Assembly (NCBI RefSeq): GCF_004146235.1
Contig: NZ_SELO01000006.1
Location: 124,001 to 188,000, forward strand
DNA: 64,000 nt
Source of the DNA: Tropicimonas sp. IMCC6043
GTDB lineage: Bacteria; Pseudomonadota; Alphaproteobacteria; Rhodobacterales; Rhodobacteraceae
Direction of reading: 5' to 3'
Below the pieces are notes generated by a model, which was not told the origin of the DNA, made no database searches, and was given only the letters and a program-made list of their open reading frames with translations. This document shows, piece after piece, positions 1 to 64,000 of this stretch. Every line of letters begins with the position of its first letter. The first letter of the stretch is position 1. A program made the position numbers and the translations under genes.

Positions 1-637
1 TGATCGAATAGCCGACGATGGTCAGCAGCGCGGCGATGATCGTCAGGTCGAAGCGGATCTGAAGCAGGCAGAAGATGCCGATCGTCAGGGTCACGTCATG
101 GATGAGGGCCGCCACCGCGCCGATCGAGAACTGCCACTCGAAGCGGAGCCAGATGTAGAAGAGCACCGCCGCGATGGCGAGCACTACCGCCTCTATGGCG
201 GTCCGGATCAGCTCGCCGGAGACCTTCGGGCCGACGCTTTCGACCGAGGGAAAGGTGATTGCCGGGTCGATCGCCTTAAGGGCGGATTCGAGCGCCGAAA
301 TCGTCTCCTCGGTGATCGCCTCGTGGCCTTCCTGCTGCTGGATGCGGATCTGTGCCACGTGCTGGTCGGCGTCGAACGACGCGTCGAACACCTCGGTGAT
401 CGAGACGTCGCCGAGATCGAGCGGCGCGATCGCCTGCCGGTAGGCGCCGACATCGACAGCCTGGGTCGACTCGGTCCGGATCGTCGTGCCGCCGAGAAAG
501 TCGATGCCGAAATTGAGCCCGACGGCGAAGAACAGCACCACCGAGGCGACCATCGCCAGCGCCGAGGCGCCGAAGGTGAGGTGCCAGCGCTTGAAGAAAT
601 CCCAGTTGGTTTCGCTGGGGACGAGTTTCAGTCGCAT
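1..637 (-). CDS. secF: SecF, protein translocase subunit (C-terminus beyond window)
   Basis: SecF works with SecD in the inner membrane as a proton-driven accessory of the SecYEG channel. It helps pull exported proteins into the periplasm. The visible 212 residues start with a short cytoplasmic head and a first membrane segment (about residues 22-42). Then comes the family motif GIDFLGGT at 44-51, a periplasmic domain, and further membrane helices containing the conserved FEWQFSIGAV and HDV segments. The start ATG at 637-635 lies one base after the secD stop, so the two genes are translationally coupled in a yajC-secD-secF operon. The 3' end is cut by the window edge, so only about two thirds of the usual protein can be seen. 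Confidence 0.96.
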   Translation of the reverse strand, partial: MRLKLVPSETNWDFFKRWHLTFGASALAMVASVVLFFAVGLNFGIDFLGGTTIRTESTQAVDVGAYRQAIAPLDLGDVSITEVFDASFDADQHVAQIRIQQQEGHEAITEETISALESALKAIDPAITFPSVESVGPKVSGELIRTAIEAVVLAIAAVLFYIWLRFEWQFSIGAVAALIHDVTLTIGIFCLLQIRFDLTIIAALLTIVGYSI

Positions 638-638
638 C

Positions 639-2300
639 TCAGACCTCGATGGTTTTCGGGCGCCGGCGCTCGAACCAGCTCACGATCAGGAGCCGCGTGA
701 TGTAGATCGCGCAGAAGACCGAGGTGAGGATGCCGAGGCCGAGGGTGACGGCGAATCCGCGGACGGGACCCGAGCCGAGCGCGAACAGGATCGCGGCGGT
801 GATGAAGGTGGTGATGTTGGCGTCGAGGATCGCCGAGAGCGCCTTCTCGTAGCCGAGCTCGATCGCCCGCGACGGACCGCGGGCGGTCTTGAGCTCCTCG
901 CGGATGCGCTCGAAGACCAGCACGTTGGCGTCGACGGCCATACCGATGGTGAGCACGATGCCGGCGATGCCGGGCAGGGTCAGCGTGGCGCCGATGATCG
1001 ACAGGAGGCCGAAGATCAGCCCAACGTTGATGATCAGCGCGATATTGGCGAAGAGGCCGAAGAGCCCGTAGGAGAGCGCCATGAAGACCAGCACCGCGAC
1101 GAAGGCGACGAGGGTGGCGACGCGCCCGGCCTCGATGCTGTCCTGGCCGAGTTCCGGCCCGATGGTCCGTTCCTGAAGGAAGGTCATCTCGGCGGGCAGC
1201 GCGCCGGCGCGCAGCAGCACGGCAAGCTGTGTCGATTCCTCGATGGTGAAATTGCCGGTGATGATGCCCGAGCCGCCGGCGATGTGGTCCTGGATCGTCG
1301 GCGCCGAGATCACCTCGTTGTCGAGCACGATGGCGAAGGGCGAGCCGATATTCTCGGCGGTATAGTCGCCGAACTTGCGCGCGCCGGTTGGGTCGAAGCG
1401 GAAACTCACCGCCGGCCGGCCGTTCTGGTCGAAGCTCGGCTGGGCGTCGGTCAGGTCCTCGCCGGAGACGACGTAGTCCGACTCGAGAATGTAGTAGGTG
1501 CCCGCCTCGTTCATCGACGGGGCGATGAAGTTGCGCGGGCCGGGCTCGGCCGTGGCATCGGACGTGCGAGACACGACGCCGTGGAAGGTGAGCTTCGCGG
1601 TCTGGCCGATCAGGTCCTTGAGCTCCTGCGCCGAGCCGAGGCCGGGCACCTGGATGATGATCCGCGTCTCGCCCTGGCGCTGGATCGAGGGCTCGCGGGT
1701 GCCCGCCTCGTCGACCCGGCGGCGGACGATCTCAAGCGACTGGCGCAGGGTGCGGTCGTCGGTTGCGGTCTTTTCCGCGTCCGAAAGGGAGACGATGAGG
1801 ACGTCCCCCTGCCCCCGGACCTCGATGTCGTTCGACCCCGCGCCGGCGATGCTCACGATCGGGCGGGAGATCTCGCGGACCGCCGCGATCGCCTCGGCCA
1901 TCGCCTCGGGATTGGCAATGCGCACATGCAGCTCGTCGGCCGGGCCATCGACGCGGCGGATCGAGCCCACCGTGTCGCGCTTCTCGCGCAGCACGTCGCG
2001 GACCTCCGGCCAGTAGCCGTTCATCCGGTCTGCATAGACATCCGCGACCTGGACGTCAGCGAGCAGATAGGCGCCGCCGCGCAGGTCGAGACCGAGATTG
2101 ACGAGACCAGACGGCATCCAGGAGGGCCAGCCGGCGGCGGCTGCCGCGAGCTCCGGCGTCTCGCCTGCAGCGTCGATCTGCTTGATCGCGTCGTTGTGGC
2201 TCTCGACCCGGCCGTAGAAGAGGTTCGGAACCGCCATGAATAGGATGAGGGCGGTGAACCCCCAGATCACGACGCGTTTCCAGGTGGAAATCTGAAGCAT
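639..2300 (-). CDS. secD: SecD, protein translocase subunit
   Basis: SecD is the larger half of the SecDF export motor. At 553 residues it is slightly shorter than the enteric protein but normal for alphaproteobacteria. An N-terminal membrane helix spans about residues 9-26. The signature LGLDLRGG follows at 69-76, then the large periplasmic P1 domain. The C-terminal block of five membrane helices carries the characteristic MAVDANVLVFERIREE stretch. It lies 32 bp downstream of yajC and one base upstream of secF, the usual yajC-secD-secF order. The ATG at 2300 is chosen because it begins directly before the first hydrophobic helix. Confidence 0.98.
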   Translation of the reverse strand: MLQISTWKRVVIWGFTALILFMAVPNLFYGRVESHNDAIKQIDAAGETPELAAAAAGWPSWMPSGLVNLGLDLRGGAYLLADVQVADVYADRMNGYWPEVRDVLREKRDTVGSIRRVDGPADELHVRIANPEAMAEAIAAVREISRPIVSIAGAGSNDIEVRGQGDVLIVSLSDAEKTATDDRTLRQSLEIVRRRVDEAGTREPSIQRQGETRIIIQVPGLGSAQELKDLIGQTAKLTFHGVVSRTSDATAEPGPRNFIAPSMNEAGTYYILESDYVVSGEDLTDAQPSFDQNGRPAVSFRFDPTGARKFGDYTAENIGSPFAIVLDNEVISAPTIQDHIAGGSGIITGNFTIEESTQLAVLLRAGALPAEMTFLQERTIGPELGQDSIEAGRVATLVAFVAVLVFMALSYGLFGLFANIALIINVGLIFGLLSIIGATLTLPGIAGIVLTIGMAVDANVLVFERIREELKTARGPSRAIELGYEKALSAILDANITTFITAAILFALGSGPVRGFAVTLGLGILTSVFCAIYITRLLIVSWFERRRPKTIEV

Positions 2301-2332
2301 GTGAGGGAAGACCCTTCAGCGTGAAGCGGGCC

Positions 2333-2662
2333 TCAGCCCTCGGAGGCGGGCTCGGTCTTGCTCAGCACCTGGGCGACGGTGTTGCGCACGATGCGCACCT
2401 TGGTGCCGTCGGCGATCTCGACTTCCAGTTCGCCATCGTCCTTGACCTTCGAGACCTTGGCGATGATGCCACCCTGGGTCACGATCTGGTCGCCCCGGCG
2501 CAGTTCGGAGACCATCTTCTGGTGCTCCTTCACCTTTTTCTGCTGCGGACGGATCAGCAGCAGATACATGATCGCGAAGATCAGGATCAGCGGCAGGAAC
2601 TGCATGATGGCGCCACCAGCGCCGCCTCCGGCGGCCTGTGCGTAGGCAGGCGTTGCGAACAT
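2333..2662 (-). CDS. yajC: YajC, Sec translocase accessory subunit
   Basis: YajC is a small inner-membrane protein that associates with SecDF and YidC. The 109-residue product has a short periplasmic N-terminus rich in Ala and Gly. A single membrane helix at about residues 20-37 contains the family hallmark LLIRPQQKK just after it. The cytoplasmic domain includes the conserved GDQIVTQGGIIAKV segment. The reading frame stays open upstream, but the ATG at 2662 gives the normal family length. It heads the secDF operon; the promoter should lie in the roughly 260 bp between it and the divergent DUF1638 gene. Confidence 0.95.
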   Translation of the reverse strand: MFATPAYAQAAGGGAGGAIMQFLPLILIFAIMYLLLIRPQQKKVKEHQKMVSELRRGDQIVTQGGIIAKVSKVKDDGELEVEIADGTKVRIVRNTVAQVLSKTEPASEG

Positions 2663-2921
2663 GGAAAGATACCCCTCGAGTCGGATGCAGGCCCGTGCGG
2701 GCCCTCGGAATTGCGCGGAACCTATGTGCGCGGGCCGGCAATGACAAGGAGAGACCGGGCGGGATCGGCGCATCGTGCCGCGCCGCGCCCCGGGACGGCC
2801 GGTGAGTGCAGCCGGAAGGCGCCGGTCTTCACCTGGCCAACTCGGGGACAGCGCTCCTGCGGCACGGTGCGCCGTGGCACCGCCCCTTGAGCCGGACCGC
2901 GCCGACCGGCATCCTCGCCCG

Positions 2922-3566
2922 GTGACACCCGACGATTCGACACTCACCCATCAGGGCATGACGCTTGCCACGCGGCAGGCCGGCCGCGTGCTCGTCATCG
3001 GGTGCGGCGCCATCGCGCGCGAGATCCTCGCGCTGCGGCATGCGAATGGCTGGGACCATCTCGACCTCACCTGCCTGCCTGCGATCTACCACAACCACCC
3101 CGAGAAGATCGCCCCGGCGGTCGCGGCGCTGATCGAGGCGAAGCGCGCCGAGTATGGCACGATCTTCGTCGCCTATGCCGATTGCGGCACCGGCGGGCAG
3201 CTTGCGGAGACCTGCGCGCGCCATGGCGTGGAGATGATCGCCGGCCCGCATTGCTATTCCTTCTTCGAGGGCAATGACGCCTTTGCCGCCCGCACCGGCG
3301 ACGAGATCGACTGCTTCTATCTCACCGATTTTCTCGCACGGCAGTTCGACGCTTTCGTCTGGCGGCCGCTCGGCCTCGACCGTTACCCCGAACTGCGCGA
3401 CACCTATTTCAAGCATTACCGCCGGCTGGTCTATCTCGCGCAGACAGACGACCCGGCGCTCGACGCGACGGCGCGGGCCTGTGCCGACCGGCTGGGGCTC
3501 GCCTATGAGCGCCGGCTGACCGGCTATGGCGATCTCGAACCGGCGCTGGCCGGAGTGGCCGGATGA
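2922..3566 (+). CDS. DUF1638 domain-containing protein
   Basis: This conserved protein of about 214 residues belongs to the DUF1638 family, whose function is not established. Recognisable features are the N-terminal VLVIGCGAIAREILAL segment, the TCLPAIYHNHPEKI segment, an AYADCGTGG motif and a GPHCYSFFEG motif. The conserved Cys and His residues in these motifs hint at a metal or corrinoid-type site, but that is inference. The GTG at 2922 is chosen because the following PDDSTLTHQG segment looks coded; an ATG at 2958 is the alternative, and neither has a strong ribosome site. It is divergent from yajC. Confidence 0.75.
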   Translation: MTPDDSTLTHQGMTLATRQAGRVLVIGCGAIAREILALRHANGWDHLDLTCLPAIYHNHPEKIAPAVAALIEAKRAEYGTIFVAYADCGTGGQLAETCARHGVEMIAGPHCYSFFEGNDAFAARTGDEIDCFYLTDFLARQFDAFVWRPLGLDRYPELRDTYFKHYRRLVYLAQTDDPALDATARACADRLGLAYERRLTGYGDLEPALAGVAG

Positions 3567-3629
3567 ACCGGACCGGCGCAGAAATCCTGTCGTTATCATA
3601 CTGAAAAGAAAATATTTTCGAGGTCCGCC

Positions 3630-4232
3630 ATGCATCTGCCCCTGACGATCGCTCTCGCTCTCCTGACGGCCTCTGCCGCTGCGGCCCAGGAGGGACCCTC
3701 CTTTGACTGCACGAAGGCCGGAAGCTCCACCGAGACACTCATTTGTTCCGATGACGGCCTGGCCGCGCTGGACCGGCGCGTCGCCGGGCGCTATGCCGCC
3801 GCGCGAGCGGCGGCGGGCGACGGGGCAGCGGCGGACGAGTTGCGCGCCGTCCAGCGTGGCTGGATCAAGGGCCGCGACGCCTGCTGGCAGGCCACGGACC
3901 TGCGCGACTGCGTGGAGGCTTCCTATCTCCGCCGCGAGGCGGAGCTCGTGACGCAATGGATGCTCGAGGCGCCGACCGGCACGGCCGTCTGGACCTGCGG
4001 CGACACCCCACCCGAGAAGGTGGTGACGGTGTTCTTCGACACCACGCTGCCGAGCCTGCGCTTCGAAAGCGGCGAGTCCGTCGACAGCGGAACGCTGGTG
4101 CGCACGGCGTCGGGCGCGAAATACGAGGGCAGCTTCGGCCGCTCGATCTGGATGAAGGGCGACACGGCGCGCTATCGCGGCCCTGATCCGGACGGGACCG
4201 AAGTGACCTGCGTTCTCGCGTCCGAAGAGTAA
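3630..4232 (+). CDS. Secreted LprI-like/MliC-like lysozyme-inhibitor-type protein
   Basis: The 200-residue product has a cleavable signal peptide (residues 1-19, ending ASAAAAQ). Residues about 26-107 form an LprI-type domain (DUF1311) with the pattern FDCTKAGSSTETLIC and paired cysteines later (ACWQ, LRDC). The C-terminal part (about 115-200) resembles MliC, the C-type lysozyme inhibitor fold, with WTCGDTPP near its start and TCVLA at its end. Proteins of both groups are linked to lysozyme inhibition, so a periplasmic role against lysozyme is plausible, not shown. An AT-rich stretch at about 3585-3620 probably holds its own promoter. Confidence 0.7.
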   Translation: MHLPLTIALALLTASAAAAQEGPSFDCTKAGSSTETLICSDDGLAALDRRVAGRYAAARAAAGDGAAADELRAVQRGWIKGRDACWQATDLRDCVEASYLRREAELVTQWMLEAPTGTAVWTCGDTPPEKVVTVFFDTTLPSLRFESGESVDSGTLVRTASGAKYEGSFGRSIWMKGDTARYRGPDPDGTEVTCVLASEE

Positions 4233-4415
4233 CGGCCCGTCTACCGGCGAGCGGCCCGCGGGCGCGTGACCGGGCGGCGCAGCCTGGCCAATGGCGACGC
4301 GCCTTCCCGGTTTGGCGCGATTCCCTGAAAAGTGACGCAACTCCGCCACTTTCCCGCCTCGGTTGTCTGCGAAGACAAGGAATTGCCTCCTTCAACACAA
4401 GTCGAGGTCACAGAA

Positions 4416-4805
4416 ATGAACAGGTTTCAGATGTTCCGGAGAGACGAGACCGGGTCTCTCTCCATCGAATTCGTTATGTGGTTGCCTGTCTTTGCTTTCC
4501 TGCTTGTTCTTGCAGGCGATGCCACGATGGCATTCATGAACCAGAGCCGGATGTGGCAGGTGTCCCGCGAGACGGCGCGAATCGTGTCCCGTTACGGCAT
4601 GGACGAGCTCACGGCCGAAGCCTATGCCGCGAAACTCGCCACCATGCAGGCGACCGTCCCCACGGTCGACGTTTCCTTCGCGTCGGCCAAGGTCCAGGTC
4701 GAGATGACCATGCCGCTTGCCGCAATGGCGCCGTTCGGCCTGCTCGACTTTGCCATGTCCAATGACATCACCGTCACGGTCACCCATGCCATGGAGCCAA
4801 TCTGA
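4416..4805 (+). CDS. TadE-like pilus-assembly pseudopilin
   Basis: A 129-residue protein of the TadE family. A short basic leader (MNRFQMFRRDE) precedes TGSLSIEFVMWLPVFAFLL, which has the Glu at about position 17 and the hydrophobic helix typical of TadE pseudopilins. The rest is a small extracytoplasmic domain. The ATG at 4416 has a GAGGT ribosome site 8 bp upstream. Its stop overlaps the start of the next gene by one base (TGATG), so the pair is co-translated. No other tad genes (prepilin peptidase, secretin, ATPase) are in the window. Its role in Flp/Tad pili is inferred from family only. Confidence 0.72.
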   Translation: MNRFQMFRRDETGSLSIEFVMWLPVFAFLLVLAGDATMAFMNQSRMWQVSRETARIVSRYGMDELTAEAYAAKLATMQATVPTVDVSFASAKVQVEMTMPLAAMAPFGLLDFAMSNDITVTVTHAMEPI

Positions 4806-6277
4806 TGCACCGCTTCGGCCTTCTGCTTCGGCGCTTCCTCCGCAGCGAGTTCGGCGGCGGAACCATTTTCTCGATCTACGCTCTCGTGACCTTCATCGCC
4901 CTTCTGGGGATCATGCTCGACCCCACCAATGCATGGCTGAACCGGACACGGATCACCGCCACGAGCGACATCGGCGCCCATGCGGGCGCGGTCGCCCTTG
5001 CCAAGGGAGGCGGCCTGCCGGAGGTGAAGCTCGCAGTCCAGGAGGCAGTCGAGGACAATCTGCCCAGAGGCATCTTCGGCAAGGTTCTCGACACCAGCAC
5101 CGACGTTGCGCTTGCCCATTACGACCCCTACTCACGGAAATTCGACAATAACAGCGCAGTCGATCCCAACGCTGTCGTGGTCTGGCTCGAACGATCGCGC
5201 GATCGCCAGAACCCGATGTATACCTTCCTGCTCAAGTTTGCCGGGCTCGGCGCTTTCGAGACCGAAGCGCTCAGCGTCGCGGTCTTCGACATCAACGCCA
5301 AGTGCAAGCCGACCGAGGGCATCTACGCCAGGGGCAAGGTCACGCTGACGACCCAGGCGAGGATCGGAGAGGGCTATTGCCTCCACTCCGAGTCCTATGT
5401 CTGGCTGCCGCAGCAGAACGAGTTCGAACAGAACACCTGGGTCTCGATGCCCAACCTCGCTCTTTGCGAAGACAAATGTGTTGAATCGGCGAACCCGGGC
5501 ATCAACCCGATCGAAAGCCACCAGATCCTGCCTGACCTTCGCCAGTGGGTCCTCGACACCTATGCCGATTTCAACAGCGCGAGCTCGGCCGCGAAGACCG
5601 AGTTCTTCAAGGATGTGGCCCTGGGAGATGTGCAAGAGTTGAGAGATGACGGGATCATCGGCCCGACCGAAACCGCTCCTCCCGTCGGCACCGTGATCAA
5701 CCTCACCCCGGACCAGTTCCACGGCCTGGAGCGCCTGCCCAATGGCCTGGTCTACAACGTGCAGTGCTCGCCCGGCGGCAACGGCGAGAAGACCCGGCTG
5801 ACATTCAACGGCACGACCGCGCAGATGGAGAAGGTCGCCCTGGTCACCAATTGCAGCCTCGACTTCCAGGACGGCTCGCGGCTGATCGGGTCGGTCATCG
5901 TGACGACGCGGGAGCTTGCCACCGCGACGGTGACATCCGGCTCTTCTGTGACCGTGGCCGACCCCTCTCTGTCCTGCGGCGCAGGCGAGCGGACCTGGGT
6001 CATGGCGCTCTCCGACGTCAACGTACCGGCCGAATTCGTGATGTCGAACCTGACGATGGTCGTCGATGGCAATGTGGACATCGCGTCGGCCACCTCGGCC
6101 TCGGCGACCTCAATGGGCCTGTCGATCTGGGCGACCGGCCGGGTGTCGATCGCCTCGCAGCACGGATTTTCGACCTGCCCGAACCAGGACGACTACCTCA
6201 CTCCCGTCGCAAAGTTGCTGCGCCTCGTCGACCCCGAGTCGAGCGAAGTGACCAAGGTCGTGTCCATGGGCGGTTGA
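4805..6277 (+). CDS. TadG-like pilus-assembly protein
   Basis: This 490-residue protein has an N-terminal basic leader and one membrane helix (about residues 18-37) preceded by EFGGGTIFSIYALV, the arrangement found in TadG-family proteins. It is followed by a long periplasmic domain. The N-terminal segment WLNRTRITATSDIGAHAGAV matches the TadG pattern of a helix lined with small residues that sort daughter proteins. A cysteine-containing central region follows. I see no von Willebrand A domain, which many TadG proteins carry. It is co-translated with the tadE-like gene and followed by a strong hairpin terminator, so the pair forms its own two-gene operon away from any tad cluster. Confidence 0.65.
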   Translation: MHRFGLLLRRFLRSEFGGGTIFSIYALVTFIALLGIMLDPTNAWLNRTRITATSDIGAHAGAVALAKGGGLPEVKLAVQEAVEDNLPRGIFGKVLDTSTDVALAHYDPYSRKFDNNSAVDPNAVVVWLERSRDRQNPMYTFLLKFAGLGAFETEALSVAVFDINAKCKPTEGIYARGKVTLTTQARIGEGYCLHSESYVWLPQQNEFEQNTWVSMPNLALCEDKCVESANPGINPIESHQILPDLRQWVLDTYADFNSASSAAKTEFFKDVALGDVQELRDDGIIGPTETAPPVGTVINLTPDQFHGLERLPNGLVYNVQCSPGGNGEKTRLTFNGTTAQMEKVALVTNCSLDFQDGSRLIGSVIVTTRELATATVTSGSSVTVADPSLSCGAGERTWVMALSDVNVPAEFVMSNLTMVVDGNVDIASATSASATSMGLSIWATGRVSIASQHGFSTCPNQDDYLTPVAKLLRLVDPESSEVTKVVSMGG

Positions 6278-6290
6278 GACGCCCTGGCGT

Positions 6291-6322
6291 CGGCGCCGGG
6301 GTATGGACCGACCCCGGCGCCG
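6291..6322 (+). terminator. Hairpin terminator between convergent tadG-like gene and sufE
   Basis: A perfect 12-bp inverted repeat, CGGCGCCGGGGT (6291-6302) and ACCCCGGCGCCG (6311-6322), encloses an 8-base loop. On the plus strand it is followed by a weak T-rich run (GCTTTCTC). It sits 13 bp after the tadG-like stop and 12 bp before the sufE stop, so it probably serves the convergent pair. Confidence 0.7.
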
Positions 6323-6334
6323 GCACCTGCTTTC

Positions 6335-6760
6335 TCAGCCTATAGCCTTTTCCGACAGGAGCCGGACCCGTTCCACCATCGCCCGGAGCCCGTTGGAGCG
6401 CTGAGAGGACAGATGTTCGTCGAGCCCCAGCCGCGCGAGTTCGGCCGGGGCATCGACCTTCAGGACATCGGCCACCGACAATCCCGAATAGAGCGCCCTC
6501 AGGATCGCGATTAACCCGCGGACGATCATCGCGTCGCTGTCGCCGCGGAAGGTGAAGAGCGCGTCGGCCCCCTGCCCGTCGATCTCCGGCACCAGCCAGA
6601 CCTGGCTGGCGCAGCCCTCGACCCGGGTCGCCGGAACCCGCAGCGACTCCTCCAGCGGCTGCATCGCCTTGCCGAGGTCGATCACATGCCGGTAGCGCTC
6701 CTCCCAGTCGTCCAGGAAGTCGAAGGTTTCGACGATTTCCTCGAAGGCATCCTGCGCCAT
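6335..6760 (-). CDS. sufE: SufE family sulfur acceptor
   Basis: SufE accepts persulfide sulfur from the cysteine desulfurase SufS and passes it on for iron-sulfur cluster building. The 141-residue protein has the standard length. The active-site cysteine is Cys50, in VEGCASQVW, close to its position in the enteric enzyme. The conserved MIVRGLIAILRALYSG segment also matches. The ATG at 6760 gives the family N-terminus; the frame continues upstream without conserved sequence. No other suf genes are nearby, which is common for a free-standing sufE. Confidence 0.9.
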   Translation of the reverse strand: MAQDAFEEIVETFDFLDDWEERYRHVIDLGKAMQPLEESLRVPATRVEGCASQVWLVPEIDGQGADALFTFRGDSDAMIVRGLIAILRALYSGLSVADVLKVDAPAELARLGLDEHLSSQRSNGLRAMVERVRLLSEKAIG

Positions 6761-6906
6761 GGCGGTCACTCCCTTGCTGGCCCCTCGTTCTAGGGCGGGG
6801 CCGGCCATTCGTCCAGCCTGCTCCCGGCCGGCCCCGCGCAGGCTTTTCAAGCCTCTTGCTTTTCGCTAAGCCGTAGGCCGAGACAGCGGGTTGGCGAGGA
6901 CAAACC

Positions 6907-7386
6907 ATGAAAACACAAATCGTTGCCATCAGCCTGGCGGTCCTGGTCCTGGCCGGCTGCTCGTCCCGCTACAATCCGGTCAACTGGAGTTGGTTCGGCG
7001 GCAGCCGCTCGGAGGCGAGCCTGGCGCCGCGCGGCGGCTTCCCGTCCGATGTCGACCCGCGCCCGCTGGTGAGCCAGGTCGTCTCGATGCAGGTCGACCG
7101 GGTGCCCGAGGGTGCGGTGGTGACCGCTGTGGGGCTGCCGCCCACGCAGGGCTGGTGGGCCGCCGGCCTGGTCTCGCGCTACGAGTCGGAGGCGGGAAGG
7201 ATCGCCGCGAAGGACGGGGTGATCGAGCTGGAATTCCGCATCCTGCCCCCCGCCAAGCCGCAGAATGTCATCAACGAGGCGTCGCGCGAGGTCAGTGCGG
7301 GCATCTACCTGTCCAACCAGACGCTGGCCGGGGTGCGCCGGATCACCGTCATCGGCCAGAACAACCAGCGGACATCGAACCGCTGA
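6907..7386 (+). CDS. Putative lipoprotein of unknown function
   Basis: A 159-residue protein with a clear lipoprotein signal: MKTQIVAISLAVLVLAGC, with the lipobox LAGC and lipidated Cys18. The mature part begins SSRYNPVNWSWFGGSRS and contains an Arg-Val-rich domain with no family I recognise. It is conserved-looking, with balanced codon use, and starts 57 bp after an open stretch upstream of sufE. It converges with rnd, leaving only 19 bp between the two stops. It is probably anchored in the outer or inner membrane facing the periplasm. Its function cannot be assigned. Confidence 0.75.
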   Translation: MKTQIVAISLAVLVLAGCSSRYNPVNWSWFGGSRSEASLAPRGGFPSDVDPRPLVSQVVSMQVDRVPEGAVVTAVGLPPTQGWWAAGLVSRYESEAGRIAAKDGVIELEFRILPPAKPQNVINEASREVSAGIYLSNQTLAGVRRITVIGQNNQRTSNR

Positions 7387-7405
7387 GCCGACGGGTTTCC
7401 GGGCC

Positions 7406-8563
7406 TCAGAGCTCGATCACCCGCACGCTCGATCCCTGTGCCGCCAGCGCCACCTTGCCCTCGCAGAGCCGCAGCGCGTCCGCCCCGAAGACTTCCTGAC
7501 GCCAGCCCTTCAGCGCCGGCACGTCTCGACGCCCCGCAGCGATCATGTCGAGATCGGCCGAGGTCGCGATCAGCTTCTGCGCCACCGAGGACGTCTCGGA
7601 CTTGGCCTTCAGAAGCACCCGCAACAAATCCGCCAGTGCCGGGTTCACCTGCATGGCGTCGCGCGACATGTCGGGCTCCGGGAAATCGGCCGGATCGGTC
7701 TCCAACCCGGCTTCGATCGCCGCCAGGATGCCATCGGCAACCGGCCCCTTGCGCGCCTCGCGCAGCAAGAGCCGCGACTTGCCGAGATCCTGGACGCTCT
7801 TCGGCTTGGTCGAGGCGAGTTCGAGCATCGCGTCGTCCTTGAACACCCGGTTGCGCGGGATATTGCGCTCCTGCGCATGGACCTCGCGGAACCGCGCCAG
7901 TTCCCGCACGATGGCGAGGAAGCGGCCAGAGTTGGTGCGCGTCTTGACCCGACGCCAGGCCTCGTCGGGCGAAACGATGTAAGTCTCCGGGTGGGTCAGG
8001 ACCGACAGCTCCTCGGCCAGCCAGTGGGTTCTGCCGGTCTTTTCGAGCTCCGCCGCAAGATATTCGTAGATCACCCGAAGATGGGTGACATCGGCCAGCG
8101 CATAGCTCTTCTGAGCGTCAGAGAGCGGCCGGCGCGACCAGTCGGTGAAGCGCGAGGTCTTGTCGACCGTGCCGCGCGCGATCTTGCGCACCAGTGTCTC
8201 GTATCCGACCTGCTCGCCGAAGCCGCAGACCATCGCCGCGACCTGGGTGTCGAAGAGCGGCTCGGGGAAGACGCCGGCATCATGGAAGAAGATCTCCAGA
8301 TCCTGCCGGGCGGCGTGGAAGACCTTGACCACGGAGGTATCGCGGAAGAGCGCATAGAGCGGTTCCAGTGACAGCGCCTCGCCCGCCTCGATCGGGTCGA
8401 TCAGCACCGCCTCGCCGTCGCCCGGCAGCGCGGCCTGGATCAGGCAGAGCTTGCTGTAATAGGTCCGCTCGCGGAGAAACTCGGTGTCCAGCGTCACGTA
8501 GGATCCGGCCATCGCCGCCTCGCAGAAGGCCGCGAGATCCTCGGTCGTCGTCAATGTCCGCAT
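7406..8563 (-). CDS. rnd: Ribonuclease D
   Basis: RNase D is a 3'-5' exoribonuclease that trims tRNA and other stable RNA precursors. The 385-residue product has the DEDD exonuclease domain in its N-terminal half. LDTEFLRE at about 25-32 supplies the first Asp and Glu, VFHAARQDLEIF the second motif, and KSYALADVTHLRVIYEYL the third motif with its Tyr and Asp. The C-terminal half contains the HRDC-type helical domain (from about residue 200). The ATG at 8563 is chosen because it immediately precedes the conserved domain. It is alone, in the gap between the lipoprotein gene and purN. Confidence 0.95.
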   Translation of the reverse strand: MRTLTTTEDLAAFCEAAMAGSYVTLDTEFLRERTYYSKLCLIQAALPGDGEAVLIDPIEAGEALSLEPLYALFRDTSVVKVFHAARQDLEIFFHDAGVFPEPLFDTQVAAMVCGFGEQVGYETLVRKIARGTVDKTSRFTDWSRRPLSDAQKSYALADVTHLRVIYEYLAAELEKTGRTHWLAEELSVLTHPETYIVSPDEAWRRVKTRTNSGRFLAIVRELARFREVHAQERNIPRNRVFKDDAMLELASTKPKSVQDLGKSRLLLREARKGPVADGILAAIEAGLETDPADFPEPDMSRDAMQVNPALADLLRVLLKAKSETSSVAQKLIATSADLDMIAAGRRDVPALKGWRQEVFGADALRLCEGKVALAAQGSSVRVIEL

Positions 8564-8646
8564 GCAATCGTCTCTTGTTCTGCTTGGCCCGGATGGCCTG
8601 ACTGCCCGTTCCGGTCTCATAGCCGCTTCGAGCGCGGTTTGAAAGC

Positions 8647-9240
8647 TCAGGGCAACCAGACCGGCCGCCGGTCTCCCGCCGCGTATCGCCGCAGAACCGC
8701 CGGGTAGAGCCTGTGCTCCATGGTGAGCACGCGGGCGGCGAGGCTCTCGGGCGTGTCGCCGGGCTCGACGGGCACACGGGCCTGGCCGAGGATCGGGCCG
8801 TCGTCGAGTTCGGGCGTGACCTCGTGGACGGTGCAGCCATGCTCGGTATCGCCCGCCTCGAGCGCCCGGGCATGGGTGTGCAGGCCGCGATATTTCGGCA
8901 GCAGCGAGGGGTGGATGTTGAGCATCCGCCCCTGCCATTGGCCGACGAAGCCCGCGGTCAGCACCCGCATGAAACCGGCGAGGCAGATCATGTCGGCGCC
9001 GTGGCCCAGGATGATGTCCTGCAGCGCTGCCTCGAAGGCCGGGCGGTCCTTGCCGAAGGGGCGATGGCTCAGCGCGGCCGTGGGCACGCCGCGGGCCGCC
9101 GCCTTGGCCAGACCGACGGCCTCCGGGTCATTCGAGGCAACAAGGCAGGGCATGGCCGGGTGGCCCGGCTCTTCCATCGAGTCGAGCAGCGCCAGCATGT
9201 TGGAACCGCTGCCGGAAATAAGAATGGCGACGCGCCTCAA
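8647..9240 (-). CDS. purN: Phosphoribosylglycinamide formyltransferase
   Basis: PurN formylates GAR to FGAR using 10-formyltetrahydrofolate in purine synthesis. The 197-residue protein has the N-terminal loop [16 protein letters not shown] and the folate-site motif [13 protein letters not shown]. It also has the catalytic [18 protein letters not shown] segment, with its His and the Asp of DDGPIL. The only start that keeps the essential N-terminal strand is a TTG at 9240, which overlaps the purM stop in TTGA. The two genes are therefore translationally coupled. Length and domain content are normal. Confidence 0.96.
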
Positions 9241-10283
9241 GAGAGCGCCCCGCTATAGGAGACGCCCGCGCCGGGCACCACTGTCCCGATCCGGTGCACC
9301 GTCTCGCCTTCCTCCGCCAGAAGCGCCGCCAGCGCATCGGCGCGAGAGGGCTCCACGACGAGCACCATGCCGATGCCGGCATTGAAGGTCTTGAGTAGCT
9401 CGGCACGCTCCAGCCCGCCCGCCTCCGCCAGCCAGCGGAAGACCGGCGGCAGCGTCCAGGACGAGAGGTCGACCGCGGTGCCCAGCCCCTCGGGCAGAAC
9501 CCTCGGCAGGTTCTCGGTCAGCCCGCCGCCGGTGATATGCGCCAGCCCGTGCACCCCGCCGGCCCGGATCGCGGCAAGCGCCGGGCGGACATAGATCCGG
9601 GTCGGCGCGAGAAGCGCCGCGCCGAGCGGACCGTCGGCGAAGGGCGCGGGCGCGTCCCAGGCGAGCCCTTCGCGTTCGACGATCCTGCGGACCAGCGAAT
9701 AGCCGTTGGAATGGACGCCGCTCGAGGCGAGCCCCAGCAGCACGTCGCCCTCGGCCACTCCTGCCGGAAGCGCCGCGCCGCGCTCCATCGCGCCGACCGA
9801 GAAGCCCGCGAGGTCGAAATCCTCCGCCGCATACATGCCCGGCATCTCCGCCGTCTCGCCGCCGATCAGCGCCGAACCGGACTGCCGACAGCCTTCGGCG
9901 ATGCCCTCGACCACCTGCGCCGCGCGCTCCACGTCGAGCGCGCCGCAGGCGAAATAGTCGAGGAAGAAGAGAGGTTCGGCGCCCTGGCAGACGAGGTCGT
10001 TGACGCACATGGCGACGAGGTCGATGCCGACGCCGGAGACGAAGCCTGTGTCGATGGCAATCTTGAGCTTGGTGCCGACGCCGTCGGTCGCGGCCACCAG
10101 CACCGGATCCACATAGCCCGCCGCCTTCAGGTCGAAGAGCCCTCCGAAGCCGCCGAGCCCGGCCATGACGCCCGCCCGGTCGGTTGATTTCGCCGCCGGC
10201 TTGATCCGCTCGACGAGCGCGTTGCCCGCATCGATATCCACGCCCGCCTGGGCATAGGTGAGGCCGTTCTTCCGCTCCGCCAT
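9237..10283 (-). CDS. purM: Phosphoribosylformylglycinamidine cyclo-ligase
   Basis: PurM closes the imidazole ring of AIR from FGAM and ATP. The 348-residue protein contains the family N-terminus [14 protein letters not shown], the DGVGTK motif at about residues 67-72, and [24 protein letters not shown] and the GGG of [14 protein letters not shown] are also present. The ATG at 10283 gives the usual length. Its stop overlaps the purN start, forming the classic purMN operon. The promoter should lie between 10284 and the tRNA promoter. Confidence 0.97.
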
Positions 10284-10355
10284 GGCGACTCCCGCTGATT
10301 TTGGCCCCGCATAGCGCAAGCCGCGGGGAAGGTCCACGCAGGTGCCGACCGGCGC

Positions 10356-10384
10356 TTGACCCCGCCCCGCCGCGCTCCTATTCA
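10356..10384 (+). promoter_or_regulatory. Sigma-70-type promoter of the CAT-anticodon tRNA
   Basis: TTGACC at 10356-10361 and TATTCA at 10379-10384 are separated by exactly 17 bp. They lie 11 bp before the first base of the tRNA, so transcription would begin just upstream of the mature 5' end. This is the expected layout for a single tRNA gene. Confidence 0.7.
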
Positions 10385-10395
10385 CATGGGCCGAG

Positions 10396-10472
10396 GGGCC
10401 TGTAGCTCAATTGGTTAGAGCAGAGCGCTCATAACGCTTTGGTTGCGGGTTCAAGTCCTGCCGGGCCTACCA
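10396..10472 (+). tRNA. tRNA with CAT anticodon, probably tRNA-Ile2 (lysidine), possibly tRNA-Met
   Basis: The 77-base gene folds as a full cloverleaf. The acceptor stem GGGCCTG pairs with CGGGCCT, the D-arm is GCTC/GAGC, and the anticodon stem is GAGCG/CGCTT. The loop is CTCATAA with anticodon CAT, the T-arm GCGGG-TTCAAGT-CCTGC, and the 3' CCA is encoded. The variable-loop and T-arm context (TTGGTTGC, TTCAAGTCC) resembles isoleucine tRNAs whose C34 is changed to lysidine more than elongator methionine tRNAs. Identity between these two remains a call from similarity only. Confidence 0.9.
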
Positions 10473-10537
10473 ATCCCCTGCTCAGACAATCACCGGTTGT
10501 TCCGTTCGCTGAATGGCGGGAAATCGGCCTCGACTGG

Positions 10538-10709
10538 GTGCGGAGCCGCGCCGTTGCCGGGCCGCGGCGTGGCGGTCCGACGGTGGGCCGACGCGCTTTA
10601 TTGCGAGGATTCCGAATAAGATTAGGACGATGCGCTGGTTCCACCGTATCGCCGGGCCGTGGGGGCGGCCCGGCGACGGCGCGGCGGCCTGCGGCCGCAG
10701 CTTCGCGCC
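10538..10709 (-). repeat. Intergenic repeat, copy A (3' of araB)
   Basis: One of three related elements of about 170 bp (others at 13563-13735 and 30285-30453). It starts with GTGCGGAGCCGCGCC and contains the shared blocks GGGCCGCGGCG, GCTTTAT, GATGCGCTGG, GTATCGCCGGGCCGTGG and GCGCGGCGGCCT. A perfect 8-bp inverted repeat, GCCGGGCC and GGCCCGGC, flanks a G-rich loop. The element ends 24 bp after the araB stop, and on the minus strand it reads as araB 3'-UTR. It fills most of the 261 bp between the tRNA and araB. No protein-coding signal is convincing, although all frames stay open because of the GC content. Confidence 0.75.
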
Positions 10710-10733
10710 GTGGCACCGAGCTCGTTGACTCGC

Positions 10734-12362
10734 CTACCCCTTCAGATTCGCATTCGCGAACGCGCCGAGCGCCTGGTAGTCGGCATAGATCGCCTCGTAG
10801 GCCGCATGGGCCTCGGCGTTCGGCGTGAAGGTCTTCTCGATCGGGCTCAGCATCGCCGCCTTGGCCGCCTCGATGCCGTCATGCGCGCCGGCCGCCGTCG
10901 CCGCGAAGATCGCCGCGCCGCGGGCGCAGGCCTGGTCGGATTCCACGACATGGATCTCGCGATTCATCACGTCGGCGCAGACTTGGCTGATGAGGTCCGA
11001 CTTGCGGGCGATGCCGCCGATGGCGACGATCTTCTTGACCGGGATGCCCTCGCTCTCGAAACGCTCGACAATGGCGCGGGAGCCGAAGGCCGTGGCCTCG
11101 ACCAGCGCCCGATAGACCGAGGGCGCGGTGGAGCCGAGGTGCAGCCCGCCGATCATCGCCCGCACCGTCTGGTCGGCATCCGGCGTGCGCCGGCCGTTGA
11201 GCCAGTCGAGCGCGCGCTCGCCGAACGCACCCGGCGGCAGCGCGGCAGCCTCCTTCTCGAGCGCCGGCAAGAGCGAGCCCTTGCTGCCGCGCTCGGAGCG
11301 GCCCCAGGAGAGCAGGCTCTCGAACCAGGCGAAGACGTCGCCGAAGGAGGACTGCCCGGCCTCGAACCCGATCTGGCCCGGCATGACGCTGCCCGGCACC
11401 TGGCCGCAGATGCCGTGGACCAGCGTGTCGCCGACCTCCTCGGGTGGCGCCACGAGGATGTCGCAGGTCGAGGTGCCCATGACGCGCACCAGCGAATAGG
11501 GCTCGATGCCGGCGCCGACCGCGCCCATGTGGCAGTCGAAGGCGCCGACGGCGACGGGGATGCCGCTCGGGATGCCGAAACGGCCGGCCCATTCCGGTGT
11601 CAGCATGCCTGCGACCTGGTCTGAGGTGCGGGTCTCGGTGAAGAGCGGCGTCGTCAAGTTGCCGAGCACAGGGTCGAGCCGTGTGAGCCAGTCGCGATCG
11701 GGCAAGCCGCCCCAATCTGGATGCCAGAGCGCCTTGTGACCGGCCGCGCAGCGGGAGCGGACGACCTTCGAGGCGCTGTCGACACCGGTCAGCAGCGCGG
11801 GGATGTAGTCGCAGAGCTCGACCCAGTTGGCGGCGGCACGGAAGACCTTGGAGTTGCTCCGGCCGACATTCAGGATCTTTGCCCAGTACCATTCGGAGGA
11901 ATAGATCCCGCCGACATAGCGGATATAGTCGGTGACCCCTTCCTCGGCGCAGAGCGCGTTGATCTCCTCGGCCTCGCGGGTCGAGGTGTGGTCCTTCCAG
12001 AGGATGCACATCGCGTCCGGATCGGTGGTGAACCCCTCCTTCAGCGCCAGGGCGGCGCCGTCATCGGCCACCGGAAGCGGCGAGGAGCCGGTCGTGTCGA
12101 CGCCGATCCCGACGATCTCGGGCGTGCCGTCACAACCGGCGATCGCGTCGCGCACGGCGGCGACCATCGCCTCCATGTAGTCGGCGGGGTGCTGGCGATA
12201 CTGCTGACGCGCCGGGTTGCAGAAGCGCCCTTCCATCCAGCGGGGATACTCGGCCACGCCCGAAGCAATCTCCGCACCGTCGGTAGCGCGCACGACGACG
12301 GCGCGCACCGAATCGGAACCGAAATCGAGACCGAGCACGTGGGTGTTGCTGGTCGCCTGCAT
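10734..12362 (-). CDS. araB: Ribulokinase
   Basis: AraB phosphorylates L-ribulose to L-ribulose 5-phosphate, the second step of L-arabinose catabolism. The 542-residue protein is an FGGY-family kinase. The N-terminal phosphate motif is LGLDFGSDSVRA (10-21), and GVDTTGSSPLP and DAMCILWKDHTS are diagnostic for ribulokinases. The C-terminal half has GTSTCDILV and IVAIGGIARKSDL. The ATG at 12362 is preceded by a GGAGGAG ribosome site. It is divergent from araC, whose product probably controls it through the half-site at 12435. The gene is about 20 kb from araA and araD, unlike the enteric araBAD order, and repeat copy A follows it. Confidence 0.96.
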   Translation of the reverse strand: MQATSNTHVLGLDFGSDSVRAVVVRATDGAEIASGVAEYPRWMEGRFCNPARQQYRQHPADYMEAMVAAVRDAIAGCDGTPEIVGIGVDTTGSSPLPVADDGAALALKEGFTTDPDAMCILWKDHTSTREAEEINALCAEEGVTDYIRYVGGIYSSEWYWAKILNVGRSNSKVFRAAANWVELCDYIPALLTGVDSASKVVRSRCAAGHKALWHPDWGGLPDRDWLTRLDPVLGNLTTPLFTETRTSDQVAGMLTPEWAGRFGIPSGIPVAVGAFDCHMGAVGAGIEPYSLVRVMGTSTCDILVAPPEEVGDTLVHGICGQVPGSVMPGQIGFEAGQSSFGDVFAWFESLLSWGRSERGSKGSLLPALEKEAAALPPGAFGERALDWLNGRRTPDADQTVRAMIGGLHLGSTAPSVYRALVEATAFGSRAIVERFESEGIPVKKIVAIGGIARKSDLISQVCADVMNREIHVVESDQACARGAAIFAATAAGAHDGIEAAKAAMLSPIEKTFTPNAEAHAAYEAIYADYQALGAFANANLKG

Positions 12363-12434
12363 CGCTGAATCTCCTCCGCTGCGCGAGAATGCCCCACTCC
12401 AACGGAGCCGGTCGTCGCCGACGGACCCCATTTG

Positions 12435-12451
12435 CATGGACAATTCTACTT
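12435..12451. promoter_or_regulatory. Candidate AraC half-site between araB and araC
   Basis: CATGGACAATTCTACTT occurs here and again, with one mismatch, at 12545-12561. Read on the minus strand toward araB it is AAGTAGAATTGTCCATG, which resembles the enteric araI1 half-site pattern TAGC...TCCATA. It lies 72 bp upstream of the araB start in an otherwise GC-rich region. The assignment rests on similarity and location. Confidence 0.45.
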
Positions 12452-12544
12452 GACCTCCCGGACGGGGTTTCCTTCCAATCCCCGTCGTCAGGGTGTAGAT
12501 TAAAAATCGTACCGCGCGACCTCAATATCTCATCCCGCTACAGA

Positions 12545-12561
12545 CATGGACAATTCCACTT
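12545..12561. promoter_or_regulatory. Second candidate AraC half-site, overlapping the araC start
   Basis: CATGGACAATTCCACTT is a direct copy, one base different, of the element 110 bp upstream, in the same orientation. It includes the most upstream ATG of araC, so if it is an operator it would either overlap the start codon or lie in the leader of a shorter araC beginning at 12648. Such a pair could allow looping or autoregulation, as known for enteric AraC, but this is inference. Confidence 0.4.
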
Positions 12562-13550
12562 CGCTCGATCCCTCACAGGACCCGCAGGTCCAGCGTCTCA
12601 TTTCCAGGCTCAACCACGGCGAGACGCCCTCGCCGGACGATACCCGGATGGCCTCGCTGTTCCCGGGCTTCCGGTTCGACGTGCGCCTCGTTGCCGGGAT
12701 CACGCCGATCGAGAAGGACGGGCCGCTGGACTTTTTCATCGACCGGCCGAACGGTATGCGCGGCTGGATCGTCAACCTGACGGTCGAGGGCACGGGCCAG
12801 GTCTTCGAGGGGGCGCATGGCTTCACCGTCTCGCCCGGCGACTTGCTGCTCTTCCCGCCCGGCGTGCCGCATTACTACGGCCGTGCCGAAGAAGCCTCGA
12901 AATGGTGGCACCGCTGGATCTACTTCCAGCCGCGGGCTTTCTGGAAACCCTGGCTGGACTGGAACCAGAAGATCGACGGGGTGCATGTGCTGCGCCACCG
13001 TGACGAGGCCAAGTTCAGCGAGCTGTTCCGGCTCTTCGTCGAGGTCGACACCTGGTCGCAGCGGGCCGACGCGCTGTCGCTCGACCTCGCCTTCAACCGG
13101 CTCGAGCACATCCTGCTCTCCTGCGCCCGGCAGGACAGGGACGCGCGGAACTCGCCGGTGGTGGTGGACGAGCGGGTGCTGGCGGCCTGCACGCTGATCT
13201 CGCAGAACCTCGCCAAGCCGATGGGCGTGCAGGAAGTGGCCGAGCATGTCTGCCTCTCGCCGTCGCGGCTGTCGCATCTCTTCCGGAAATACATGGGCAC
13301 CGGCGTGGTGCAATGGCGCGACGCGCAGCGGGTGCAGTTTGCCATGCAGCTCCTCAGGATCACCAACATGCCGATCAAGTCGATCTCGCAGATGGTGGGC
13401 TATGACGACGCGCTCTATTTCTCGCGCGTCTTCCGCCGGCACACGGACATGAGCCCGCGGCGGTTCCGGGACCGGCACGGCGACGTTCTACCCGACGGCG
13501 AGAAGACCCGCGCGGCCGTGGTCCGGTCACTGGACCTGCCGGGGGAGTGA
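12546..13550 (+). CDS. araC: AraC, arabinose operon transcriptional regulator
   Basis: This is a true AraC rather than a generic family member. The arabinose-binding cupin domain contains RLVAGITPIEKDGPLDFF, DRPNGMRGWIVNLT, PGDLLLFPPGVPHYYGR and WHRWIYFQPRAFW, all close to the enteric protein. The C-terminal double helix-turn-helix includes EHVCLSPSRLSHLFRKYMG and DDALYFSRVFRRHTDMSP. It would sense L-arabinose and control araB here and the chvE-araA operon at 32-38 kb. The ATG at 12546 gives 334 residues with about 35 extra N-terminal ones; the ATG at 12648 (MASLFPGF) would match the enteric N-terminus better. Neither has a strong ribosome site. Confidence 0.92.
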   Translation: MDNSTSLDPSQDPQVQRLISRLNHGETPSPDDTRMASLFPGFRFDVRLVAGITPIEKDGPLDFFIDRPNGMRGWIVNLTVEGTGQVFEGAHGFTVSPGDLLLFPPGVPHYYGRAEEASKWWHRWIYFQPRAFWKPWLDWNQKIDGVHVLRHRDEAKFSELFRLFVEVDTWSQRADALSLDLAFNRLEHILLSCARQDRDARNSPVVVDERVLAACTLISQNLAKPMGVQEVAEHVCLSPSRLSHLFRKYMGTGVVQWRDAQRVQFAMQLLRITNMPIKSISQMVGYDDALYFSRVFRRHTDMSPRRFRDRHGDVLPDGEKTRAAVVRSLDLPGE

Positions 13551-13562
13551 GGCGGCTTCCGA

Positions 13563-13735
13563 GTGCGGAGCCGCGCCATCGACGGGCCGCGGCGCGGCGA
13601 TCCGGCGGTGGGTCGGGGCGGTTTATGGTGAGGACTCCGAAAAAGCTCGTCGCGATGCGCTGACGGCGAGGTATCGCGGGGTCGTGGGGGCGGCCCGACG
13701 ATGGCGCGGCGGCCTGACGGCCGCTGCTTCGCACC
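13563..13735 (-). repeat. Intergenic repeat, copy B (3' of homospermidine synthase gene)
   Basis: This is the second copy of the roughly 170-bp element. It shares GTGCGGAGCCGCGCC, GACGGGCCGCGGCGCGG, GGTTTATGGTGAGGA, GATGCGCTG, GTATCGC, GTGGGGGCGGCCCG and GGCGCGGCGGCCTG with the other copies. The inverted repeat near its right end has changed sequence (GGGTCG against CGGCCC) but still pairs if a G-U wobble is allowed. It lies in the convergent gap between araC and the homospermidine synthase gene, 45 bp beyond the stop of the latter. Confidence 0.75.
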
Positions 13736-13780
13736 TGCTCTCGGCAAGAAGGTCTTCGACTACCGAAGCTCGTATCGGCC

Positions 13781-15202
13781 TCAGCTCGCCAGCACGTTCC
13801 GGAACAGCCAGGGATCGCTCTCGTCGATGTCTTCGGGAAACTGCGCCCAGCGGTCCTGGAGCGGTGTCCAGTCGGTGTAATGCGCCTCCACCGGGCCGAG
13901 ATAGGGGCGCTGCACCTCGAGGCAGCGGACATGGTCCATCTCGTCGGTCTCGACGATCCCGGCCTCGGGGTTCTCCAGCGCCCAGACCATCCCCGCCAGC
14001 ACCGCCGAGGTAACCTGTAGCCCGGTCGCGTTCTGGTAGGGCGCAAGTTCGCGCGCCTCCTCGTTGGAAAGCCGCGAGCCGTACCAGAGCGCATTCTTCG
14101 CGTGGCCGTAGAGAAGCACGCCCAACTCGTCGATGCCCTCGACGATCTCGTCCTCGGCGAGGATGTGGTGCCGCTCCTGCTGGCGGCCCGAGCCGAACAT
14201 CTCGTGCAGGCTCAGCACCGCATCGTCGCAGGGGTGATAGGCATAGTGGCAGGTCGGGCGGAACTCCGGCGCGGCGGCGTCGCCGACCGTATAATAGTCA
14301 GCGATCGAGATCGCCTCGTTATGGGTCACGAGGAAGCCGAATTGCGGCCCCGGCGTCGGGCACCAGCTGTGCACCCGGGTGATCGCGCCCGGCCGTTCGA
14401 GCCAGATCGCCGCCTGGCAGCCCGTCTCGTGCCTGTGGCCGTTCTCCGGAAACCAGGTCTCATGCGTGCCCCAGCCAAGCTCGGCCGGCTGGAACCCCTC
14501 CGAGATGAAGCCCTCGACCGACCAGGTATTGACGAAAAGGCCACGCGCCCGCGGCACCCGGCGTGCCTGCGTGTCCCGCTCGGCGATATGCACGCCCTTG
14601 ACGCCAAGGGACTGCATGAGCCCGGCCCAGCCCGCGCGATCGGTGGGCATCGGAACATCGCGCCCGAGATCGCCCGCAAGCGTCATCAGCGCCTCCTTGA
14701 CGAACCAGCTGACCATGCCAGGGTTCGCGCCGCAGCAGCTGACGGCCGTCGTCCCGCCCGGGTTTCGCGCCTTCTCGTCCCGCACCACCTGGCGCAACGC
14801 ATAGTTGGTGCGGGCGGCGTTGTCGGTGGTGCCGAAGTAATACCCCGCCCAGGGCTCGACCACGGTGTCGATATAGAGCACGCCGAGCTCGCGCATGAAT
14901 TTCATGATGTCGAGCGAGGACGTGTCGACAGAGAGGTTGACGCAAAAGCCGCGCCCCTCGGCAAAGAGCGTGCCCAGGACCTCGCGGTAGGTCTCCTTCG
15001 TCAGCTCCACCTGCAGGTGGTTGAGATTGTGCTGACGCAGGAAGCCGGCCTTCGTCGGGTCGGGCTCGATGATCGTGAGCTTCGCGGCGTCATAGTCGAA
15101 ATGGCGCTCGATCAGCGGCAGCGTGCCCTTGCCGATGGAGCCGAAGCCGATGAGGACGATCGGCCCGTCAATGCGGCCGTAATTCGGGTATTCCCGTTCC
15201 AT
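13781..15202 (-). CDS. hss: Homospermidine synthase
   Basis: This enzyme makes sym-homospermidine from putrescine (or putrescine and spermidine) in an NAD-dependent reaction and is common in alphaproteobacteria. The 473-residue protein has an N-terminal Rossmann motif IVLIGFGSIGKGTLPLI (15-31) and an acidic strand end LTIIEPD. It also has the conserved NLSVDTSSLDIM, VEPWAGYYFG and CCGANPGMVSWFVKEAL segments, and full family length. It is monocistronic, convergent with araC, and followed by repeat copy B. Its start lies 103 bp from the bamB stop. The product is cytoplasmic. Confidence 0.93.
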   Translation of the reverse strand: MEREYPNYGRIDGPIVLIGFGSIGKGTLPLIERHFDYDAAKLTIIEPDPTKAGFLRQHNLNHLQVELTKETYREVLGTLFAEGRGFCVNLSVDTSSLDIMKFMRELGVLYIDTVVEPWAGYYFGTTDNAARTNYALRQVVRDEKARNPGGTTAVSCCGANPGMVSWFVKEALMTLAGDLGRDVPMPTDRAGWAGLMQSLGVKGVHIAERDTQARRVPRARGLFVNTWSVEGFISEGFQPAELGWGTHETWFPENGHRHETGCQAAIWLERPGAITRVHSWCPTPGPQFGFLVTHNEAISIADYYTVGDAAAPEFRPTCHYAYHPCDDAVLSLHEMFGSGRQQERHHILAEDEIVEGIDELGVLLYGHAKNALWYGSRLSNEEARELAPYQNATGLQVTSAVLAGMVWALENPEAGIVETDEMDHVRCLEVQRPYLGPVEAHYTDWTPLQDRWAQFPEDIDESDPWLFRNVLAS

Positions 15203-15305
15203 CTGCGTCTCCTATTGGTTTGTCTGCGCCTGCTGGCATTGGACGCGCCTCTGCCGGGGCACCGGAGGCGGCCCTTCCCCCTTGCCGGGGCGCGGTCGTC
15301 CCCGC

Positions 15306-16655
15306 TCAGCGATAGGCGACCAGTTGGCCCTTCGTCGTCACCAGATAGAGCGTGCGATTCACCACCACGGGGTTGGTCGTCGCGCCTCCGGGGATCTCCA
15401 CGGCCGAAATCAGGCTTCCATCGCGCGGATTGAAGCTGCGGATATAGCCGTCATCCGAGGCCACGATCAGCCGGTTGCCGGCAAGGACGGGGCCGTAATG
15501 GGCGTAGACGTCGCGATAACGGCGCGGCCGCTGCGACTTGAAGCCCGGCAGGTCCACCGCCCAGATCACCTCGCCGGTCGAGGCGTTGAGCCGGACCAGC
15601 TGCTCCAGGTCGGTCACCGCGAAAACCGATCCGCCATCGACCCAGACCGGGCTCATCGCGCCCTCGGTGGCGGTCCAGATGCGCCCGCCGGTTGCCAGGT
15701 CGAGCGCGGCGATCCGGCCGGAGGGCGAGCCGACATAGACCCTGTCGCCGACGATCACCGGATCAGAGGAGATGTCGGAGATCAGCGAATAGGCGCGGCC
15801 GCGGCGACGCCCGGCGAGCGTGGTCGCCCAGCTGCGCTGGCCATCCCTCTGGGCGCCGACGAGTTCGGCCGAGCCGAAGGGGAAGATCGCGAGGCGGGAA
15901 TCGACTGCCGGCCCGGCGCCATTCACAGTCGCCGTGGGCGACGGTACGGCGGGAAGATCCCAGGCCAGCCGGCCGTTATCGGCCCGCACGGCGAAGGCGC
16001 GGTTGTCGCGGCTGGCGACATAGACCATGCCGTCCCGCACCGTCGGCGCGCCGGCGACCGGCGCGTCGAAGCCCTGGACCCAGAGCGTCTGTCCGGTTGC
16101 CGGGTCGAGCGCATGGAGACGGCCGAACCCGGTGGTGACGAAGAGCCGGCCATCGCCATATGCCAGACCGCCGCCCGAACCGTCGCTGTTATTGTCGGAG
16201 GCCGGCGTCAGGTCGCGCGACCACTGCGTCGCGCCGCCCAGCGAATGGGCCATGACCTGGCTGCGGGAATCGAGCGTGAAGATGCGCCCGGCGCCCACCA
16301 CCGGGTCGGCCGTGATATGCGCCTTGCGGCTGTCGCCGCTGCCGATCGAGGTCGACCAGACCGGCGTCAGATTGGCGCCGAGCGCCGGGTGCTGGATACG
16401 GTGCGTGGCGCTGCCGCCGCGATGGGTCCATTCGGAATGGTTGACCTGGGCCGAGGCGCCAAAGGCGACGTCGCCCGCCACCGGCGCTCCGACTGGCGGT
16501 ATCCCGACTTCTACCGGGCTGACGTCTCCGGCCTCGATCACTTCCAGCGGCGTGCGCACATCAAAGCGTTCGCCGGGAAGCGGCGGATCACCGCCGCAGC
16601 CGGCCAGCATCAGGGCGATCATCGCCCATCCCGCCGCAGATACCCGTGCCTTCAC
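15306..16655 (-). CDS. bamB: BamB-like outer-membrane assembly lipoprotein (PQQ-type beta-propeller)
   Basis: BamB is the lipoprotein propeller of the BAM complex that folds outer-membrane proteins. The product has a lipoprotein signal ending LMLAGC (Cys20 from the GTG start). It then has about seven PQQ-like blades with repeats such as RIFTLDSRSQVMAHSL, RLHALDPATGQTLWVQGF, FAVRADNGRLAWDL, RIAALDLATGGRIW and QLVRLNASTGEVIW. The GTG at 16655 has a GGGAGA ribosome site 8 bp upstream; an ATG six codons earlier is also possible. It lies 45 bp downstream of the TPR gene in one operon, the usual neighbourhood in this order. Confidence 0.9.
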   Translation of the reverse strand: MKARVSAAGWAMIALMLAGCGGDPPLPGERFDVRTPLEVIEAGDVSPVEVGIPPVGAPVAGDVAFGASAQVNHSEWTHRGGSATHRIQHPALGANLTPVWSTSIGSGDSRKAHITADPVVGAGRIFTLDSRSQVMAHSLGGATQWSRDLTPASDNNSDGSGGGLAYGDGRLFVTTGFGRLHALDPATGQTLWVQGFDAPVAGAPTVRDGMVYVASRDNRAFAVRADNGRLAWDLPAVPSPTATVNGAGPAVDSRLAIFPFGSAELVGAQRDGQRSWATTLAGRRRGRAYSLISDISSDPVIVGDRVYVGSPSGRIAALDLATGGRIWTATEGAMSPVWVDGGSVFAVTDLEQLVRLNASTGEVIWAVDLPGFKSQRPRRYRDVYAHYGPVLAGNRLIVASDDGYIRSFNPRDGSLISAVEIPGGATTNPVVVNRTLYLVTTKGQLVAYR

Positions 16656-16700
16656 CGCATGTTCTCCCGTCACCTTGCAAATGCGCCCAGTGCCCTGGCC

Positions 16701-17366
16701 TCAGCCCTGACCCGCAGCATCCCCGATATCGGCGCCGAGCGCCAACAGCAATTGAGAGACACGCTGAAGCAGGCCCTGGGTCAGTTGCGGTTCCTGCAGC
16801 AGCGCCTGCGCCGCCGCGATCGCAGCCTCGGTGTCACCCGCCGCGGCGAGGTCCAGTACCTGCTGTTCCAGCGCCAGCGGCCGGTAGGGCGCGCCGGGCG
16901 TGGCCAGCCGTTCGAGAAGCTGCGCGCGCAGGTCGGGCGAGACCGCGTCGCCGCCGATCAGGACCATCTTGAACGCGGCAAGATCGGTGTAGGCGGCGGG
17001 CAGGTCGGTGCGCGCGGCCAGCGGCTCGAGCGTCGCCACAGCGGCCTCGGGCTCTTCGGCGGCGAGCTGCTCGGCCGATGCAAGCAGCGCGATCACGCCG
17101 GCCATGTCGCCCGAGACAGGAAGCTCCTTCAGCGCATCGACCCGGACCAGCGGCCCGGGGAGCTGCAGCGCCGACATGATATCGTCGCCGAGCGCCTGCG
17201 CCGCGGCCGTTTCCCGCGCCTTGCGGTATTCGTTCCAGCTCGCCCCGGCGACGATCAGCACCACCGCCAGGATCGCGATCCAGCCGTATTTGCGGAAGGT
17301 CCGGAAAAGCCTCTCGCGGCGAACCTCCTCGTTCACCTCGTCGATAAAACTGTCGGACTCGCTCAT
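16701..17366 (-). CDS. TPR-containing YfgM-like translocon-associated membrane protein
   Basis: A 221-residue protein with a short acidic cytoplasmic N-terminus (SESDSFIDEVNEEVRRERL), one membrane helix (about residues 28-43) and a periplasmic Ala/Leu-rich helical domain that fits TPR-like repeats. This is the layout of YfgM-family proteins, which sit at the SecYEG translocon and hand substrates to periplasmic chaperones. Location directly upstream of bamB supports that assignment, since yfgM and bamB are neighbours in many proteobacteria. The ATG at 17366 precedes the conserved N-terminus. It is divergent from the efflux operon. Confidence 0.85.
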   Translation of the reverse strand: MSESDSFIDEVNEEVRRERLFRTFRKYGWIAILAVVLIVAGASWNEYRKARETAAAQALGDDIMSALQLPGPLVRVDALKELPVSGDMAGVIALLASAEQLAAEEPEAAVATLEPLAARTDLPAAYTDLAAFKMVLIGGDAVSPDLRAQLLERLATPGAPYRPLALEQQVLDLAAAGDTEAAIAAAQALLQEPQLTQGLLQRVSQLLLALGADIGDAAGQG

Positions 17367-17630
17367 AGGTCCCCGCCCGTGCCTTAAATTCCATCGGCCA
17401 CCCCCGCAATGCCGGGAACCCTGCCGAAACCGCCCCCTCTTACCCCGAAGGCCTTGCAAATGCCAAGACCCGCTGCGGTTTCCGCCAGGCGCGTCGTTAC
17501 GGGTAGGGAAATCCACCATATCGGGGCATCCCGGCCCGATTCCGAGCCTCCGCTCTTGCCATCGTAGCGCTTTGGATACATGTGTTCCCCCGAACGCGCC
17601 TGCGCACAGGTTCCCGAAAGGCCCGGGCAA

Positions 17631-18887
17631 ATGAAGTGGTTTTCCTTCCTGATTGCCGCGATCGTGGCGGCAATCGTGTACATGTTCATCATGGAACGGG
17701 AAGCGGTGTTCCGCTTTGCGGGTGTGACGGACGGGCCGGCAGCACAGGAGACCGAAGCGATCGAGGACATGGCCAGCGCGGTGGCGGAGGACGCGACGAA
17801 GCGCGTCTCCGTCGTGGTCGAAAGCTCGGTGGCGCATGAGATCGACAGTGCGGTGGTTCTCCGCGGCCGGACCGAGGCCGCGCGGCAGGTGACGGTGAAG
17901 GCCGAGACCTCGGGGCCCATCACCTCCGCGCCGCTGCGCAAGGGAACCATGGTCGAGACCGGCCAGCTGCTCTGCGCCATCGACACCGGCACACGCGAGG
18001 CCTCACTTGCCGAAGCGCGGGCGAAGCTGGCCTCGGCGAAGGCCGGGCTTCCGGTGTCCGAGGCGCGGGTGCGCGAGGCCGAGGCCCTTCTGGACGAAGC
18101 GGAGATCAACAACCGCGCCTCCGCCAAGCTGATCGAGCGGGGCTTTGCCTCCGAGACCAAGCTTGCCTCGACCAGGGCCGGCGTCTCCTCGGCGCTCGCC
18201 AATGTCGAATCGGCCCGGTCGGGCCTGGAATCCGCGCGCTCCGCCGTCGAGGCCGCCGAGGCGGCCGTGGCGCTGGCGCAGAAGGAACTCGACCGGATCA
18301 CCATGGAGGCGCCATTCGCTGGAATCCTGGAGACCGATACAGCCGAACTCGGCGCGTTGATGCAGCCGGGATCGGTCTGCGCCACGGTGATCCAGCTCGA
18401 CCCGATGAAGCTCGTGGGCTTCGTGCCGGAGACCCAGGTCGAGAAGGTCCGGCTCGGCGCGCGGGCCGGCGCAAGGCTGGTGAGCGGCCGGGAACTGCTC
18501 GGCGAGGTCACCTTTCTCGCCCGGTCGGCCGACCCGCTGACCCGCACCTTCCGCGTCGAGGTCGAGGTACCCAACCGGGATCTCTCGATCCGCGACGGCC
18601 AGACCGTGGAAATCGCCATCGAGGCGGCGGGCCAGATGGCGCATCTGCTGCCCGGCTCGTCCCTGACGCTCGACGATCACGGCGCACTCGGCGTGCGCGT
18701 GGCCGTCCCGGGCGATGACGGCCCCGTCGCGGCCTTCCGGCCGGTGCAGTTCCTGCGCGATACGCCCGACGGCGTCTATGTCGCCGGCCTGCCGGCGACG
18801 GCGGACGTGATCGTCGTGGGGCAGGAATACGTGACCGAAGGCGTGCCCATCGATCTCACCTTCCGCGGAACGGAGCTCGGTCAATGA
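17631..18887 (+). CDS. RND efflux membrane-fusion (periplasmic adaptor) protein
   Basis: This 418-residue adaptor links the RND pump encoded next door to an outer-membrane channel. It has an N-terminal membrane anchor (residues about 4-20). The lipoyl-like half QVTVKAETSGPITSAPLRKG is followed by a coiled-coil hairpin (about 125-215, rich in Ala, Glu and Arg). The second lipoyl half is RITMEAPFAGILE, followed by the beta-barrel domain with VGFVPETQVEKVRLG. The ATG at 17631 precedes the anchor. The permease starts 22 bp after its stop, so the two are one operon. No outer-membrane factor or regulator gene accompanies them. Confidence 0.93.
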   Translation: MKWFSFLIAAIVAAIVYMFIMEREAVFRFAGVTDGPAAQETEAIEDMASAVAEDATKRVSVVVESSVAHEIDSAVVLRGRTEAARQVTVKAETSGPITSAPLRKGTMVETGQLLCAIDTGTREASLAEARAKLASAKAGLPVSEARVREAEALLDEAEINNRASAKLIERGFASETKLASTRAGVSSALANVESARSGLESARSAVEAAEAAVALAQKELDRITMEAPFAGILETDTAELGALMQPGSVCATVIQLDPMKLVGFVPETQVEKVRLGARAGARLVSGRELLGEVTFLARSADPLTRTFRVEVEVPNRDLSIRDGQTVEIAIEAAGQMAHLLPGSSLTLDDHGALGVRVAVPGDDGPVAAFRPVQFLRDTPDGVYVAGLPATADVIVVGQEYVTEGVPIDLTFRGTELGQ

Positions 18888-18909
18888 CACGCGCCGGGGG
18901 AGAGGGCCC

Positions 18910-21900
18910 ATGACGGGCATCGTCGACTGGGCCTCCCACCACACCCGCATGGCAGTGGGCATCATCCTGCTGGCGCTGGTCGTCGGCGCGCAGACCTATA
19001 TCGGCCTGCCCAAGGAGGGCGAGCCGGATATCGAGATCCCGGCCGTCTTCATCTCGGTCCCCTTCCCCGGCATCTCGGCCGAGGATGCCGAGAAGCTGCT
19101 CGTGAAGCCGATGGAAACCGAGATGGCCGATCTCGACGGGCTGGACCGGATGACCGGAACCGCCGTCGAGGGTTATGCCAACCTGGTGATGGAGTTCGAT
19201 TTCGGCTGGGACAAGTCGGCCACGCTCGCCGATGTGCGCGCAGCGATGAACAAGGCCGAGGCGAGTTTCCCCGAAGGGGCCGAGAACTACACGGTGGAGG
19301 AGTTCAACTTCTCCGAATTCCCGATCATCATCGTCAACCTGACCGGCGCGCTGCCCGAACGGACCCTGCTGCGCGTCGCCAAGGACCTCCAGGACAAGCT
19401 TGAATCGCTCGAGCCGGTGCTGGAGGCCGCGCTGACCGGCCATCGTGACGAGATGGTCGAGGTGGTCATCGACCCGTTGAAGCTCGAAGCCTACAACGTC
19501 ACCGCCAGCGAACTCATCAGCGCCGTGGTCAACAACAACCAGCTGATCGCCGCGGGCGAGATCGATCGCGCGTCCGGGGCCTTCTCGGTCAAGATCCCCT
19601 CCTCCTTCGAATCCACTTCCGACATCTACGGGCTGCCGGTGAAGGTGAACGGGGATTCCGTCATCACGCTGGGCGATCTCGCAAGTATTTCTCTCACCTT
19701 CGAGGATCAGGTCGGCACGGCGCGGTTCAACGGCGAGACGACGGTGGCGCTTCAGGTGGTGAAGCGCAAGGGCTACAACATCATCGACACCGCCGCGCTG
19801 GTGCGTGAAACGATCCAGGTGGAGCGCGCCAAATGGCCGCCCGAGCTGCAGGACGCCATCGTCGTCGGCACCTCGAACGACCAGTCGGTTCAGGTCGAGA
19901 GCATGGTGCGCCAGCTCGAGGGCTCGGTGCTGACCGCGATCGGCCTCGTGATGATCGTCGTCCTCGCAGCGCTCGGCCCGCGCCCGTCACTGCTCGTCGG
20001 CTTCGCCATCCCGACCTCCTTCCTGCTCTGCTTCGGCTTCCTCGCGGCGATGGAGGTGACGATCTCCAACATGGTCATGTTCGGCCTGATCCTCGCCGTC
20101 GGCATGCTGGTCGACGGCGCCATCGTCGTGGTCGAATATGCCGACAAGCGCATCCAGCAGGGCACCGGGCCGATGCATGCCTATGTCGAGGCGGCCAAGC
20201 GGATGTTCTGGCCGATCGTCTCCTCGACCGCGACCACGCTCTGCGCCTTCCTTCCGATGCTGTTCTGGCCGGGGGTCTCCGGCGAGTTCATGAAGATGCT
20301 GCCGATCACGCTGATCTTCGTACTCTCGGCCTCGCTGGTCGTGGCGCTGGTTTTCCTGCCGGTCATCGGCGGAATTACGGGCCGCCTCGCGCGGCATTTC
20401 CACCATATCGCAGAGGCGCTGAACCGCCTGCCCTGGGTGGTCAAGGCGGCCCTCGTGCTGCCGTCGCTCTACCTGATCTTCCTCGGCGCCATGCAGGTTC
20501 TGAACCCGAGCTACATCCTGCCCCCCGGCACCCCGACGATGGCCGGCCGTGGCTTCGGCGTCTTCGTGCTCTTCTTCGGCGCCTTCGCCACTTCGATCAC
20601 CGCCGACGCCGCCAAGCCGCACTGGCGCAGGAAGCGCGTGAAGGCGGGCTACCAGAGGACAGCTTTCGGCCATTTCATCAAGTTCCTGGTCGCCAACCCG
20701 ATCATGCCGCTGGTGACGATCGGCGCGGTCGGCTTTTTCGTCGTCGCGACCTTCGGCTATTTCGGCGAACACAACAACGGTACCGAATTCTTCGTCGAGA
20801 ACGAGCCGGAACAGGCGATCATGTATGTCCGCGCCCGCGGCAACCTCTCGGTCGAGGAGAAGGACGCGCTCGTCCGCCAGGTCGAGGAGGTCGCACGTGC
20901 CGAACCGGGCGTCGAGTCGGTGTTCTCCTTTGCCGGTGAGGGAGGGCTCAACGCCAATACCGGTGGCGCACAGAGCCCGCGCGACACCATCGGCCAGGTG
21001 CAGATCGAACTGATCCGCTGGGAGAACCGCAAGGACCGACCCGAGCTCGACGGCGATCTCGTGCTGGAACGGCTGCAGGAGAAGACCGCGAATATTCCCG
21101 GCATCTATGTCGAGACGCTCGACCTCGCGATGGGCCCGGGTTCGGGCAAGCCGGTGCATCTGCGGCTCACCGGCGACGACTGGGAGAGCCTGCGCGCCGC
21201 GGTCGAAACGGCGCGGGCCAAATTCGCCTCGGTTCCGGGGCTGACCGATATCGAGGACACGCTGCCCCTGCCCGGCATCGACTGGCAGATCAACGTCGAC
21301 GTGGAGAAGGCCGGCCGCTACGGCGCCAATGTGTCCACCGTCGGCGCCATGGTGCAACTCGTCACCCGCGGGATCCTGCTCGACACGATGCGGGTCGACA
21401 GTTCCGACGAGGAAATCGACATCCGCGTGCGGCTGCCCGAGGAGGATCGGCTGCTGTCCACCCTCGACAGCCTCAAGGTGCGCACCGCCGACGGGTTGGT
21501 GCCGCTCTCCAACTTTGTCACCCGCAAGCCGGTTCCCAAGGTCGCGCGGATCGACCGGGTCGACAGCGCGCGCTATTACGACCTGAAGGCCGACGTTGCC
21601 TCGGGTCTCGTCGCCCTCGTCAATGCCGATGGCGACGCCGTCGAGACCGTCACCGCCGCGGCGGCCGAGGGGCCCGCGGCGGAGCGCATCCGCGCCGAAG
21701 GCCTGACCAAGGTGCCAGTCACCGCCTCAGAACGCATCGCGCTGCTGACCGACTGGATGGAGACTGAAGAACCCTTCGGCCCCGATATCGGCTGGCAATG
21801 GACCGGCGACGAAGAAGAGCAGCAGGACAGCCAGGCCTTCCTCGCCAAGGCTTTCGGCGCCGCCCTGGGCCTGATGTTCATCATCCTGCTGACGCAGTTT

Positions 21901-22629
21901 AACTCGATCTACAATTCCGTCCTGGTTCTGCTCGCCGTGGTGCTGTCCACCTCGGGCGTGCTGATCGGCATGCTGGTGATGGACCAGACCTTCTCGATCA
22001 TCATGACCGGCACCGGCATCGTCGCGCTCGCCGGCATCGTGGTGAACAACAACATCGTTCTGATCGACACCTATCAGGAATTCTCCGGCTACATGCCGAA
22101 GATCGAGGCGATCATCCGCACCGCGGAACAGCGGCTGCGCCCTGTGCTGCTCACCACCTCGACCACCATCGCCGGCCTCGCGCCGATGATGCTCGGGATC
22201 AGTCTCGATTTCTTCAACGGCGGCTACACGCTCGACAGCCCGACCGCGCTCTGGTGGAAGCAGCTCGCCACCGCCGTCGTCTTCGGCCTCGGCATCGCGA
22301 CCGTCCTGACCCTGGTGCTGACGCCGGCGATGCTTGCCGCGCGGGTGTGGTTCTGGGAAGGCGCCTATCGCTCTGTCCGCACCCTGGGCGCGCTGACCTT
22401 CGGCCGCAATTCGCGCGTCGCGCGCGACGTCGCGCTCAACCGCGCGGCCCGGCACGCCCGCAACCCGGAACTGATCTGGGTGCCCGATCCCGAGGTCGAA
22501 CAGGCGGCCGCCCCTGCGGCGCAAGCGGCCGCGCCCGCAGGCATCGAAGCGCCGCCTGCCGCGGACAGGCCGGAGCCGACCGGGAAGGACGTTCCCCCGC
22601 CGCATTCGCCGCTCCGTGCTGCCGAATAG
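18910..22629 (+). CDS. RND efflux permease, unusually long
   Basis: An AcrB/HAE1-type proton-driven exporter. Standard features are the N-terminal LPKEGEPDIEIPAVFISVPFPG, MVMFGLILAVGMLVDGAIVVVE in the central helix bundle (with the proton-relay Asp region), and GIVVNNNIVLIDTYQEF near the end. At 1239 residues it is about 200 longer than typical. Two extra hydrophobic segments (about residues 510-531 and 546-562) lie between the usual sixth and seventh helices. A proline/alanine-rich cytoplasmic tail (about 1190-1239) ends the protein. The asymmetry may matter for topology: the extra pair keeps the inside-outside order. Substrate is unknown. Confidence 0.9.
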   Translation: MTGIVDWASHHTRMAVGIILLALVVGAQTYIGLPKEGEPDIEIPAVFISVPFPGISAEDAEKLLVKPMETEMADLDGLDRMTGTAVEGYANLVMEFDFGWDKSATLADVRAAMNKAEASFPEGAENYTVEEFNFSEFPIIIVNLTGALPERTLLRVAKDLQDKLESLEPVLEAALTGHRDEMVEVVIDPLKLEAYNVTASELISAVVNNNQLIAAGEIDRASGAFSVKIPSSFESTSDIYGLPVKVNGDSVITLGDLASISLTFEDQVGTARFNGETTVALQVVKRKGYNIIDTAALVRETIQVERAKWPPELQDAIVVGTSNDQSVQVESMVRQLEGSVLTAIGLVMIVVLAALGPRPSLLVGFAIPTSFLLCFGFLAAMEVTISNMVMFGLILAVGMLVDGAIVVVEYADKRIQQGTGPMHAYVEAAKRMFWPIVSSTATTLCAFLPMLFWPGVSGEFMKMLPITLIFVLSASLVVALVFLPVIGGITGRLARHFHHIAEALNRLPWVVKAALVLPSLYLIFLGAMQVLNPSYILPPGTPTMAGRGFGVFVLFFGAFATSITADAAKPHWRRKRVKAGYQRTAFGHFIKFLVANPIMPLVTIGAVGFFVVATFGYFGEHNNGTEFFVENEPEQAIMYVRARGNLSVEEKDALVRQVEEVARAEPGVESVFSFAGEGGLNANTGGAQSPRDTIGQVQIELIRWENRKDRPELDGDLVLERLQEKTANIPGIYVETLDLAMGPGSGKPVHLRLTGDDWESLRAAVETARAKFASVPGLTDIEDTLPLPGIDWQINVDVEKAGRYGANVSTVGAMVQLVTRGILLDTMRVDSSDEEIDIRVRLPEEDRLLSTLDSLKVRTADGLVPLSNFVTRKPVPKVARIDRVDSARYYDLKADVASGLVALVNADGDAVETVTAAAAEGPAAERIRAEGLTKVPVTASERIALLTDWMETEEPFGPDIGWQWTGDEEEQQDSQAFLAKAFGAALGLMFIILLTQFNSIYNSVLVLLAVVLSTSGVLIGMLVMDQTFSIIMTGTGIVALAGIVVNNNIVLIDTYQEFSGYMPKIEAIIRTAEQRLRPVLLTTSTTIAGLAPMMLGISLDFFNGGYTLDSPTALWWKQLATAVVFGLGIATVLTLVLTPAMLAARVWFWEGAYRSVRTLGALTFGRNSRVARDVALNRAARHARNPELIWVPDPEVEQAAAPAAQAAAPAGIEAPPAADRPEPTGKDVPPPHSPLRAAE

Positions 22630-22846
22630 GCGCGTCGCGCCGGACACAAAGGCAGAAGAATCCAACCAAATTTCCGCCCGGCGGGCGGTTCGTCCGGTGC
22701 TGCGGGGTTTCGGCAACACTCCGCCCCACCCGCACCCCGCCGCCTCCGGGACGCTTGCGGGAGTTGATTCGCAGGGCCTAGATCGGAGAGAGGCACCCGA
22801 GAAAAAAACAACGGGGCCCGAGCAGGACGAAACGACAGGCACCCTC

Positions 22847-23551
22847 ATGACACAGACGCATTTCGCAACCGCGTGCGTGCTTACCCTTCTCTGTGGCCAG
22901 GCGGTGGCCGACGAACTCATCCCGGCCTCGGTGGCCCCCTTCCGCGAACCGCCGCTGATGGTGGACCGTTTCATCGGCGCCCATGCCGGTGTCTCGCTCG
23001 GTTTCGCCGCTCCAGGCAACGACGAGGTCGGCATCTCGGGCCCCGGCATCGCGGGCACCGAGGATATCGGCGAGCTCGGCCTTGGCGGCGCCGGGTTCGC
23101 GCTCCAGGTGGGCTACCGCTGGGATCTCGACACGGTGCTCCTCGGGGTGGAGGCATCGGCGCGCCTGGGCAATATCTCGGCCGATTTCGACACCGATGCC
23201 GGCGAAGGCTCGAACGAGCTCACGGGCGCGCTCTCGCTGCGCGGCGAGCTCGGCTGGGAGGCGCGCAGCGACACGCTGTTCTACGGGTTCGCCGGTGCGA
23301 CGCTCGGCAGTTTCGACTACGAGCTGTCGCGCACCGGCGGCGGCGAGATCGACGACAGCTTCAGCCGGACCGGCTATATCGGCGGGGTCGGCGTCGAGCG
23401 TGCGCTGAACGAGACCTGGTCGTTGCGCGGCGAGTATCAGTATTCGAACTTTGGCAGCGAGGAACTCGAGGGGGCCGGCGGGTACTCCACCAAGGTCACA
23501 CCGGATTTCCACAGTTTCTCGCTCGGGCTGAACTACAGCTTCGGGCGTTGA
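22847..23551 (+). CDS. Outer-membrane beta-barrel protein (Omp25/OmpA-like porin fold)
   Basis: A 234-residue protein with a signal peptide (residues 1-21, cleaved near VADE). The barrel domain has alternating strands: AHAGVSLGFA, ALQVGYRWDLDTVLLGVEAS, TGALSLRGELGWE, LFYGFAGATLGSF, YIGGVGVERALNETWSLRGEY. The C-terminal strand FSLGLNYSF ends in aromatic Phe-Gly-Arg. This is the eight-stranded Omp25-like fold common in alphaproteobacteria. The ATG at 22847 is chosen because it begins the signal peptide. It follows the efflux operon by 217 bp and is convergent with the DUF3422 gene. A role as the efflux channel is unlikely, as it is not a TolC protein. Confidence 0.82.
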   Translation: MTQTHFATACVLTLLCGQAVADELIPASVAPFREPPLMVDRFIGAHAGVSLGFAAPGNDEVGISGPGIAGTEDIGELGLGGAGFALQVGYRWDLDTVLLGVEASARLGNISADFDTDAGEGSNELTGALSLRGELGWEARSDTLFYGFAGATLGSFDYELSRTGGGEIDDSFSRTGYIGGVGVERALNETWSLRGEYQYSNFGSEELEGAGGYSTKVTPDFHSFSLGLNYSFGR

Positions 23552-23608
23552 CACCCTGAGACATCGCGCCTGCGCGCAGCCTCCGCGAGGGGCGTCTGCG
23601 GAGCGCGC

Positions 23609-24910
23609 TCAGTGCATCCGCTTGCGGATCTGCCGGACCATCAGGAACACAAGGAGCACCACGACCGGCGTGAGCAGCGACAGCGCCAGCCCCTTGGAGA
23701 CCCCCAGTGGCTCCAGCACCGGGTAGACCGCGTAGCCCGCAAGGCTCACCGCGTAGTAGCTGATCGCGACCACCGAGAGCCCCTCGACCGTCTCCTGCAA
23801 GCGCAGCGCCAGATCGGCGCGCCGGTCCATGCTTGCCAGCAGCCGCTGGTTCTGCGCCTGCCGCTCGACATCGACCCGTGTCCGCAGGAGGTCGCCTGCC
23901 CGCGCGGCCCGGTCGGCCATCGCCTTCAGCCTCGCCTCCGTCGACCGGATCGTCCGCATCGCCGGGTCGTAGCGCCGGCTCATGAACTCTTCGAAGGTCT
24001 GCCGCTCGCCGAACCGCGCCTCGCGCAGAACCCTGATCCGGTCATGCAGGATCGCTTCGTATGCTGCTGTCGCGCTCAGCCGGAAAGCGGAGGTCGCCAG
24101 CAGCGTCTCAAGCTCGGCCGAGATCGCCAGAAGCTGATCAAGCGCTTCCTCGGACGGACGCCGCTCGCCGGTGAGATCGCCCATCAGATGCGTGAGCCGC
24201 CCGTCGATCTCGCCCATCCGCTCACTCAGCTCGCGCGCCCTCGGCAGGCCGAGCAGCGACATCGTCTTGTAGATCTCGATCTCCGTCAGGCGCTGGACGA
24301 TCCGCCCGATCCGGCGGTTGCTGGTTCCCGGCCGCACGAAGACTGCCATCCGGATATGCCCCGACGTGTCGATCCGGAAATCTCCCGACACGATCGCCGC
24401 TTCCTCGAGAACCCAGGACGCGGCGATGCTTTCGGCCACGAACCAGTCGGAGATCTTTTCCGTCATCGGCGCATCTTCGCCCTCCGACAGGGTCTCGATC
24501 CGGATCAGCGCCGAGGTCATCCGCATGCCCGGCGCCTCCGCAAGCCAGTCCTGCGGCAGAAGCTCGTATTCGGCCGGGTCGAACGGGCGTTTCTCGAGCC
24601 CGTCGATGAACAGCGTGTAGGTCGTGAACTCGGTGTGGCATTCCCATTTCAGCTTGTGCAGGCCGATCTCGCCGAACCAATGCGTCGCGCCGGGCTTCGG
24701 ATGCGGCGCGCCGAACCGGTCGAGCATGGAAATCAGGTGCGCCCGGTCGCGGTCGCGGTCGCGCGCGGCGGCGTCCTTCGGCACCTTCAGCGCCAGAAAC
24801 AGCGCATGCGACGGCACCGTCAGCGACGGGAAAGGCCGCGCATGCAGTTCGTTGGCGGTCTCGTAGCGGCGCGGGTGGTCGGCCAGGGCGTTCGGGATAT
24901 CGGTGTTCAT
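23609..24910 (-). CDS. DUF3422 family membrane-anchored protein
   Basis: This 433-residue protein belongs to DUF3422, widespread in proteobacteria and without a proven function. The N-terminal region has the family segments NELHARPFPSL, LFLALKVP, HLISMLDRFGAPHP and HWFGEIGLHKLKWECHTEFTTYT. A central predicted coiled-coil (about 240-350) follows. Two membrane helices are near the C-terminus (about 382-398 and 405-423), followed by a basic tail RQIRKRMH. It is probably an inner-membrane protein with a large cytoplasmic domain. It is alone, upstream of nothing on its own strand within 80 bp. Confidence 0.88.
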   Translation of the reverse strand: MNTDIPNALADHPRRYETANELHARPFPSLTVPSHALFLALKVPKDAAARDRDRDRAHLISMLDRFGAPHPKPGATHWFGEIGLHKLKWECHTEFTTYTLFIDGLEKRPFDPAEYELLPQDWLAEAPGMRMTSALIRIETLSEGEDAPMTEKISDWFVAESIAASWVLEEAAIVSGDFRIDTSGHIRMAVFVRPGTSNRRIGRIVQRLTEIEIYKTMSLLGLPRARELSERMGEIDGRLTHLMGDLTGERRPSEEALDQLLAISAELETLLATSAFRLSATAAYEAILHDRIRVLREARFGERQTFEEFMSRRYDPAMRTIRSTEARLKAMADRAARAGDLLRTRVDVERQAQNQRLLASMDRRADLALRLQETVEGLSVVAISYYAVSLAGYAVYPVLEPLGVSKGLALSLLTPVVVLLVFLMVRQIRKRMH

Positions 24911-24991
24911 GAGGCCAGATACGCCGTCATCGGTATCGTCGCAAAAGGAAATCCGCGCGGTGCGGGAAATCGCGCGCGCAGCGTGCCCCGG

Positions 24992-25762
24992 CTACCAACT
25001 CCCGGTAACGCTGATCCGCAGAAGCCTCAGCCGCCGCGCGACGCCGCTCTCCTCCAACTCACCCGCGAGCACGCGTTCCGGCGCCGTCGCAGCGCGCCGG
25101 AGCGTCGGTTCGGCCCGCCAGGCCGCGCGCAGCGCCGGGGTCAGATTCGCCGGCAGTCCGGCGCGACGCGCCCGGGCAAGCCGCTCCAGCCCATCCTGCG
25201 CCAGCGCCCCGATCGCCGCAGGCTCGGCATCGACAAGCGGCTGCCGCCCGCGCGCCCGGAGTTCCGGAACCGCGCGCAGGAAACCGGCAAGTCCGCCGGC
25301 CCAGCCGACGGCGCGGATCGCCGCCTCGCACTCCTCCGGCGCGCCGAGCGCCTGCGCCGCCAGCCACATCAGCCCCGCCGACGTCGCCTCGATATACGCG
25401 TCGAACTGCCCTGTGGTCTCGAAGGGCGCGCGGTAGATGTCCCACCGCCGCGCGGCAACCAGCGCCTGCAACGGCTCGACCGGCAATCCCCGGTCCCGCA
25501 GCAGCTCGGTCAGCGGAATGGCGACCTCATGCGCCCGCAGCGGCGCGCCCGCCGCGATCTCGCCCAGAACGTCGTGCCACCATTGCAGCCGCATCTCGCA
25601 GATCATCGGCTCGGCGCTCACCCAGGGCGCGCGGGTGACTTCGACATTGAAGGCATAGAGCGGAAAGAGCGCAGCGCGGGCGGGCACCGGCGCCGTCATC
25701 GTCGCCAGGAAACGGTCCGGATCCCCCTTTTCGGTGATCGCTGCGCAATCCGCGATGCTCAT
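24992..25762 (-). CDS. Squalene/phytoene synthase-like protein (NDUFAF6-related)
   Basis: The 256-residue product has the fold of head-to-head prenyl synthases. RFLATMTAPVPARAALFPLYAFNVEVTR, EMRLQWWHDVL and WDIYRAPFETTGQFDAYIEATSAGLM mark it as the COG1562 type related to the mitochondrial complex I assembly factor NDUFAF6. The aspartate-rich DxxxD motif of true synthases is replaced: the first site reads ICEMRLQWWHD and the second is FDAYIEAT. Prenyl synthesis is therefore doubtful; a non-enzymatic or assembly role is plausible. The gene lies 7 bp from the methyltransferase and is probably co-transcribed with it and cimA. Confidence 0.8.
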   Translation of the reverse strand: MSIADCAAITEKGDPDRFLATMTAPVPARAALFPLYAFNVEVTRAPWVSAEPMICEMRLQWWHDVLGEIAAGAPLRAHEVAIPLTELLRDRGLPVEPLQALVAARRWDIYRAPFETTGQFDAYIEATSAGLMWLAAQALGAPEECEAAIRAVGWAGGLAGFLRAVPELRARGRQPLVDAEPAAIGALAQDGLERLARARRAGLPANLTPALRAAWRAEPTLRRAATAPERVLAGELEESGVARRLRLLRISVTGSW

Positions 25763-25769
25763 CGGCGGC

Positions 25770-26489
25770 TCATTCCGGCGCCACGACCGCCAGCAGATAG
25801 GCGATCCTGTCCGGCGCCGCGCGCCATGCGGCGATCTCCCGCTCGCCGTCCCGCAAGGCCGCCTCCGGCGCCGGCGTCACCTCGCCGCCGCGCAGATCCG
25901 CGATCCGCGCCTCCATCGGCGCGTAATAGGCCTCCCAGGCCGCGCCGGTGATGACCCGCGTGCCAAGGATTCGGTAGCCCGCCGCAGCAATCCGCTCCCG
26001 GATGCCGGCCTCGTCTGTGATCGCGGGATACTCTTCCCAGAAATCACGCACCGCTTGTGGCTCGGGCCCGCCGAGCAGAACCGGTTCGGAAAAGGCCACC
26101 CGCCCGCCCGGCGCCAGGGCCGGCCGCCAGGCCGTGAGCCCCTCGGTCACGCCGAGGAAATAGAGCGCGCCGGCACACCAGATGAGGTCATAGGGCCCTT
26201 CGAGCTCCGCCATCGAGCCCGCCCGCGCGGTCACCCGCGGCCCGAACCGCGCACAGCGCGCAGCGGCGGCCGCGGCAAAGGGCGCGTGCAGCTCGATCGC
26301 CTCGATCTCCGCCTCCGGCAGCGCCTCGGCCAGTGTCTCGGTATCCGCGCCGGGCCCGCAGCCCGCGTCGCAGACCCGCACCGCGCCGCGCGTCCCGGCC
26401 GTCGCGAGCGCCCAGGCCACATCTTCCGGCCCCCCCGGCCCTTCCCGCGGCAGGTCCCGGTGAAGGGTGAAGAAGGCGTCCCAATCCAT
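25770..26489 (-). CDS. Class I SAM-dependent methyltransferase
   Basis: A 239-residue Rossmann-fold methyltransferase. Motif I is VCDAGCGPGADTETLAEAL (residues 38-56), followed by the acidic IEAIEL of motif II, a DLIWCAGALYFLG segment and the GGRVAFSEPVLL strand. Substrate cannot be told; relatives in this position are often annotated as generic methyltransferases. The stop lies 7 bp before the squalene-synthase-like gene, and its start 3 bp after the cimA stop. The four genes cimA, methyltransferase, squalene-like and perhaps DUF3422 thus read in one direction with tight spacing. Confidence 0.85.
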   Translation of the reverse strand: MDWDAFFTLHRDLPREGPGGPEDVAWALATAGTRGAVRVCDAGCGPGADTETLAEALPEAEIEAIELHAPFAAAAAARCARFGPRVTARAGSMAELEGPYDLIWCAGALYFLGVTEGLTAWRPALAPGGRVAFSEPVLLGGPEPQAVRDFWEEYPAITDEAGIRERIAAAGYRILGTRVITGAAWEAYYAPMEARIADLRGGEVTPAPEAALRDGEREIAAWRAAPDRIAYLLAVVAPE

Positions 26490-26492
26490 CGA

Positions 26493-28124
26493 TCACGCTC
26501 CAATCGCCGGTGCCCCGTCGCGCAGGAGCTTCCACTGGATCGCCTCCAGCAGCGCCTCGAAGGACGCGTCGACGATATTGGGCGACACCCCCATCGTCGA
26601 CCAGCGCCGCCCGGCTTCGTCCTCGCTGTCGATGATGACGCGGGTCACCGCCTCGACGCCGCCATTGGTGATGCGAACCTTGAAGTCCACGAGCTTCATG
26701 TCGGCGATATAGGGCTGGAGCGGTCCGAGATCCTTGGCCAGCGCCCGCGACAGCGCGTTGACCGGGCCGCGGTCGGAGCCGTCGGGGTCGAGCGATTCCG
26801 AGACCGAGAGCCGCTTCTCGCCGTCGATATGAAGCACGACGACCGCCTCGGAGAGCGATATCGTCTCGCCGAGCCGGTTCTTGCGGCGCTCGACCGTGAC
26901 CCGGTAGCGGTCGATCTTGAAGAAACTCGGCAGGAGGCCCAGCTCGCGCCGCGCGAGAAGTTCGAAGCTCGCCTGCGCGGTGTCGTAGGTGTATCCCGCC
27001 GCCTCCCGCGCCTTGACGAGGTCGAGGATGCGCCCGAGCGCCGGATCACCCTTCTCGACCATGAGCCCGGCCTCGGTCAGGCGCCGGCGCAGGTTCGACT
27101 GGCCGGCCTGGTTCGACATCGGGATGATCCGCTCGTTGCCGACAAGGGCGGGGTCGATATGTTCGTATGTCGACGGGTCCTTGAGCATTGCCGAGGCGTG
27201 CAGACCCGCCTTGTGCGCGAAGGCCGAGGCGCCGACATAGGGGGCGGCGCGCGCAGGCACGCGGTTGAGGATGTCGTCCATCATCCGGCTGAGCCGGGTC
27301 AGGCTCTCCAGACCCTCCTCCGTGACGCCGGTCTCGAACCGGCTCCGGTAGGGCTCCTTCAACGACAATGTCGGGATCAGCGAGATCAGGTTGGCGTTGC
27401 CGCAACGCTCGCCGAGCCCGTTCAATGTCCCCTGGATCTGCCGCGCCCCGGCATCCACCGCCGCCAGAGAGCCGGCGACGGCGTTCTCGGTGTCGTTATG
27501 GGTGTGGATGCCGAGCTTCTCGCCCGGGATGCCGGCCGCGATCACCGCGCTGGTGATGTCGTAGATCTCCGCCGGCAGCGTGCCGCCATTGGTGTCGCAG
27601 AGCACCACCCAGCGCGCGCCAGCCTCGAGCGCGGCCCGTAGGCAGGCGATGGCGTAGTCCGGGTTGGCCTTGTAGCCATCGAAGAAATGCTCGGCGTCAT
27701 AGAGCGCCTCGCGGCCCTCGCCGACGATGTGGCTCACCGAATCCGCGATCGCCGCGACATTCTCCTCGAGCGTCACGCCGAGCGCGGTCGTGACTTGGAA
27801 ATCGTGGCTCTTGCCGACGAGGCAGACCGCTTCCGTGCCGGCATTCATCACCGCCGCGAGCACCTCGTCATTGGCCGCCGAGCGCCCGACGCGCTTGGTC
27901 ATCCCGAAGGCGAGGAAGGTCGCGTGCCGGAACTCGGGCCGGCTGTCGAAGAACTCGCTGTCGGTCGGGTTGGCGCCGGGCCAGCCGCCCTCGATGTAGT
28001 CGATGCCGAGCCCGTCGAGCGCTGCCGCGATCTCCCGCTTGTCCTCGAGGCTGAACTGCACGCCCTGCGACTGCTGTCCGTCGCGCAGGGTGGTGTCGAA
28101 CAGGTAGAGCCGTTCCTTGCTCAT
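26493..28124 (-). CDS. cimA: (R)-citramalate synthase
   Basis: CimA condenses pyruvate and acetyl-CoA to (R)-citramalate, the first step of the threonine-independent route to isoleucine. The 543-residue protein is a DRE-TIM metallolyase: LFDTTLRDGQQSQGVQ gives the Arg/Asp metal motif, HTHNDTENAVAGS the His pair, and GTLNGLGERCGNANL the flexible region. The long C-terminal regulatory domain (from about 400) is typical of citramalate rather than isopropylmalate synthase in this family. It overlaps the stop of the upstream DUF6680-like gene in ATGA, so it is translationally coupled to cysS through that gene. Confidence 0.95.
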   Translation of the reverse strand: MSKERLYLFDTTLRDGQQSQGVQFSLEDKREIAAALDGLGIDYIEGGWPGANPTDSEFFDSRPEFRHATFLAFGMTKRVGRSAANDEVLAAVMNAGTEAVCLVGKSHDFQVTTALGVTLEENVAAIADSVSHIVGEGREALYDAEHFFDGYKANPDYAIACLRAALEAGARWVVLCDTNGGTLPAEIYDITSAVIAAGIPGEKLGIHTHNDTENAVAGSLAAVDAGARQIQGTLNGLGERCGNANLISLIPTLSLKEPYRSRFETGVTEEGLESLTRLSRMMDDILNRVPARAAPYVGASAFAHKAGLHASAMLKDPSTYEHIDPALVGNERIIPMSNQAGQSNLRRRLTEAGLMVEKGDPALGRILDLVKAREAAGYTYDTAQASFELLARRELGLLPSFFKIDRYRVTVERRKNRLGETISLSEAVVVLHIDGEKRLSVSESLDPDGSDRGPVNALSRALAKDLGPLQPYIADMKLVDFKVRITNGGVEAVTRVIIDSEDEAGRRWSTMGVSPNIVDASFEALLEAIQWKLLRDGAPAIGA

Positions 28125-28696
28125 GCCGAAGGTCCTTCGTTTTCGGAGGCTTCTTGTCCGTTGCTGTCCCCCGTTCCGGAGGTCTGAACGAAATCAACAA
28201 CGCCAACAGGAAGAAGGAGCTTCCCTTGACGCAACCCAACAAGAAACTCGCGGATTATCTGCTGTTGCTCTTCCGCGACTCCAAGTCCCTTTGGGTAGTA
28301 GCCGCCCGAAAGGATTTTTATCTGATCGAACTTATACCCAAGATCCCGTGCTATCTCGTCGATAAGGAGTACGCTCTTCCTGTCAACTTCCTCGTTCACC
28401 GCATTCAGAACATTCGCATTCCCACTTTCCCACTTCTGCCGATCCGAGTAAGTCTGCATTAAATCGTTGAACTTTTCCAAGATCTTTTTCTTTCCGGCAA
28501 ACTCGATCTCAATCAGATTCAATGCCATTACTCTGTCTTGGCTAAGCTGGGCTTTTCTCGTGCTTAAGAGTGATCGCAGAACATATAATTTCCGTTCGCG
28601 TTCACGGTCCCTTACTTGAAGTTGGCGGGATATAAGAACCGCGAGAATTGGCCCCAACACTATCGCAACAGTAGTAATCCAGAACTCGCTGCTCAT
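28121..28696 (-). CDS. DUF6680-like membrane-anchored protein, low GC
   Basis: A 191-residue protein with one N-terminal membrane helix (about residues 6-23), then a charged RDRERERK stretch and a mostly helical cytoplasmic region. It resembles DUF6680 proteins ([27 protein letters not shown]). Its base composition is clearly lower in GC than its neighbours, and it uses AT-rich codons (TTA, ATA, AAT). It is wedged between cysS and cimA with an ATGA overlap at both ends (28693-28696 and 28121-28124). Foreign origin is likely. Function unknown; related proteins are found scattered in accessory regions. Confidence 0.7.
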
Positions 28697-30063
28697 ATTG
28701 ACGCCTCCAGCTTCGCCGCGTCAAAATCGTCGCCGGGAACAAGCTCAACCCCCCCCTTGCTCATGCGCACCTCGACACCGGCCGCAAGATAAGCTGCCTT
28801 AAGCCGGTCGACCTCGGAGAAATCCTTGTTCTCCATCGCCGCAGCGCGCGCTGCAGCTAGCCGTGCCTCATGCTCGGAGAGATCCACGTCCGGCGATTTT
28901 GCCCATTCAGGCACTTCGTCTTCCATCAACCCGAGAAGTTGAAGAGTATAGCGCAGTGTCGAAACGTCGTCGGCCAATGAGAGTTGGTGGCATTCGGCAA
29001 TCGCTTTCGCCGTGTTCAGGTCGTCTGACAGGGCGTTGACTACTCCAACATAGGGCTTCCCCTCGGCAGCTCCCTGCGCCGCTTGGGCGTACCATTTCCT
29101 GAGCGTCTTTTCTGCCTGCCGCGCCTTCTCCGCCGTCCAGTCCATCGGCTTCCGATAATGCGTCGAGAGATACACGAACCGGATCACCTCGCCCGGCACG
29201 CCCTGTTCCAGCACGTCATGCACGGTGAAGAAGTTGCCGAGGCTTTTCGACATCTTCTTCCCCTCGACCTGCAGCATCTCGTTGTGCATCCAGATCCGGG
29301 CAAACTCGCCCTCCGGATGCGCGCACCGGCTTTGCGCGATCTCGTTCTCGTGGTGCGGGAACATCAGGTCGTTGCCGCCGCCATGGATGTCGAAGCTCTC
29401 GCCGAGCAGCGCCAGAGACATCGCCGAGCACTCGATATGCCAGCCCGGACGGCCGCGGCCCCAGGGGCTGTCCCAGCCAGGAAGGTCGTCCGTCGACGGC
29501 TTCCAGAGCACGAAGTCCATCGGGTTGCGCTTGTACGGGGCGACCTCCACGCGGGCGCCGGCGATCATGTCCTCGACCGAGCGGCCGGAGAGCGCTCCGT
29601 ATTCGGCGTATTTCTCCACCGCGAAGAGCACATGGCCCTCGGCTTCGTAGGCGAAACCGTCGGCCACCAGCCCCGCGATCATCGCGATCATCTCGCCGAT
29701 AAAGGCGGTCGCGCGCGGTTCATGCGTCGGCGTCAGCACCCCCAGCGCGCCCATGTCCTCGTGATACCAGCGGATCGTCTCCTCGGTGATCGCCCCGATC
29801 GGCCGCCCGCTCTCCTCGGCGCGGCGGATGATCTTGTCGTCCACATCGGTGAAGTTGCGCACATAGGTGACGTGGTCCGCCCCGTAGACATGGCGCAGGA
29901 GGCGGAACAGCGTGTCGAAGACGATCACCGGGCGGGCGTTGCCCATATGCGCGCGGTCATAGACCGTGGGCCCGCAGACATACATCCGCACGTTCCCCGA
30001 ATCGATCGGATCCAGCCGCTCCTTGCGGCGGGTCTTGGTGTTCCAGAGCCTGATATCGGCCAT
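28693..30063 (-). CDS. cysS: Cysteinyl-tRNA synthetase
   Basis: CysRS charges tRNA-Cys. The 456-residue class I enzyme has Cys30 in YVCGPTVYD and the HIGH-type signature HMGN (39-42). [10 protein letters not shown] and HHENEIAQS supply the zinc ligands, and KMSKSLGN is the second ATP motif. The C-terminal helical domain (from about residue 330) is complete. The last 400 bases, roughly from 29100 down to the stop, are poorer in GC than the first two thirds, matching the adjacent low-GC gene. That suggests recombination reached into cysS. The start is 222 bp from repeat copy C. Confidence 0.97.
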
Positions 30064-30284
30064 GAGAAATCCTCTCGGGTGCGGCGCCCGGCGGGTCTAG
30101 CAACTTCGATCTGGAAAGGGAATGAAGGAACCTGCCCGCCTGACGATGTCAGCGGATAATGCAGATGCAGATGATGACGCTGCGGGTCTTCATGACGCCG
30201 TCCTAGCGCCTCGGCCGCGCCGCGCCAAGCGTTTTCTGATCGCTGTGCCAGACGGTCGCTTGTTCACTTGTCCGCCGGGGCCGG
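30064..30284. other. Gene-free stretch upstream of cysS
   Basis: Together with repeat copy C (30285-30453) this makes a 465-bp gap between cysS and the cytochrome gene. The stretch should contain the cysS promoter. Its first 100 bp are less GC-rich. I see no convincing reading frame or RNA gene; the open frames in it are short and lack ribosome sites. Confidence 0.5.
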
Positions 30285-30453
30285 GTGCGGAGCTGCGCCA
30301 TCGACGGGCCGCGGCGCGGTGATCCGACAGATGGTCGGAGCGCTTTATGGTGAGGAGTCCCAAAATGAACGGCACGATGCGCTGGCGTCAACGTATCGCC
30401 GGGCCGTGGGGGCGGCTCGTCGATTGCGCGGCGGCCTTCGGGTTTTGCACAGC
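30285..30453 (-). repeat. Intergenic repeat, copy C (3' of cytochrome gene)
   Basis: This is the third copy of the roughly 170-bp element. GTGCGGAGCTGCGCCATCGA, GGGCCGCGGCGCGGTGATCC, GCTTTATGGTGAGGAGTCC, GATGCGCTGG, GTATCGCCGGGCCGTGG and GCGCGGCGGCCTTCGG match the other copies. The 8-bp inverted repeat keeps seven of eight pairs, one as a wobble. It lies 75 bp beyond the cytochrome stop and in the same orientation to that gene as copies A and B are to theirs. Confidence 0.75.
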
Positions 30454-30528
30454 GCCACGGTTCCTTGCTCGGAGCCCTGATCCGGATCAACGTCAAGCAT
30501 CGCCCAGTCCGGTCAACCAGAGTCCGGA

Positions 30529-31434
30529 TCACTCGAGTTCAGACTCGGGGATCGGCCTCGCCGGCAGCGCCTGGAGATAAGCGGCGATGGCGTAAAGGTC
30601 GCTCTCCGGGAGCTGCGCAAGATCGTAGCGCGCCGCCTCCATCCCCTCGTACGACCCGCGGGTGGGCCGCAGGGCGTCAACGATCTCCTCGGCGCTCCAG
30701 CCGGCAAGCCCCTCTTCGTGCGGCGTGAGGTTGGCCGCGAAACCGGACCCGTCGGGAACCTCCGCCCCCGCCAGCCACTGGCCGAGGCGCGGACCGCCGA
30801 GCGGCGTGCGCGCGGTGTGGCAGGCACCGCAATGGCCCGGCCCCTCGACGAGATACTGCCCGCGCGCGACCTCGGCATCCGCACCGGGCAGGTCGACCAC
30901 CGGGCCGGGGCGCAGGTAGAGACCCCGCCAGGCCTCTGCCGCGCCGGGAAGGTTCACCGGAAAGGGCAGCCGGTCCGCGATGTTGGCATCCGGGACGCCG
31001 GGCAACGTCGAGAGATAGGCGTAAAGATCGGCGATGTCGGCCTCGGACATGCGCGCGTAGGAGGGATAGGGAAAGGCGGGCAGATAGGCGCGACCGTCCG
31101 GTGCGAGCCCCTGCCGCATCGCCCGGTCGAAATCCTCGAGGCTCCAGGCGCCGATGCCCGCCACCGGGTCGGACGAGATATTCGTCGCGTGAACGATGCC
31201 GTGGCCGGTGACGATCGGCCTGCCACCGCCGAGACGCGGCGCCGCCGTCGAGAGCCGACCCTCGCCGGCATGGCAGGAAGCGCAGCCGCCGGCCCAGAAG
31301 AGGTCGCGGCCATTGGCGCGCGACACCTCCGCCGCAAGCGCCGGCCCGGTATCCGTCCCCGTCCCCGGAACAGTCGGCGCACAGGCTGCGAGCACGAGCA
31401 GGCAGAGCATCGCCGGGATCTCTCGCGCGCCCAT
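30529..31434 (-). CDS. Dihaem c-type cytochrome lipoprotein
   Basis: The 301-residue protein has a lipoprotein-type signal (CLLVLAAC, lipidated Cys18) and two haem-binding motifs: CASCH at 51-55 and CGACH at about 202-206. Methionine axial-ligand candidates lie in YARMSEADIADLYAYL and YEGMEAARYDLAQLP. The two-domain form resembles the cytochrome subunits that accept electrons from periplasmic dehydrogenases (alcohol, sugar or gluconate types). It begins 4 bp after the stop of the barrel gene, so the two are one operon. No dehydrogenase is adjacent. Its partner is unknown, and placement beside the arabinose genes is suggestive only. Confidence 0.85.
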   Translation of the reverse strand: MGAREIPAMLCLLVLAACAPTVPGTGTDTGPALAAEVSRANGRDLFWAGGCASCHAGEGRLSTAAPRLGGGRPIVTGHGIVHATNISSDPVAGIGAWSLEDFDRAMRQGLAPDGRAYLPAFPYPSYARMSEADIADLYAYLSTLPGVPDANIADRLPFPVNLPGAAEAWRGLYLRPGPVVDLPGADAEVARGQYLVEGPGHCGACHTARTPLGGPRLGQWLAGAEVPDGSGFAANLTPHEEGLAGWSAEEIVDALRPTRGSYEGMEAARYDLAQLPESDLYAIAAYLQALPARPIPESELE

Positions 31435-31438
31435 CCGC

Positions 31439-32149
31439 TCAGCGCTTCCAGGGCAGCTTGTCGAACGAATAGCTCACGCCGACCGCGACCTGCTTGCTCA
31501 GAATCCCCGATTGCAGCTCGCCACCATATTGCAGGTCGACGTCGATCCAGAACTTCGCCAGCTTGAGTTCGGTGAAGACGCTCCAGTGCTCGTTGATCTT
31601 GTAGTCCAGACCGAGCAGCGCCTGCGCCGAGGCGCCTCCGAACTGGTACCAGAAGGTCTCGCTGTCGCCGGCCTTGTTCGTCACCTCGACATGCGGCGTG
31701 GTGATGCCGAGGCCGAGCCCGGCATAGGGGGTGAAGCGGCTCTCGTTGAGCCAGCGATACTGGACGTTGCCGGAGATCATGTTCACCCCGTCGGTGAATT
31801 CCAGCACCTTGAAATCGTCGGGCATCGGGTCGGCGGCGACCTTTGCATGGACGTTGTCGATGCCGAAGCCCCAGTTGGGATGCTCCTCCAGCCACCAGAT
31901 CGCCCGGAGGCCGAAATAGGGCGGCATCTTGAACGCCTCGCCGTCCCAGCTCACATCGGTCGACTGGTCGCCCGCGCCGCGGTTGAAATTGTAGTCGACA
32001 GTCGAATCCGGCGACTGGTTCGCACCGAGATAGAAGGAGAGGACCAGCTCCGCCGAGGCCGGCGACGCGGCGAGGATGGCGGCGGCAAGGGCGCCCGAAA
32101 GGCGGAACCTGGCCATCCGGTGAGGGTTGGCTGTGGAACGGTCAATCAT
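31439..32149 (-). CDS. Outer-membrane beta-barrel protein (OmpW-like)
   Basis: The product (236 residues from the ATG at 32149) has a signal peptide ending ILAASPASA. The barrel has strands LVLSFYLGANQS, PPYFGLRAIWWL, GNVQYRWL, FTPYAGLGLGIT, FGGASAQALLGLDYKI, WSVFTELKLAKFW, and a C-terminal VAVGVSYSF. An AGGAG ribosome site lies upstream of the start. Length and layout recall small barrels such as OmpW. It is followed at 4 bp by the dihaem cytochrome. A candidate AraC-type half-site lies 127 bp upstream, so arabinose control is possible, and it could serve sugar entry. This is inference. Confidence 0.8.
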   Translation of the reverse strand: MIDRSTANPHRMARFRLSGALAAAILAASPASAELVLSFYLGANQSPDSTVDYNFNRGAGDQSTDVSWDGEAFKMPPYFGLRAIWWLEEHPNWGFGIDNVHAKVAADPMPDDFKVLEFTDGVNMISGNVQYRWLNESRFTPYAGLGLGITTPHVEVTNKAGDSETFWYQFGGASAQALLGLDYKINEHWSVFTELKLAKFWIDVDLQYGGELQSGILSKQVAVGVSYSFDKLPWKR

Positions 32150-32275
32150 GTTTCTGCCCTGCTCCTTTTCGAACGCGAGCCGGCCCGCTCTGAGTCCCGG
32201 TGATTTCCCGGTTTCGATTCTCAGCAGATCGCCGGCAGACGCAACCGTCGTCCACGCGATCAATTGCCTCGGTCA

Positions 32276-32292
32276 AATGGACATATTCGAGA
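32276..32292. promoter_or_regulatory. Candidate AraC-type half-site and -35 element upstream of the barrel gene
   Basis: AATGGACATATTCGAGA on the plus strand reads TCTCGAATATGTCCATT on the minus strand and is followed there by TTTGACCG, a possible -35 box. The same order (GTCCAT, then TTTGACCG) occurs upstream of chvE. Compared with the araB-araC sites, the six core bases ATGGAC and the flanking A/T run agree. It lies between the araA terminator and the barrel gene start. Confidence 0.35.
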
Positions 32293-32333
32293 TGCAGTTT
32301 CCGCATGGCCGGCCAGGCCGCACCCTAGAACGG

Positions 32334-32361
32334 AAAAGGGCCGGGCGTCGCCGCCCGGCCC
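32334..32361 (-). terminator. Rho-independent terminator of the arabinose operon
   Basis: Read on the minus strand, GGGCCGGGCG (32361-32352), loop GCGA, CGCCCGGCCC (32347-32338) is a perfect 10-bp hairpin followed by TTTT. It lies 23 bp after the araA stop and closes the chvE-gguA-gguB-araD-araA transcript. Confidence 0.92.
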
Positions 32362-32384
32362 AGATGTCAGACGACAGACCCGCC

Positions 32385-33893
32385 TCAGGCCCGGAACCCG
32401 CCGGCGATGTGCCAGTAGACCTCGTTCATCCTGAGATCCTGACGGAAGCGGTCGATCGTCGTGCCGGCGCCGATATAGGCCAGCTCGATACCGGCGATGG
32501 TGGCGAAGTCGTCCAGCATCTCGCGCGTGACGTCGTAGCTGTAGGCCGTGTGGTGGGCACCGCCGGCAAGGATCCAGGCGCGGGCCGCGGTCTTGAAGTC
32601 CGGCGCGCAGGACCAGACGGCGCGGGCGACCGGCAGTTTCGGCAGGTCGGGATGGTCGATCGCGGTGACCGCGTTGGCGACAAGCCGGAAACGGTTGCCG
32701 AGATCGACGAGGCTGGCGTTGACCGCCGGGCCCTTCACCGCGTTGAACACCATTCGCACCGGGTCCGCCTTGCCGCCGATGCCGAGCGGGTGGATCTCCA
32801 GCCGTGGCTTTCCGGACGCGATGGTCGGGCAGATCTCGAGCATATGGGCGCCGAGGACGCGCTCGGCGCCGGGGACCAGGTCGTAGGTGTAATCCTCCAT
32901 GAAGGAGCAGGCACCCGAGAGCCCCTCGCCCATCACCTTCATCGCCCGGAGAAGCGCCGGGGTCTTCCAGTCGCCCTCGCCGGCGAAGCCGTAGCCCATT
33001 CCCATCAGCCGCTGCGGCGCGAGGCCGGGCAACTGGTTGAGCCCGTGCAGGTCTTGGAAGGTGTGGGTGAAGCCCTTGTAGCCGCCCGCCTCAAGGAAGG
33101 CCCGGATGCCGAGTTCCTGGCGCGCGGCGTCGAGCAGCGAGGCGCGGCGCTCTCCGCCGGGGCCGAGCGCGGGCACCACCTCGTAGAGCTCGTCGTATTC
33201 GGCGGCCAGCGCGGCCACCTCCCCTTCGGAGAATTCCGACATGCGGGCCACGAGATCGCCCACGCCCCAGCCGTCCACCGCGAAACCAAAGGCCATCTCG
33301 GCGCCGACCTTGTCACCCTCGGTCACCGCCACGTCGCGCATGTTGTCGCCGAAGCGACAGAAGCGGGCGCCCTGCCAGTCGTCCCAGGCGCGGGCGGCGC
33401 GCATCCAGCTGTCGATCCGTGCCTGCACTTCCTCGTCGGACCAGTGGCCGACCACCACCTTGCGGCCGAGCCGCAGGCGCGTCTGCATGAAGCCCGCCTC
33501 GCGGTCTCCATGTGCGGCCTGGTGCAGGTTCATGTAGTCCATGTCGATGCTGTCCCAGGGCAGCTCGGCGAAGAACTGGGTGTGCAGGTGCAGCACCGGC
33601 TTGGTGAGCTGGCTCAGGCCGCGGATCCACATCTTGGCCGGCGAGAAGGTGTGCATCCAGAGGATGACACCGCCGCATTCCGGATCGGCAGAGGCGCGAC
33701 GGCAGAGATCGGCGACCTCGTCGGAGGTTTTAGCGAGACCCGCATATTCCACAGGGAGGACGAGCTTGCCGCTGCCGTCGAGCCCCGCGACGACCTTGCG
33801 GGCGTTCTCCTCGACCTGTGCCAGCGCTTCGGGGCCGTAGAGATGTTGCGAGCCGCAGATGAACCAGATCTTCAGCGGTTTCAGTCCGATCAT
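32385..33893 (-). CDS. araA: L-arabinose isomerase
   Basis: AraA converts L-arabinose to L-ribulose using Mn2+. The 502-residue protein has normal family length. Expected metal ligands are seen in order: Glu in [13 protein letters not shown], Glu in [10 protein letters not shown], His in [16 protein letters not shown], and His in [13 protein letters not shown]. The N-terminus [18 protein letters not shown] is the family signature. The gene is the last of the operon, 49 bp downstream of araD and just before a strong terminator. Product cytoplasmic. Confidence 0.98.
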
Positions 33894-33942
33894 GTTTCTT
33901 GCCTTTCCGTATCCCGGGCCCGTTCACGGCCCTGTCCGTCAA

Positions 33943-34632
33943 TCACTTCTGGCCATACCAGGCGTTCGCGCCGTGCTTGCGCTGGTAGTGGTAGTCGAGC
34001 ACGTAGTCTTCCAGCGGCGGCAGCCCGCCGCAGGCGATCCGGGTGATCGTCGCCATCTCGGCGCATTTCTCGAGCACAACCGCGTTGTGCACCGCATCGT
34101 CGGGCGTCCTGCCCCAGGCAAAGGGGCCGTGGCCGGCGAGCAGCACCATCGGCTGCGCCATCGGGTCCCTGCCCTCGAAGGTGCGGACAATGGTCTCGCC
34201 TGTCTCGCCCTCGTAATCGCGCGCCACCTGCTCCGGCGTCAGTGGCGCGGTGCAGGGGATCGGGCCCGAACAGTAATCGGCCTGGGTGGTGCCGAGGCAG
34301 GGGATCTCCATCCGCGCCTGCGCCCAGCCCACGGCATGGGGCGAGTGGGTGTGCACCACGCCGCCGATGTCGGGGAAGTTGCGGTAGAGGCAGGTATGGG
34401 TCCTGGTGTCGGAGGAGGGCTTTTTCGAGCCCCAGACGGTCTCGTTCTCGAGGTTGACGACGACCATGTCGTCGACGGTCATCTCGTCATAGGAAACGCC
34501 CGAGGGCTTGATGACCACCAGACCGCTCTCGCGGTCGATGCCGCTTACATTGCCCCAGGTATAGATCACCACGCCGCGACGGTTGAGTTCGAGATTGGCG
34601 TCGAGGACCCGTTTGCGAAGCTCCGGAAGCAT
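33943..34632 (-). CDS. araD: L-ribulose-5-phosphate 4-epimerase
   Basis: AraD turns L-ribulose 5-phosphate into D-xylulose 5-phosphate, feeding the pentose phosphate pathway. The 229-residue class II aldolase-fold enzyme has the zinc motif VVHTHSPHAVGWAQ (His94, His96), the third His in LLAGHGPFAWG, and the WGNVSGIDRE substrate loop. The ATG at 34632 follows an AAGGAAA ribosome site; the upstream open frame overlaps the hairpin region and is not conserved. The gene is separated from gguB by 148 bp that hold a strong hairpin, and from araA by 49 bp. Confidence 0.96.
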   Translation of the reverse strand: MLPELRKRVLDANLELNRRGVVIYTWGNVSGIDRESGLVVIKPSGVSYDEMTVDDMVVVNLENETVWGSKKPSSDTRTHTCLYRNFPDIGGVVHTHSPHAVGWAQARMEIPCLGTTQADYCSGPIPCTAPLTPEQVARDYEGETGETIVRTFEGRDPMAQPMVLLAGHGPFAWGRTPDDAVHNAVVLEKCAEMATITRIACGGLPPLEDYVLDYHYQRKHGANAWYGQK

Positions 34633-34688
34633 GTCTGCATTTCCTTGTCCGGTGGCGGCGCTGTCGCCGCAGTGGTTCGGGGCGGATC

Positions 34689-34726
34689 GGAGCCGGCGAC
34701 CGGAGAGGGGGAGGGTCGCCGGCTCC
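34689..34726 (-). other. Intercistronic hairpin between gguB and araD
   Basis: A perfect 13-bp inverted repeat, GGAGCCGGCGACC (34689-34701) and GGTCGCCGGCTCC (34714-34726), with a 12-base loop. There is no T-run after it on either strand. Such hairpins in polycistronic mRNAs are known to stabilise upstream segments or mark processing sites, which would set the ratio of transporter to enzymes. Confidence 0.7.
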
Positions 34727-34780
34727 TGGGTGTCCGCGGGCAAGGAGGAGGTCGGGACCCGCGGCATTCGAAGAAGAGGG

Positions 34781-36001
34781 TCAGCCGGCCTTCTTCTTGT
34801 TGTAGACATCGAAGATGACGGCGGCGAGCAGCACCAGGCCCTTGATGACCTGCTGGTAGTCGATGCCGACCGACATGATGGACATGCCGTTGTTCATCAC
34901 CCCCATCAGGAAGGCGCCGATCACCGCGCCGACCACGGTGCCCACGCCGCCCGACATCGAGGCGCCGCCAATGAAGACCGCGGCGATGACGTCAAGCTCG
35001 AAGGCGACGCCGGCTTTCGGCGACGCGGAGTTGAGGCGCGCGGCAAAGACGAGACCGGCCAGCGCGGCGAGGAACCCCATATTGGCGAAGGCAAGGAACA
35101 CCAGCTTCTGCGTGTTGACGCCCGAGAGCCGCGCGGCCTTCTCGTTGCCGCCAAGCGCGTAGATGCGCCGGCCCGTCGTGGTCCTCGAGGTGAAGAAGCC
35201 ATAGAGCGCGATCAGGATGGCCATGACGATGAGCACGTTGGGGAGCCCCCGGTAGCCGGCCATCAGCCAGGTGAAGTAGTTGATCGCGAAGAGGATCAGG
35301 CCGTTGCGCAGGACGAAGACGGAGACCGGCTCTTCTGCCTTGGCAATCCGCTGCTGCGCCATGCGGGCACTGAAATTGGTGTAGACGAGGAAGAGGCTGA
35401 TCGCGGCACCGAGCGCCAGTGTCAGCATGTGCGGCTTGCCGGAGCCCAGAAGGTCGGGGATGAACCCCGAGGAGAGCCGCTGGAAGGTCACCGGGAAGGG
35501 GCCGATCGACTGGCCGGCGAGCAGCGCCAGCGTCAGGCCACGGAAGACGAGCATGCCGGCCAGCGTCACGATAAAGGCCGGGATCTTGTGATAGGCGACC
35601 CAGTAGCCCTGGACCGCACCGATGACCACGCCGGCGACGAGACAGATGATGACGGAGACGAGAACCGGCAGCTCATAGGTCACCATGAGCACGGCGGCGA
35701 GCGCGCCGATGAAACCGACGACCGACCCGACCGACAGGTCGATATGACCGGCGACGATGACCAGCAGCATGCCGATGGCCATGATCACGATATAGCTGTT
35801 CTGCAGCACCAGATTGGTGATGTTGAGCGGCTTCATCAGGATGCCGTCGGTCATGATCTGGAAGGAAACCATGACCACGATCAGCGCTAGCAGCAGGCCG
35901 TATTCGCGCATGTTCGACTTGATGTAGCTGCCGATCGAGTTCTTGTTCTCGCCGCTGTCCATCGTGGCGGCGGTCGTGACCTGTTGCATGGTATCACCCA
36001 T
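34781..36001 (-). CDS. gguB: GguB-like sugar ABC transporter permease
   Basis: The membrane component of the ChvE-GguAB monosaccharide importer (CUT2 family). At 406 residues it is longer than RbsC, as usual for GguB/XylH-type permeases. It has about ten membrane segments, the conserved [26 protein letters not shown] stretch and the permease loop [26 protein letters not shown] that contacts the ATPase. The ATG at 36001 overlaps the end of gguA by 8 bp. The substrate is inferred to be L-arabinose (and related sugars) from its operon. Confidence 0.93.
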
Positions 36002-37520
36002 CGTTCTTGACGATCATTCGCATGATCTTTTCCTGTGTGGCCTCGGACCCCGGCAGTTCACCGGCGATACGGCCCTCGTTCATGACATAGATGCGGTCGC
36101 ACATGCCCAGGAGCTCCGGCATCTCGGAGGAGATGAAGACAATCGCCTTTCCCTGCGCCGCCAGTTCGTTGATGATCGAATAGATCTCGAACTTGGCGTT
36201 GACGTCGATGCCGCGGGTGGGCTCGTCGAGGATCAGCACGTCCGGGTTGGCGAAGAGCCACTTGCCGAGCACCACCTTCTGCTGGTTGCCGCCCGACAGG
36301 TTCACCACCTGCTGGAGCATCGAGGAGCAGCGGATGTTGAGCTTCTCGATATATTCCCGACCCACGCGCCGCTCGGCATTCTCGTCGAGCACGTTGCCCT
36401 TGGCCACGCCCTCGAGATTGGCCAGCGTGATGTTGTTCTTGATCGTGTTCTCGAGAACGAGGCCGTATTCCTTCCGGTCCTCGGTGACATAGGCGATGCC
36501 GAGCGCCACGGCCTTGTTGATGTCGGAGACATCGACCGGCTGGCCGCGCAGCCTGACCTCGCCCGAGATCTTCTGGCCGTAGGAGCGACCGAAGACCGAC
36601 ATGGCGAGCTCGGTGCGCCCGGCGCCCATCAGCCCGGCGATGCCGACGATCTCGCCGGCGCGCACGTTGATGTCGACATGGTCGATCACCTTCCGGTCGG
36701 AATGGAGGGGGTGGTAGACGGTCCAGTCCTTCACCTCCATCAGCATGTCGCCGATATGCGCCGTGCGTGGCGGGAAGCGGTTGGTGAGCTCGCGCCCGAC
36801 CATCTCCTTGATGATCCGGTTCTCGATCTCGGGCCCATGCTCGCAGGGGAAGCTGCTCACCGTCTGGCCGTCGCGCAGCACGGTGATCGTGTCGGCGACA
36901 TAGGCGACCTCGTTGAGCTTGTGCGAGATGATGATCGAGGTGATCCCCTGGTTCTTGAACTCGCGGAGCAGTTCCAGCAGCGCCGTGGAGTCGTTCTCGT
37001 TGAGAGACGAGGTCGGTTCGTCGAGGATCAGCAGCTCCACCCGCTTGGAGAGCGCCTTGGCAATCTCGACCAGTTGCTGCTTGCCGGTGCCAAGGTTGGT
37101 GATCTTGGTCGTGGTCGGCTCGGAGAGGCCAACCTTGGCAAGTACCTCTTTGGCCCGGCGATGCGCCTCGTGCCAGTCGATCACGCCATTCTTGGCTGTC
37201 TCGTTGCCGAGGAAGATATTCTCGGCGATCGACAGAAGCGGCACCAGCGCCAGCTCCTGGTGGATGATGATGATCCCCTTCTCCTCGCTGTCCGCGATAC
37301 GCGAGAATTTCTGCGGCTCTCCGCGATAGAGGATTTCGCCTTCGTATTCGTTGTGGGTGTAGACGCCGCTCAACACCTTCATCAGCGTCGACTTGCCGGC
37401 ACCGTTCTCGCCGACGAGCGCGTGAATCTCACCTTCCTCCACCCGGAGGTTGACGTCGTCGAGCGCCTTCACGCCCGGGAACGTCTTGGTGATATTGCGC
37501 ATTTCCAGGATGGCGTTCAT
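35994..37520 (-). CDS. gguA: GguA-like sugar ABC transporter ATPase
   Basis: The duplicated ATPase of a CUT2 sugar importer, 508 residues. The first half has Walker [10 protein letters not shown] (37-45) and Walker [11 protein letters not shown]. The second half carries the degenerate Walker region [10 protein letters not shown], signature [15 protein letters not shown] and Walker [15 protein letters not shown]. This arrangement is standard for sugar importers of this class. It lies 91 bp after chvE, where a hairpin is found, and overlaps gguB. It powers uptake at the inner membrane. Confidence 0.95.
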
Positions 37521-37571
37521 TTTTCTCTTCTCCGGCCAGCGGAGGTCCTGATTGGTATTGCCCGATTGGGT

Positions 37572-37598
37572 GGGGCAGCGCGGCCTGCGCGCCGCCCC
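37572..37598 (-). other. Intercistronic hairpin between chvE and gguA
   Basis: An 11-bp inverted repeat (37572-37582 with 37588-37598, one G-U pair on the minus strand, loop of five bases) lies 13 bp after the chvE stop. No T-run follows. Hairpins after the binding-protein gene commonly protect its mRNA and keep binding protein in excess over the transporter, which fits here. Confidence 0.65.
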
Positions 37599-37611
37599 GG
37601 GGGGGAGGACC

Positions 37612-38697
37612 TTACTTGATCTGGTCCATGGTGTAGTAGCCCGAGCCGATCAGCAGCTCTTCCCAGTTCGACGCATCGACCGGGACCGGCTTCAGGAGAT
37701 AGGAGGGCACGACCTTGACGCCGTTGTCATAGGTCTCGGTGTCGTTGATCTCCGGCTCGCTGCCCTGAAGCAGCGCGTCCACCATGCCGACGGTCACGCG
37801 GGCAAGCTCGCGGGTGTCCTTGTAGACGGTGGAATACTGCTCGCCGGCGATGATCGACTTGATCGACTGGATCTCGGCGTCCTGGCCGGTGACGATGGGC
37901 ATCGGCAGATCGCCCGAGCCGTAGCCCACGCCTTTGACCGAGGAGAGGATGCCGATGGAGAGGCCATCATAGGGCGAGAGAACGCCGTGCAGCTGCGCGT
38001 CGGTGTAGTTGGCCGACAGCAGGTTGTCCATGCGGGCCTGGGCCACGGCGCCGTCCCAGCGGAGGGTGCCGACGGTGTCCATGCCGAACTGGCCGGAAAC
38101 GACGTTGATCTTGCCTTCGTCGATCAGCGGCTGGAGGACCGACATCGCGCCGTTGTAGAAGAAATAGGCGTTGTTGTCGTCCGGGCTGCCGCCGAAGAGT
38201 TCAACATTCCACGACTCCGCGTCGGGGAACCGTTCCTGGAGCCCGTCGACCAGCGAGGTTGCCTGAAGCACGCCGACCTGGAAGTTGTCGAAGGTCGAGT
38301 AGTAGTCGACATTGCCGGAATCGCGGATCAGCCGGTCATAGGCGATGACCTTGATGCCCGACGCTGCGGCATTCTCGAGCGCGGCCGAAAGCGTGGTGCC
38401 GTCGATCGCGGCGATGACCAGCACGTTCACGCCCTTCAGCATCATCGTCTCGATCTGCTGAAGCTGGTTGGCGATGTCGTCCTCGGCATATTGCAGGTCG
38501 GTCTCGTAGCCGGCCGCCTGGAACTGCTCGACCATGCTCTCGCCGTCCGAGATCCAGCGCGACGACGATTTCGTCGGCATGGCGATGCCTACAAAGCCCT
38601 TGTCCTGCGCAAAGCTCGGCGTGGCCGCCAGGCCGAGGCCGAGAGCGAGGGCCAGCGCGCCGGACGCGACAGTCGAGGCCCAGTTTCCGATTCCCAT
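37612..38697 (-). CDS. chvE: ChvE-like periplasmic sugar-binding protein
   Basis: The periplasmic receptor of the importer, about 361 residues. It has a signal peptide ending TPSFAQ, then the type I binding-protein fold: [59 protein letters not shown] and [13 protein letters not shown]. These segments are typical of ChvE, which binds arabinose, glucose and galactose. The ATG at 38697 has a GGAGG ribosome site 8 bp upstream and starts the signal peptide; the open frame continues upstream without conservation. It is first in the arabinose operon, preceded by a long promoter region with a candidate AraC site. Confidence 0.95.
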
Positions 38698-39262
38698 GGT
38701 GTAACCTCCCGTAATGGCGCGGGATTGCGCCAAGATTGATGAGACGCGATGCGGGATTGCTCCGGGCTTGGAGTCAGGTCTTCGTTGAGCCTCGACGTCG
38801 CTGCGGTCGGCAGCACATCACCCTCGGCCGGCCCAGCGGGCCAGCAGAGAAAAGCTTGCGGATTACCTGACTGATCCTCCTCCGTCGCGCGCCCTGCACC
38901 GCAGGGTCCGAAACAGATATGTTCCGTCCTCCAAGGGTATTCTCGCACAGGACGCGCAAAATGGAAGGCGGCATCCGGTCAAATACATGGACTATCGCGC
39001 TGCCATTTCGTTCATGCCGCGCCTGGTTTCGAAGCATTTCTCTGCGTGCCGGACTGCCGCGCCCCAGTGCCACACCGCTACGAAGGCACCGTTTCCGGCA
39101 GTGATTCCTCGCTTCACGGGCCTTCGAGCGGCACTGCGATGCACGCGCCTGACCTGCCGTTGAGCTCACGCGTCGCCGGAACCGGGATGTCGAAGACATG
39201 GAATCAGTGCGATCCGCAGCGCGGGAGCGTCTGTCATCCCACGCGACCGGCACGCAGACGAA
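38698..39262. promoter_or_regulatory. Long intergenic region upstream of chvE
   Basis: This 565-bp stretch between chvE and aroB holds the operon promoter. A candidate AraC-type half-site CATGGACTATCGCGCT lies at 38986-39001. On the minus strand it reads GTCCATGTATTTGACCG, so a possible -35 box (TTGACC) follows the site. The distance of about 290 bp to the chvE start implies a long leader or further sites. Both strands are otherwise open by chance with no convincing gene. The right-hand 250 bp next to aroB contain no feature I can name. Confidence 0.45.
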
Positions 39263-40375
39263 TCAGCCGGTCTGCTCCAGTTCCCGGCGCAGAAGCCCAA
39301 GCACCTCCTGGGCCGGCACCTCGCTCGTGACAAAGGCGCGGCCGATACCGCGGGTCAGAACGTAGTGCATCCGACCGGCGACGACCTTCTTGTCCTGCTC
39401 CATCAGGCGGAGCAGCGCCCCGGCATCGGGCAACTCGCCCGGGATGTCGCCGAGATCGACCTTCATCCCCATGTGCCGCAGATGCGCCCGGACCCGGCTC
39501 GGATCCTCCTGCGAGCAATAGCCCAGCCGGGCCGAGAGCTCGACCGCCAGCGCACAGCCGATCGCAACCGCCTCGCCGTGGAGCAGCCGGTCGGAATAGC
39601 CGGTGGCCGCCTCCAGCGCATGCGCGAAGGTGTGCCCGAGGTTCAGAAGCGCGCGGTCGCCCTGCTCGGTCTCGTCGCGGGTGACGATGTCGGCCTTCAT
39701 CCGGCAGGACAGTTTCACCGCCGCGATCCGCGCCCCGGTATTGCCCTCAGCAAGCGCCGGACCGGTCTTCTCGAGCCATTCGAAGAAGGAAAGATCGCCG
39801 AGCAGCCCATATTTGACCACCTCGCCATAGCCGGCGAGGAAGTCGCGCCTGTCGAGCGTCTCGAGCAGATCGACATCGGCCAGCACGAGGCTCGGCTGAT
39901 AGAAGGCGCCGATCAGGTTCTTGCCGGCGGTCGAGTTGATCGCCGTCTTGCCGCCGACCGAACTGTCGACCTGTGCCAGAAGCGTCGTCGGGATTTGCAC
40001 GAAGCGCACGCCGCGGCGCACCACCGCGGCCGCGAAGCCCACGAGGTCACCGATCACCCCGCCGCCGAAGGCGACGATCAGGTCGGAGCGTTCGATCCGG
40101 TGCTCCAGAAGCCATTCCACGCAGCGCTCGAAATGCGGCCAGGATTTCGTCGCCTCGCCCGACGGCAGAACCAGCGCGGCCATCTCGATGCCCTCGGCGG
40201 CCAGCGCCTCGCGCAGTTTCGGCAGATGCAGCGCGGCGACCTTCTCGTCGGTCACCACCGCCACCAGCGGACGCTTCAGCAGCGGCGCCAGCCGGTAGCC
40301 GGCGCGCGTCAGGATCCCTGAGCCGATGCCAATCTCGTAGCTGCGCGCGCCCAGCGGAACCTGCACGATTTCCAT
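39263..40375 (-). CDS. aroB: 3-dehydroquinate synthase
   Basis: AroB catalyses the second step of the shikimate pathway (DAHP to 3-dehydroquinate) with NAD and a metal. The 370-residue protein has DLIVAFGGGVIGDLVGFAA (NAD loop), TTLLAQVDSSVGGKTAINSTAGKN (substrate loop), a GYGEVVKYGLLGD helix and metal ligands Glu/His in LLNLGHTFAHALEAATGY and HGEAVAIGC. It follows aroK by 6 bp in the usual aroK-aroB order. The ATG at 40375 gives the family N-terminus. Confidence 0.97.
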   Translation of the reverse strand: MEIVQVPLGARSYEIGIGSGILTRAGYRLAPLLKRPLVAVVTDEKVAALHLPKLREALAAEGIEMAALVLPSGEATKSWPHFERCVEWLLEHRIERSDLIVAFGGGVIGDLVGFAAAVVRRGVRFVQIPTTLLAQVDSSVGGKTAINSTAGKNLIGAFYQPSLVLADVDLLETLDRRDFLAGYGEVVKYGLLGDLSFFEWLEKTGPALAEGNTGARIAAVKLSCRMKADIVTRDETEQGDRALLNLGHTFAHALEAATGYSDRLLHGEAVAIGCALAVELSARLGYCSQEDPSRVRAHLRHMGMKVDLGDIPGELPDAGALLRLMEQDKKVVAGRMHYVLTRGIGRAFVTSEVPAQEVLGLLRRELEQTG

Positions 40376-40381
40376 GATGCG

Positions 40382-40924
40382 TCATGCCTCCAGAACGTCG
40401 GGCCGGGTGCGGAGCGCCTCGATCACCTTGCCGACCGTATCGGCGACGGCGTAGTCGGGGCGCACCTTCACGGCGAGCTCGGCCTTGGCATAGATCGGCG
40501 CCCGGGCCGCATAGATCCGTTCAAGCGTCGCACGCGGATCGGACGTGCGCAACAGCGGTCGCGAGTCCTTGTGACGCACGCGATTCCACAACAGCTCGAG
40601 ATCGGCGTCGAGCAGCACCGAGACGCCGCGCTCGCGGATCATCTGCCGGTTGCGCTCCGCCAGAAACGCACCGCCGCCGGTCGACAGAACCGCAGGGCGA
40701 CCGTCCATCAGGCGGGAGATCACCTCGGACTCGCGGGCCCGGAAGAAGGTCTCGCCATCGCGCTCGAAGATCTCGGCGATGGTCATCTGCGCAGCGAGTT
40801 CGATCTCGGCATCGCTGTCGCGAAACGGCACGCCGAGCCGGCCGGCGAGCGCGGTGCCGACCGCGGTCTTGCCGGAGCCCATCATCCCCACCATCACCAC
40901 CGTCTTCTTCAGCCTGCCCGCCAA
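40382..40924 (-). CDS. aroK: Shikimate kinase
   Basis: AroK phosphorylates shikimate in aromatic amino-acid synthesis. The core of about 180 residues has the P-loop GMMGSGKTAVG, the Asp-rich DSDAEIE, and LSTGGGAFL for the substrate site. HKDSRPLLRTSDPRATL is the lid with its conserved Arg. A TTG at 40924 (MAGRLKKTVV) is preceded by GGAGGGG at a good distance and is chosen. A GTG at 40936 is an alternative and the frame is open further upstream without conserved sequence. It is divergent from the small membrane gene and co-transcribed with aroB. Confidence 0.93.
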   Translation of the reverse strand: MAGRLKKTVVMVGMMGSGKTAVGTALAGRLGVPFRDSDAEIELAAQMTIAEIFERDGETFFRARESEVISRLMDGRPAVLSTGGGAFLAERNRQMIRERGVSVLLDADLELLWNRVRHKDSRPLLRTSDPRATLERIYAARAPIYAKAELAVKVRPDYAVADTVGKVIEALRTRPDVLEA

Positions 40925-41069
40925 ACGCCCCTCCACGCGCGCCGTCGCCGGCAGCCCGCCGCCGAGACAAAAAAATTTGTCCCTCAATGGCGTGAATTCG
41001 CCCGGGATGCCATGTATAAAATCTGCAGAAGGTTCGGGAAAACCGGCCGACACGGAAGGCGGGCAGGCC

Positions 41070-41204
41070 ATGTGGCGACTTATCAAACTTCTGCTGTATC
41101 TCGCGGTGCTCGGGGGCATCGGGCTGGTGGGATACGCCTATCTGGCGGACCTCACGCCGGACCAGCGTCGCGTGGTCGAGCCGGTCACCCTCAACCCGGA
41201 GTGA
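41070..41204 (+). CDS. Small membrane protein (44 residues)
   Basis: A 44-residue protein with one membrane helix: MWRLIKLLLYLAVLGGIGLV followed by GYAYLADLTPD, ending RRVVEPVTLNPE. It is too small for many gene finders. Balanced composition, a plausible ATG at 41070 and its tight link to the next gene (4 bp) support coding. Similar tiny proteins occur at the aroK-divergent position in rhodobacteria, to my recollection. Function unknown. Confidence 0.65.
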   Translation: MWRLIKLLLYLAVLGGIGLVGYAYLADLTPDQRRVVEPVTLNPE

Positions 41205-41208
41205 GCCG

Positions 41209-42738
41209 ATGCGTGCCCTGATCGCCGCCATCGCCCTCGTCCTGCCGGCGACAGGCGCAGTTGCCCAGACCGAGCAGGCGGCCCCGATTTCGGCCATCGA
41301 CTGGCTCTCGCACAGCCTCGCACAACCCGCCGCCCTGGCGCCGGGCGAGGCGCCGGTGACGCAGGGAATCGTCACAGAGCCGATCTCGGTGCAACCGCTC
41401 GACATGCCCTCACCGGATGGCGTCGGCTTGCTCGCGCGCTCGGTGACGGGGCTGCCGGCCGATCTCTGGGGCAGTTCCGATCTCGACACGCTGGTCCGGC
41501 TCATCGCCGGTTTTCCGGCAGAGCCGCTGCCGGCTGTGCAGGACCAGTTCCGCCGGGTGATGCTGGCCGAACTCGACCCGCCCCTGGGCTCGACCCTGCG
41601 CGCGCCGCTGCTTCAGGCGCGGATCGACGCCCTGCTGGCCCGCGGCGCGGTAGAGGAGGCCGAAGCGCTGCTCCAGCGCGCCGCCTCGGACGCGCCCGAA
41701 CTGTTCCGCCGCGCCTTCGACGTGGGCCTTCTGACGGGCCGCGAACAATCCGCCTGCGCCCACATGCGCGCGGTGCCGGGCCTCGCGCCGTCCTTCCCGG
41801 TGCGCATCTTCTGCCTGGCAAGGACCGGCGACTGGAACGCAGCGGCACTGACGCTGGAATCGGCCAAGGCGCTCGGACAGCTTTCGCCCGAGGAAGACGC
41901 GCTGCTGGCGCAGTTTCTCGACCCCGAACTCTCGGAACTCCTGCCGCCCACCGCCCGCCCGACGCGGCCGAGCCCGCTCACCTTCCGGATGCTCGAGGCG
42001 ATCGGCGCACCGATGCCCACGGCGACGCTGCCGCTCGCCTTCGCGCATTCCGACCTGCGCCCCACCGCCGGCTGGAAGCCGCGCGTCGAGGCGGCCGAAC
42101 GGCTCGCACGCGCAGGCGCGATCCCGCCCGGCGTGCTGGTGGCGATCTATGGCGAGCGCGCACCGGCTGCCTCCGGCGGGGTCTGGGACCGGGTCGCTTC
42201 GGTGCAGGCGCTCGGGCGCGCGCTCGAAATCGGCGATCGCGAGGTGATCTCGGAGGATCTGCCTGATGCCTGGGACCAGATGCGGGCGGCCGGGCTCGCC
42301 CTGCCCTTCGCCCGTGCCTTCGGCCCCGCGCTGGTGACGCTCGAGGCCGAGCCCGCCGATCTCGTCTTCCGGATCGGCTTGCTGTCGGATGCCTATGAGT
42401 CGGTCGCGCTCGACGCCGATCCGGACGATCCGGAAGCCGCGTTTCTCGCCGCCATCGCCCGCGGCGAACCCGGTGCGCCACCGGCGTCGCCGCTCGCGGA
42501 GGCGGTCTCCGCAGGTTTCGTCAGCCCCGCCCCTGCCCTGCCCGACGGGCTCGCCCGCCCGCTGGCGGAGGGCCGCGCCGGCGAGGCGCTGCTGCTGGCG
42601 CTCGGCGCGCTCGCGCCGGGTGCCGCGGCCGATCCCTCCGATATTGGCGGCGCGATCGCCTTTCTGCGCGCCTTCGGGCTCGAGGACATCGCCCGTCGCG
42701 CCGCGCTTCAGATCCTGCTGCTCGAGCGCCCTTCATGA
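41209..42738 (+). CDS. Exported protein of unknown function
   Basis: The 509-residue product has a signal peptide (residues 1-20, ending TGAVAQ). The mature protein is Ala/Leu/Pro-rich and mainly helical, with segments such as LLQARIDALLARGAVEEAEALLQRA that suggest TPR-like or solenoid repeats. A single pair of cysteines (SACAHMR, FCLARTG) could form a disulfide in the periplasm. It is preceded 4 bp upstream by the small membrane gene, and its stop overlaps the xerD-like start in ATGA. This gene looks conserved at this position in related bacteria, but I cannot name a family. Confidence 0.75.
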   Translation: MRALIAAIALVLPATGAVAQTEQAAPISAIDWLSHSLAQPAALAPGEAPVTQGIVTEPISVQPLDMPSPDGVGLLARSVTGLPADLWGSSDLDTLVRLIAGFPAEPLPAVQDQFRRVMLAELDPPLGSTLRAPLLQARIDALLARGAVEEAEALLQRAASDAPELFRRAFDVGLLTGREQSACAHMRAVPGLAPSFPVRIFCLARTGDWNAAALTLESAKALGQLSPEEDALLAQFLDPELSELLPPTARPTRPSPLTFRMLEAIGAPMPTATLPLAFAHSDLRPTAGWKPRVEAAERLARAGAIPPGVLVAIYGERAPAASGGVWDRVASVQALGRALEIGDREVISEDLPDAWDQMRAAGLALPFARAFGPALVTLEAEPADLVFRIGLLSDAYESVALDADPDDPEAAFLAAIARGEPGAPPASPLAEAVSAGFVSPAPALPDGLARPLAEGRAGEALLLALGALAPGAAADPSDIGGAIAFLRAFGLEDIARRAALQILLLERPS

Positions 42739-43673
42739 GCGGGCCTGCCAGCCCGGGAATGTGGATCTCCGGCTTCCTCGACGCCCACGCCGCCGAGCTC
42801 GGCGCGGCGCGCAACACCCAGCTTGCCTATGGTCGCGACCTGAAGGATTTCCTCGATTGGCTGGCGCGTGCAGGCTCAAGCCCCGCCGAGGCCAGCCGCG
42901 AGGATATCGAGCGCTACCTGGTCTTCTGCGATGCGCAGGGGCTCGCGCGCACCACCCGCGCCCGGCGGCTCTCCTCGATCCGGCAATTCTACCGCTTCGC
43001 CTATGAAGAAGGGTGGCGGGGTGACAACCCGGCGATCCGAATCCGCAGTCCGGGGCGGGAGGCCCGGCTGCCAAAGACGCTGAGCCAGGAGGACGTCACC
43101 GCCCTGCTCGCCGCCGCCGAGGATCAGGGCCGCAACCCCGCCGACCGGCTGCGCAACCGCTGCTTGATGCAGCTCCTCTACGCCACCGGAATGCGAGTGA
43201 GCGAACTGGTCTCGTTGCCGGTCTCCGCCGCCCGCGGCGACCCGCGCATGCTGCTGGTGCGCGGCAAGGGCGACAAGGAGCGCCTCGTCCCGCTCTCGCC
43301 GCCCGCCCGGCTTGCGCTGGCAGACTGGCTCGCGGAGCGCGACGCGCGCGAGGACGCGGCCCGTGCCGAGGGCGCGGCGCCCTCCCGTTTTCTCTTTCCC
43401 TCCACCGGAAAGGCTGGCCACCTGACCCGGCACCGCTTCCACGCGCTGATCAAGGAGATCGCCGTGTCGGCCGGGATCAGCCCGGCAAAGGTGACGCCGC
43501 ACCGGCTGCGCCATGCCTTTGCAACGCATCTGCTGGCCGGCGGAGCGGATCTTAGGTCGATCCAGATGCTGCTCGGCCACGCCGATATCTCGACCACCGA
43601 GATCTATACCCATGTGCTCGAGGAGCGGCTTCGGGACCTCGTGCTGAAGCATCATCCGCTGGCGAAATCCTGA
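42735..43673 (+). CDS. xerD: Site-specific tyrosine recombinase XerD
   Basis: XerD with XerC resolves chromosome dimers at dif. The 312-residue protein has an N-terminal SAM-like core-binding domain and a C-terminal catalytic domain. The catalytic residues are Arg in YATGMRVSELVSLP, Lys in VRGKGDKERLVPL, His-x-x-Arg in TPHRLRHAFATHLLAGG, His in LLGHADISTTEIY and Tyr in YTHV. No phage or plasmid genes flank it, and it is co-transcribed with an exported protein, so this is the housekeeping enzyme rather than an integrase. Confidence 0.92.
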   Translation: MSGPASPGMWISGFLDAHAAELGAARNTQLAYGRDLKDFLDWLARAGSSPAEASREDIERYLVFCDAQGLARTTRARRLSSIRQFYRFAYEEGWRGDNPAIRIRSPGREARLPKTLSQEDVTALLAAAEDQGRNPADRLRNRCLMQLLYATGMRVSELVSLPVSAARGDPRMLLVRGKGDKERLVPLSPPARLALADWLAERDAREDAARAEGAAPSRFLFPSTGKAGHLTRHRFHALIKEIAVSAGISPAKVTPHRLRHAFATHLLAGGADLRSIQMLLGHADISTTEIYTHVLEERLRDLVLKHHPLAKS

Positions 43674-43691
43674 CGGGAGCGCCGCGCCGGC

Positions 43692-44864
43692 TCAGCCTGC
43701 GCGGGTCACGTCATGTGCATAGAGCCAGCCGAACCGGTCCGGCATGAGGCCCGGCGCGGCCCGTCCGATCATCCGGAGCCCGAGATGCGCAATGCCACGC
43801 ACCGGCGCGCTGCTCAGGTGATAGTTCCGGGCATTGGCCGTCGCGGCGTCGACGATCCTTCGGCAGCGCGGGGCGCGGCGCCGCTCGTATTCGGCCAGTG
43901 CTGCCGCGCGGCTGTCCGCCCCGGCAAGGCTTTCGGCCAGCACCCAGGCATCCTCGAGCGCCATACAGGCCCCTTGGGCCAGGAAGGGCAATGTCGGATG
44001 CGCAGCATCGCCCGTCAGCACCACCCCGTCGCCACTCCAGCGCGGCGCGACCGCATGGGCGAAGAGTCCCCAGACCATTACCTCCTCAACCCGTTCGAGC
44101 CAGCCGCGCACCGGCGCGCCGAAACCGCCGAAGACCCGGCGAAACGCCACCGGATCGCCGGCATGGTTCCAGCCCTCGGCGGCCCAGTGTCCGGTTTCCT
44201 CGACGCCGACGAGGTTCAACAGCCGCCCGTCCCGCAGCGGATAGGCCACGAGATGCCGGCCCGGGCCCATGAAGACCTGCGCCTCCTGCGGCACCTCGCC
44301 GGGCGTGACAGGCACCAGCGCGCGCCAAGCCAGGTGACCGGTGAAGGCCGGCGCCTCGTCTCCCAGCAGCGCCGCGCGCACCCGCGAGCGAACCCCGTCG
44401 GCGGCCACCAGGAACGGCACCTCGCGCCGGCCACCGCCGGCGATCTCCAGCACCGGATGCGCGCCTTCGAGGCACAGCTTCTCGACCCGCTGACCGGTCT
44501 CGATCGCGACGCCCAGCTCGCGCGCCCCGTCGGCGAGCAGCGCTACAAGGTCGGCCCGGTGGACCAGGCCAAACCGGCCGAATCGAGAAAGGTCGAGCCG
44601 CAGCACTTCGGCGCCGCGAGCGTAGTCCCGCAGCACCGCACCCCGCGAGGCCAGCGAGATCGCCTCGAAGGCACGGCCGAGCCCGAGCGCTTCCAGCACC
44701 ACGCCGGCATTGGGCGAGATCTGGAGCCCCGCCCCCACCTCGGTGATCTCCGGCGCCTGTTCGAGGACGGTGACCTGCGCGCCGCGCATCGCCAGCGCCC
44801 GAGCCGTGGCGAGCCCGGCGATTCCCGCGCCGAGAACGGTGATTTCCTGACCGATCAGATTCAT
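43692..44864 (-). CDS. FAD-dependent monooxygenase (salicylate/UbiH-type)
   Basis: A 390-residue flavoprotein aromatic hydroxylase. The FAD motif is ITVLGAGIAGLATARAL (residues 8-24). The second FAD/NADPH motif is VAADGVRSRVRAALLG, and the third is GVVLTGDAAHPTLPFLAQGACMALEDAW. Relatives include salicylate hydroxylase, 3-hydroxybenzoate 6-hydroxylase and the UbiH/ZEP group; the exact substrate cannot be fixed. It is the only gene on its transcript, downstream of dksA but separated from it by a terminator. Convergent with xerD at a distance of 18 bp. Confidence 0.88.
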   Translation of the reverse strand: MNLIGQEITVLGAGIAGLATARALAMRGAQVTVLEQAPEITEVGAGLQISPNAGVVLEALGLGRAFEAISLASRGAVLRDYARGAEVLRLDLSRFGRFGLVHRADLVALLADGARELGVAIETGQRVEKLCLEGAHPVLEIAGGGRREVPFLVAADGVRSRVRAALLGDEAPAFTGHLAWRALVPVTPGEVPQEAQVFMGPGRHLVAYPLRDGRLLNLVGVEETGHWAAEGWNHAGDPVAFRRVFGGFGAPVRGWLERVEEVMVWGLFAHAVAPRWSGDGVVLTGDAAHPTLPFLAQGACMALEDAWVLAESLAGADSRAAALAEYERRRAPRCRRIVDAATANARNYHLSSAPVRGIAHLGLRMIGRAAPGLMPDRFGWLYAHDVTRAG

Positions 44865-44886
44865 GCCAGCCTCCGGATGGACGCTT

Positions 44887-44922
44887 CAAAACGAAAGGCG
44901 CCGGGAGAACATCCCGGCGCCT
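44887..44922 (-). terminator. Rho-independent terminator after dksA
   Basis: On the minus strand, AGGCGCCGGGA (44922-44912), five-base loop, TCCCGGCGCCT (44906-44896) is a perfect 11-bp hairpin. It is followed by TTCGTTTTG. It lies between dksA (upstream on this strand) and the monooxygenase gene. Confidence 0.9.
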
Positions 44923-44964
44923 GATATCTCATCTGTCACTCCCACACGAGCATGCGGGGCGCGA

Positions 44965-45477
44965 TCAGTCGTCGCGATGCACCTTCTCGCGGCGCTCGTG
45001 GCGTTCCTGCGCCTCGAGGCTCAGCGTGGCGATCGGGCGCGCGTCCAGCCGCTTGAGCGAGATCGGCTCACCGGTTTCCTCGCAGTAGCCGTATTCGCCG
45101 TCGCCGATCCGCCGCAGCGCCGCGTCGATCTTGCCGACGAGCTTGCGCTGACGGTCCCGCGTGCGGAGTTCGAGCGCCCGGTCGGTTTCCTCGCTGGCGC
45201 GGTCGGCGACATCGGGAATGTTGCGCGTGCTCTCCTGAAGCCCCTCGATCGTGTCGCGGCTGTCGGCCAGCAGATCCTCTTTCCAGGCGGTGAGCTTGCG
45301 CCGGAAATATTCCAACTGCCGCTCGTTCATGAACGGCTCGTCTTCAGCGGGACGGTAGTCTTCCGGTAGAAAGGTTTCCTGTTTCACCCCTGCTCCCTCT
45401 CGCATTTCAGCCTGCGTCAAGTGCCGGTCACCGTTTTCGGGCAATTCTTCGTCCATCCGGTCGTCTGTCACAGGCAT
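44965..45477 (-). CDS. dksA: RNA polymerase-binding protein DksA
   Basis: DksA binds RNA polymerase's secondary channel and, with ppGpp, alters rRNA and other promoters. The 170-residue protein has the family core: PFMNERQLEYFRRKLTAWKEDLL, the coiled-coil, and GDGEYGYCEETGEPISLKRLDARPIATLSLEAQERHE. Of the four zinc cysteines only the first remains (C-E-E-T, and S and A at the last pair), as known for some alphaproteobacterial DksA. The ATG at 45477 has a AGGGAGAG ribosome site. It is divergent from the MoxR-type gene and followed by a terminator. Confidence 0.94.
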   Translation of the reverse strand: MPVTDDRMDEELPENGDRHLTQAEMREGAGVKQETFLPEDYRPAEDEPFMNERQLEYFRRKLTAWKEDLLADSRDTIEGLQESTRNIPDVADRASEETDRALELRTRDRQRKLVGKIDAALRRIGDGEYGYCEETGEPISLKRLDARPIATLSLEAQERHERREKVHRDD

Positions 45478-45606
45478 CGTCTCTCCCTTGGCGCGGTGCT
45501 TACTCGAAGGATAGCGGGTTGTCACTTACAAAAAGCAAAGGCAGGCTGGTCATGCAACGGGCTCGGACCCGGCTTCAAGAACGAGACCCAAGGCTAGGAA
45601 TAGCAA

Positions 45607-46446
45607 ATGAAATTTTCGGGAACAGATTCCTACGTCGCGACCGACGACCTGAAGGTTGCCGTCAATGCCGCAGTCACGCTCGAACGCCCGCTGCTGGTCA
45701 AGGGCGAGCCCGGCACCGGCAAGACCGAACTCGCCCGCCAGGTCGCCACAGCCCTCGATCTGCCGATGATCGAATGGCACATCAAGTCTACCACGCGTGC
45801 CCAGCAGGGGCTCTATGAATACGACGCAGTGAGCCGTTTGCGCGACAGCCAGCTCGGCGACGAACGGGTCCATGACGTCGCCAATTACATCCGTCCGGGA
45901 AAGCTCTGGGAGGCTTTCGCCGCCTCCGGAAAGGTGGTGTTGCTGATCGACGAGATCGACAAGGCGGATATCGAGTTCCCCAACGACTTGCTGCAGGAGC
46001 TCGACCGGATGGAGTTCCACGTCTACGAGACCGGCGAGACGGTCCGCGCGGTGCACCGCCCCATTGTCATCATCACGTCGAACAACGAAAAGGAACTGCC
46101 CGACGCCTTCCTGCGGCGCTGCTTCTTCCACTACATCCGCTTTCCGGACATGGAGACGATGAAGGAGATCGTCGAGGTCCATCACCCCGGCATCAAGCAG
46201 TCGCTGCTCACCGCCGCGCTCACCCAGTTCTACGAGATCCGCGAGCAGCAGGGTCTGAAGAAGAAGCCCTCGACCTCGGAGGTTCTGGACTGGCTCAAGC
46301 TGCTGCTGGCCGAAGATCTTCAGGCCGAAGACCTTCGGCGCGGCGCGACAGAGGCGCTGCCGCGGCTGCATGGTGCGCTGCTGAAAAACGAGCAGGACGT
46401 GCATCTCTTCGAGCGTCTGGCCTTCATGGCGCGGCGCGGACGCTGA
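45607..46446 (+). CDS. MoxR family AAA ATPase
   Basis: A 279-residue AAA+ ATPase: Walker A VKGEPGTGKTELARQ (31-45), Walker B VVLLIDEIDKADIEFPNDLLQELD, and the sensor region VIITSNNEKELPDAFLRRC. Proteins of the MoxR group act as chaperones for metalloenzyme maturation and are normally paired with a von Willebrand A protein (CoxE/YehP-like). Here the next gene is fur-like, 264 bp away, and no such partner is present in the window. It is divergent from dksA. The start ATG at 45607 is close to the Walker A, as is normal. Confidence 0.9.
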   Translation: MKFSGTDSYVATDDLKVAVNAAVTLERPLLVKGEPGTGKTELARQVATALDLPMIEWHIKSTTRAQQGLYEYDAVSRLRDSQLGDERVHDVANYIRPGKLWEAFAASGKVVLLIDEIDKADIEFPNDLLQELDRMEFHVYETGETVRAVHRPIVIITSNNEKELPDAFLRRCFFHYIRFPDMETMKEIVEVHHPGIKQSLLTAALTQFYEIREQQGLKKKPSTSEVLDWLKLLLAEDLQAEDLRRGATEALPRLHGALLKNEQDVHLFERLAFMARRGR

Positions 46447-46710
46447 GCCAGGCAGAAGAGCGCGTCTTCATGGATTTGCGCGCATTTGCCGACAGGTGTT
46501 ACGCCCGCTCGCTCGGCGCTGCCATCCCGGTTCAGACTCGCATGGTCTGGGTGAAATCTGACATCGGGTCAATACATTGTATGACGATGCTGAAACGGGG
46601 ACCGCTGCGACGCTTTCGCAGCCTCCTCGCGCCGTCCGATCCGCGCGGCTGAGGGTTCCGTTCGCCATGACGATACGCTAGTCTCCGCCTCCAATTACGA
46701 GGACGCGGAT

Positions 46711-47124
46711 ATGAGCGGGACAATCCTGGAGCGCCTTGAAGCCAAGGGACTGCGGATGACCGGGCAGCGGCGGGTGATCGCCGAGGTTCTGGGCGAGTCG
46801 ACCGACCATCCGGATGTCGAAGAGCTCTACAACCGCGCCTCAGGACACGATCCGAAGATCTCCATTGCGACCGTCTACCGAACGGTGAAGCTCTTCGAGG
46901 AAGCGGGCATTATCGACCGGCTCGAATTCGGCGACGGACGCGCGCGCTACGAGGATGCCGACCGCGACCATCACGACCACCTGATCGACATCAATTCCGG
47001 CGAGGTGATTGAGTTCTGCGACCCCGAGATCGAGGCGCTGCAGGAGAAGATCGCCGAGCGTCTGGGCTACCGGCTCAAGGGGCACCGCCTGGAACTCTAC
47101 GGGGTGCCGCAGAAGAAGCGCTGA
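46711..47124 (+). CDS. fur: Fur family metal-responsive regulator (Fur/Mur)
   Basis: A 137-residue repressor of metal uptake genes. The winged-helix half has LRMTGQRRVIAEVLGES and ISIATVYRTVKLFEEAGII. The metal-binding half has DRDHHDHLIDINSGEVIEFCDPEIEAL. The C-terminal cysteine pair seen in many Fur proteins is absent. In several alphaproteobacteria this type is the manganese-responsive Mur, so Fe/Mn specificity is open. A ribosome site GAGGACGCGG precedes the ATG at 46711. The upstream 264 bp hold no gene I can support. Confidence 0.92.
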   Translation: MSGTILERLEAKGLRMTGQRRVIAEVLGESTDHPDVEELYNRASGHDPKISIATVYRTVKLFEEAGIIDRLEFGDGRARYEDADRDHHDHLIDINSGEVIEFCDPEIEALQEKIAERLGYRLKGHRLELYGVPQKKR

Positions 47125-47318
47125 ACCGAGCGCGGCGTTCGCGCGGCCGAAATCCTGACCGGCCTAGCCGGCGACCGCGGCGACGTCTGCGCCGCACGCA
47201 TTCCGGCTTTTCGCGAAAGAGCGCGGGCAGCGTCGGTTTGGCGCTTTGTTATCGCCCCAAATCCGGTCTAGACGAGGGCGAAAGCCGTTTTTGACCCTCA
47301 AGGAGCTTGGTCCTGCGC

Positions 47319-48200
47319 ATGAACAACCTGCATGGCGCGCTCCTGATGATCCTCTCGATGGGGATGTTCGCCTTCCAGGACCTGTTCATCAAGAAGGCCT
47401 CCGCCACCCTGCCCCCGGGCGCGATCCTCACGGCGATGGGCTGTCTGGGCGCGCTCATCTTTGCCGGGTTCGTGCGCGCCCGGCGCCAGTCACTTTTGCC
47501 GCGCGAGCTGTTCCGCCGGGCGATGCTGCTTCGAAACGCCGGCGAGGTGGTCGGCGCCTTCGCCTTCATCTCGGCCCTCGCGCTGGCCGATCTCGCCGCG
47601 GTTTCCGCCATCATCCAGGCGCTTCCGCTTGCCGTCACGTTGATGGCCGCGCTGTTTCTCGGCGAACCTGTCGGCTGGCGGCGGTGGTCGGCGATCTCTG
47701 TGGGATTCCTCGGCGTGCTTCTGATTGTCCGGCCCGGGACGCACGGGTTCGAGCCGGCGACGCTCCTTGCCGTGGTCGCCGTCCTCGCCCTTGGACTGCG
47801 GGACCTGGCGACTCGCATCGCGCCGCCGGCCATGAGCTCGGCGCAGATCGGCCAATGGGGCTACCTGATGATGCTCGTGGCGGGGCTGACAATGACCCTC
47901 ACCGCCGATACCGCCACTCTGCCGTCCGCCCCGCTCGCCTCCTACGGTCTGCTCACGATCGCGATCCTGGTGGGAGTTGCCGGCTACTACACGATCATAC
48001 AGGCGATCCGGATCTCGGAGATCTCCGCCGTCGCCCCGTTCCGCTACGCGCGGATCGTCTTCGCCCTGCTGCTCGCCGTCTTCGTCCTCGGCGAGCGGCC
48101 CGATAGCTTCACCCTGGCCGGGGCCGCGCTGATCGTCGCCTCCGGTCTCTACGCGCTTGCGCGGGAACGCGCACTTTTCTCGGGGGCCCGACAAGGGTAA
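47319..48200 (+). CDS. EamA/DMT family transporter
   Basis: A 293-residue integral membrane protein with ten hydrophobic segments in two EamA repeats (first from MILSMGMFAFQDLFIKKASATLP, second from LLAVVAVLALGLRDLATR). The family exports small metabolites and amino acids; the substrate cannot be told. The ATG at 47319 is chosen because it precedes the first helix; the ribosome site AAGGAG at 47300-47305 is a little far. Enolase follows 42 bp later on the same strand, so the two may share a transcript. Confidence 0.9.
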   Translation: MNNLHGALLMILSMGMFAFQDLFIKKASATLPPGAILTAMGCLGALIFAGFVRARRQSLLPRELFRRAMLLRNAGEVVGAFAFISALALADLAAVSAIIQALPLAVTLMAALFLGEPVGWRRWSAISVGFLGVLLIVRPGTHGFEPATLLAVVAVLALGLRDLATRIAPPAMSSAQIGQWGYLMMLVAGLTMTLTADTATLPSAPLASYGLLTIAILVGVAGYYTIIQAIRISEISAVAPFRYARIVFALLLAVFVLGERPDSFTLAGAALIVASGLYALARERALFSGARQG

Positions 48201-49517
<1,317 letters not shown>

Positions 49518-49549
49518 CGCGACTTCCGCTGTAACCGACGATCTTTGAT

Positions 49550-49582
49550 GCCCCGCGCTGATGATGCGCGGGGCGTTTTCTT
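49550..49582 (+). terminator. Rho-independent terminator after eno
   Basis: GCCCCGCGC (49550-49558), seven-base loop, GCGCGGGGC (49566-49574), then GTTTTCTTTG. A perfect 9-bp hairpin with a T-run, 33 bp after the enolase stop. Confidence 0.95.
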
Positions 49583-49690
49583 TGTGAAGCCTCCGATTGA
49601 CCGGCTGCTTTTCGTTCCGGGTCTTCCGCATCGGTTGTTGCGGGCATCGCACCTCGGGCGTATCGACCGGCCAACACAGGAGTTCAGGCA

Positions 49691-50044
49691 ATGACACCGA
49701 AAGAGTTGGTTGCCCATTGGGTGGAGCGCTTCAATTCCGGCGATGCGGCCGGTTTGGCGGAGCTCTATCACGCGGATGCCGTGAACCATCAGGTCACGCA
49801 GGAGGCGATCACCGGCCGGGACAATATCCGCGCCATGTTCGAACGGGAATTCGCGGCCGCCGAAATGGTTTGCATCGTCGAGGCCATCCACGACGCCGGA
49901 GAGGTCGTCGCTCTGGAATGGCGCGATCCTCTCGGCCTGCGGGGCTGCGGCTTCTTCACCATTCGCGACGAGCGAATTGCGTTCCAGCGTGGGTATTGGG
50001 ACAAGCTATCCTTCCTTCGAATGCACGGGCTGCCGATCGAATAG
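49691..50044 (+). CDS. NTF2/SnoaL-like small protein
   Basis: A 117-residue protein of the NTF2-like (SnoaL) fold: MTPKELVAHWVERFNSGDAAGLAELYHADAV is the typical helix pair, followed by REFAAAEMVCIVEAIHDAGEVVALEW and a final strand pair. Members range from isomerases and hydrolases to simple ligand-binding proteins, so no function is proposed. A ribosome site AGGAG precedes the start at 49691. It lies between the eno terminator and the cupin gene, with an inverted repeat 64 bp downstream. Confidence 0.78.
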   Translation: MTPKELVAHWVERFNSGDAAGLAELYHADAVNHQVTQEAITGRDNIRAMFEREFAAAEMVCIVEAIHDAGEVVALEWRDPLGLRGCGFFTIRDERIAFQRGYWDKLSFLRMHGLPIE

Positions 50045-50107
50045 CGATATCCTGATGCAATTCGCCGCGCTTGGGCGGACACCACGCCCGCTGGGCATCT
50101 GGCCATC

Positions 50108-50156
50108 GCTACGTTGCAAGACTGCCACAGGGACGAGAGCTGTTGTGTAACGTAGC
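50108..50156. repeat. Inverted repeat between small genes
   Basis: GCTACGTT (50108-50115) is matched by AACGTAGC (50149-50156) with a nested ACAG/CTGT pair between. This is a possible hairpin in the 217-bp gap between the NTF2-like and cupin genes. No T-run follows on the plus strand, so a terminator role is uncertain. Confidence 0.4.
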
Positions 50157-50261
50157 CATTCCGCGATTTGCGACGACCTGGTTCACCTGACGTTCCCAAT
50201 TTCCAAAGCGTCGTGATGCCGGTTGCTCTATCCTGTTGACGCTGCAACAGGGGATCTTGCT

Positions 50262-50687
50262 ATGTTTCCAGCTCAGATTATCGCGCTTCTCGGCCTGAAG
50301 AGGCACCCGGAGGGCGGTTGGTATCGCGAGACATGGGTCGGGCCTGCGTCCGGTGAACGGCCTTCGGGCACCTGTATCTTCTACCTGCTCGACAGAAACG
50401 ACCGCAGCCACTGGCACAAAGTCGACGCGACCGAGATCTGGCATTTCTATGCGGGCGATCCGCTGATCCTGTCGATCAGCGAGACCGAATCCGGCCCGGC
50501 CCGCGACCACCTGCTCGGCGCAAATCTCGCGGCCAGCCAGTCGCCGCAGATCATCGTGCCGGAGCTCCACTGGCAATCCGCGCGTTCTGCGGGCGACTGG
50601 TCGCTCGTCGGCTGCACTGTCTCGCCCGGTTTCCGCTTCGAGGGCTTCACTCTCGCGCCGCCGGACTTCGACATCCCACGGGCGTGA
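50262..50687 (+). CDS. Cupin domain (DUF985) protein
   Basis: A 141-residue cupin of the DUF985 family. LKRHPEGGWYRETW near the N-terminus and SGTCIFYLLDRNDRSHWHKVDATEIWHFYAGDPL carry the His/Glu metal ligands, and LVGCTVSPGFRFEGFTLA is the conserved end. The family is linked to unknown metal-dependent chemistry. The ATG at 50262 is chosen because it begins the family N-terminus. It stops 21 bp before the olsA stop on the other strand (convergent). Confidence 0.85.
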   Translation: MFPAQIIALLGLKRHPEGGWYRETWVGPASGERPSGTCIFYLLDRNDRSHWHKVDATEIWHFYAGDPLILSISETESGPARDHLLGANLAASQSPQIIVPELHWQSARSAGDWSLVGCTVSPGFRFEGFTLAPPDFDIPRA

Positions 50688-50707
50688 CGCCGCCTGACCG
50701 CGCTTCG

Positions 50708-51568
50708 TCAGGCTCCGGCAGGCTCCGTCTCCGCCGTCAGTGCGGAGAGCACGCCCCGGCGCACAACCGCGCCGCATTCGGCCGCCAAAACCTTGCGCCC
50801 GGCTACAAAGGCAACTGCGATCGGCGGGTGATACTGCACCTCGACCGAGCCCTGCCGCTTCTGCCGCAGCACCTTGAGGCAATGCGAGCCGAAATCCATG
50901 TCGCCCCACCAGCCATAGAAGCGAGCATCCTCTCCCTCGGGCGCGTGGTAGACGAGGCTCACCGGCTGCACCCTGAGATCTTCCGGCAGGCTGCCGGAAA
51001 AGAACGGCTGGAACAGCGTCGGCTTGAACGGCAGCACCCTGCGCCCATCGGTGCTCGTGCCCTCGGGGAAGAGGAGCAACCGGTGGCCCGCGGCGAGCCG
51101 CGCCTCGACCTGCATCGCCTGCTCCTGTGCCTGGTTCCGGTTGCGGTCGATGAAGAGCGTGCCGGTCGCCCGGGCCAGCCAGCCGATCCCCGGCCACCTC
51201 GCCACTTCCGACTTGGAGACGAAATAGATCAGGTCCGAGGCGTTGAGGGCGAAGATGTCGAGCCAGCTCACATGGTTCGAGACCTGCGCCCCCGGACCGG
51301 TCATCGGCTCGCCATGGACGACGCGGCGGATACCCAGAAGGACAAAGGCGGTTCGGCAGACGAACCGCGTGATCGACGGCGTCCAGGGGCGGTTCTCCTC
51401 GAAGAGCGGGCGCTCCACCAGCCGGATAATCAGCAGAAGCGCCAAGCAACCGAAGATGACGACCAACAACGGAACCCCGCGTCGCAGCACGCGCAGCCAG
51501 TCGCCGGCGCCTGCCGGCGCGTGCATCGGGGGCTCGTCCTCCGACCGCCACGTCGCTTCCGAACTCAT
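50708..51568 (-). CDS. olsA: Lyso-ornithine lipid acyltransferase (PlsC family)
   Basis: An acyltransferase of the PlsC family, 286 residues. The membrane-anchor region at residues about 33-50 is followed by the catalytic NHVSWLD (HX4D) at about 98-104 and FPEGTS further on. In OlsBA operons OlsA adds the second fatty acid to lyso-ornithine lipid, a phosphorus-free membrane lipid. The start overlaps the olsB stop (ATGA), so the pair is translationally coupled. An assignment to general phospholipid acylation (PlsC) is the alternative, but the neighbour makes OlsA more likely. Confidence 0.9.
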   Translation of the reverse strand: MSSEATWRSEDEPPMHAPAGAGDWLRVLRRGVPLLVVIFGCLALLLIIRLVERPLFEENRPWTPSITRFVCRTAFVLLGIRRVVHGEPMTGPGAQVSNHVSWLDIFALNASDLIYFVSKSEVARWPGIGWLARATGTLFIDRNRNQAQEQAMQVEARLAAGHRLLLFPEGTSTDGRRVLPFKPTLFQPFFSGSLPEDLRVQPVSLVYHAPEGEDARFYGWWGDMDFGSHCLKVLRQKRQGSVEVQYHPPIAVAFVAGRKVLAAECGAVVRRGVLSALTAETEPAGA

Positions 51569-52341
51569 CCCCGACCGCCCGTGTAGCGCGCCCGCTGCGT
51601 CTGGGAAATTCGCTCCATGTCCATCACGAGGCAGATGTCGGTGGTGTTGAAGGGGCGATCGACAAAGGCCCCCTCGCCCACGAAGCCACCAAGCCTGAGG
51701 TAGCTCTTTATGAGCTGCGGGATCTCGCGCACGGCGCGGACACGGTCGACCGCGTCCTCGGGCAGGATATCCATTGGCGTGAAGGCTTCATCGAGCGCCC
51801 GCACCCTGAGATCGGGAGGTGCGAGATGGTGATGGTGGAGATAGGAGAGCGGCTGCGCCAACGCCGCCACATCGGTCCCGTGGAAGCTCGCCACACCGAA
51901 AAGCAGTTCGATATCCCGCTCCAGCACGTAGTCGCCAAGCCCGTTCCAGAGGTGGAACAGGGCCGCGCCGCCGCGGAAATCCGGATGCACGCAGGAGCGG
52001 CCGAGCTCCAGAAGCCGCCGCCCGCTGCGCTCCAGGGGCGTCAGGTCGTACTCGCCGGCGCAGTAGAAGCCACCCGCCGCCGGCGCGCGGTCGCCCGGCA
52101 GCAACCGGTAGACGCCGACCACATGGTCAAGTGCGGTCGCATCGCGCCGGCGGTCGACAAGGATCAGGTGGTCATAGAAGGGGTCGTATCGATCACGCTC
52201 AAGCCGGCGCTCATGGTCGACCAGCGCCCCGTCACCGGACAGTTCCTCCACGAAGACGCGGTAGCGCAACCTCTGTGCTCCCAGCATATCCTCCTCCGTC
52301 CTGGCCAGCCTGATCTCGAGATTCTGGTCGTCGATCGCCAT
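51565..52341 (-). CDS. olsB: L-ornithine N-alpha-acyltransferase
   Basis: OlsB attaches a 3-hydroxyacyl chain from acyl carrier protein to the alpha-amino group of ornithine, starting ornithine-lipid synthesis. The 258-residue GNAT-fold protein has LRYRVFVEELSGDGA, HVVGVYRLLPGDRAP, GRRLLELGRSCVHPDFRGG and LLFGVASFHG, all typical of OlsB. The ATG at 52341 gives the family N-terminus. Together with olsA it makes the classic olsBA operon, in the order olsB-olsA on the minus strand. Confidence 0.92.
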   Translation of the reverse strand: MAIDDQNLEIRLARTEEDMLGAQRLRYRVFVEELSGDGALVDHERRLERDRYDPFYDHLILVDRRRDATALDHVVGVYRLLPGDRAPAAGGFYCAGEYDLTPLERSGRRLLELGRSCVHPDFRGGAALFHLWNGLGDYVLERDIELLFGVASFHGTDVAALAQPLSYLHHHHLAPPDLRVRALDEAFTPMDILPEDAVDRVRAVREIPQLIKSYLRLGGFVGEGAFVDRPFNTTDICLVMDMERISQTQRARYTGGRG

Positions 52342-52506
52342 GAGCGGTGGGAACTCTTTCCTTTGAGGGGTTCCGGGGTCTTTAGGCAAAGCGCGCTGCC
52401 TTGTCCACACTCCCCAGATCCGGCGGGTTGACCCGAGTTAATCCATTCGTAAGGTTGCGCCAGTTTCCTCATGGGAAACAAATGGTTTGATGGGGGCCGG
52501 GACCTC

Positions 52507-52686
52507 TCACCCGTCGTCCAGGAGGAGACCAATCACGCGACCGTCCAGGACCACCTTGCCGGCATGTTCGAAATTGACCGTGATCCTGTGTTCGGCGCGG
52601 GACTGAACCTGCCCCAGACCCCAGTCGGGCCGGTCGGGATGGCGCACCAGCATTCCCGGTTCGAGAAAGGCGTTCATATCAATCAT
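52507..52686 (-). CDS. DUF3553 protein
   Basis: A 59-residue protein: MNAFLEPGMLVRHPDRPDWG and LGQVQSRAEHRITVNFEHAG with KVVLDGRVIGLLL at the end match DUF3553, a small beta-rich domain common in rhodobacteria (related to a domain seen in UvrD-type helicases). The ATG at 52686 is used; three codons later is another ATG. It is divergent from chpT by 29 bp, so the two share a promoter region. Confidence 0.85.
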   Translation of the reverse strand: MIDMNAFLEPGMLVRHPDRPDWGLGQVQSRAEHRITVNFEHAGKVVLDGRVIGLLLDDG

Positions 52687-52715
52687 GACGACAGTACCTT
52701 CAGGAAAGACCATTC

Positions 52716-53321
52716 ATGTCCAGTGACGATCCGCAGGACACCCCGGATATTGCTGCCCTTGTCGGCTCACGCATCTGCCACGACCTGATCAGCCCGATCG
52801 GCGCGATCGGCAACGGGCTGGAACTGTTCTCGATGTCGGGCGGCGGCAGCGCGGAGATCGCACTGATCTCCGACTCGGTCGCCAATGCCAACGCGCGCAT
52901 TCGTTTCTTCCGCGTCGCCTTCGGCCTCGCGTCGCCGGACCAGGGCCTTGCGCGCTCCGAGATCCTCGGCATCCTCAAGGATGTCTATGGCGGCACGCGG
53001 CTCCGGATCGACTGGGGCGTGGGCGCCGATTGCCGCCGTCAGGAGGTCAAGGCCGTCTTCCTCGCCCTGCAATGCCTGGAAAACGCGCTGCCCTATGGCG
53101 GCGAGATCGCGGTAAGCCGCGCAAACGGGATCTGGCACCTGACCGGCCGCAGCAAGAAGCTGAAATACGATCCGCAGATCTGGTCGGTCCTCACTGGCAG
53201 CGCGCCGGAAGGACTCGCCCCCAAGACCGTGCATTTCGCCCTGCTGCCCGATGCCGTCTGCCGCCTCGGCCGACGCATCACCCTGCATTCGGACGAGGCG
53301 TGCATCACGCTCAGCTTCTGA
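52716..53321 (+). CDS. chpT: ChpT-type histidine phosphotransferase
   Basis: ChpT relays phosphate from the hybrid kinase CckA to CtrA and CpdR in the alphaproteobacterial cell-cycle pathway; in rhodobacteria the relay controls motility and gene transfer agents. The 201-residue protein has RICHDLISPIGAIGNGLEL with the phospho-accepting His22, followed by a degenerate kinase-like C-terminal domain. Length and the His context match ChpT. The gene is divergent from DUF3553 and convergent with proA. Start at 52716 with an upstream GGAAAG sequence. Confidence 0.9.
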   Translation: MSSDDPQDTPDIAALVGSRICHDLISPIGAIGNGLELFSMSGGGSAEIALISDSVANANARIRFFRVAFGLASPDQGLARSEILGILKDVYGGTRLRIDWGVGADCRRQEVKAVFLALQCLENALPYGGEIAVSRANGIWHLTGRSKKLKYDPQIWSVLTGSAPEGLAPKTVHFALLPDAVCRLGRRITLHSDEACITLSF

Positions 53322-53334
53322 ACGGCCTGGCCGT

Positions 53335-54588
53335 CTAGGGCCGCAACGTTCCGTCGCCCTCGACGAGATACTTGAAGCTCGTGAGCTGTTCCGCACCCAC
53401 CGGCCCGCGGGCATGCATCTTGCCCGTGGCGATGCCGATCTCGGCGCCCATGCCGAACTCGCCGCCATCGGCAAATTGCGTCGAGGCATTGCGCATCAGG
53501 ATCGCCGAGTCGATCCGCTGGAAGAAGCGCTCCGCCGCAGCGTCGTCCTCGGTTAGGATCGCCTCGGTATGGCTGGAGCCGAATTCGCGGATATGCGCGA
53601 TCGCGGCGTCGATGTCGTCAACCACCTTGGCGGCTATCTTCATGTCGAGGAACTCGGTGCCGAAATCGTCGTCGGTGGCCTCGACGCTGCCGTTCAGCCC
53701 GCGCGCCCGAACCTCGACACCTGCCGCCATCAGGTCGTCCACGATCTGCTGGCCGAGCGTCTCGGCGACATCGGCATGCACGAGCAGGCATTCCGCCGCG
53801 CCGCATATCCCGGTCCGCCGGGTCTTGGCGTTGAGCACCACCGCTCGCGCCTTGTCAGGATCGGCGGCCTTGTCGACATAGACATGGCAGATTCCCTCGA
53901 GATGGGCGAAGACCGGCACCCGCGCCTCGCGCTGCACCAGCCCGACGAGCCCCTTGCCGCCGCGCGGCACGATCACGTCGATCGTCTCCGTCATCGTCAA
54001 CATCTCGCGCACCGCCTCGCGGTCCCGCGTCGGCACGCGCTGGATTGCCATCTCGGGCAGGTTCGCCGCGCGCAGCCCCTCGACGAGGCAGGCATGGATC
54101 GCACCGGAGGAATGGAAGCTCTCGGAGCCGCCGCGCAGGATCACCGCGTTCCCGGCCTTGAGGCAGAGCGCGCCGGCATCCGCCGTGACGTTGGGGCGGC
54201 TCTCGTAGATCACGCCGACGACGCCGAGCGGCGTGCGCACGCGGCGGATATGCAGACCCGAGGGCATGTCCCACTCGGCGATGGTCTCGCCCACCGGGTC
54301 CTTCTGCTCTGCCACCGCCCGGAGACCGTCGACGATGCCGCGGATGCGGTCCTCGTCGAGCTTCAGCCGGTCCATCATCGCATTCGTCAGCCCCTTGTCG
54401 CGGCCGAACGCCATGTCCTTCGCGTTCGCCTCGATGATCCCGGCGCGCCGTGACCAGACGGAATCGGCCGCCGCAATCAGCGCGGCATGCTTCCGTTCGG
54501 CGGTGGCGAAGGCCAGTTCCGCGGCGGCGGCGCGGGCATTCTGGCCGATTTCGGCCATCAGGGCGGGAATGTCGGTCATGTTTTCCAT
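53335..54588 (-). CDS. proA: Gamma-glutamyl phosphate reductase
   Basis: ProA reduces gamma-glutamyl phosphate to glutamate semialdehyde in proline synthesis. The 417-residue aldehyde-dehydrogenase-fold enzyme has [32 protein letters not shown], and the catalytic Cys in [16 protein letters not shown]. The stretch [20 protein letters not shown] is also conserved. The ATG at 54588 has a GGGGGAG ribosome site; an ATG three codons later is possible. It lies 52 bp after proB on the obgE-proB-proA transcript. Confidence 0.97.
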
Positions 54589-54640
54589 GGTCTCCCCCGG
54601 GAGTCGGGTCCGGACGTCTATAGCAACAGGAACGTGCGTC

Positions 54641-56862
<2,222 letters not shown>

Positions 56863-56915
56863 CGCCGACACCGAACCGGGTCGCGCAGGAATATATTCCC
56901 GCTTTCAGTGCGTTG

Positions 56916-57458
56916 TCAGAGTTTTTTCAGATAGGTCCAGGTCGGCACCGTGGCACCGCGGGCGACCGAAAAGGTCTCCGCGTCGCCGAGATACTGGAAT
57001 CCGGCATTGGTCAGGATTCGCGCGGAATAGGGATTGTCCTGGAAGACTTCGGCGAAAATCGTCGCGCAATCCTGCGGGTTGGCCGCCAGCAGCGCGCCAA
57101 CCGCTTCCGAGGCCAGACCGGTATGCCAGAGCGCCGGCGCCACCCAGTAGCCGATTTCGGACTGATGCGGCGCATCTTCCATCCGCTTCAACGAAATCAC
57201 GCCCACGAGTTCCCCGAGGCCGCCGGAACTGCCATCGAGCGCCCAGACATCTTCTGCCCCGGTCCCTGCGATGTGGCGCGAGACGAAGGCCTCCGAGGCG
57301 CCGGGCGGCAGCGGATGCGGGATCGACCGGGTGCCGCGCGCCACGCGTTCGTCGCCCGCATAAAGCTCGAGCAGGCCCTGATCGGAGCGCTGCAGCGGCC
57401 GGAGCGTGACGCGTTCGGAACGGATGACCGGCTGTCCGGTGATCGATCTCAATTCCAT
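56916..57458 (-). CDS. GNAT family N-acetyltransferase (RimJ-like)
   Basis: A 180-residue GNAT acetyltransferase: VTLRPLQRSDQGLLELYAGDERVARGT at the start, then IGYWVAPALWHTGLASEAVGALLAA (the acetyl-CoA region) and ARILTNAGFQYLGDAETF. It resembles the RimJ/RimL group that modifies N-termini or small amines; the substrate is unknown. The ATG at 57458 has a GGAGGAGGG ribosome site. It follows the small membrane gene by 29 bp in the rplU-obgE neighbourhood. Confidence 0.88.
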   Translation of the reverse strand: MELRSITGQPVIRSERVTLRPLQRSDQGLLELYAGDERVARGTRSIPHPLPPGASEAFVSRHIAGTGAEDVWALDGSSGGLGELVGVISLKRMEDAPHQSEIGYWVAPALWHTGLASEAVGALLAANPQDCATIFAEVFQDNPYSARILTNAGFQYLGDAETFSVARGATVPTWTYLKKL

Positions 57459-57487
57459 GTCGTATCCCTCCTCCCGGGAAAGACCGT

Positions 57488-57844
57488 CTACCGCAGATCC
57501 ACGATCTCGACCCGCTCCTCCCCGAGCAGGCGCGCCCTCGGTCGGGCGACGATGACAAAACAAATGGCCATCAATATGGCGACCTGCAAGACCAGCGGCG
57601 CCGGAGCGACACCGTGGAAACTCTGCATCGCCCATTCCGCGGGCCGGATCACAAGGCGAAACAGGAAGCCCGGAACGCCCATGGCAATGGCATCGGGTTG
57701 CAGCCGTTCCTGCGACAGGCGGAAGGCCAACCAGCTCAGATGCGCGAGCGATGCCCAGAACAGCGCCAAGGCAAACACGCGCAGGCCGCAGCGTCCCGTC
57801 GCGGCCTGCCAGGTCTGTCTGCGGAGGCGGATGCAATCATACAT
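57488..57844 (-). CDS. Small membrane protein of unknown function
   Basis: A 118-residue product with a basic N-terminus and two or three hydrophobic segments (about residues 22-40 and 85-100, and a weaker one at about 56-64). It has no recognised family. It lies between rpmA and the acetyltransferase gene, with a stable hairpin just upstream. Codon use is that of its neighbours, and the ATG at 57844 is reasonable. Likely inner-membrane. Confidence 0.55.
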   Translation of the reverse strand: MYDCIRLRRQTWQAATGRCGLRVFALALFWASLAHLSWLAFRLSQERLQPDAIAMGVPGFLFRLVIRPAEWAMQSFHGVAPAPLVLQVAILMAICFVIVARPRARLLGEERVEIVDLR

Positions 57845-57878
57845 GGTCTGCCCTCTTGGCGCGTCTCCCGGAATCGCC

Positions 57879-57908
57879 GGGGGGACCGGCTCGCTCGCCG
57901 ATCCCCCC
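57879..57908 (-). other. Stable hairpin after rpmA
   Basis: Twelve pairs (57879-57890 with 57897-57908, including one G-U on the minus strand) enclose a six-base loop. No T-run follows. The position 30 bp after the rpmA stop suggests a processing or attenuation point that separates ribosomal-protein mRNA from the genes below. Confidence 0.6.
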
Positions 57909-57938
57909 GTGAAAATGCTTCAATGCCCGGGTATCGGC

Positions 57939-58208
57939 TTACTCGGCGGCCTCCTGCGTCGGAAGTACCGAGATGAACGTGCGGCCCTTGAGGCCCTTGT
58001 GGAAGGTCACGGCACCTTCGACCGTGGCGAAGATCGTGTGATCCTTGCCCTGGCCCACGCCCTCGCCCGGCCACCACTTGTTGCCGCGCTGACGGACGAT
58101 GATGTTGCCGGGGATCACCGCCTCGCCGCCGTATTTCTTCACACCGAGGCGACGACCAATGGAGTCGCGACCGTTGCGGGAGGAACCGCCTGCTTTCTTG
58201 TGTGCCAT
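57939..58208 (-). CDS. rpmA: 50S ribosomal protein L27
   Basis: L27 reaches the peptidyl-transferase centre. The 89-residue protein has the family start [42 protein letters not shown] and the conserved [17 protein letters not shown] segment. It lies 15 bp after rplU, the normal rplU-rpmA pair. The N-terminus begins directly with AHKK and shows no cleavable extension. Confidence 0.99.
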
Positions 58209-58223
58209 ATCGCTTGTCTCCTG

Positions 58224-58592
58224 TTACTCGGCCGCGGCCTGAGCCGCGGCTGCGCCGACGGCGGGTTTCACGCCGCTTTCGGCCGCGCCGGATTCGAGGA
58301 TCTCGGTCACCCGGAGCAGCGTGAGCTGCTGGCGGTGGCCACGGGTGCGCTGCGAGCCGTGCTTGCGGCGGCGCTTGACGAAGGTGATCTTCTTGGCGTC
58401 CTTGATCTGGTCAATGACTTCGGCCTGCACGGCCGCGCCTTCGACCAGTGGTGCGCCGACCGTGGCGCCAACCATCAGAACGTCGTTGAATTGAACGGTT
58501 TCACCGGCGGAGGCCGCCAGTTTCTCGACGCGCAGAACATCGCCCTTCACGACGCGATATTGCTTGCCGCCGGTCTTGAGGACCGCAAACAT
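58224..58592 (-). CDS. rplU: 50S ribosomal protein L21
   Basis: L21 is a 23S rRNA-binding protein. The 122-residue product begins [20 protein letters not shown] and contains [20 protein letters not shown], both diagnostic. The C-terminal tail ([18 protein letters not shown]) is an alphaproteobacterial Ala-rich extension. It is the first gene of the rplU-rpmA operon, with a promoter candidate 140 bp upstream. Confidence 0.99.
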
Positions 58593-58731
58593 GGGTCTTT
58601 CCTTTTCTCCGTCGCGTCGCTTCGGTCCCCTCTCGGGCGTTCGGCCGATCCTTCGGCACCTCGGACTGCGCGCCCTTCGTGCGGGCGTATTGCTTCTTTC
58701 CTACCGCGGCGGATCCGACGGCAGAGTGCTG

Positions 58732-58760
58732 CATATGCGCGAGAAGGCGCTCCACGTCAA
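58732..58760 (-). promoter_or_regulatory. Candidate promoter of rplU-rpmA
   Basis: On the minus strand TTGACG (58760-58755) and CATATG (58737-58732) are exactly 17 bp apart. They lie about 140 bp upstream of the rplU start in a gene-free stretch, consistent with a long ribosomal-protein leader. Confidence 0.6.
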
Positions 58761-58825
58761 GCGGTTGCGGTCCCGTTGGCCCCGGTTTTCCCGGCCCTGC
58801 CCGCAGGAAACGACGATTTCCCGGC

Positions 58826-59668
58826 TCAAAGCTCCTCGCCGCCGATGAATTGCGCTGCCGCGCGGCCCAGTTCGGTCGAGATCGTCTGGAACAGCGCATC
58901 GAAAGCGGCGAGAAGCCGGGAGTTCAACTGCTGCCCCGCGTCGCTGCGGGAGAAATCGACATAGGCCGAGAGTTCGGACTCGGTAAGCGGCTGGTAGGCG
59001 AGCGCAAGATAGGACATGAGCCATTCGCCGGTCTCGCGCCGAATCGACGGTTCCTGACGCCAGATATCCCGGAGCATGTCCTCCTCGCCGCGAAACCGAT
59101 CAGGACTACCGGCACCGTTCAGCCCGATATAGAAGGCATAGGTCGCGTTGAGGGCTGCCGTAACATTGGAGTCGAGAAGGTCGTTCACCTCGACGAACTC
59201 TTCCAGCAGAGCAAGCCGCCGCCCGTCCTCGGCTTCGAGCTCCGCGAGATGGGCCCGGCCAGCCGCTTCGACCGAGGGGTCCAGCATCGCCCGGCGTGCC
59301 GCGACCTCCAGCGACACGATGCGGCGCCCGAGGTCGCTTTCGAAGAAGTCGAGCATCGGATCGATCTGCCACGGCTCCATGCCGGCGGCCATTTCATCGA
59401 GTACGATCCGCGACATGCGCTCGGTCCGGTAGAGTCCGGCGACGATTTCGGGCCAACGGCTTCGGCCACGGCCGGGAAACATCTCCTCGCCGAGGGTCGC
59501 CCCGTGCGCCAGCCCCTCGAGCCGGATGACCTCCATCAGTTCGTCCAAGGCGAGCGCCCGGGCCAGCGGCTCGATGCGCGCCCGCATCGGGTCCGAAACG
59601 GGCTCAGCAGAAGCCGCCGCGGCAAACAGCATCAGCGCGCAGAAAGCCGATAGCGATCTTTTCAGCAT
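58826..59668 (-). CDS. DUF2059 exported protein
   Basis: A 280-residue protein with a signal peptide (residues 1-21, ending AAASA). The mature chain is helical and contains two DUF2059-like repeats; the second includes LTESELSAYVDFSRSDAGQQLN, which is the most conserved part of the family. It is likely periplasmic. Function unknown. It precedes rplU by 233 bp on the same strand and follows the divergent tRNA-Ser promoter. Confidence 0.85.
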   Translation of the reverse strand: MLKRSLSAFCALMLFAAAASAEPVSDPMRARIEPLARALALDELMEVIRLEGLAHGATLGEEMFPGRGRSRWPEIVAGLYRTERMSRIVLDEMAAGMEPWQIDPMLDFFESDLGRRIVSLEVAARRAMLDPSVEAAGRAHLAELEAEDGRRLALLEEFVEVNDLLDSNVTAALNATYAFYIGLNGAGSPDRFRGEEDMLRDIWRQEPSIRRETGEWLMSYLALAYQPLTESELSAYVDFSRSDAGQQLNSRLLAAFDALFQTISTELGRAAAQFIGGEEL

Positions 59669-59790
59669 CGATTACTCCAACCGGCCGGCCGCGACAGATC
59701 CCGCGACCGGCGAATCCCGATCCGCCCGGACGATAGCAAGGAAAGCCTCAAGAATGTCCGAAGATTTCCGCCGCGGGCCTGAGAAACCCC

Positions 59791-59819
59791 TTGCACGCTC
59801 CGGCCAAGATCACTACACC
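59791..59819 (+). promoter_or_regulatory. Candidate promoter of tRNA-Ser(CGA)
   Basis: TTGCAC (59791-59796) and TACACC (59814-59819) are separated by 17 bp and lie 25 bp before the tRNA. The spacing and position fit a sigma-70 type tRNA promoter. Confidence 0.6.
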
Positions 59820-59844
59820 GCGCCCACCCCGACCACGGGAGCGC

Positions 59845-59934
59845 GGAGAGGTGCCGGAGTGGTCGAACGGGGCGGTCTCGAAAACCGTTGAGGGCGCAAG
59901 TCCTCCCAGGGTTCGAATCCCTGTCTCTCCGCCA
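59845..59934 (+). tRNA. tRNA-Ser (anticodon CGA)
   Basis: A 90-base class II tRNA with a long variable arm. The acceptor GGAGAGG pairs with TCTCTCC, the discriminator is G, and the CCA is encoded. The anticodon stem is GCGGT/ACCGT and the loop CTCGAAA, giving anticodon CGA. The T-arm is CAGGG-TTCGAAT-CCCTG. Long variable arm and G73 are serine identity features. Confidence 0.96.
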
Positions 59935-60042
59935 GACACTCTCATAAAATTGTGGTTTTGAAAAGAAATTCGGGAAGTGAGAATTCCCGCCAACCATCAA
60001 AGCCAACACGCCGGAAATGCACCCAAGGCGACTCGGTCGAAA

Positions 60043-60396
60043 TCATCTGCGAGTCGTCTGGCCCTTTCCAGCTCTTCGTTGATAGTGGTGCTCAGGGCGT
60101 GGTTGGCGCCCGCGTTGTTCGTCAGGTAAATTGCGCCGAATGATTGCGTTTCGCGCATCCTCGGACAACCCGTCGAGCCTGCCCCGATAAATGTAATCCA
60201 GTGTCAGACCGTAGCTGTCACAGAGACGCTCCGCCGCTTCGATCGGGATGCGGCGAAACCCGCGTTCCCATGATCCGTATTGCGAGCGCTGAAACCCCTG
60301 TTTCTCTGCCCAAGCCTTTTGGTCTAGGTCGGAGAATCCTTGGCGCACCTTCACTAGACGAAGGCCAATTACGCAATGAATGTTTTCCTCAGGCAT
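60043..60396 (-). CDS. XRE family transcriptional regulator (mobile-element type)
   Basis: A 117-residue protein with an N-terminal helix-turn-helix: IGLRLVKVRQGFSDLDQKAW, AEKQGFQRSQYGSWERGFRRIPIEAAERLCDSYG. It then continues with LTLDYIYRGRLDGLSEDARNAII, typical of phage-like Cro/CI relatives. The tail is basic. The start at 60396 has an AGGAAG ribosome site. It sits about 110 bp downstream of tRNA-Ser, in a stretch with lower GC than the core genome. It is probably a remnant regulator of an integrated element. Confidence 0.75.
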   Translation of the reverse strand: MPEENIHCVIGLRLVKVRQGFSDLDQKAWAEKQGFQRSQYGSWERGFRRIPIEAAERLCDSYGLTLDYIYRGRLDGLSEDARNAIIRRNLPDEQRGRQPRPEHHYQRRAGKGQTTRR

Positions 60397-60455
60397 AGGT
60401 GCTTCCTGCGCCCATAAGGCGCGACATGCAACATGTTCTGCGAAATCGAGAATTC

Positions 60456-60698
60456 TCACCTGTCCGGCGCAGCGCCCTTCGCGTTCTTCAACTTCTGCCC
60501 GCAGGAGATCGAGCAACACCGCTGTTCCTTGTTCACCGCCCGAAAGGTCGAGCCGCACCACTGGCAGGTCCGCGTGCCGGCGTAGCAGTGAGGGCCATGG
60601 CAGGCTCGCGAACAATAGCGGGCATCGCGGCGCCGGCTCGGGTCGATCAGGGTTCCCGCTTCGATCGCCCATTCCCTTTGCCCTTCATCCCATGTCGG
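60456..60698 (-). pseudogene. Cys-rich small protein reading frame without a start codon
   Basis: This 80-codon open frame lies just upstream of the XRE gene. It reads ARYCSRACHGPHC, then RTCQWCGSTF, then QRCCSISCGQKL, a zinc-finger-like pattern of eight to nine cysteines. Codon use and the regular Cys spacing argue for coding. It has no ATG, GTG or TTG start. A TGA sits in frame at 60699-60701, and a GTG at 60702 begins VTDMG but hits a stop after five codons unless a one-base change is assumed. It looks like a broken phage-type gene. Confidence 0.45.
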
Positions 60699-60701
60699 TC
60701 A

Positions 60702-61059
60702 CTCCACCCGCACGCGGTGAAACGCCTCGAGCAACAGTTCGCGGGCCATGAGATCCGCCGTTTCCCACCGCCAGCCAATCAGGCAAAGGTCATGCCGGAT
60801 AGGCTCCGCAGTTTCGCTGCTTTCGATCGGTTCCTCTCAAGAACCAGTCGCCAGAGCGTACAATCCGCTTCAACGACATCACGAATTTGATCCAATTTCC
60901 GAAGACGCGTTCGAGTTGGACTGCCAGCACTTTCGCGATGAACGGAAGATTGGCGCAGCAATCGCCGCGTTCATTGCGCAAGCGCAAACTTCCGCTGGGC
61001 GAGGACGGCTATTCCCTTTTGCCAAGCGCCCATATCGGGCATGTCCGGCGGAAGGAACG
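60702..61059. other. Stretch between the Cys-rich frame and nosR
   Basis: This region of 358 bp lies directly upstream of nosR and has a lower GC content than the flanking core genome. Overlapping short frames on the minus strand (for example one ending ELLLEAFHRVRVE and another ending LRSLSGMTFA) look like degraded coding sequence, but none is complete. The nosR promoter must lie here. No full FNR or NnrR box (TTGAT-N4-ATCAA) is found; only a half-site TTGAT occurs at 60887. Confidence 0.4.
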
Positions 61060-63258
61060 ATGATCCGAGCCTGTTTGAACACCATCGAGTACCTGTTGCT
61101 CCTGTTGTGGCTCGTGGCTCCGGCCCATGCCGAGCCTCTGATCGGCAAATTCCTCGACGCCGTCTCACCCTCCGAGATTGTCTCTGGCGCGACAGCTTTT
61201 GGGGAGGTGACCGAGAACGGGTTGGTGCCGGTGCTGGCGGCTGATGACGTCGTGGGCTGGGCGTTCCTGACATCCGACTTCGTGCCAACCACAGGCTATT
61301 CCGGCAAGCCAATCCACATCGTGGCGGGCATCTCGCCCGACGCGGTTCTGACCGGAGCCAAACTCGTCAAACACTCCGAGCCCATCGTGCTGGTCGGTAT
61401 ACCCGAGAGCGAAATCCTCAAGGTGATCCAGCACTACACCGGCTTCGATCTGCACGATGTGTCCGGGCCGCGCGAGGCAGGGGATCTGGAAATCGTTTCA
61501 GGAGCGACGGTTACCATCATGGTGATCGACGATTCCATCCTGCGTGCCGGGGTCAAGGTGGCGCGGAGCCTGAGTCTGGCTGGTTTTGCCGATGTTGAGG
61601 CGGTCGGGCCACGACGCGAAGTCGACTGGGAGGCGGGTTCTGTGACCGACTGGAAGACGCTTGCCGGAAACGGCGCGCTCCGGCACCTCTCGCTCGACGT
61701 CGCCACCATCAACGCCGACTTCGCCGCCCTCGGCGACACGCGCAGCGAGAAGCACGCCGAGCCTGGTCCGGACTCGGACCCTGTCGTTGACGTCTGGACC
61801 GCCCTGGTCAGCCAGCCCGCAATCGGCCGCTCGCTCCTCGGCGATGCCGCCTATGCCAATCTGGAGAAGCGCCTCGAACCGGGCGACGAGGCCATTGCCG
61901 TCTTCGGCGGCGGCCGCTGGTCCTTCAAGGGTTCGGGCTACGTGCGCGGCGGCATCTTTGACCGTTTCCACCTGATCCAGGGCGAAACTTCCTTCCGTTT
62001 CCGCGACCGCAACCACACCCGCATCGTCCGAATCGCCGCCGCGGATGCGCCGACCTTTCCGGAAATGGACCTTTTCATCGTTCCGGCCGCGGCCGGCTTC
62101 GATCCGGCCGAGCCCTTCCGCCTTCAGTTTCTTGTCAGCCGTGCCGTCGGGCCGATCGAGAAGATCTTCCTGACCTATGACCTCGGTTACGAACTGCCTG
62201 ACACCTACACCCGCAACATCGCGCCACCGCCCGTGGCGGAGCCCACTGCCGCCGCGACGGATTCTCAGGCCCGCGACGCCCTCTGGCAACGAATCTGGCA
62301 GACCAAGCGCACCGAAGTCGTCGTCCTCGCCGCCGCCCTCGGTCTGCTCACCGGCATCTTCTTCTTCCAGTCGTTCGCGACGAGGAATGCTCGCATCTTC
62401 GACATCCTGCGCACCGGCTACCTCGTCTTCACGCTGATCTTCGTCGGTTGGATCGCCAACGCGCAACTTTCGGTGGTGAACGTTCTGGCGGTGGCCAATG
62501 CGCTGTTCAGCGACTTCCGGTGGGAAACCTTCCTGATGGACCCGTTGATCTTCATCCTCTGGTTTGCGGTCGCCGCTGCCCTGCTCTTCTGGGCCCGAGG
62601 CGCGTACTGCGGCTGGCTCTGCCCGTTCGGCGCACTGCAGGAACTGACGAACAAGATCGCGCGGTATTTCAAGGTGCCGCAGGTGACACTGCCCTGGGGC
62701 CTGCACGAGCGGCTCTGGGCGGTAAAGTACATGCTCTTTCTCGGCCTGTTCGGCGTATCGCTGTACTCGTTCGAGCTCGCCGAGCGCCTGGCGGAGATCG
62801 AGCCCTTCAAGACTGCGATCATCCTGAAGTTCGCGCGCCCCTTGCCCTACGTGCTGTTGGCGCTTGCCTGCCTGCTGCCCGGTCTCTTCATCGAGCGTTT
62901 CTACTGCCGGTACGTCTGCCCGCTCGGCGGTGGCCTCGCGATACCTGCGCGGCTCCACATGTTCCAGTGGCTAAAGCGGTACAAGGAATGCGGCAACCCG
63001 TGTCAGCTCTGCGCCACCGACTGTCCGGTCGGTGCCATCCATCCGACTGGCGAGATCAATCCCAACGAGTGCATCTCCTGCCTGAATTGCCAGGTGCTCT
63101 ATCAGGACCATGCCCGCTGTCCCGTCGTCATCAAGACCGACAGGCGGCGGGCCCAAGCCGCGGCGTCAGTTGCCTCGCTCGCCACTCATTCCGAACGCCC
63201 AAATCTGGGCCACCCCAACCAGATCGCACGAGAGAAACAACGGAGGGAAATCCAATGA
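61060..63258 (+). CDS. nosR: NosR, regulatory/electron-transfer protein for nitrous oxide reductase
   Basis: NosR is a polytopic membrane flavoprotein that passes electrons to NosZ and is needed for nos expression. The 732-residue protein has a signal peptide (ending APAHA) and a periplasmic FMN-binding domain with the flavin-attachment motif [13 protein letters not shown] (about residues 143-155). Several membrane helices follow, with the polyferredoxin-type [13 protein letters not shown] and [15 protein letters not shown]. The C-terminal iron-sulfur motifs are [15 protein letters not shown] and [12 protein letters not shown]. The ATG at 61060 has a GAAGGAA ribosome site. The stop overlaps nosZ (ATGA). 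Confidence 0.97.
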
Positions 63259-64000
63259 CAGACAATACCAACGACATGACTCGCAGAGGCCTTTTCAAAG
63301 GCACTGCAGGTGCCGCAGCCATGGCAGCCGTGGCAGGCACGAGCGGTGGGCTCGGACTGGTGGGGGCGCCGCGCAAGGCAGCCGCAGCCACGGCAATCGA
63401 AGTCGCCCCGGGTCAGCTCGACGACTATTACGGCTTCTGGTCTTCGGGGCAGACGGGCGAGATCCGGATCATGGGCGTGCCGTCGATGCGGGAGTTCATG
63501 CGCATTCCGGTTTTCAACCGCTGTTCTGCAACCGGTTGGGGCTCCACCAACGAAAGCTTGAAGGTTCTCACCGAAGGGCTGCTGCCAGAAACCAAGGAGT
63601 TTCTCGCAAAACGCGGCCGCGTGACCTACGACAATGGCGACCTGCACCACCCGCACATGTCCTTTACCGAAGGAACCTATGACGGGCGCTACTTGTTTGC
63701 CAACGACAAGGCCAATACCCGTGTCGCGCGGATCCGCTGCGACATCATGAAGACCGACAAGATCATCGAGATTCCCAACACGTCGGACATCCATGGCCTG
63801 CGCCCGCAGAAATACCCGCGCACCGGTTACGTCTTCGCCAACGGCGAGCACCGGATCCCGCTGCCCAACGACGGCTCGGTGCTGGACGATCCGACCCAGT
63901 ATCACTCGATCTTCACCGCCATCGACGGTGACACGATGGAAATCGCCTGGCAGGTGATCGTCGACGGCAACCTCGACAACTGCGACGCCGACTACGAGGG
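63255..64000 (+). CDS. nosZ: Nitrous-oxide reductase NosZ (N-terminal part)
   Basis: NosZ reduces N2O to N2 in the periplasm with CuA and CuZ centres. The visible 248 residues carry a Tat signal (TRRGLFKG twin-arginine motif, residues about 9-16) and start the seven-blade propeller. [12 protein letters not shown] contains the His pair that ligates CuZ. The segments [31 protein letters not shown] and [17 protein letters not shown] match clade I (Tat-type) NosZ. It overlaps nosR by 4 bp. The CuA domain and the rest lie beyond the window edge. Confidence 0.97.

Follow-up and report, generated by a model that had tools for sequence, protein, structure and literature searches.

A covarying, interspersed intergenic repeat near gene 3′ ends in one family of Rhodobacterales

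The window, a stretch of 64,000 nucleotides from Tropicimonas sp. IMCC6043, contains three copies (A, B and C) of a repeat with a unit of ∼170 nt, each lying between genes (Table 1). The preliminary description had reported three same-oriented copies of about 170 bp, and a covariance model recovers all of them on the plus strand with 133–147 bits (E 8e-25 to 1.5e-27), the best score in the remainder of the window being no more than 27 bits. To the right of each copy is the 3′ end of a minus-strand gene, the stop codon of which lies 23, 44 and 71 nt past the end of A, B and C, respectively. These genes, earlier named araB, hss and cytochrome, encode an FGGY sugar kinase, a saccharopine-dehydrogenase-like protein and a cytochrome c. 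Whilst the closeness to minus-strand stop codons, previously put at 24–75 bp, thus stands, the setting of A and B has to be corrected. A plus-strand tRNA-Met precedes the start of copy A by 69 nt and a plus-strand gene for an AraC-type regulator precedes that of copy B by 16 nt, and hence both copies sit in converging gaps. Both neighbours of copy C are on the minus strand.

Table 1. Positions of the repeat copies in the window and of the structural parts of copy C
Feature	Position	Strand	Context	Basis
Copy A	10542..10710	+	tRNA-Met (+) to FGGY kinase gene (−)	Covariance model, 143.4 bits, E 8.7e-27
Copy B	13567..13736	+	Converging gap, AraC-type regulator gene (+) / hss-like gene (−)	Covariance model, 133.4 bits, E 7.9e-25
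Copy C	30289..30457	+	Class I tRNA synthetase gene (−) / cytochrome c gene (−)	Covariance model, 147.2 bits, E 1.5e-27
Arm a of copy C	30302..30312	+	Partner arm d	Covariation, helix 1
Arm b of copy C	30313..30323	+	Partner arm c	Covariation, helix 2
TTTAT of copy C	30344..30348	+	Large loop	Same aligned place in 120/132 copies
Arm c of copy C	30395..30405	+		Covariation
Arm d of copy C	30413..30424	+		Covariation
3′ hairpin region of copy C	30426..30455	+	Upper part imperfect in copy C	Covariation in helices 3 and 4

Copies A, B and C align without gaps over ∼150 columns. When copy C was used as the query in its own genome, it matched B at 84% identity (E 2.5e-42) and A at 80% (E 6.6e-34), which excludes chance likeness, and further long copies were found, seven at 76–83% and one at 67%. 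The covariance-model search of this and related genomes that the preliminary description had proposed was carried out. It gave 16 full-length matches in the own genome (E < 1e-11, 163–185 nt), together with four weaker long matches (E 2e-7 to 2e-5) and ∼8 short forms of 57–82 nt (E 7e-9 to 0.013). A scan of the same GTDB family, covering 149 genomes from 148 genera at E up to 1e-4 and with at most 18 matches scored per genome, found the repeat in 60 genomes, and two species of one genus have at least ∼40 places each among the matches listed. The other 89 genomes have no match at the threshold used, indicating that the element is dispensable. In a sample of the class, two of 289 genomes match, namely the own genome and another from its family; scans of more than 40 genomes used stricter filters, with which weak matches are lost. 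The hits with names are all Rhodobacterales, and the bearing group consists mostly of marine bacteria. The blind picks G073:C1, G135:C1 and G165:C1 gave no match, nor did one copy used as a query against 50,697 phage records.

The repeat has multiplied within lineages and is known so far from this one GTDB family. The nearest neighbour of a copy comes from the same genome in 96 of 120 cases, where label shuffles give a mean of 9.8 and a maximum of 21. Adjacent copies less than 450 nt apart form arrays and are head-to-tail in 16 of 16 pairs, and at single plasmid sites the form, subfamily or orientation of the element varies between strains. These arrays and strain differences, taken with the resemblance of copies to others in whichever genome bears them, show the family to be dispersed and fluid. 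Plasmid relatives also carry an IS110 element, all three close copies of which interrupt the loop of the 3′ hairpin at one identical position. The preliminary description had allowed that the repeat might be a known insertion-sequence remnant; none was identified, yet the family behaves as a dispersed repeat, which had not been proposed. No transposase of the repeat's own was found, and Y1 transposase (PF01797, the Pfam family that includes RAYT) is absent from nine of 11 bearing genomes, the own genome among them. A search of 757 predicted proteins, with the 25 widest clusters listed and nine seeds inspected, gave no neighbour gene at a fixed place. Nor was a clean empty site found in the window's genus, on sister plasmid L455 or in species G443. 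In the genus the sites are unreadable because synteny is broken there; on L455 the gap by the same LysR gene lacks a match and has a different second neighbour; and in G443 two of three copies of genome G149 are absent beside a shared gene block, the other neighbours of which also differ.

Four helices show strong covariation across the repeat family, and the long stem that is kept is made by the outer arms, a pairing with d and b with c. Two-sided changes occur at 20 of 28 pairs, compared with 7.6 in shuffles, in an alignment fitted to the model (98.1% of cells paired), and at nine pairs, compared with 3.8, in a 29-row MAFFT alignment. The conserved secondary structure suggested earlier is therefore borne out in both alignments. 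The inverted pair GCCGGGCC/GGCCCGGC (arms c and d), which had been singled out, is not the hairpin that is kept: a/d pairs in 93.5% of cells (one often-mismatched position included) and b/c in 95.6%, whereas a local c/d hairpin reaches 89.6%, with five G–U and 30 A–C cells. Two other candidates were rejected. An outer extension, L/R1, is 92% paired, against 98% for R1/R2, with both changing jointly in six of 13 copies with an altered R1. As for protein coding, B contains stops, A and C are partly readable by eye, and the conserved blocks are explained by covariation.

Pairing is almost strictly Watson–Crick, which would follow from a need for either strand to fold. With one mismatch-prone pair omitted, 3033 of 3238 pair cells are Watson–Crick, 72 are G–U, 33 are A–C and 100 are of other kinds. 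The two strands of 40 sampled copies have similar folding z-scores, with means of −2.8 and −3.3; those of copy A are −4.4 and −3.4 and those of copy B −5.0 and −3.9, and copy C folds only weakly better than shuffles (−1.9 on either strand). The excess of G–U over A–C (61 to 26 as genome-by-pair events, p 2e-4, related copies not being independent) recurs in all four gap types (38:20, 11:2, 19:9 and 3:1) and is flipped in genome G149 (4 to 16). It points to a preference for one strand, something that a role in both directions would not call for.

Placement relative to genes was scored for 132 copies from 30 genomes, drawn from the best-scoring family-scan matches together with all 16 full-length copies in the own genome; four have no neighbour on one side, leaving 128 for the gap counts, from which 16 later-added places and the arrays of G002 were excluded. 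Thinning at 85% identity leaves 105 copies. Genes were called with our own script and compared by eye with the open reading frame list of the window; copy A is scored as antisense-tandem despite the preceding tRNA, since RNA genes were not called. Converging gaps hold 69 of the 128 copies but make up 30 of 342 other gaps (9%), and diverging gaps hold six but make up 100 of 342. In tandem gaps the copy is nearer the stop than the start in 44 of 53 cases. The closeness to gene 3′ ends noted for the window is thus a property of the family. The fixed orientation to the neighbouring gene is not: tandem gaps have 24 sense and 29 antisense copies across the family, and one and seven in the own genome, where in 15 of 16 cases the copy has the 3′ end of the following gene in front of it. 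Ninety-three copies are preceded by a gene read in the same sense, and 16 of these start no more than 10 nt from that gene's stop codon. Ten converging gaps leave no more than 60 nt outside the element. The T content past either end is about that of control windows, and neither end of the copies is followed by the T tract of an intrinsic terminator.

The window gives two tRNAs alone in Rfam 15 at gathering scores. A search of 20 further loci by E-value gave four sub-threshold matches, one of them on an element (CRISPR-DR29, E 0.71, 23.7 against 39 bits), and a further search gave none. With nothing at the curated threshold and the repeat unnamed in the papers searched, the earlier statement that it belongs to no named family is retained. 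In kind, the repeat appears akin to the known palindromic repeats, without having been described before. Among these, REP units are 20–60 nt long, ERIC is a 127 bp sequence of enterobacteria, and RIME and the Caulobacter intergenic repeats are intergenic palindromic repeats of alphaproteobacteria. According to PMC1525189, REP and BIME are palindromic, extragenic and multicopy, with subfamily combinations and with IS110-family insertions inside the hairpin, and PMC5082802 tells of roles for REP in 3′ protection and termination. Our repeat is likewise an extragenic imperfect palindrome with many copies and subfamily combinations, and an IS110 target, a feature that is frequent for REP/BIME and not strictly defining. 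It differs in being much longer than a REP unit (∼170 nt with four covarying helices, beside its short forms), in the head-to-tail order of neighbouring copies, and in the lack of a companion gene of RAYT type in nine of 11 bearing genomes. By description, ERIC is also a long imperfect palindrome, intergenic and dispersed, but it comes from other bacteria, and our repeat adds a 3′ hairpin and the TTTAT loop motif. RIME and the Caulobacter repeats are similar by description, being intergenic, palindromic and of the same class; against this, the repeat model has no match outside its own family in the class sample. Like a MITE, the repeat is short, non-coding and dispersed with inverted arms, although neither a target duplication in the flanks nor a parent element was seen by eye.

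We put at about even the likelihood that this is a BIME/ERIC-like interspersed repeat, kept for its secondary structure, the stem-loops of which act on transcript 3′ ends. Copies landing in promoters would be lost and those past stop codons retained. Transcription may enter the element from one or both sides, and either strand would give a strong stem-loop that could mark or protect transcript 3′ ends and separate converging transcripts; the mode of action would then be like that of BIME/REP and ERIC sequences. Loss of harmful insertions alone could yield much of the observed placement.

An unlikely alternative is a purely selfish element, in which the fold matters only for mobility, the moving form being a cruciform or folded single-stranded DNA, and the placement reflects harmful insertions having been lost. 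The lineage-wise multiplication, uniform head-to-tail order, strict Watson–Crick pairing and single-site differences between strains are in keeping with it, but Y1 transposase is absent from nine of the 11 bearing genomes searched, the clusters examined include no fixed-place gene, and converging gaps are far over-represented. It is rather improbable that the copies form a family of small RNAs, transcribed as the labelled strand from their own promoters and acting in trans. The G–U excess in every gap type, the TTTAT left unpaired in 120 of 132 copies and the 29 antisense-tandem copies, read in sense by neither adjacent gene, point that way, whereas the flanks are lineage-wise, without an upstream box common to all lineages that we could see by eye, and within one family some genomes have no copy and others have dozens. 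Similarly doubtful is a structured selfish element, either RNA or single-stranded DNA and distinct from IS, RAYT–REP and retron systems, which novel machinery would carry into transcription units at their 3′ ends. It would replace its own relatives in place, whole genomes thereby gaining a shared two-way transcript-end module.

The preliminary description had proposed a 3′ end, terminator or RNA-stability element. Its position at gene 3′ ends and its structure stand, while the T-tract terminator and the fixed orientation do not. As a terminator or 3′-UTR element of the adjacent gene in a single orientation, the repeat is very improbable: the copies that start immediately past a sense stop codon and the nearly uniform facing of 3′ ends in the own genome would suit it, but sense and antisense are near balance in tandem gaps family-wide and the T tract is absent. 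Least probable is a recombination site that imports gene cassettes in an attC-like role, with A and B as direct repeats flanking the kinase–regulator pair; compared with relatives in the genus, synteny is broken at three of three element junctions in the window and at three of 12 other junctions (hand count, chance 0.044), but breaks also occur without the element, relatives carry the pair in stretches lacking a match (L292–L295), and the AAC/GTT conserved in the outer boxes of integron attC sites was not seen on inspection at the paired ends of the consensus of 105 copies.

A strongly covarying repeat that is present in many genera and lies mostly between converging genes allows a direct test of whether such repeats are kept for organising transcript ends. 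In addition, an RNA-guided IS110 recombinase has a natural target in the 3′ hairpin.

The likeness of the three window elements is real and well beyond chance. With the copy at 30285–30453 as query, the other two were matched at 84% (E 2.5e-42) and 80% (E 6.6e-34), and seven more long copies at 76–83% and one at 67% were found elsewhere in the same genome. Under a covariance model the three copies, A to C, score 133–147 bits, and the search of the whole window gave no further copy within it. As the preliminary description had it, each element lies next to the stop of a minus-strand gene, the distance from its end to the stop codon being 23, 44 and 71 nt in A, B and C, respectively. Copy A also starts 69 nt past a plus-strand tRNA-Met, and copy B 16 nt past a plus-strand AraC-type regulator gene, so that both occupy converging gaps, where two gene ends face each other.

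Copies of the repeat in the window, and the IS110 element that interrupts it in plasmid records
Feature	Location	Strand	Length	Source or site
Copy A	10542–10710	+		covariance model
Copy B	13567–13736	+		covariance model
Copy C	30289–30457	+		covariance model
IS110 element	L429 2657–3813; also L431, L435		1157 bp	within 3' hairpin

As direct repeats, A and B bracket the genes for an FGGY kinase and the AraC-type regulator (10734–13550); in genus relatives this gene pair is also present, but the stretches around it gave no match to the repeat. When junctions from the gene at 9237 to the gene at 30529 were counted by hand against genus relatives, 6 of 15 were synteny breaks (one of them in three of four relatives only), falling at 3/3 junctions with an element and 3/12 without (chance 20/455). 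This association is suggestive only, since operon borders carry converging gaps anyway.

The wider search used a model built on 29 copies from seven genomes. In the window's own genome (5.46 Mb, 293 contigs) it gave 16 full-length copies at E < 1e-11, four weaker long copies (E 2e-7 to 2e-5) and, at 57–82 nt, about eight short forms; in the two short forms read (loci L012 and L014), the right end is joined directly to the first stem arm, a. In a GTDB sample of the family, 60 of 149 genomes (148 genera) had a match at E ≤ 1e-4 and 89 had none, several genomes carrying at least 18 matches, whilst in a sample of the class only 2 of 289 matched at E ≤ 1e-5, namely the window's own genome and one other of the same family. 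Two species of one genus each showed about 40 places among the matches listed in a DNA search, many of them on both strands because the repeat is palindromic. An exact pattern search of a named collection returned Rhodobacterales names for 78 of the 80 matches listed, the other two belonging to one assembly labelled Alphaproteobacteria only. Carideicomes, Natronohydrobacter, Alkalilacustris and Rhodalgimonas were confirmed as Rhodobacterales among the listed matches; the other names include Sulfitobacter, Roseovarius, Roseivivax, Salipiger, Ruegeria and Pseudosulfitobacter, genera of that order. With the first copy as query, the plasmid collection gave matches in Pseudosulfitobacter, Salipiger and Roseinatronobacter; of eight relatives within the window's genus, two gave copies in a DNA search.

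Read 5' to 3', the repeat opens with arms a and b, which are followed by a loop of about 73 nt, by arms c and d on either side of a G-rich bulge, and lastly by a 3' hairpin. The stems are formed by a with d and by b with c, and TTTAT occupies the same place in the loop in 120 of 132 copies. Among 112 model-fitted matches, 98.1% of cells are paired, two-sided changes occur in 20 of 28 pairs (on average 7.6 after shuffling), and covariation scores 0.233, against 0.075 when shuffled and at most 0.057 in slid controls. The structure itself was derived from a MAFFT alignment of 29 rows, which gives 9 versus 3.8 two-sided pairs and a covariation of 0.180 versus 0.096. Pair 19:129, for example, is G-C in 70, C-G in 18 and A-T in 12 of 105 thinned copies in a structure-free alignment. 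Pairing is strict, with 3033 of 3238 cells Watson–Crick and the rest G-U (72), A-C (33) or other (100), related copies being non-independent in the G-U and A-C counts. With G-U in excess, the labelled strand would seem to fold as RNA or single strand; in the window's own genome, though, this excess is slight (16 to 13), and in genome G149 it is reversed (4 to 16). Against dinucleotide shuffles, folding z values (plus strand / minus strand) were −4.4 / −3.4 for A, −5.0 / −3.9 for B and −1.9 / −1.9 for C; C is by itself unconvincing. No T tract follows either end of the repeat.

Gap types were counted for those 128 of the 132 copies that have called genes on both sides. Converging gaps hold 69 copies, tandem gaps 53 (24 sense and 29 antisense to the neighbours) and diverging gaps, between two gene starts, 6, compared with 30, 212 and 100 among the other gaps, 20 nt or longer, in the stretches around these copies and in the window. 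In tandem gaps the stop is nearer than the start for 44 of 53 copies (medians 56 versus 146 nt). In ten converging gaps the copy takes up all but 60 nt or less, and one copy fills its gap completely, from one stop codon to the other. In the genome of the three window copies 15 of 16 next genes face the element, which accounts for the one-way picture drawn from those copies, but no such rule applies family-wide.

A second subfamily (L307, L435, L454) has different stem sequences in the same layout; with one of its copies as query, 148 plasmid records matched, 129 of them Pseudosulfitobacter. Some own-genome copies (L248, L250, L251 and L253) also have other stem sequences, and in L250 and L251 the outer segments L, R1 and R2 are changed together. 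In the G149 lineage (L160–L207) conservation covers a unit of about 240 nt, extending some 35 nt beyond the core on each side, with inverted ends (TTTTGGCCTGGAG / CTCCAGGCCAAAA); a GCGGAC-type left flank is common to some other genera.

The nearest neighbour of a copy comes from its own genome in 96 of 120 cases (shuffled mean 9.8), and no position common to different genera was seen in the gene clusters inspected. All 16 pairs of neighbouring copies less than 450 nt apart are head-to-tail, 14 of them spaced 225–266 nt, and one genus relative has two arrays (L286, L287), each of four diverged copies that recur in tandem about every 230 nt. Single sites differ between Pseudosulfitobacter plasmids: L285 and L306 have a full copy versus a short form (flanks with gap 94.4% identical over 95%), and L283 and L307 a first-subfamily copy versus a second-subfamily copy on the opposite strand (97.0% over 91%). 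As read from the alignment, L430 and L454 (95.4% over 91%) are mixtures: each strain has one of two facing copies whole, but not the same one. G149 and its relative G443 both have a copy after one common gene, on opposite strands; two further G149 copies lack a counterpart in G443 and lie beside a common block with differing neighbours. The strain and species comparisons of plasmid sites and of G149 with G443 revealed no clean empty site.

One IS110 element interrupts repeats in three plasmid records, each matching it over at least 97%; 12 records matched in all, the insertion point coming from these three and the other nine having 60–80% identity. All three insertions, two in the first subfamily and one in the second, are at one point of the 3' hairpin, CCTTG/ATTCC. 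The non-coding region of the element contains AATCAAG, the complement of CTTGATT in the target, and by sequence this resembles what a bridge-RNA target loop might hold. IS110 elements targeting REP hairpins are already known (PMC1525189, PMC11187229).

Against Rfam 15, the window matched tRNAs only, and none of 20 further loci had a match above threshold. A sub-threshold match to CRISPR-DR29 (E 0.71; L044 1607–1646, minus strand) overlaps a copy and is taken as chance. Among the papers searched for such repeats in this group, mostly those open without subscription and including PMC5082802, PMC1525189 and PMC12306157, nothing was recognised as this family, so an earlier description may exist. 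In kind the repeat fits the interspersed palindromic BIME/ERIC elements; it is larger and more elaborate, and so far seen in one group. The main rival explanation is that a selfish element merely survives in harmless places. From the placement, the strict pairing and the similar folding of both strands, we infer that the repeat would act on transcript ends from both sides.
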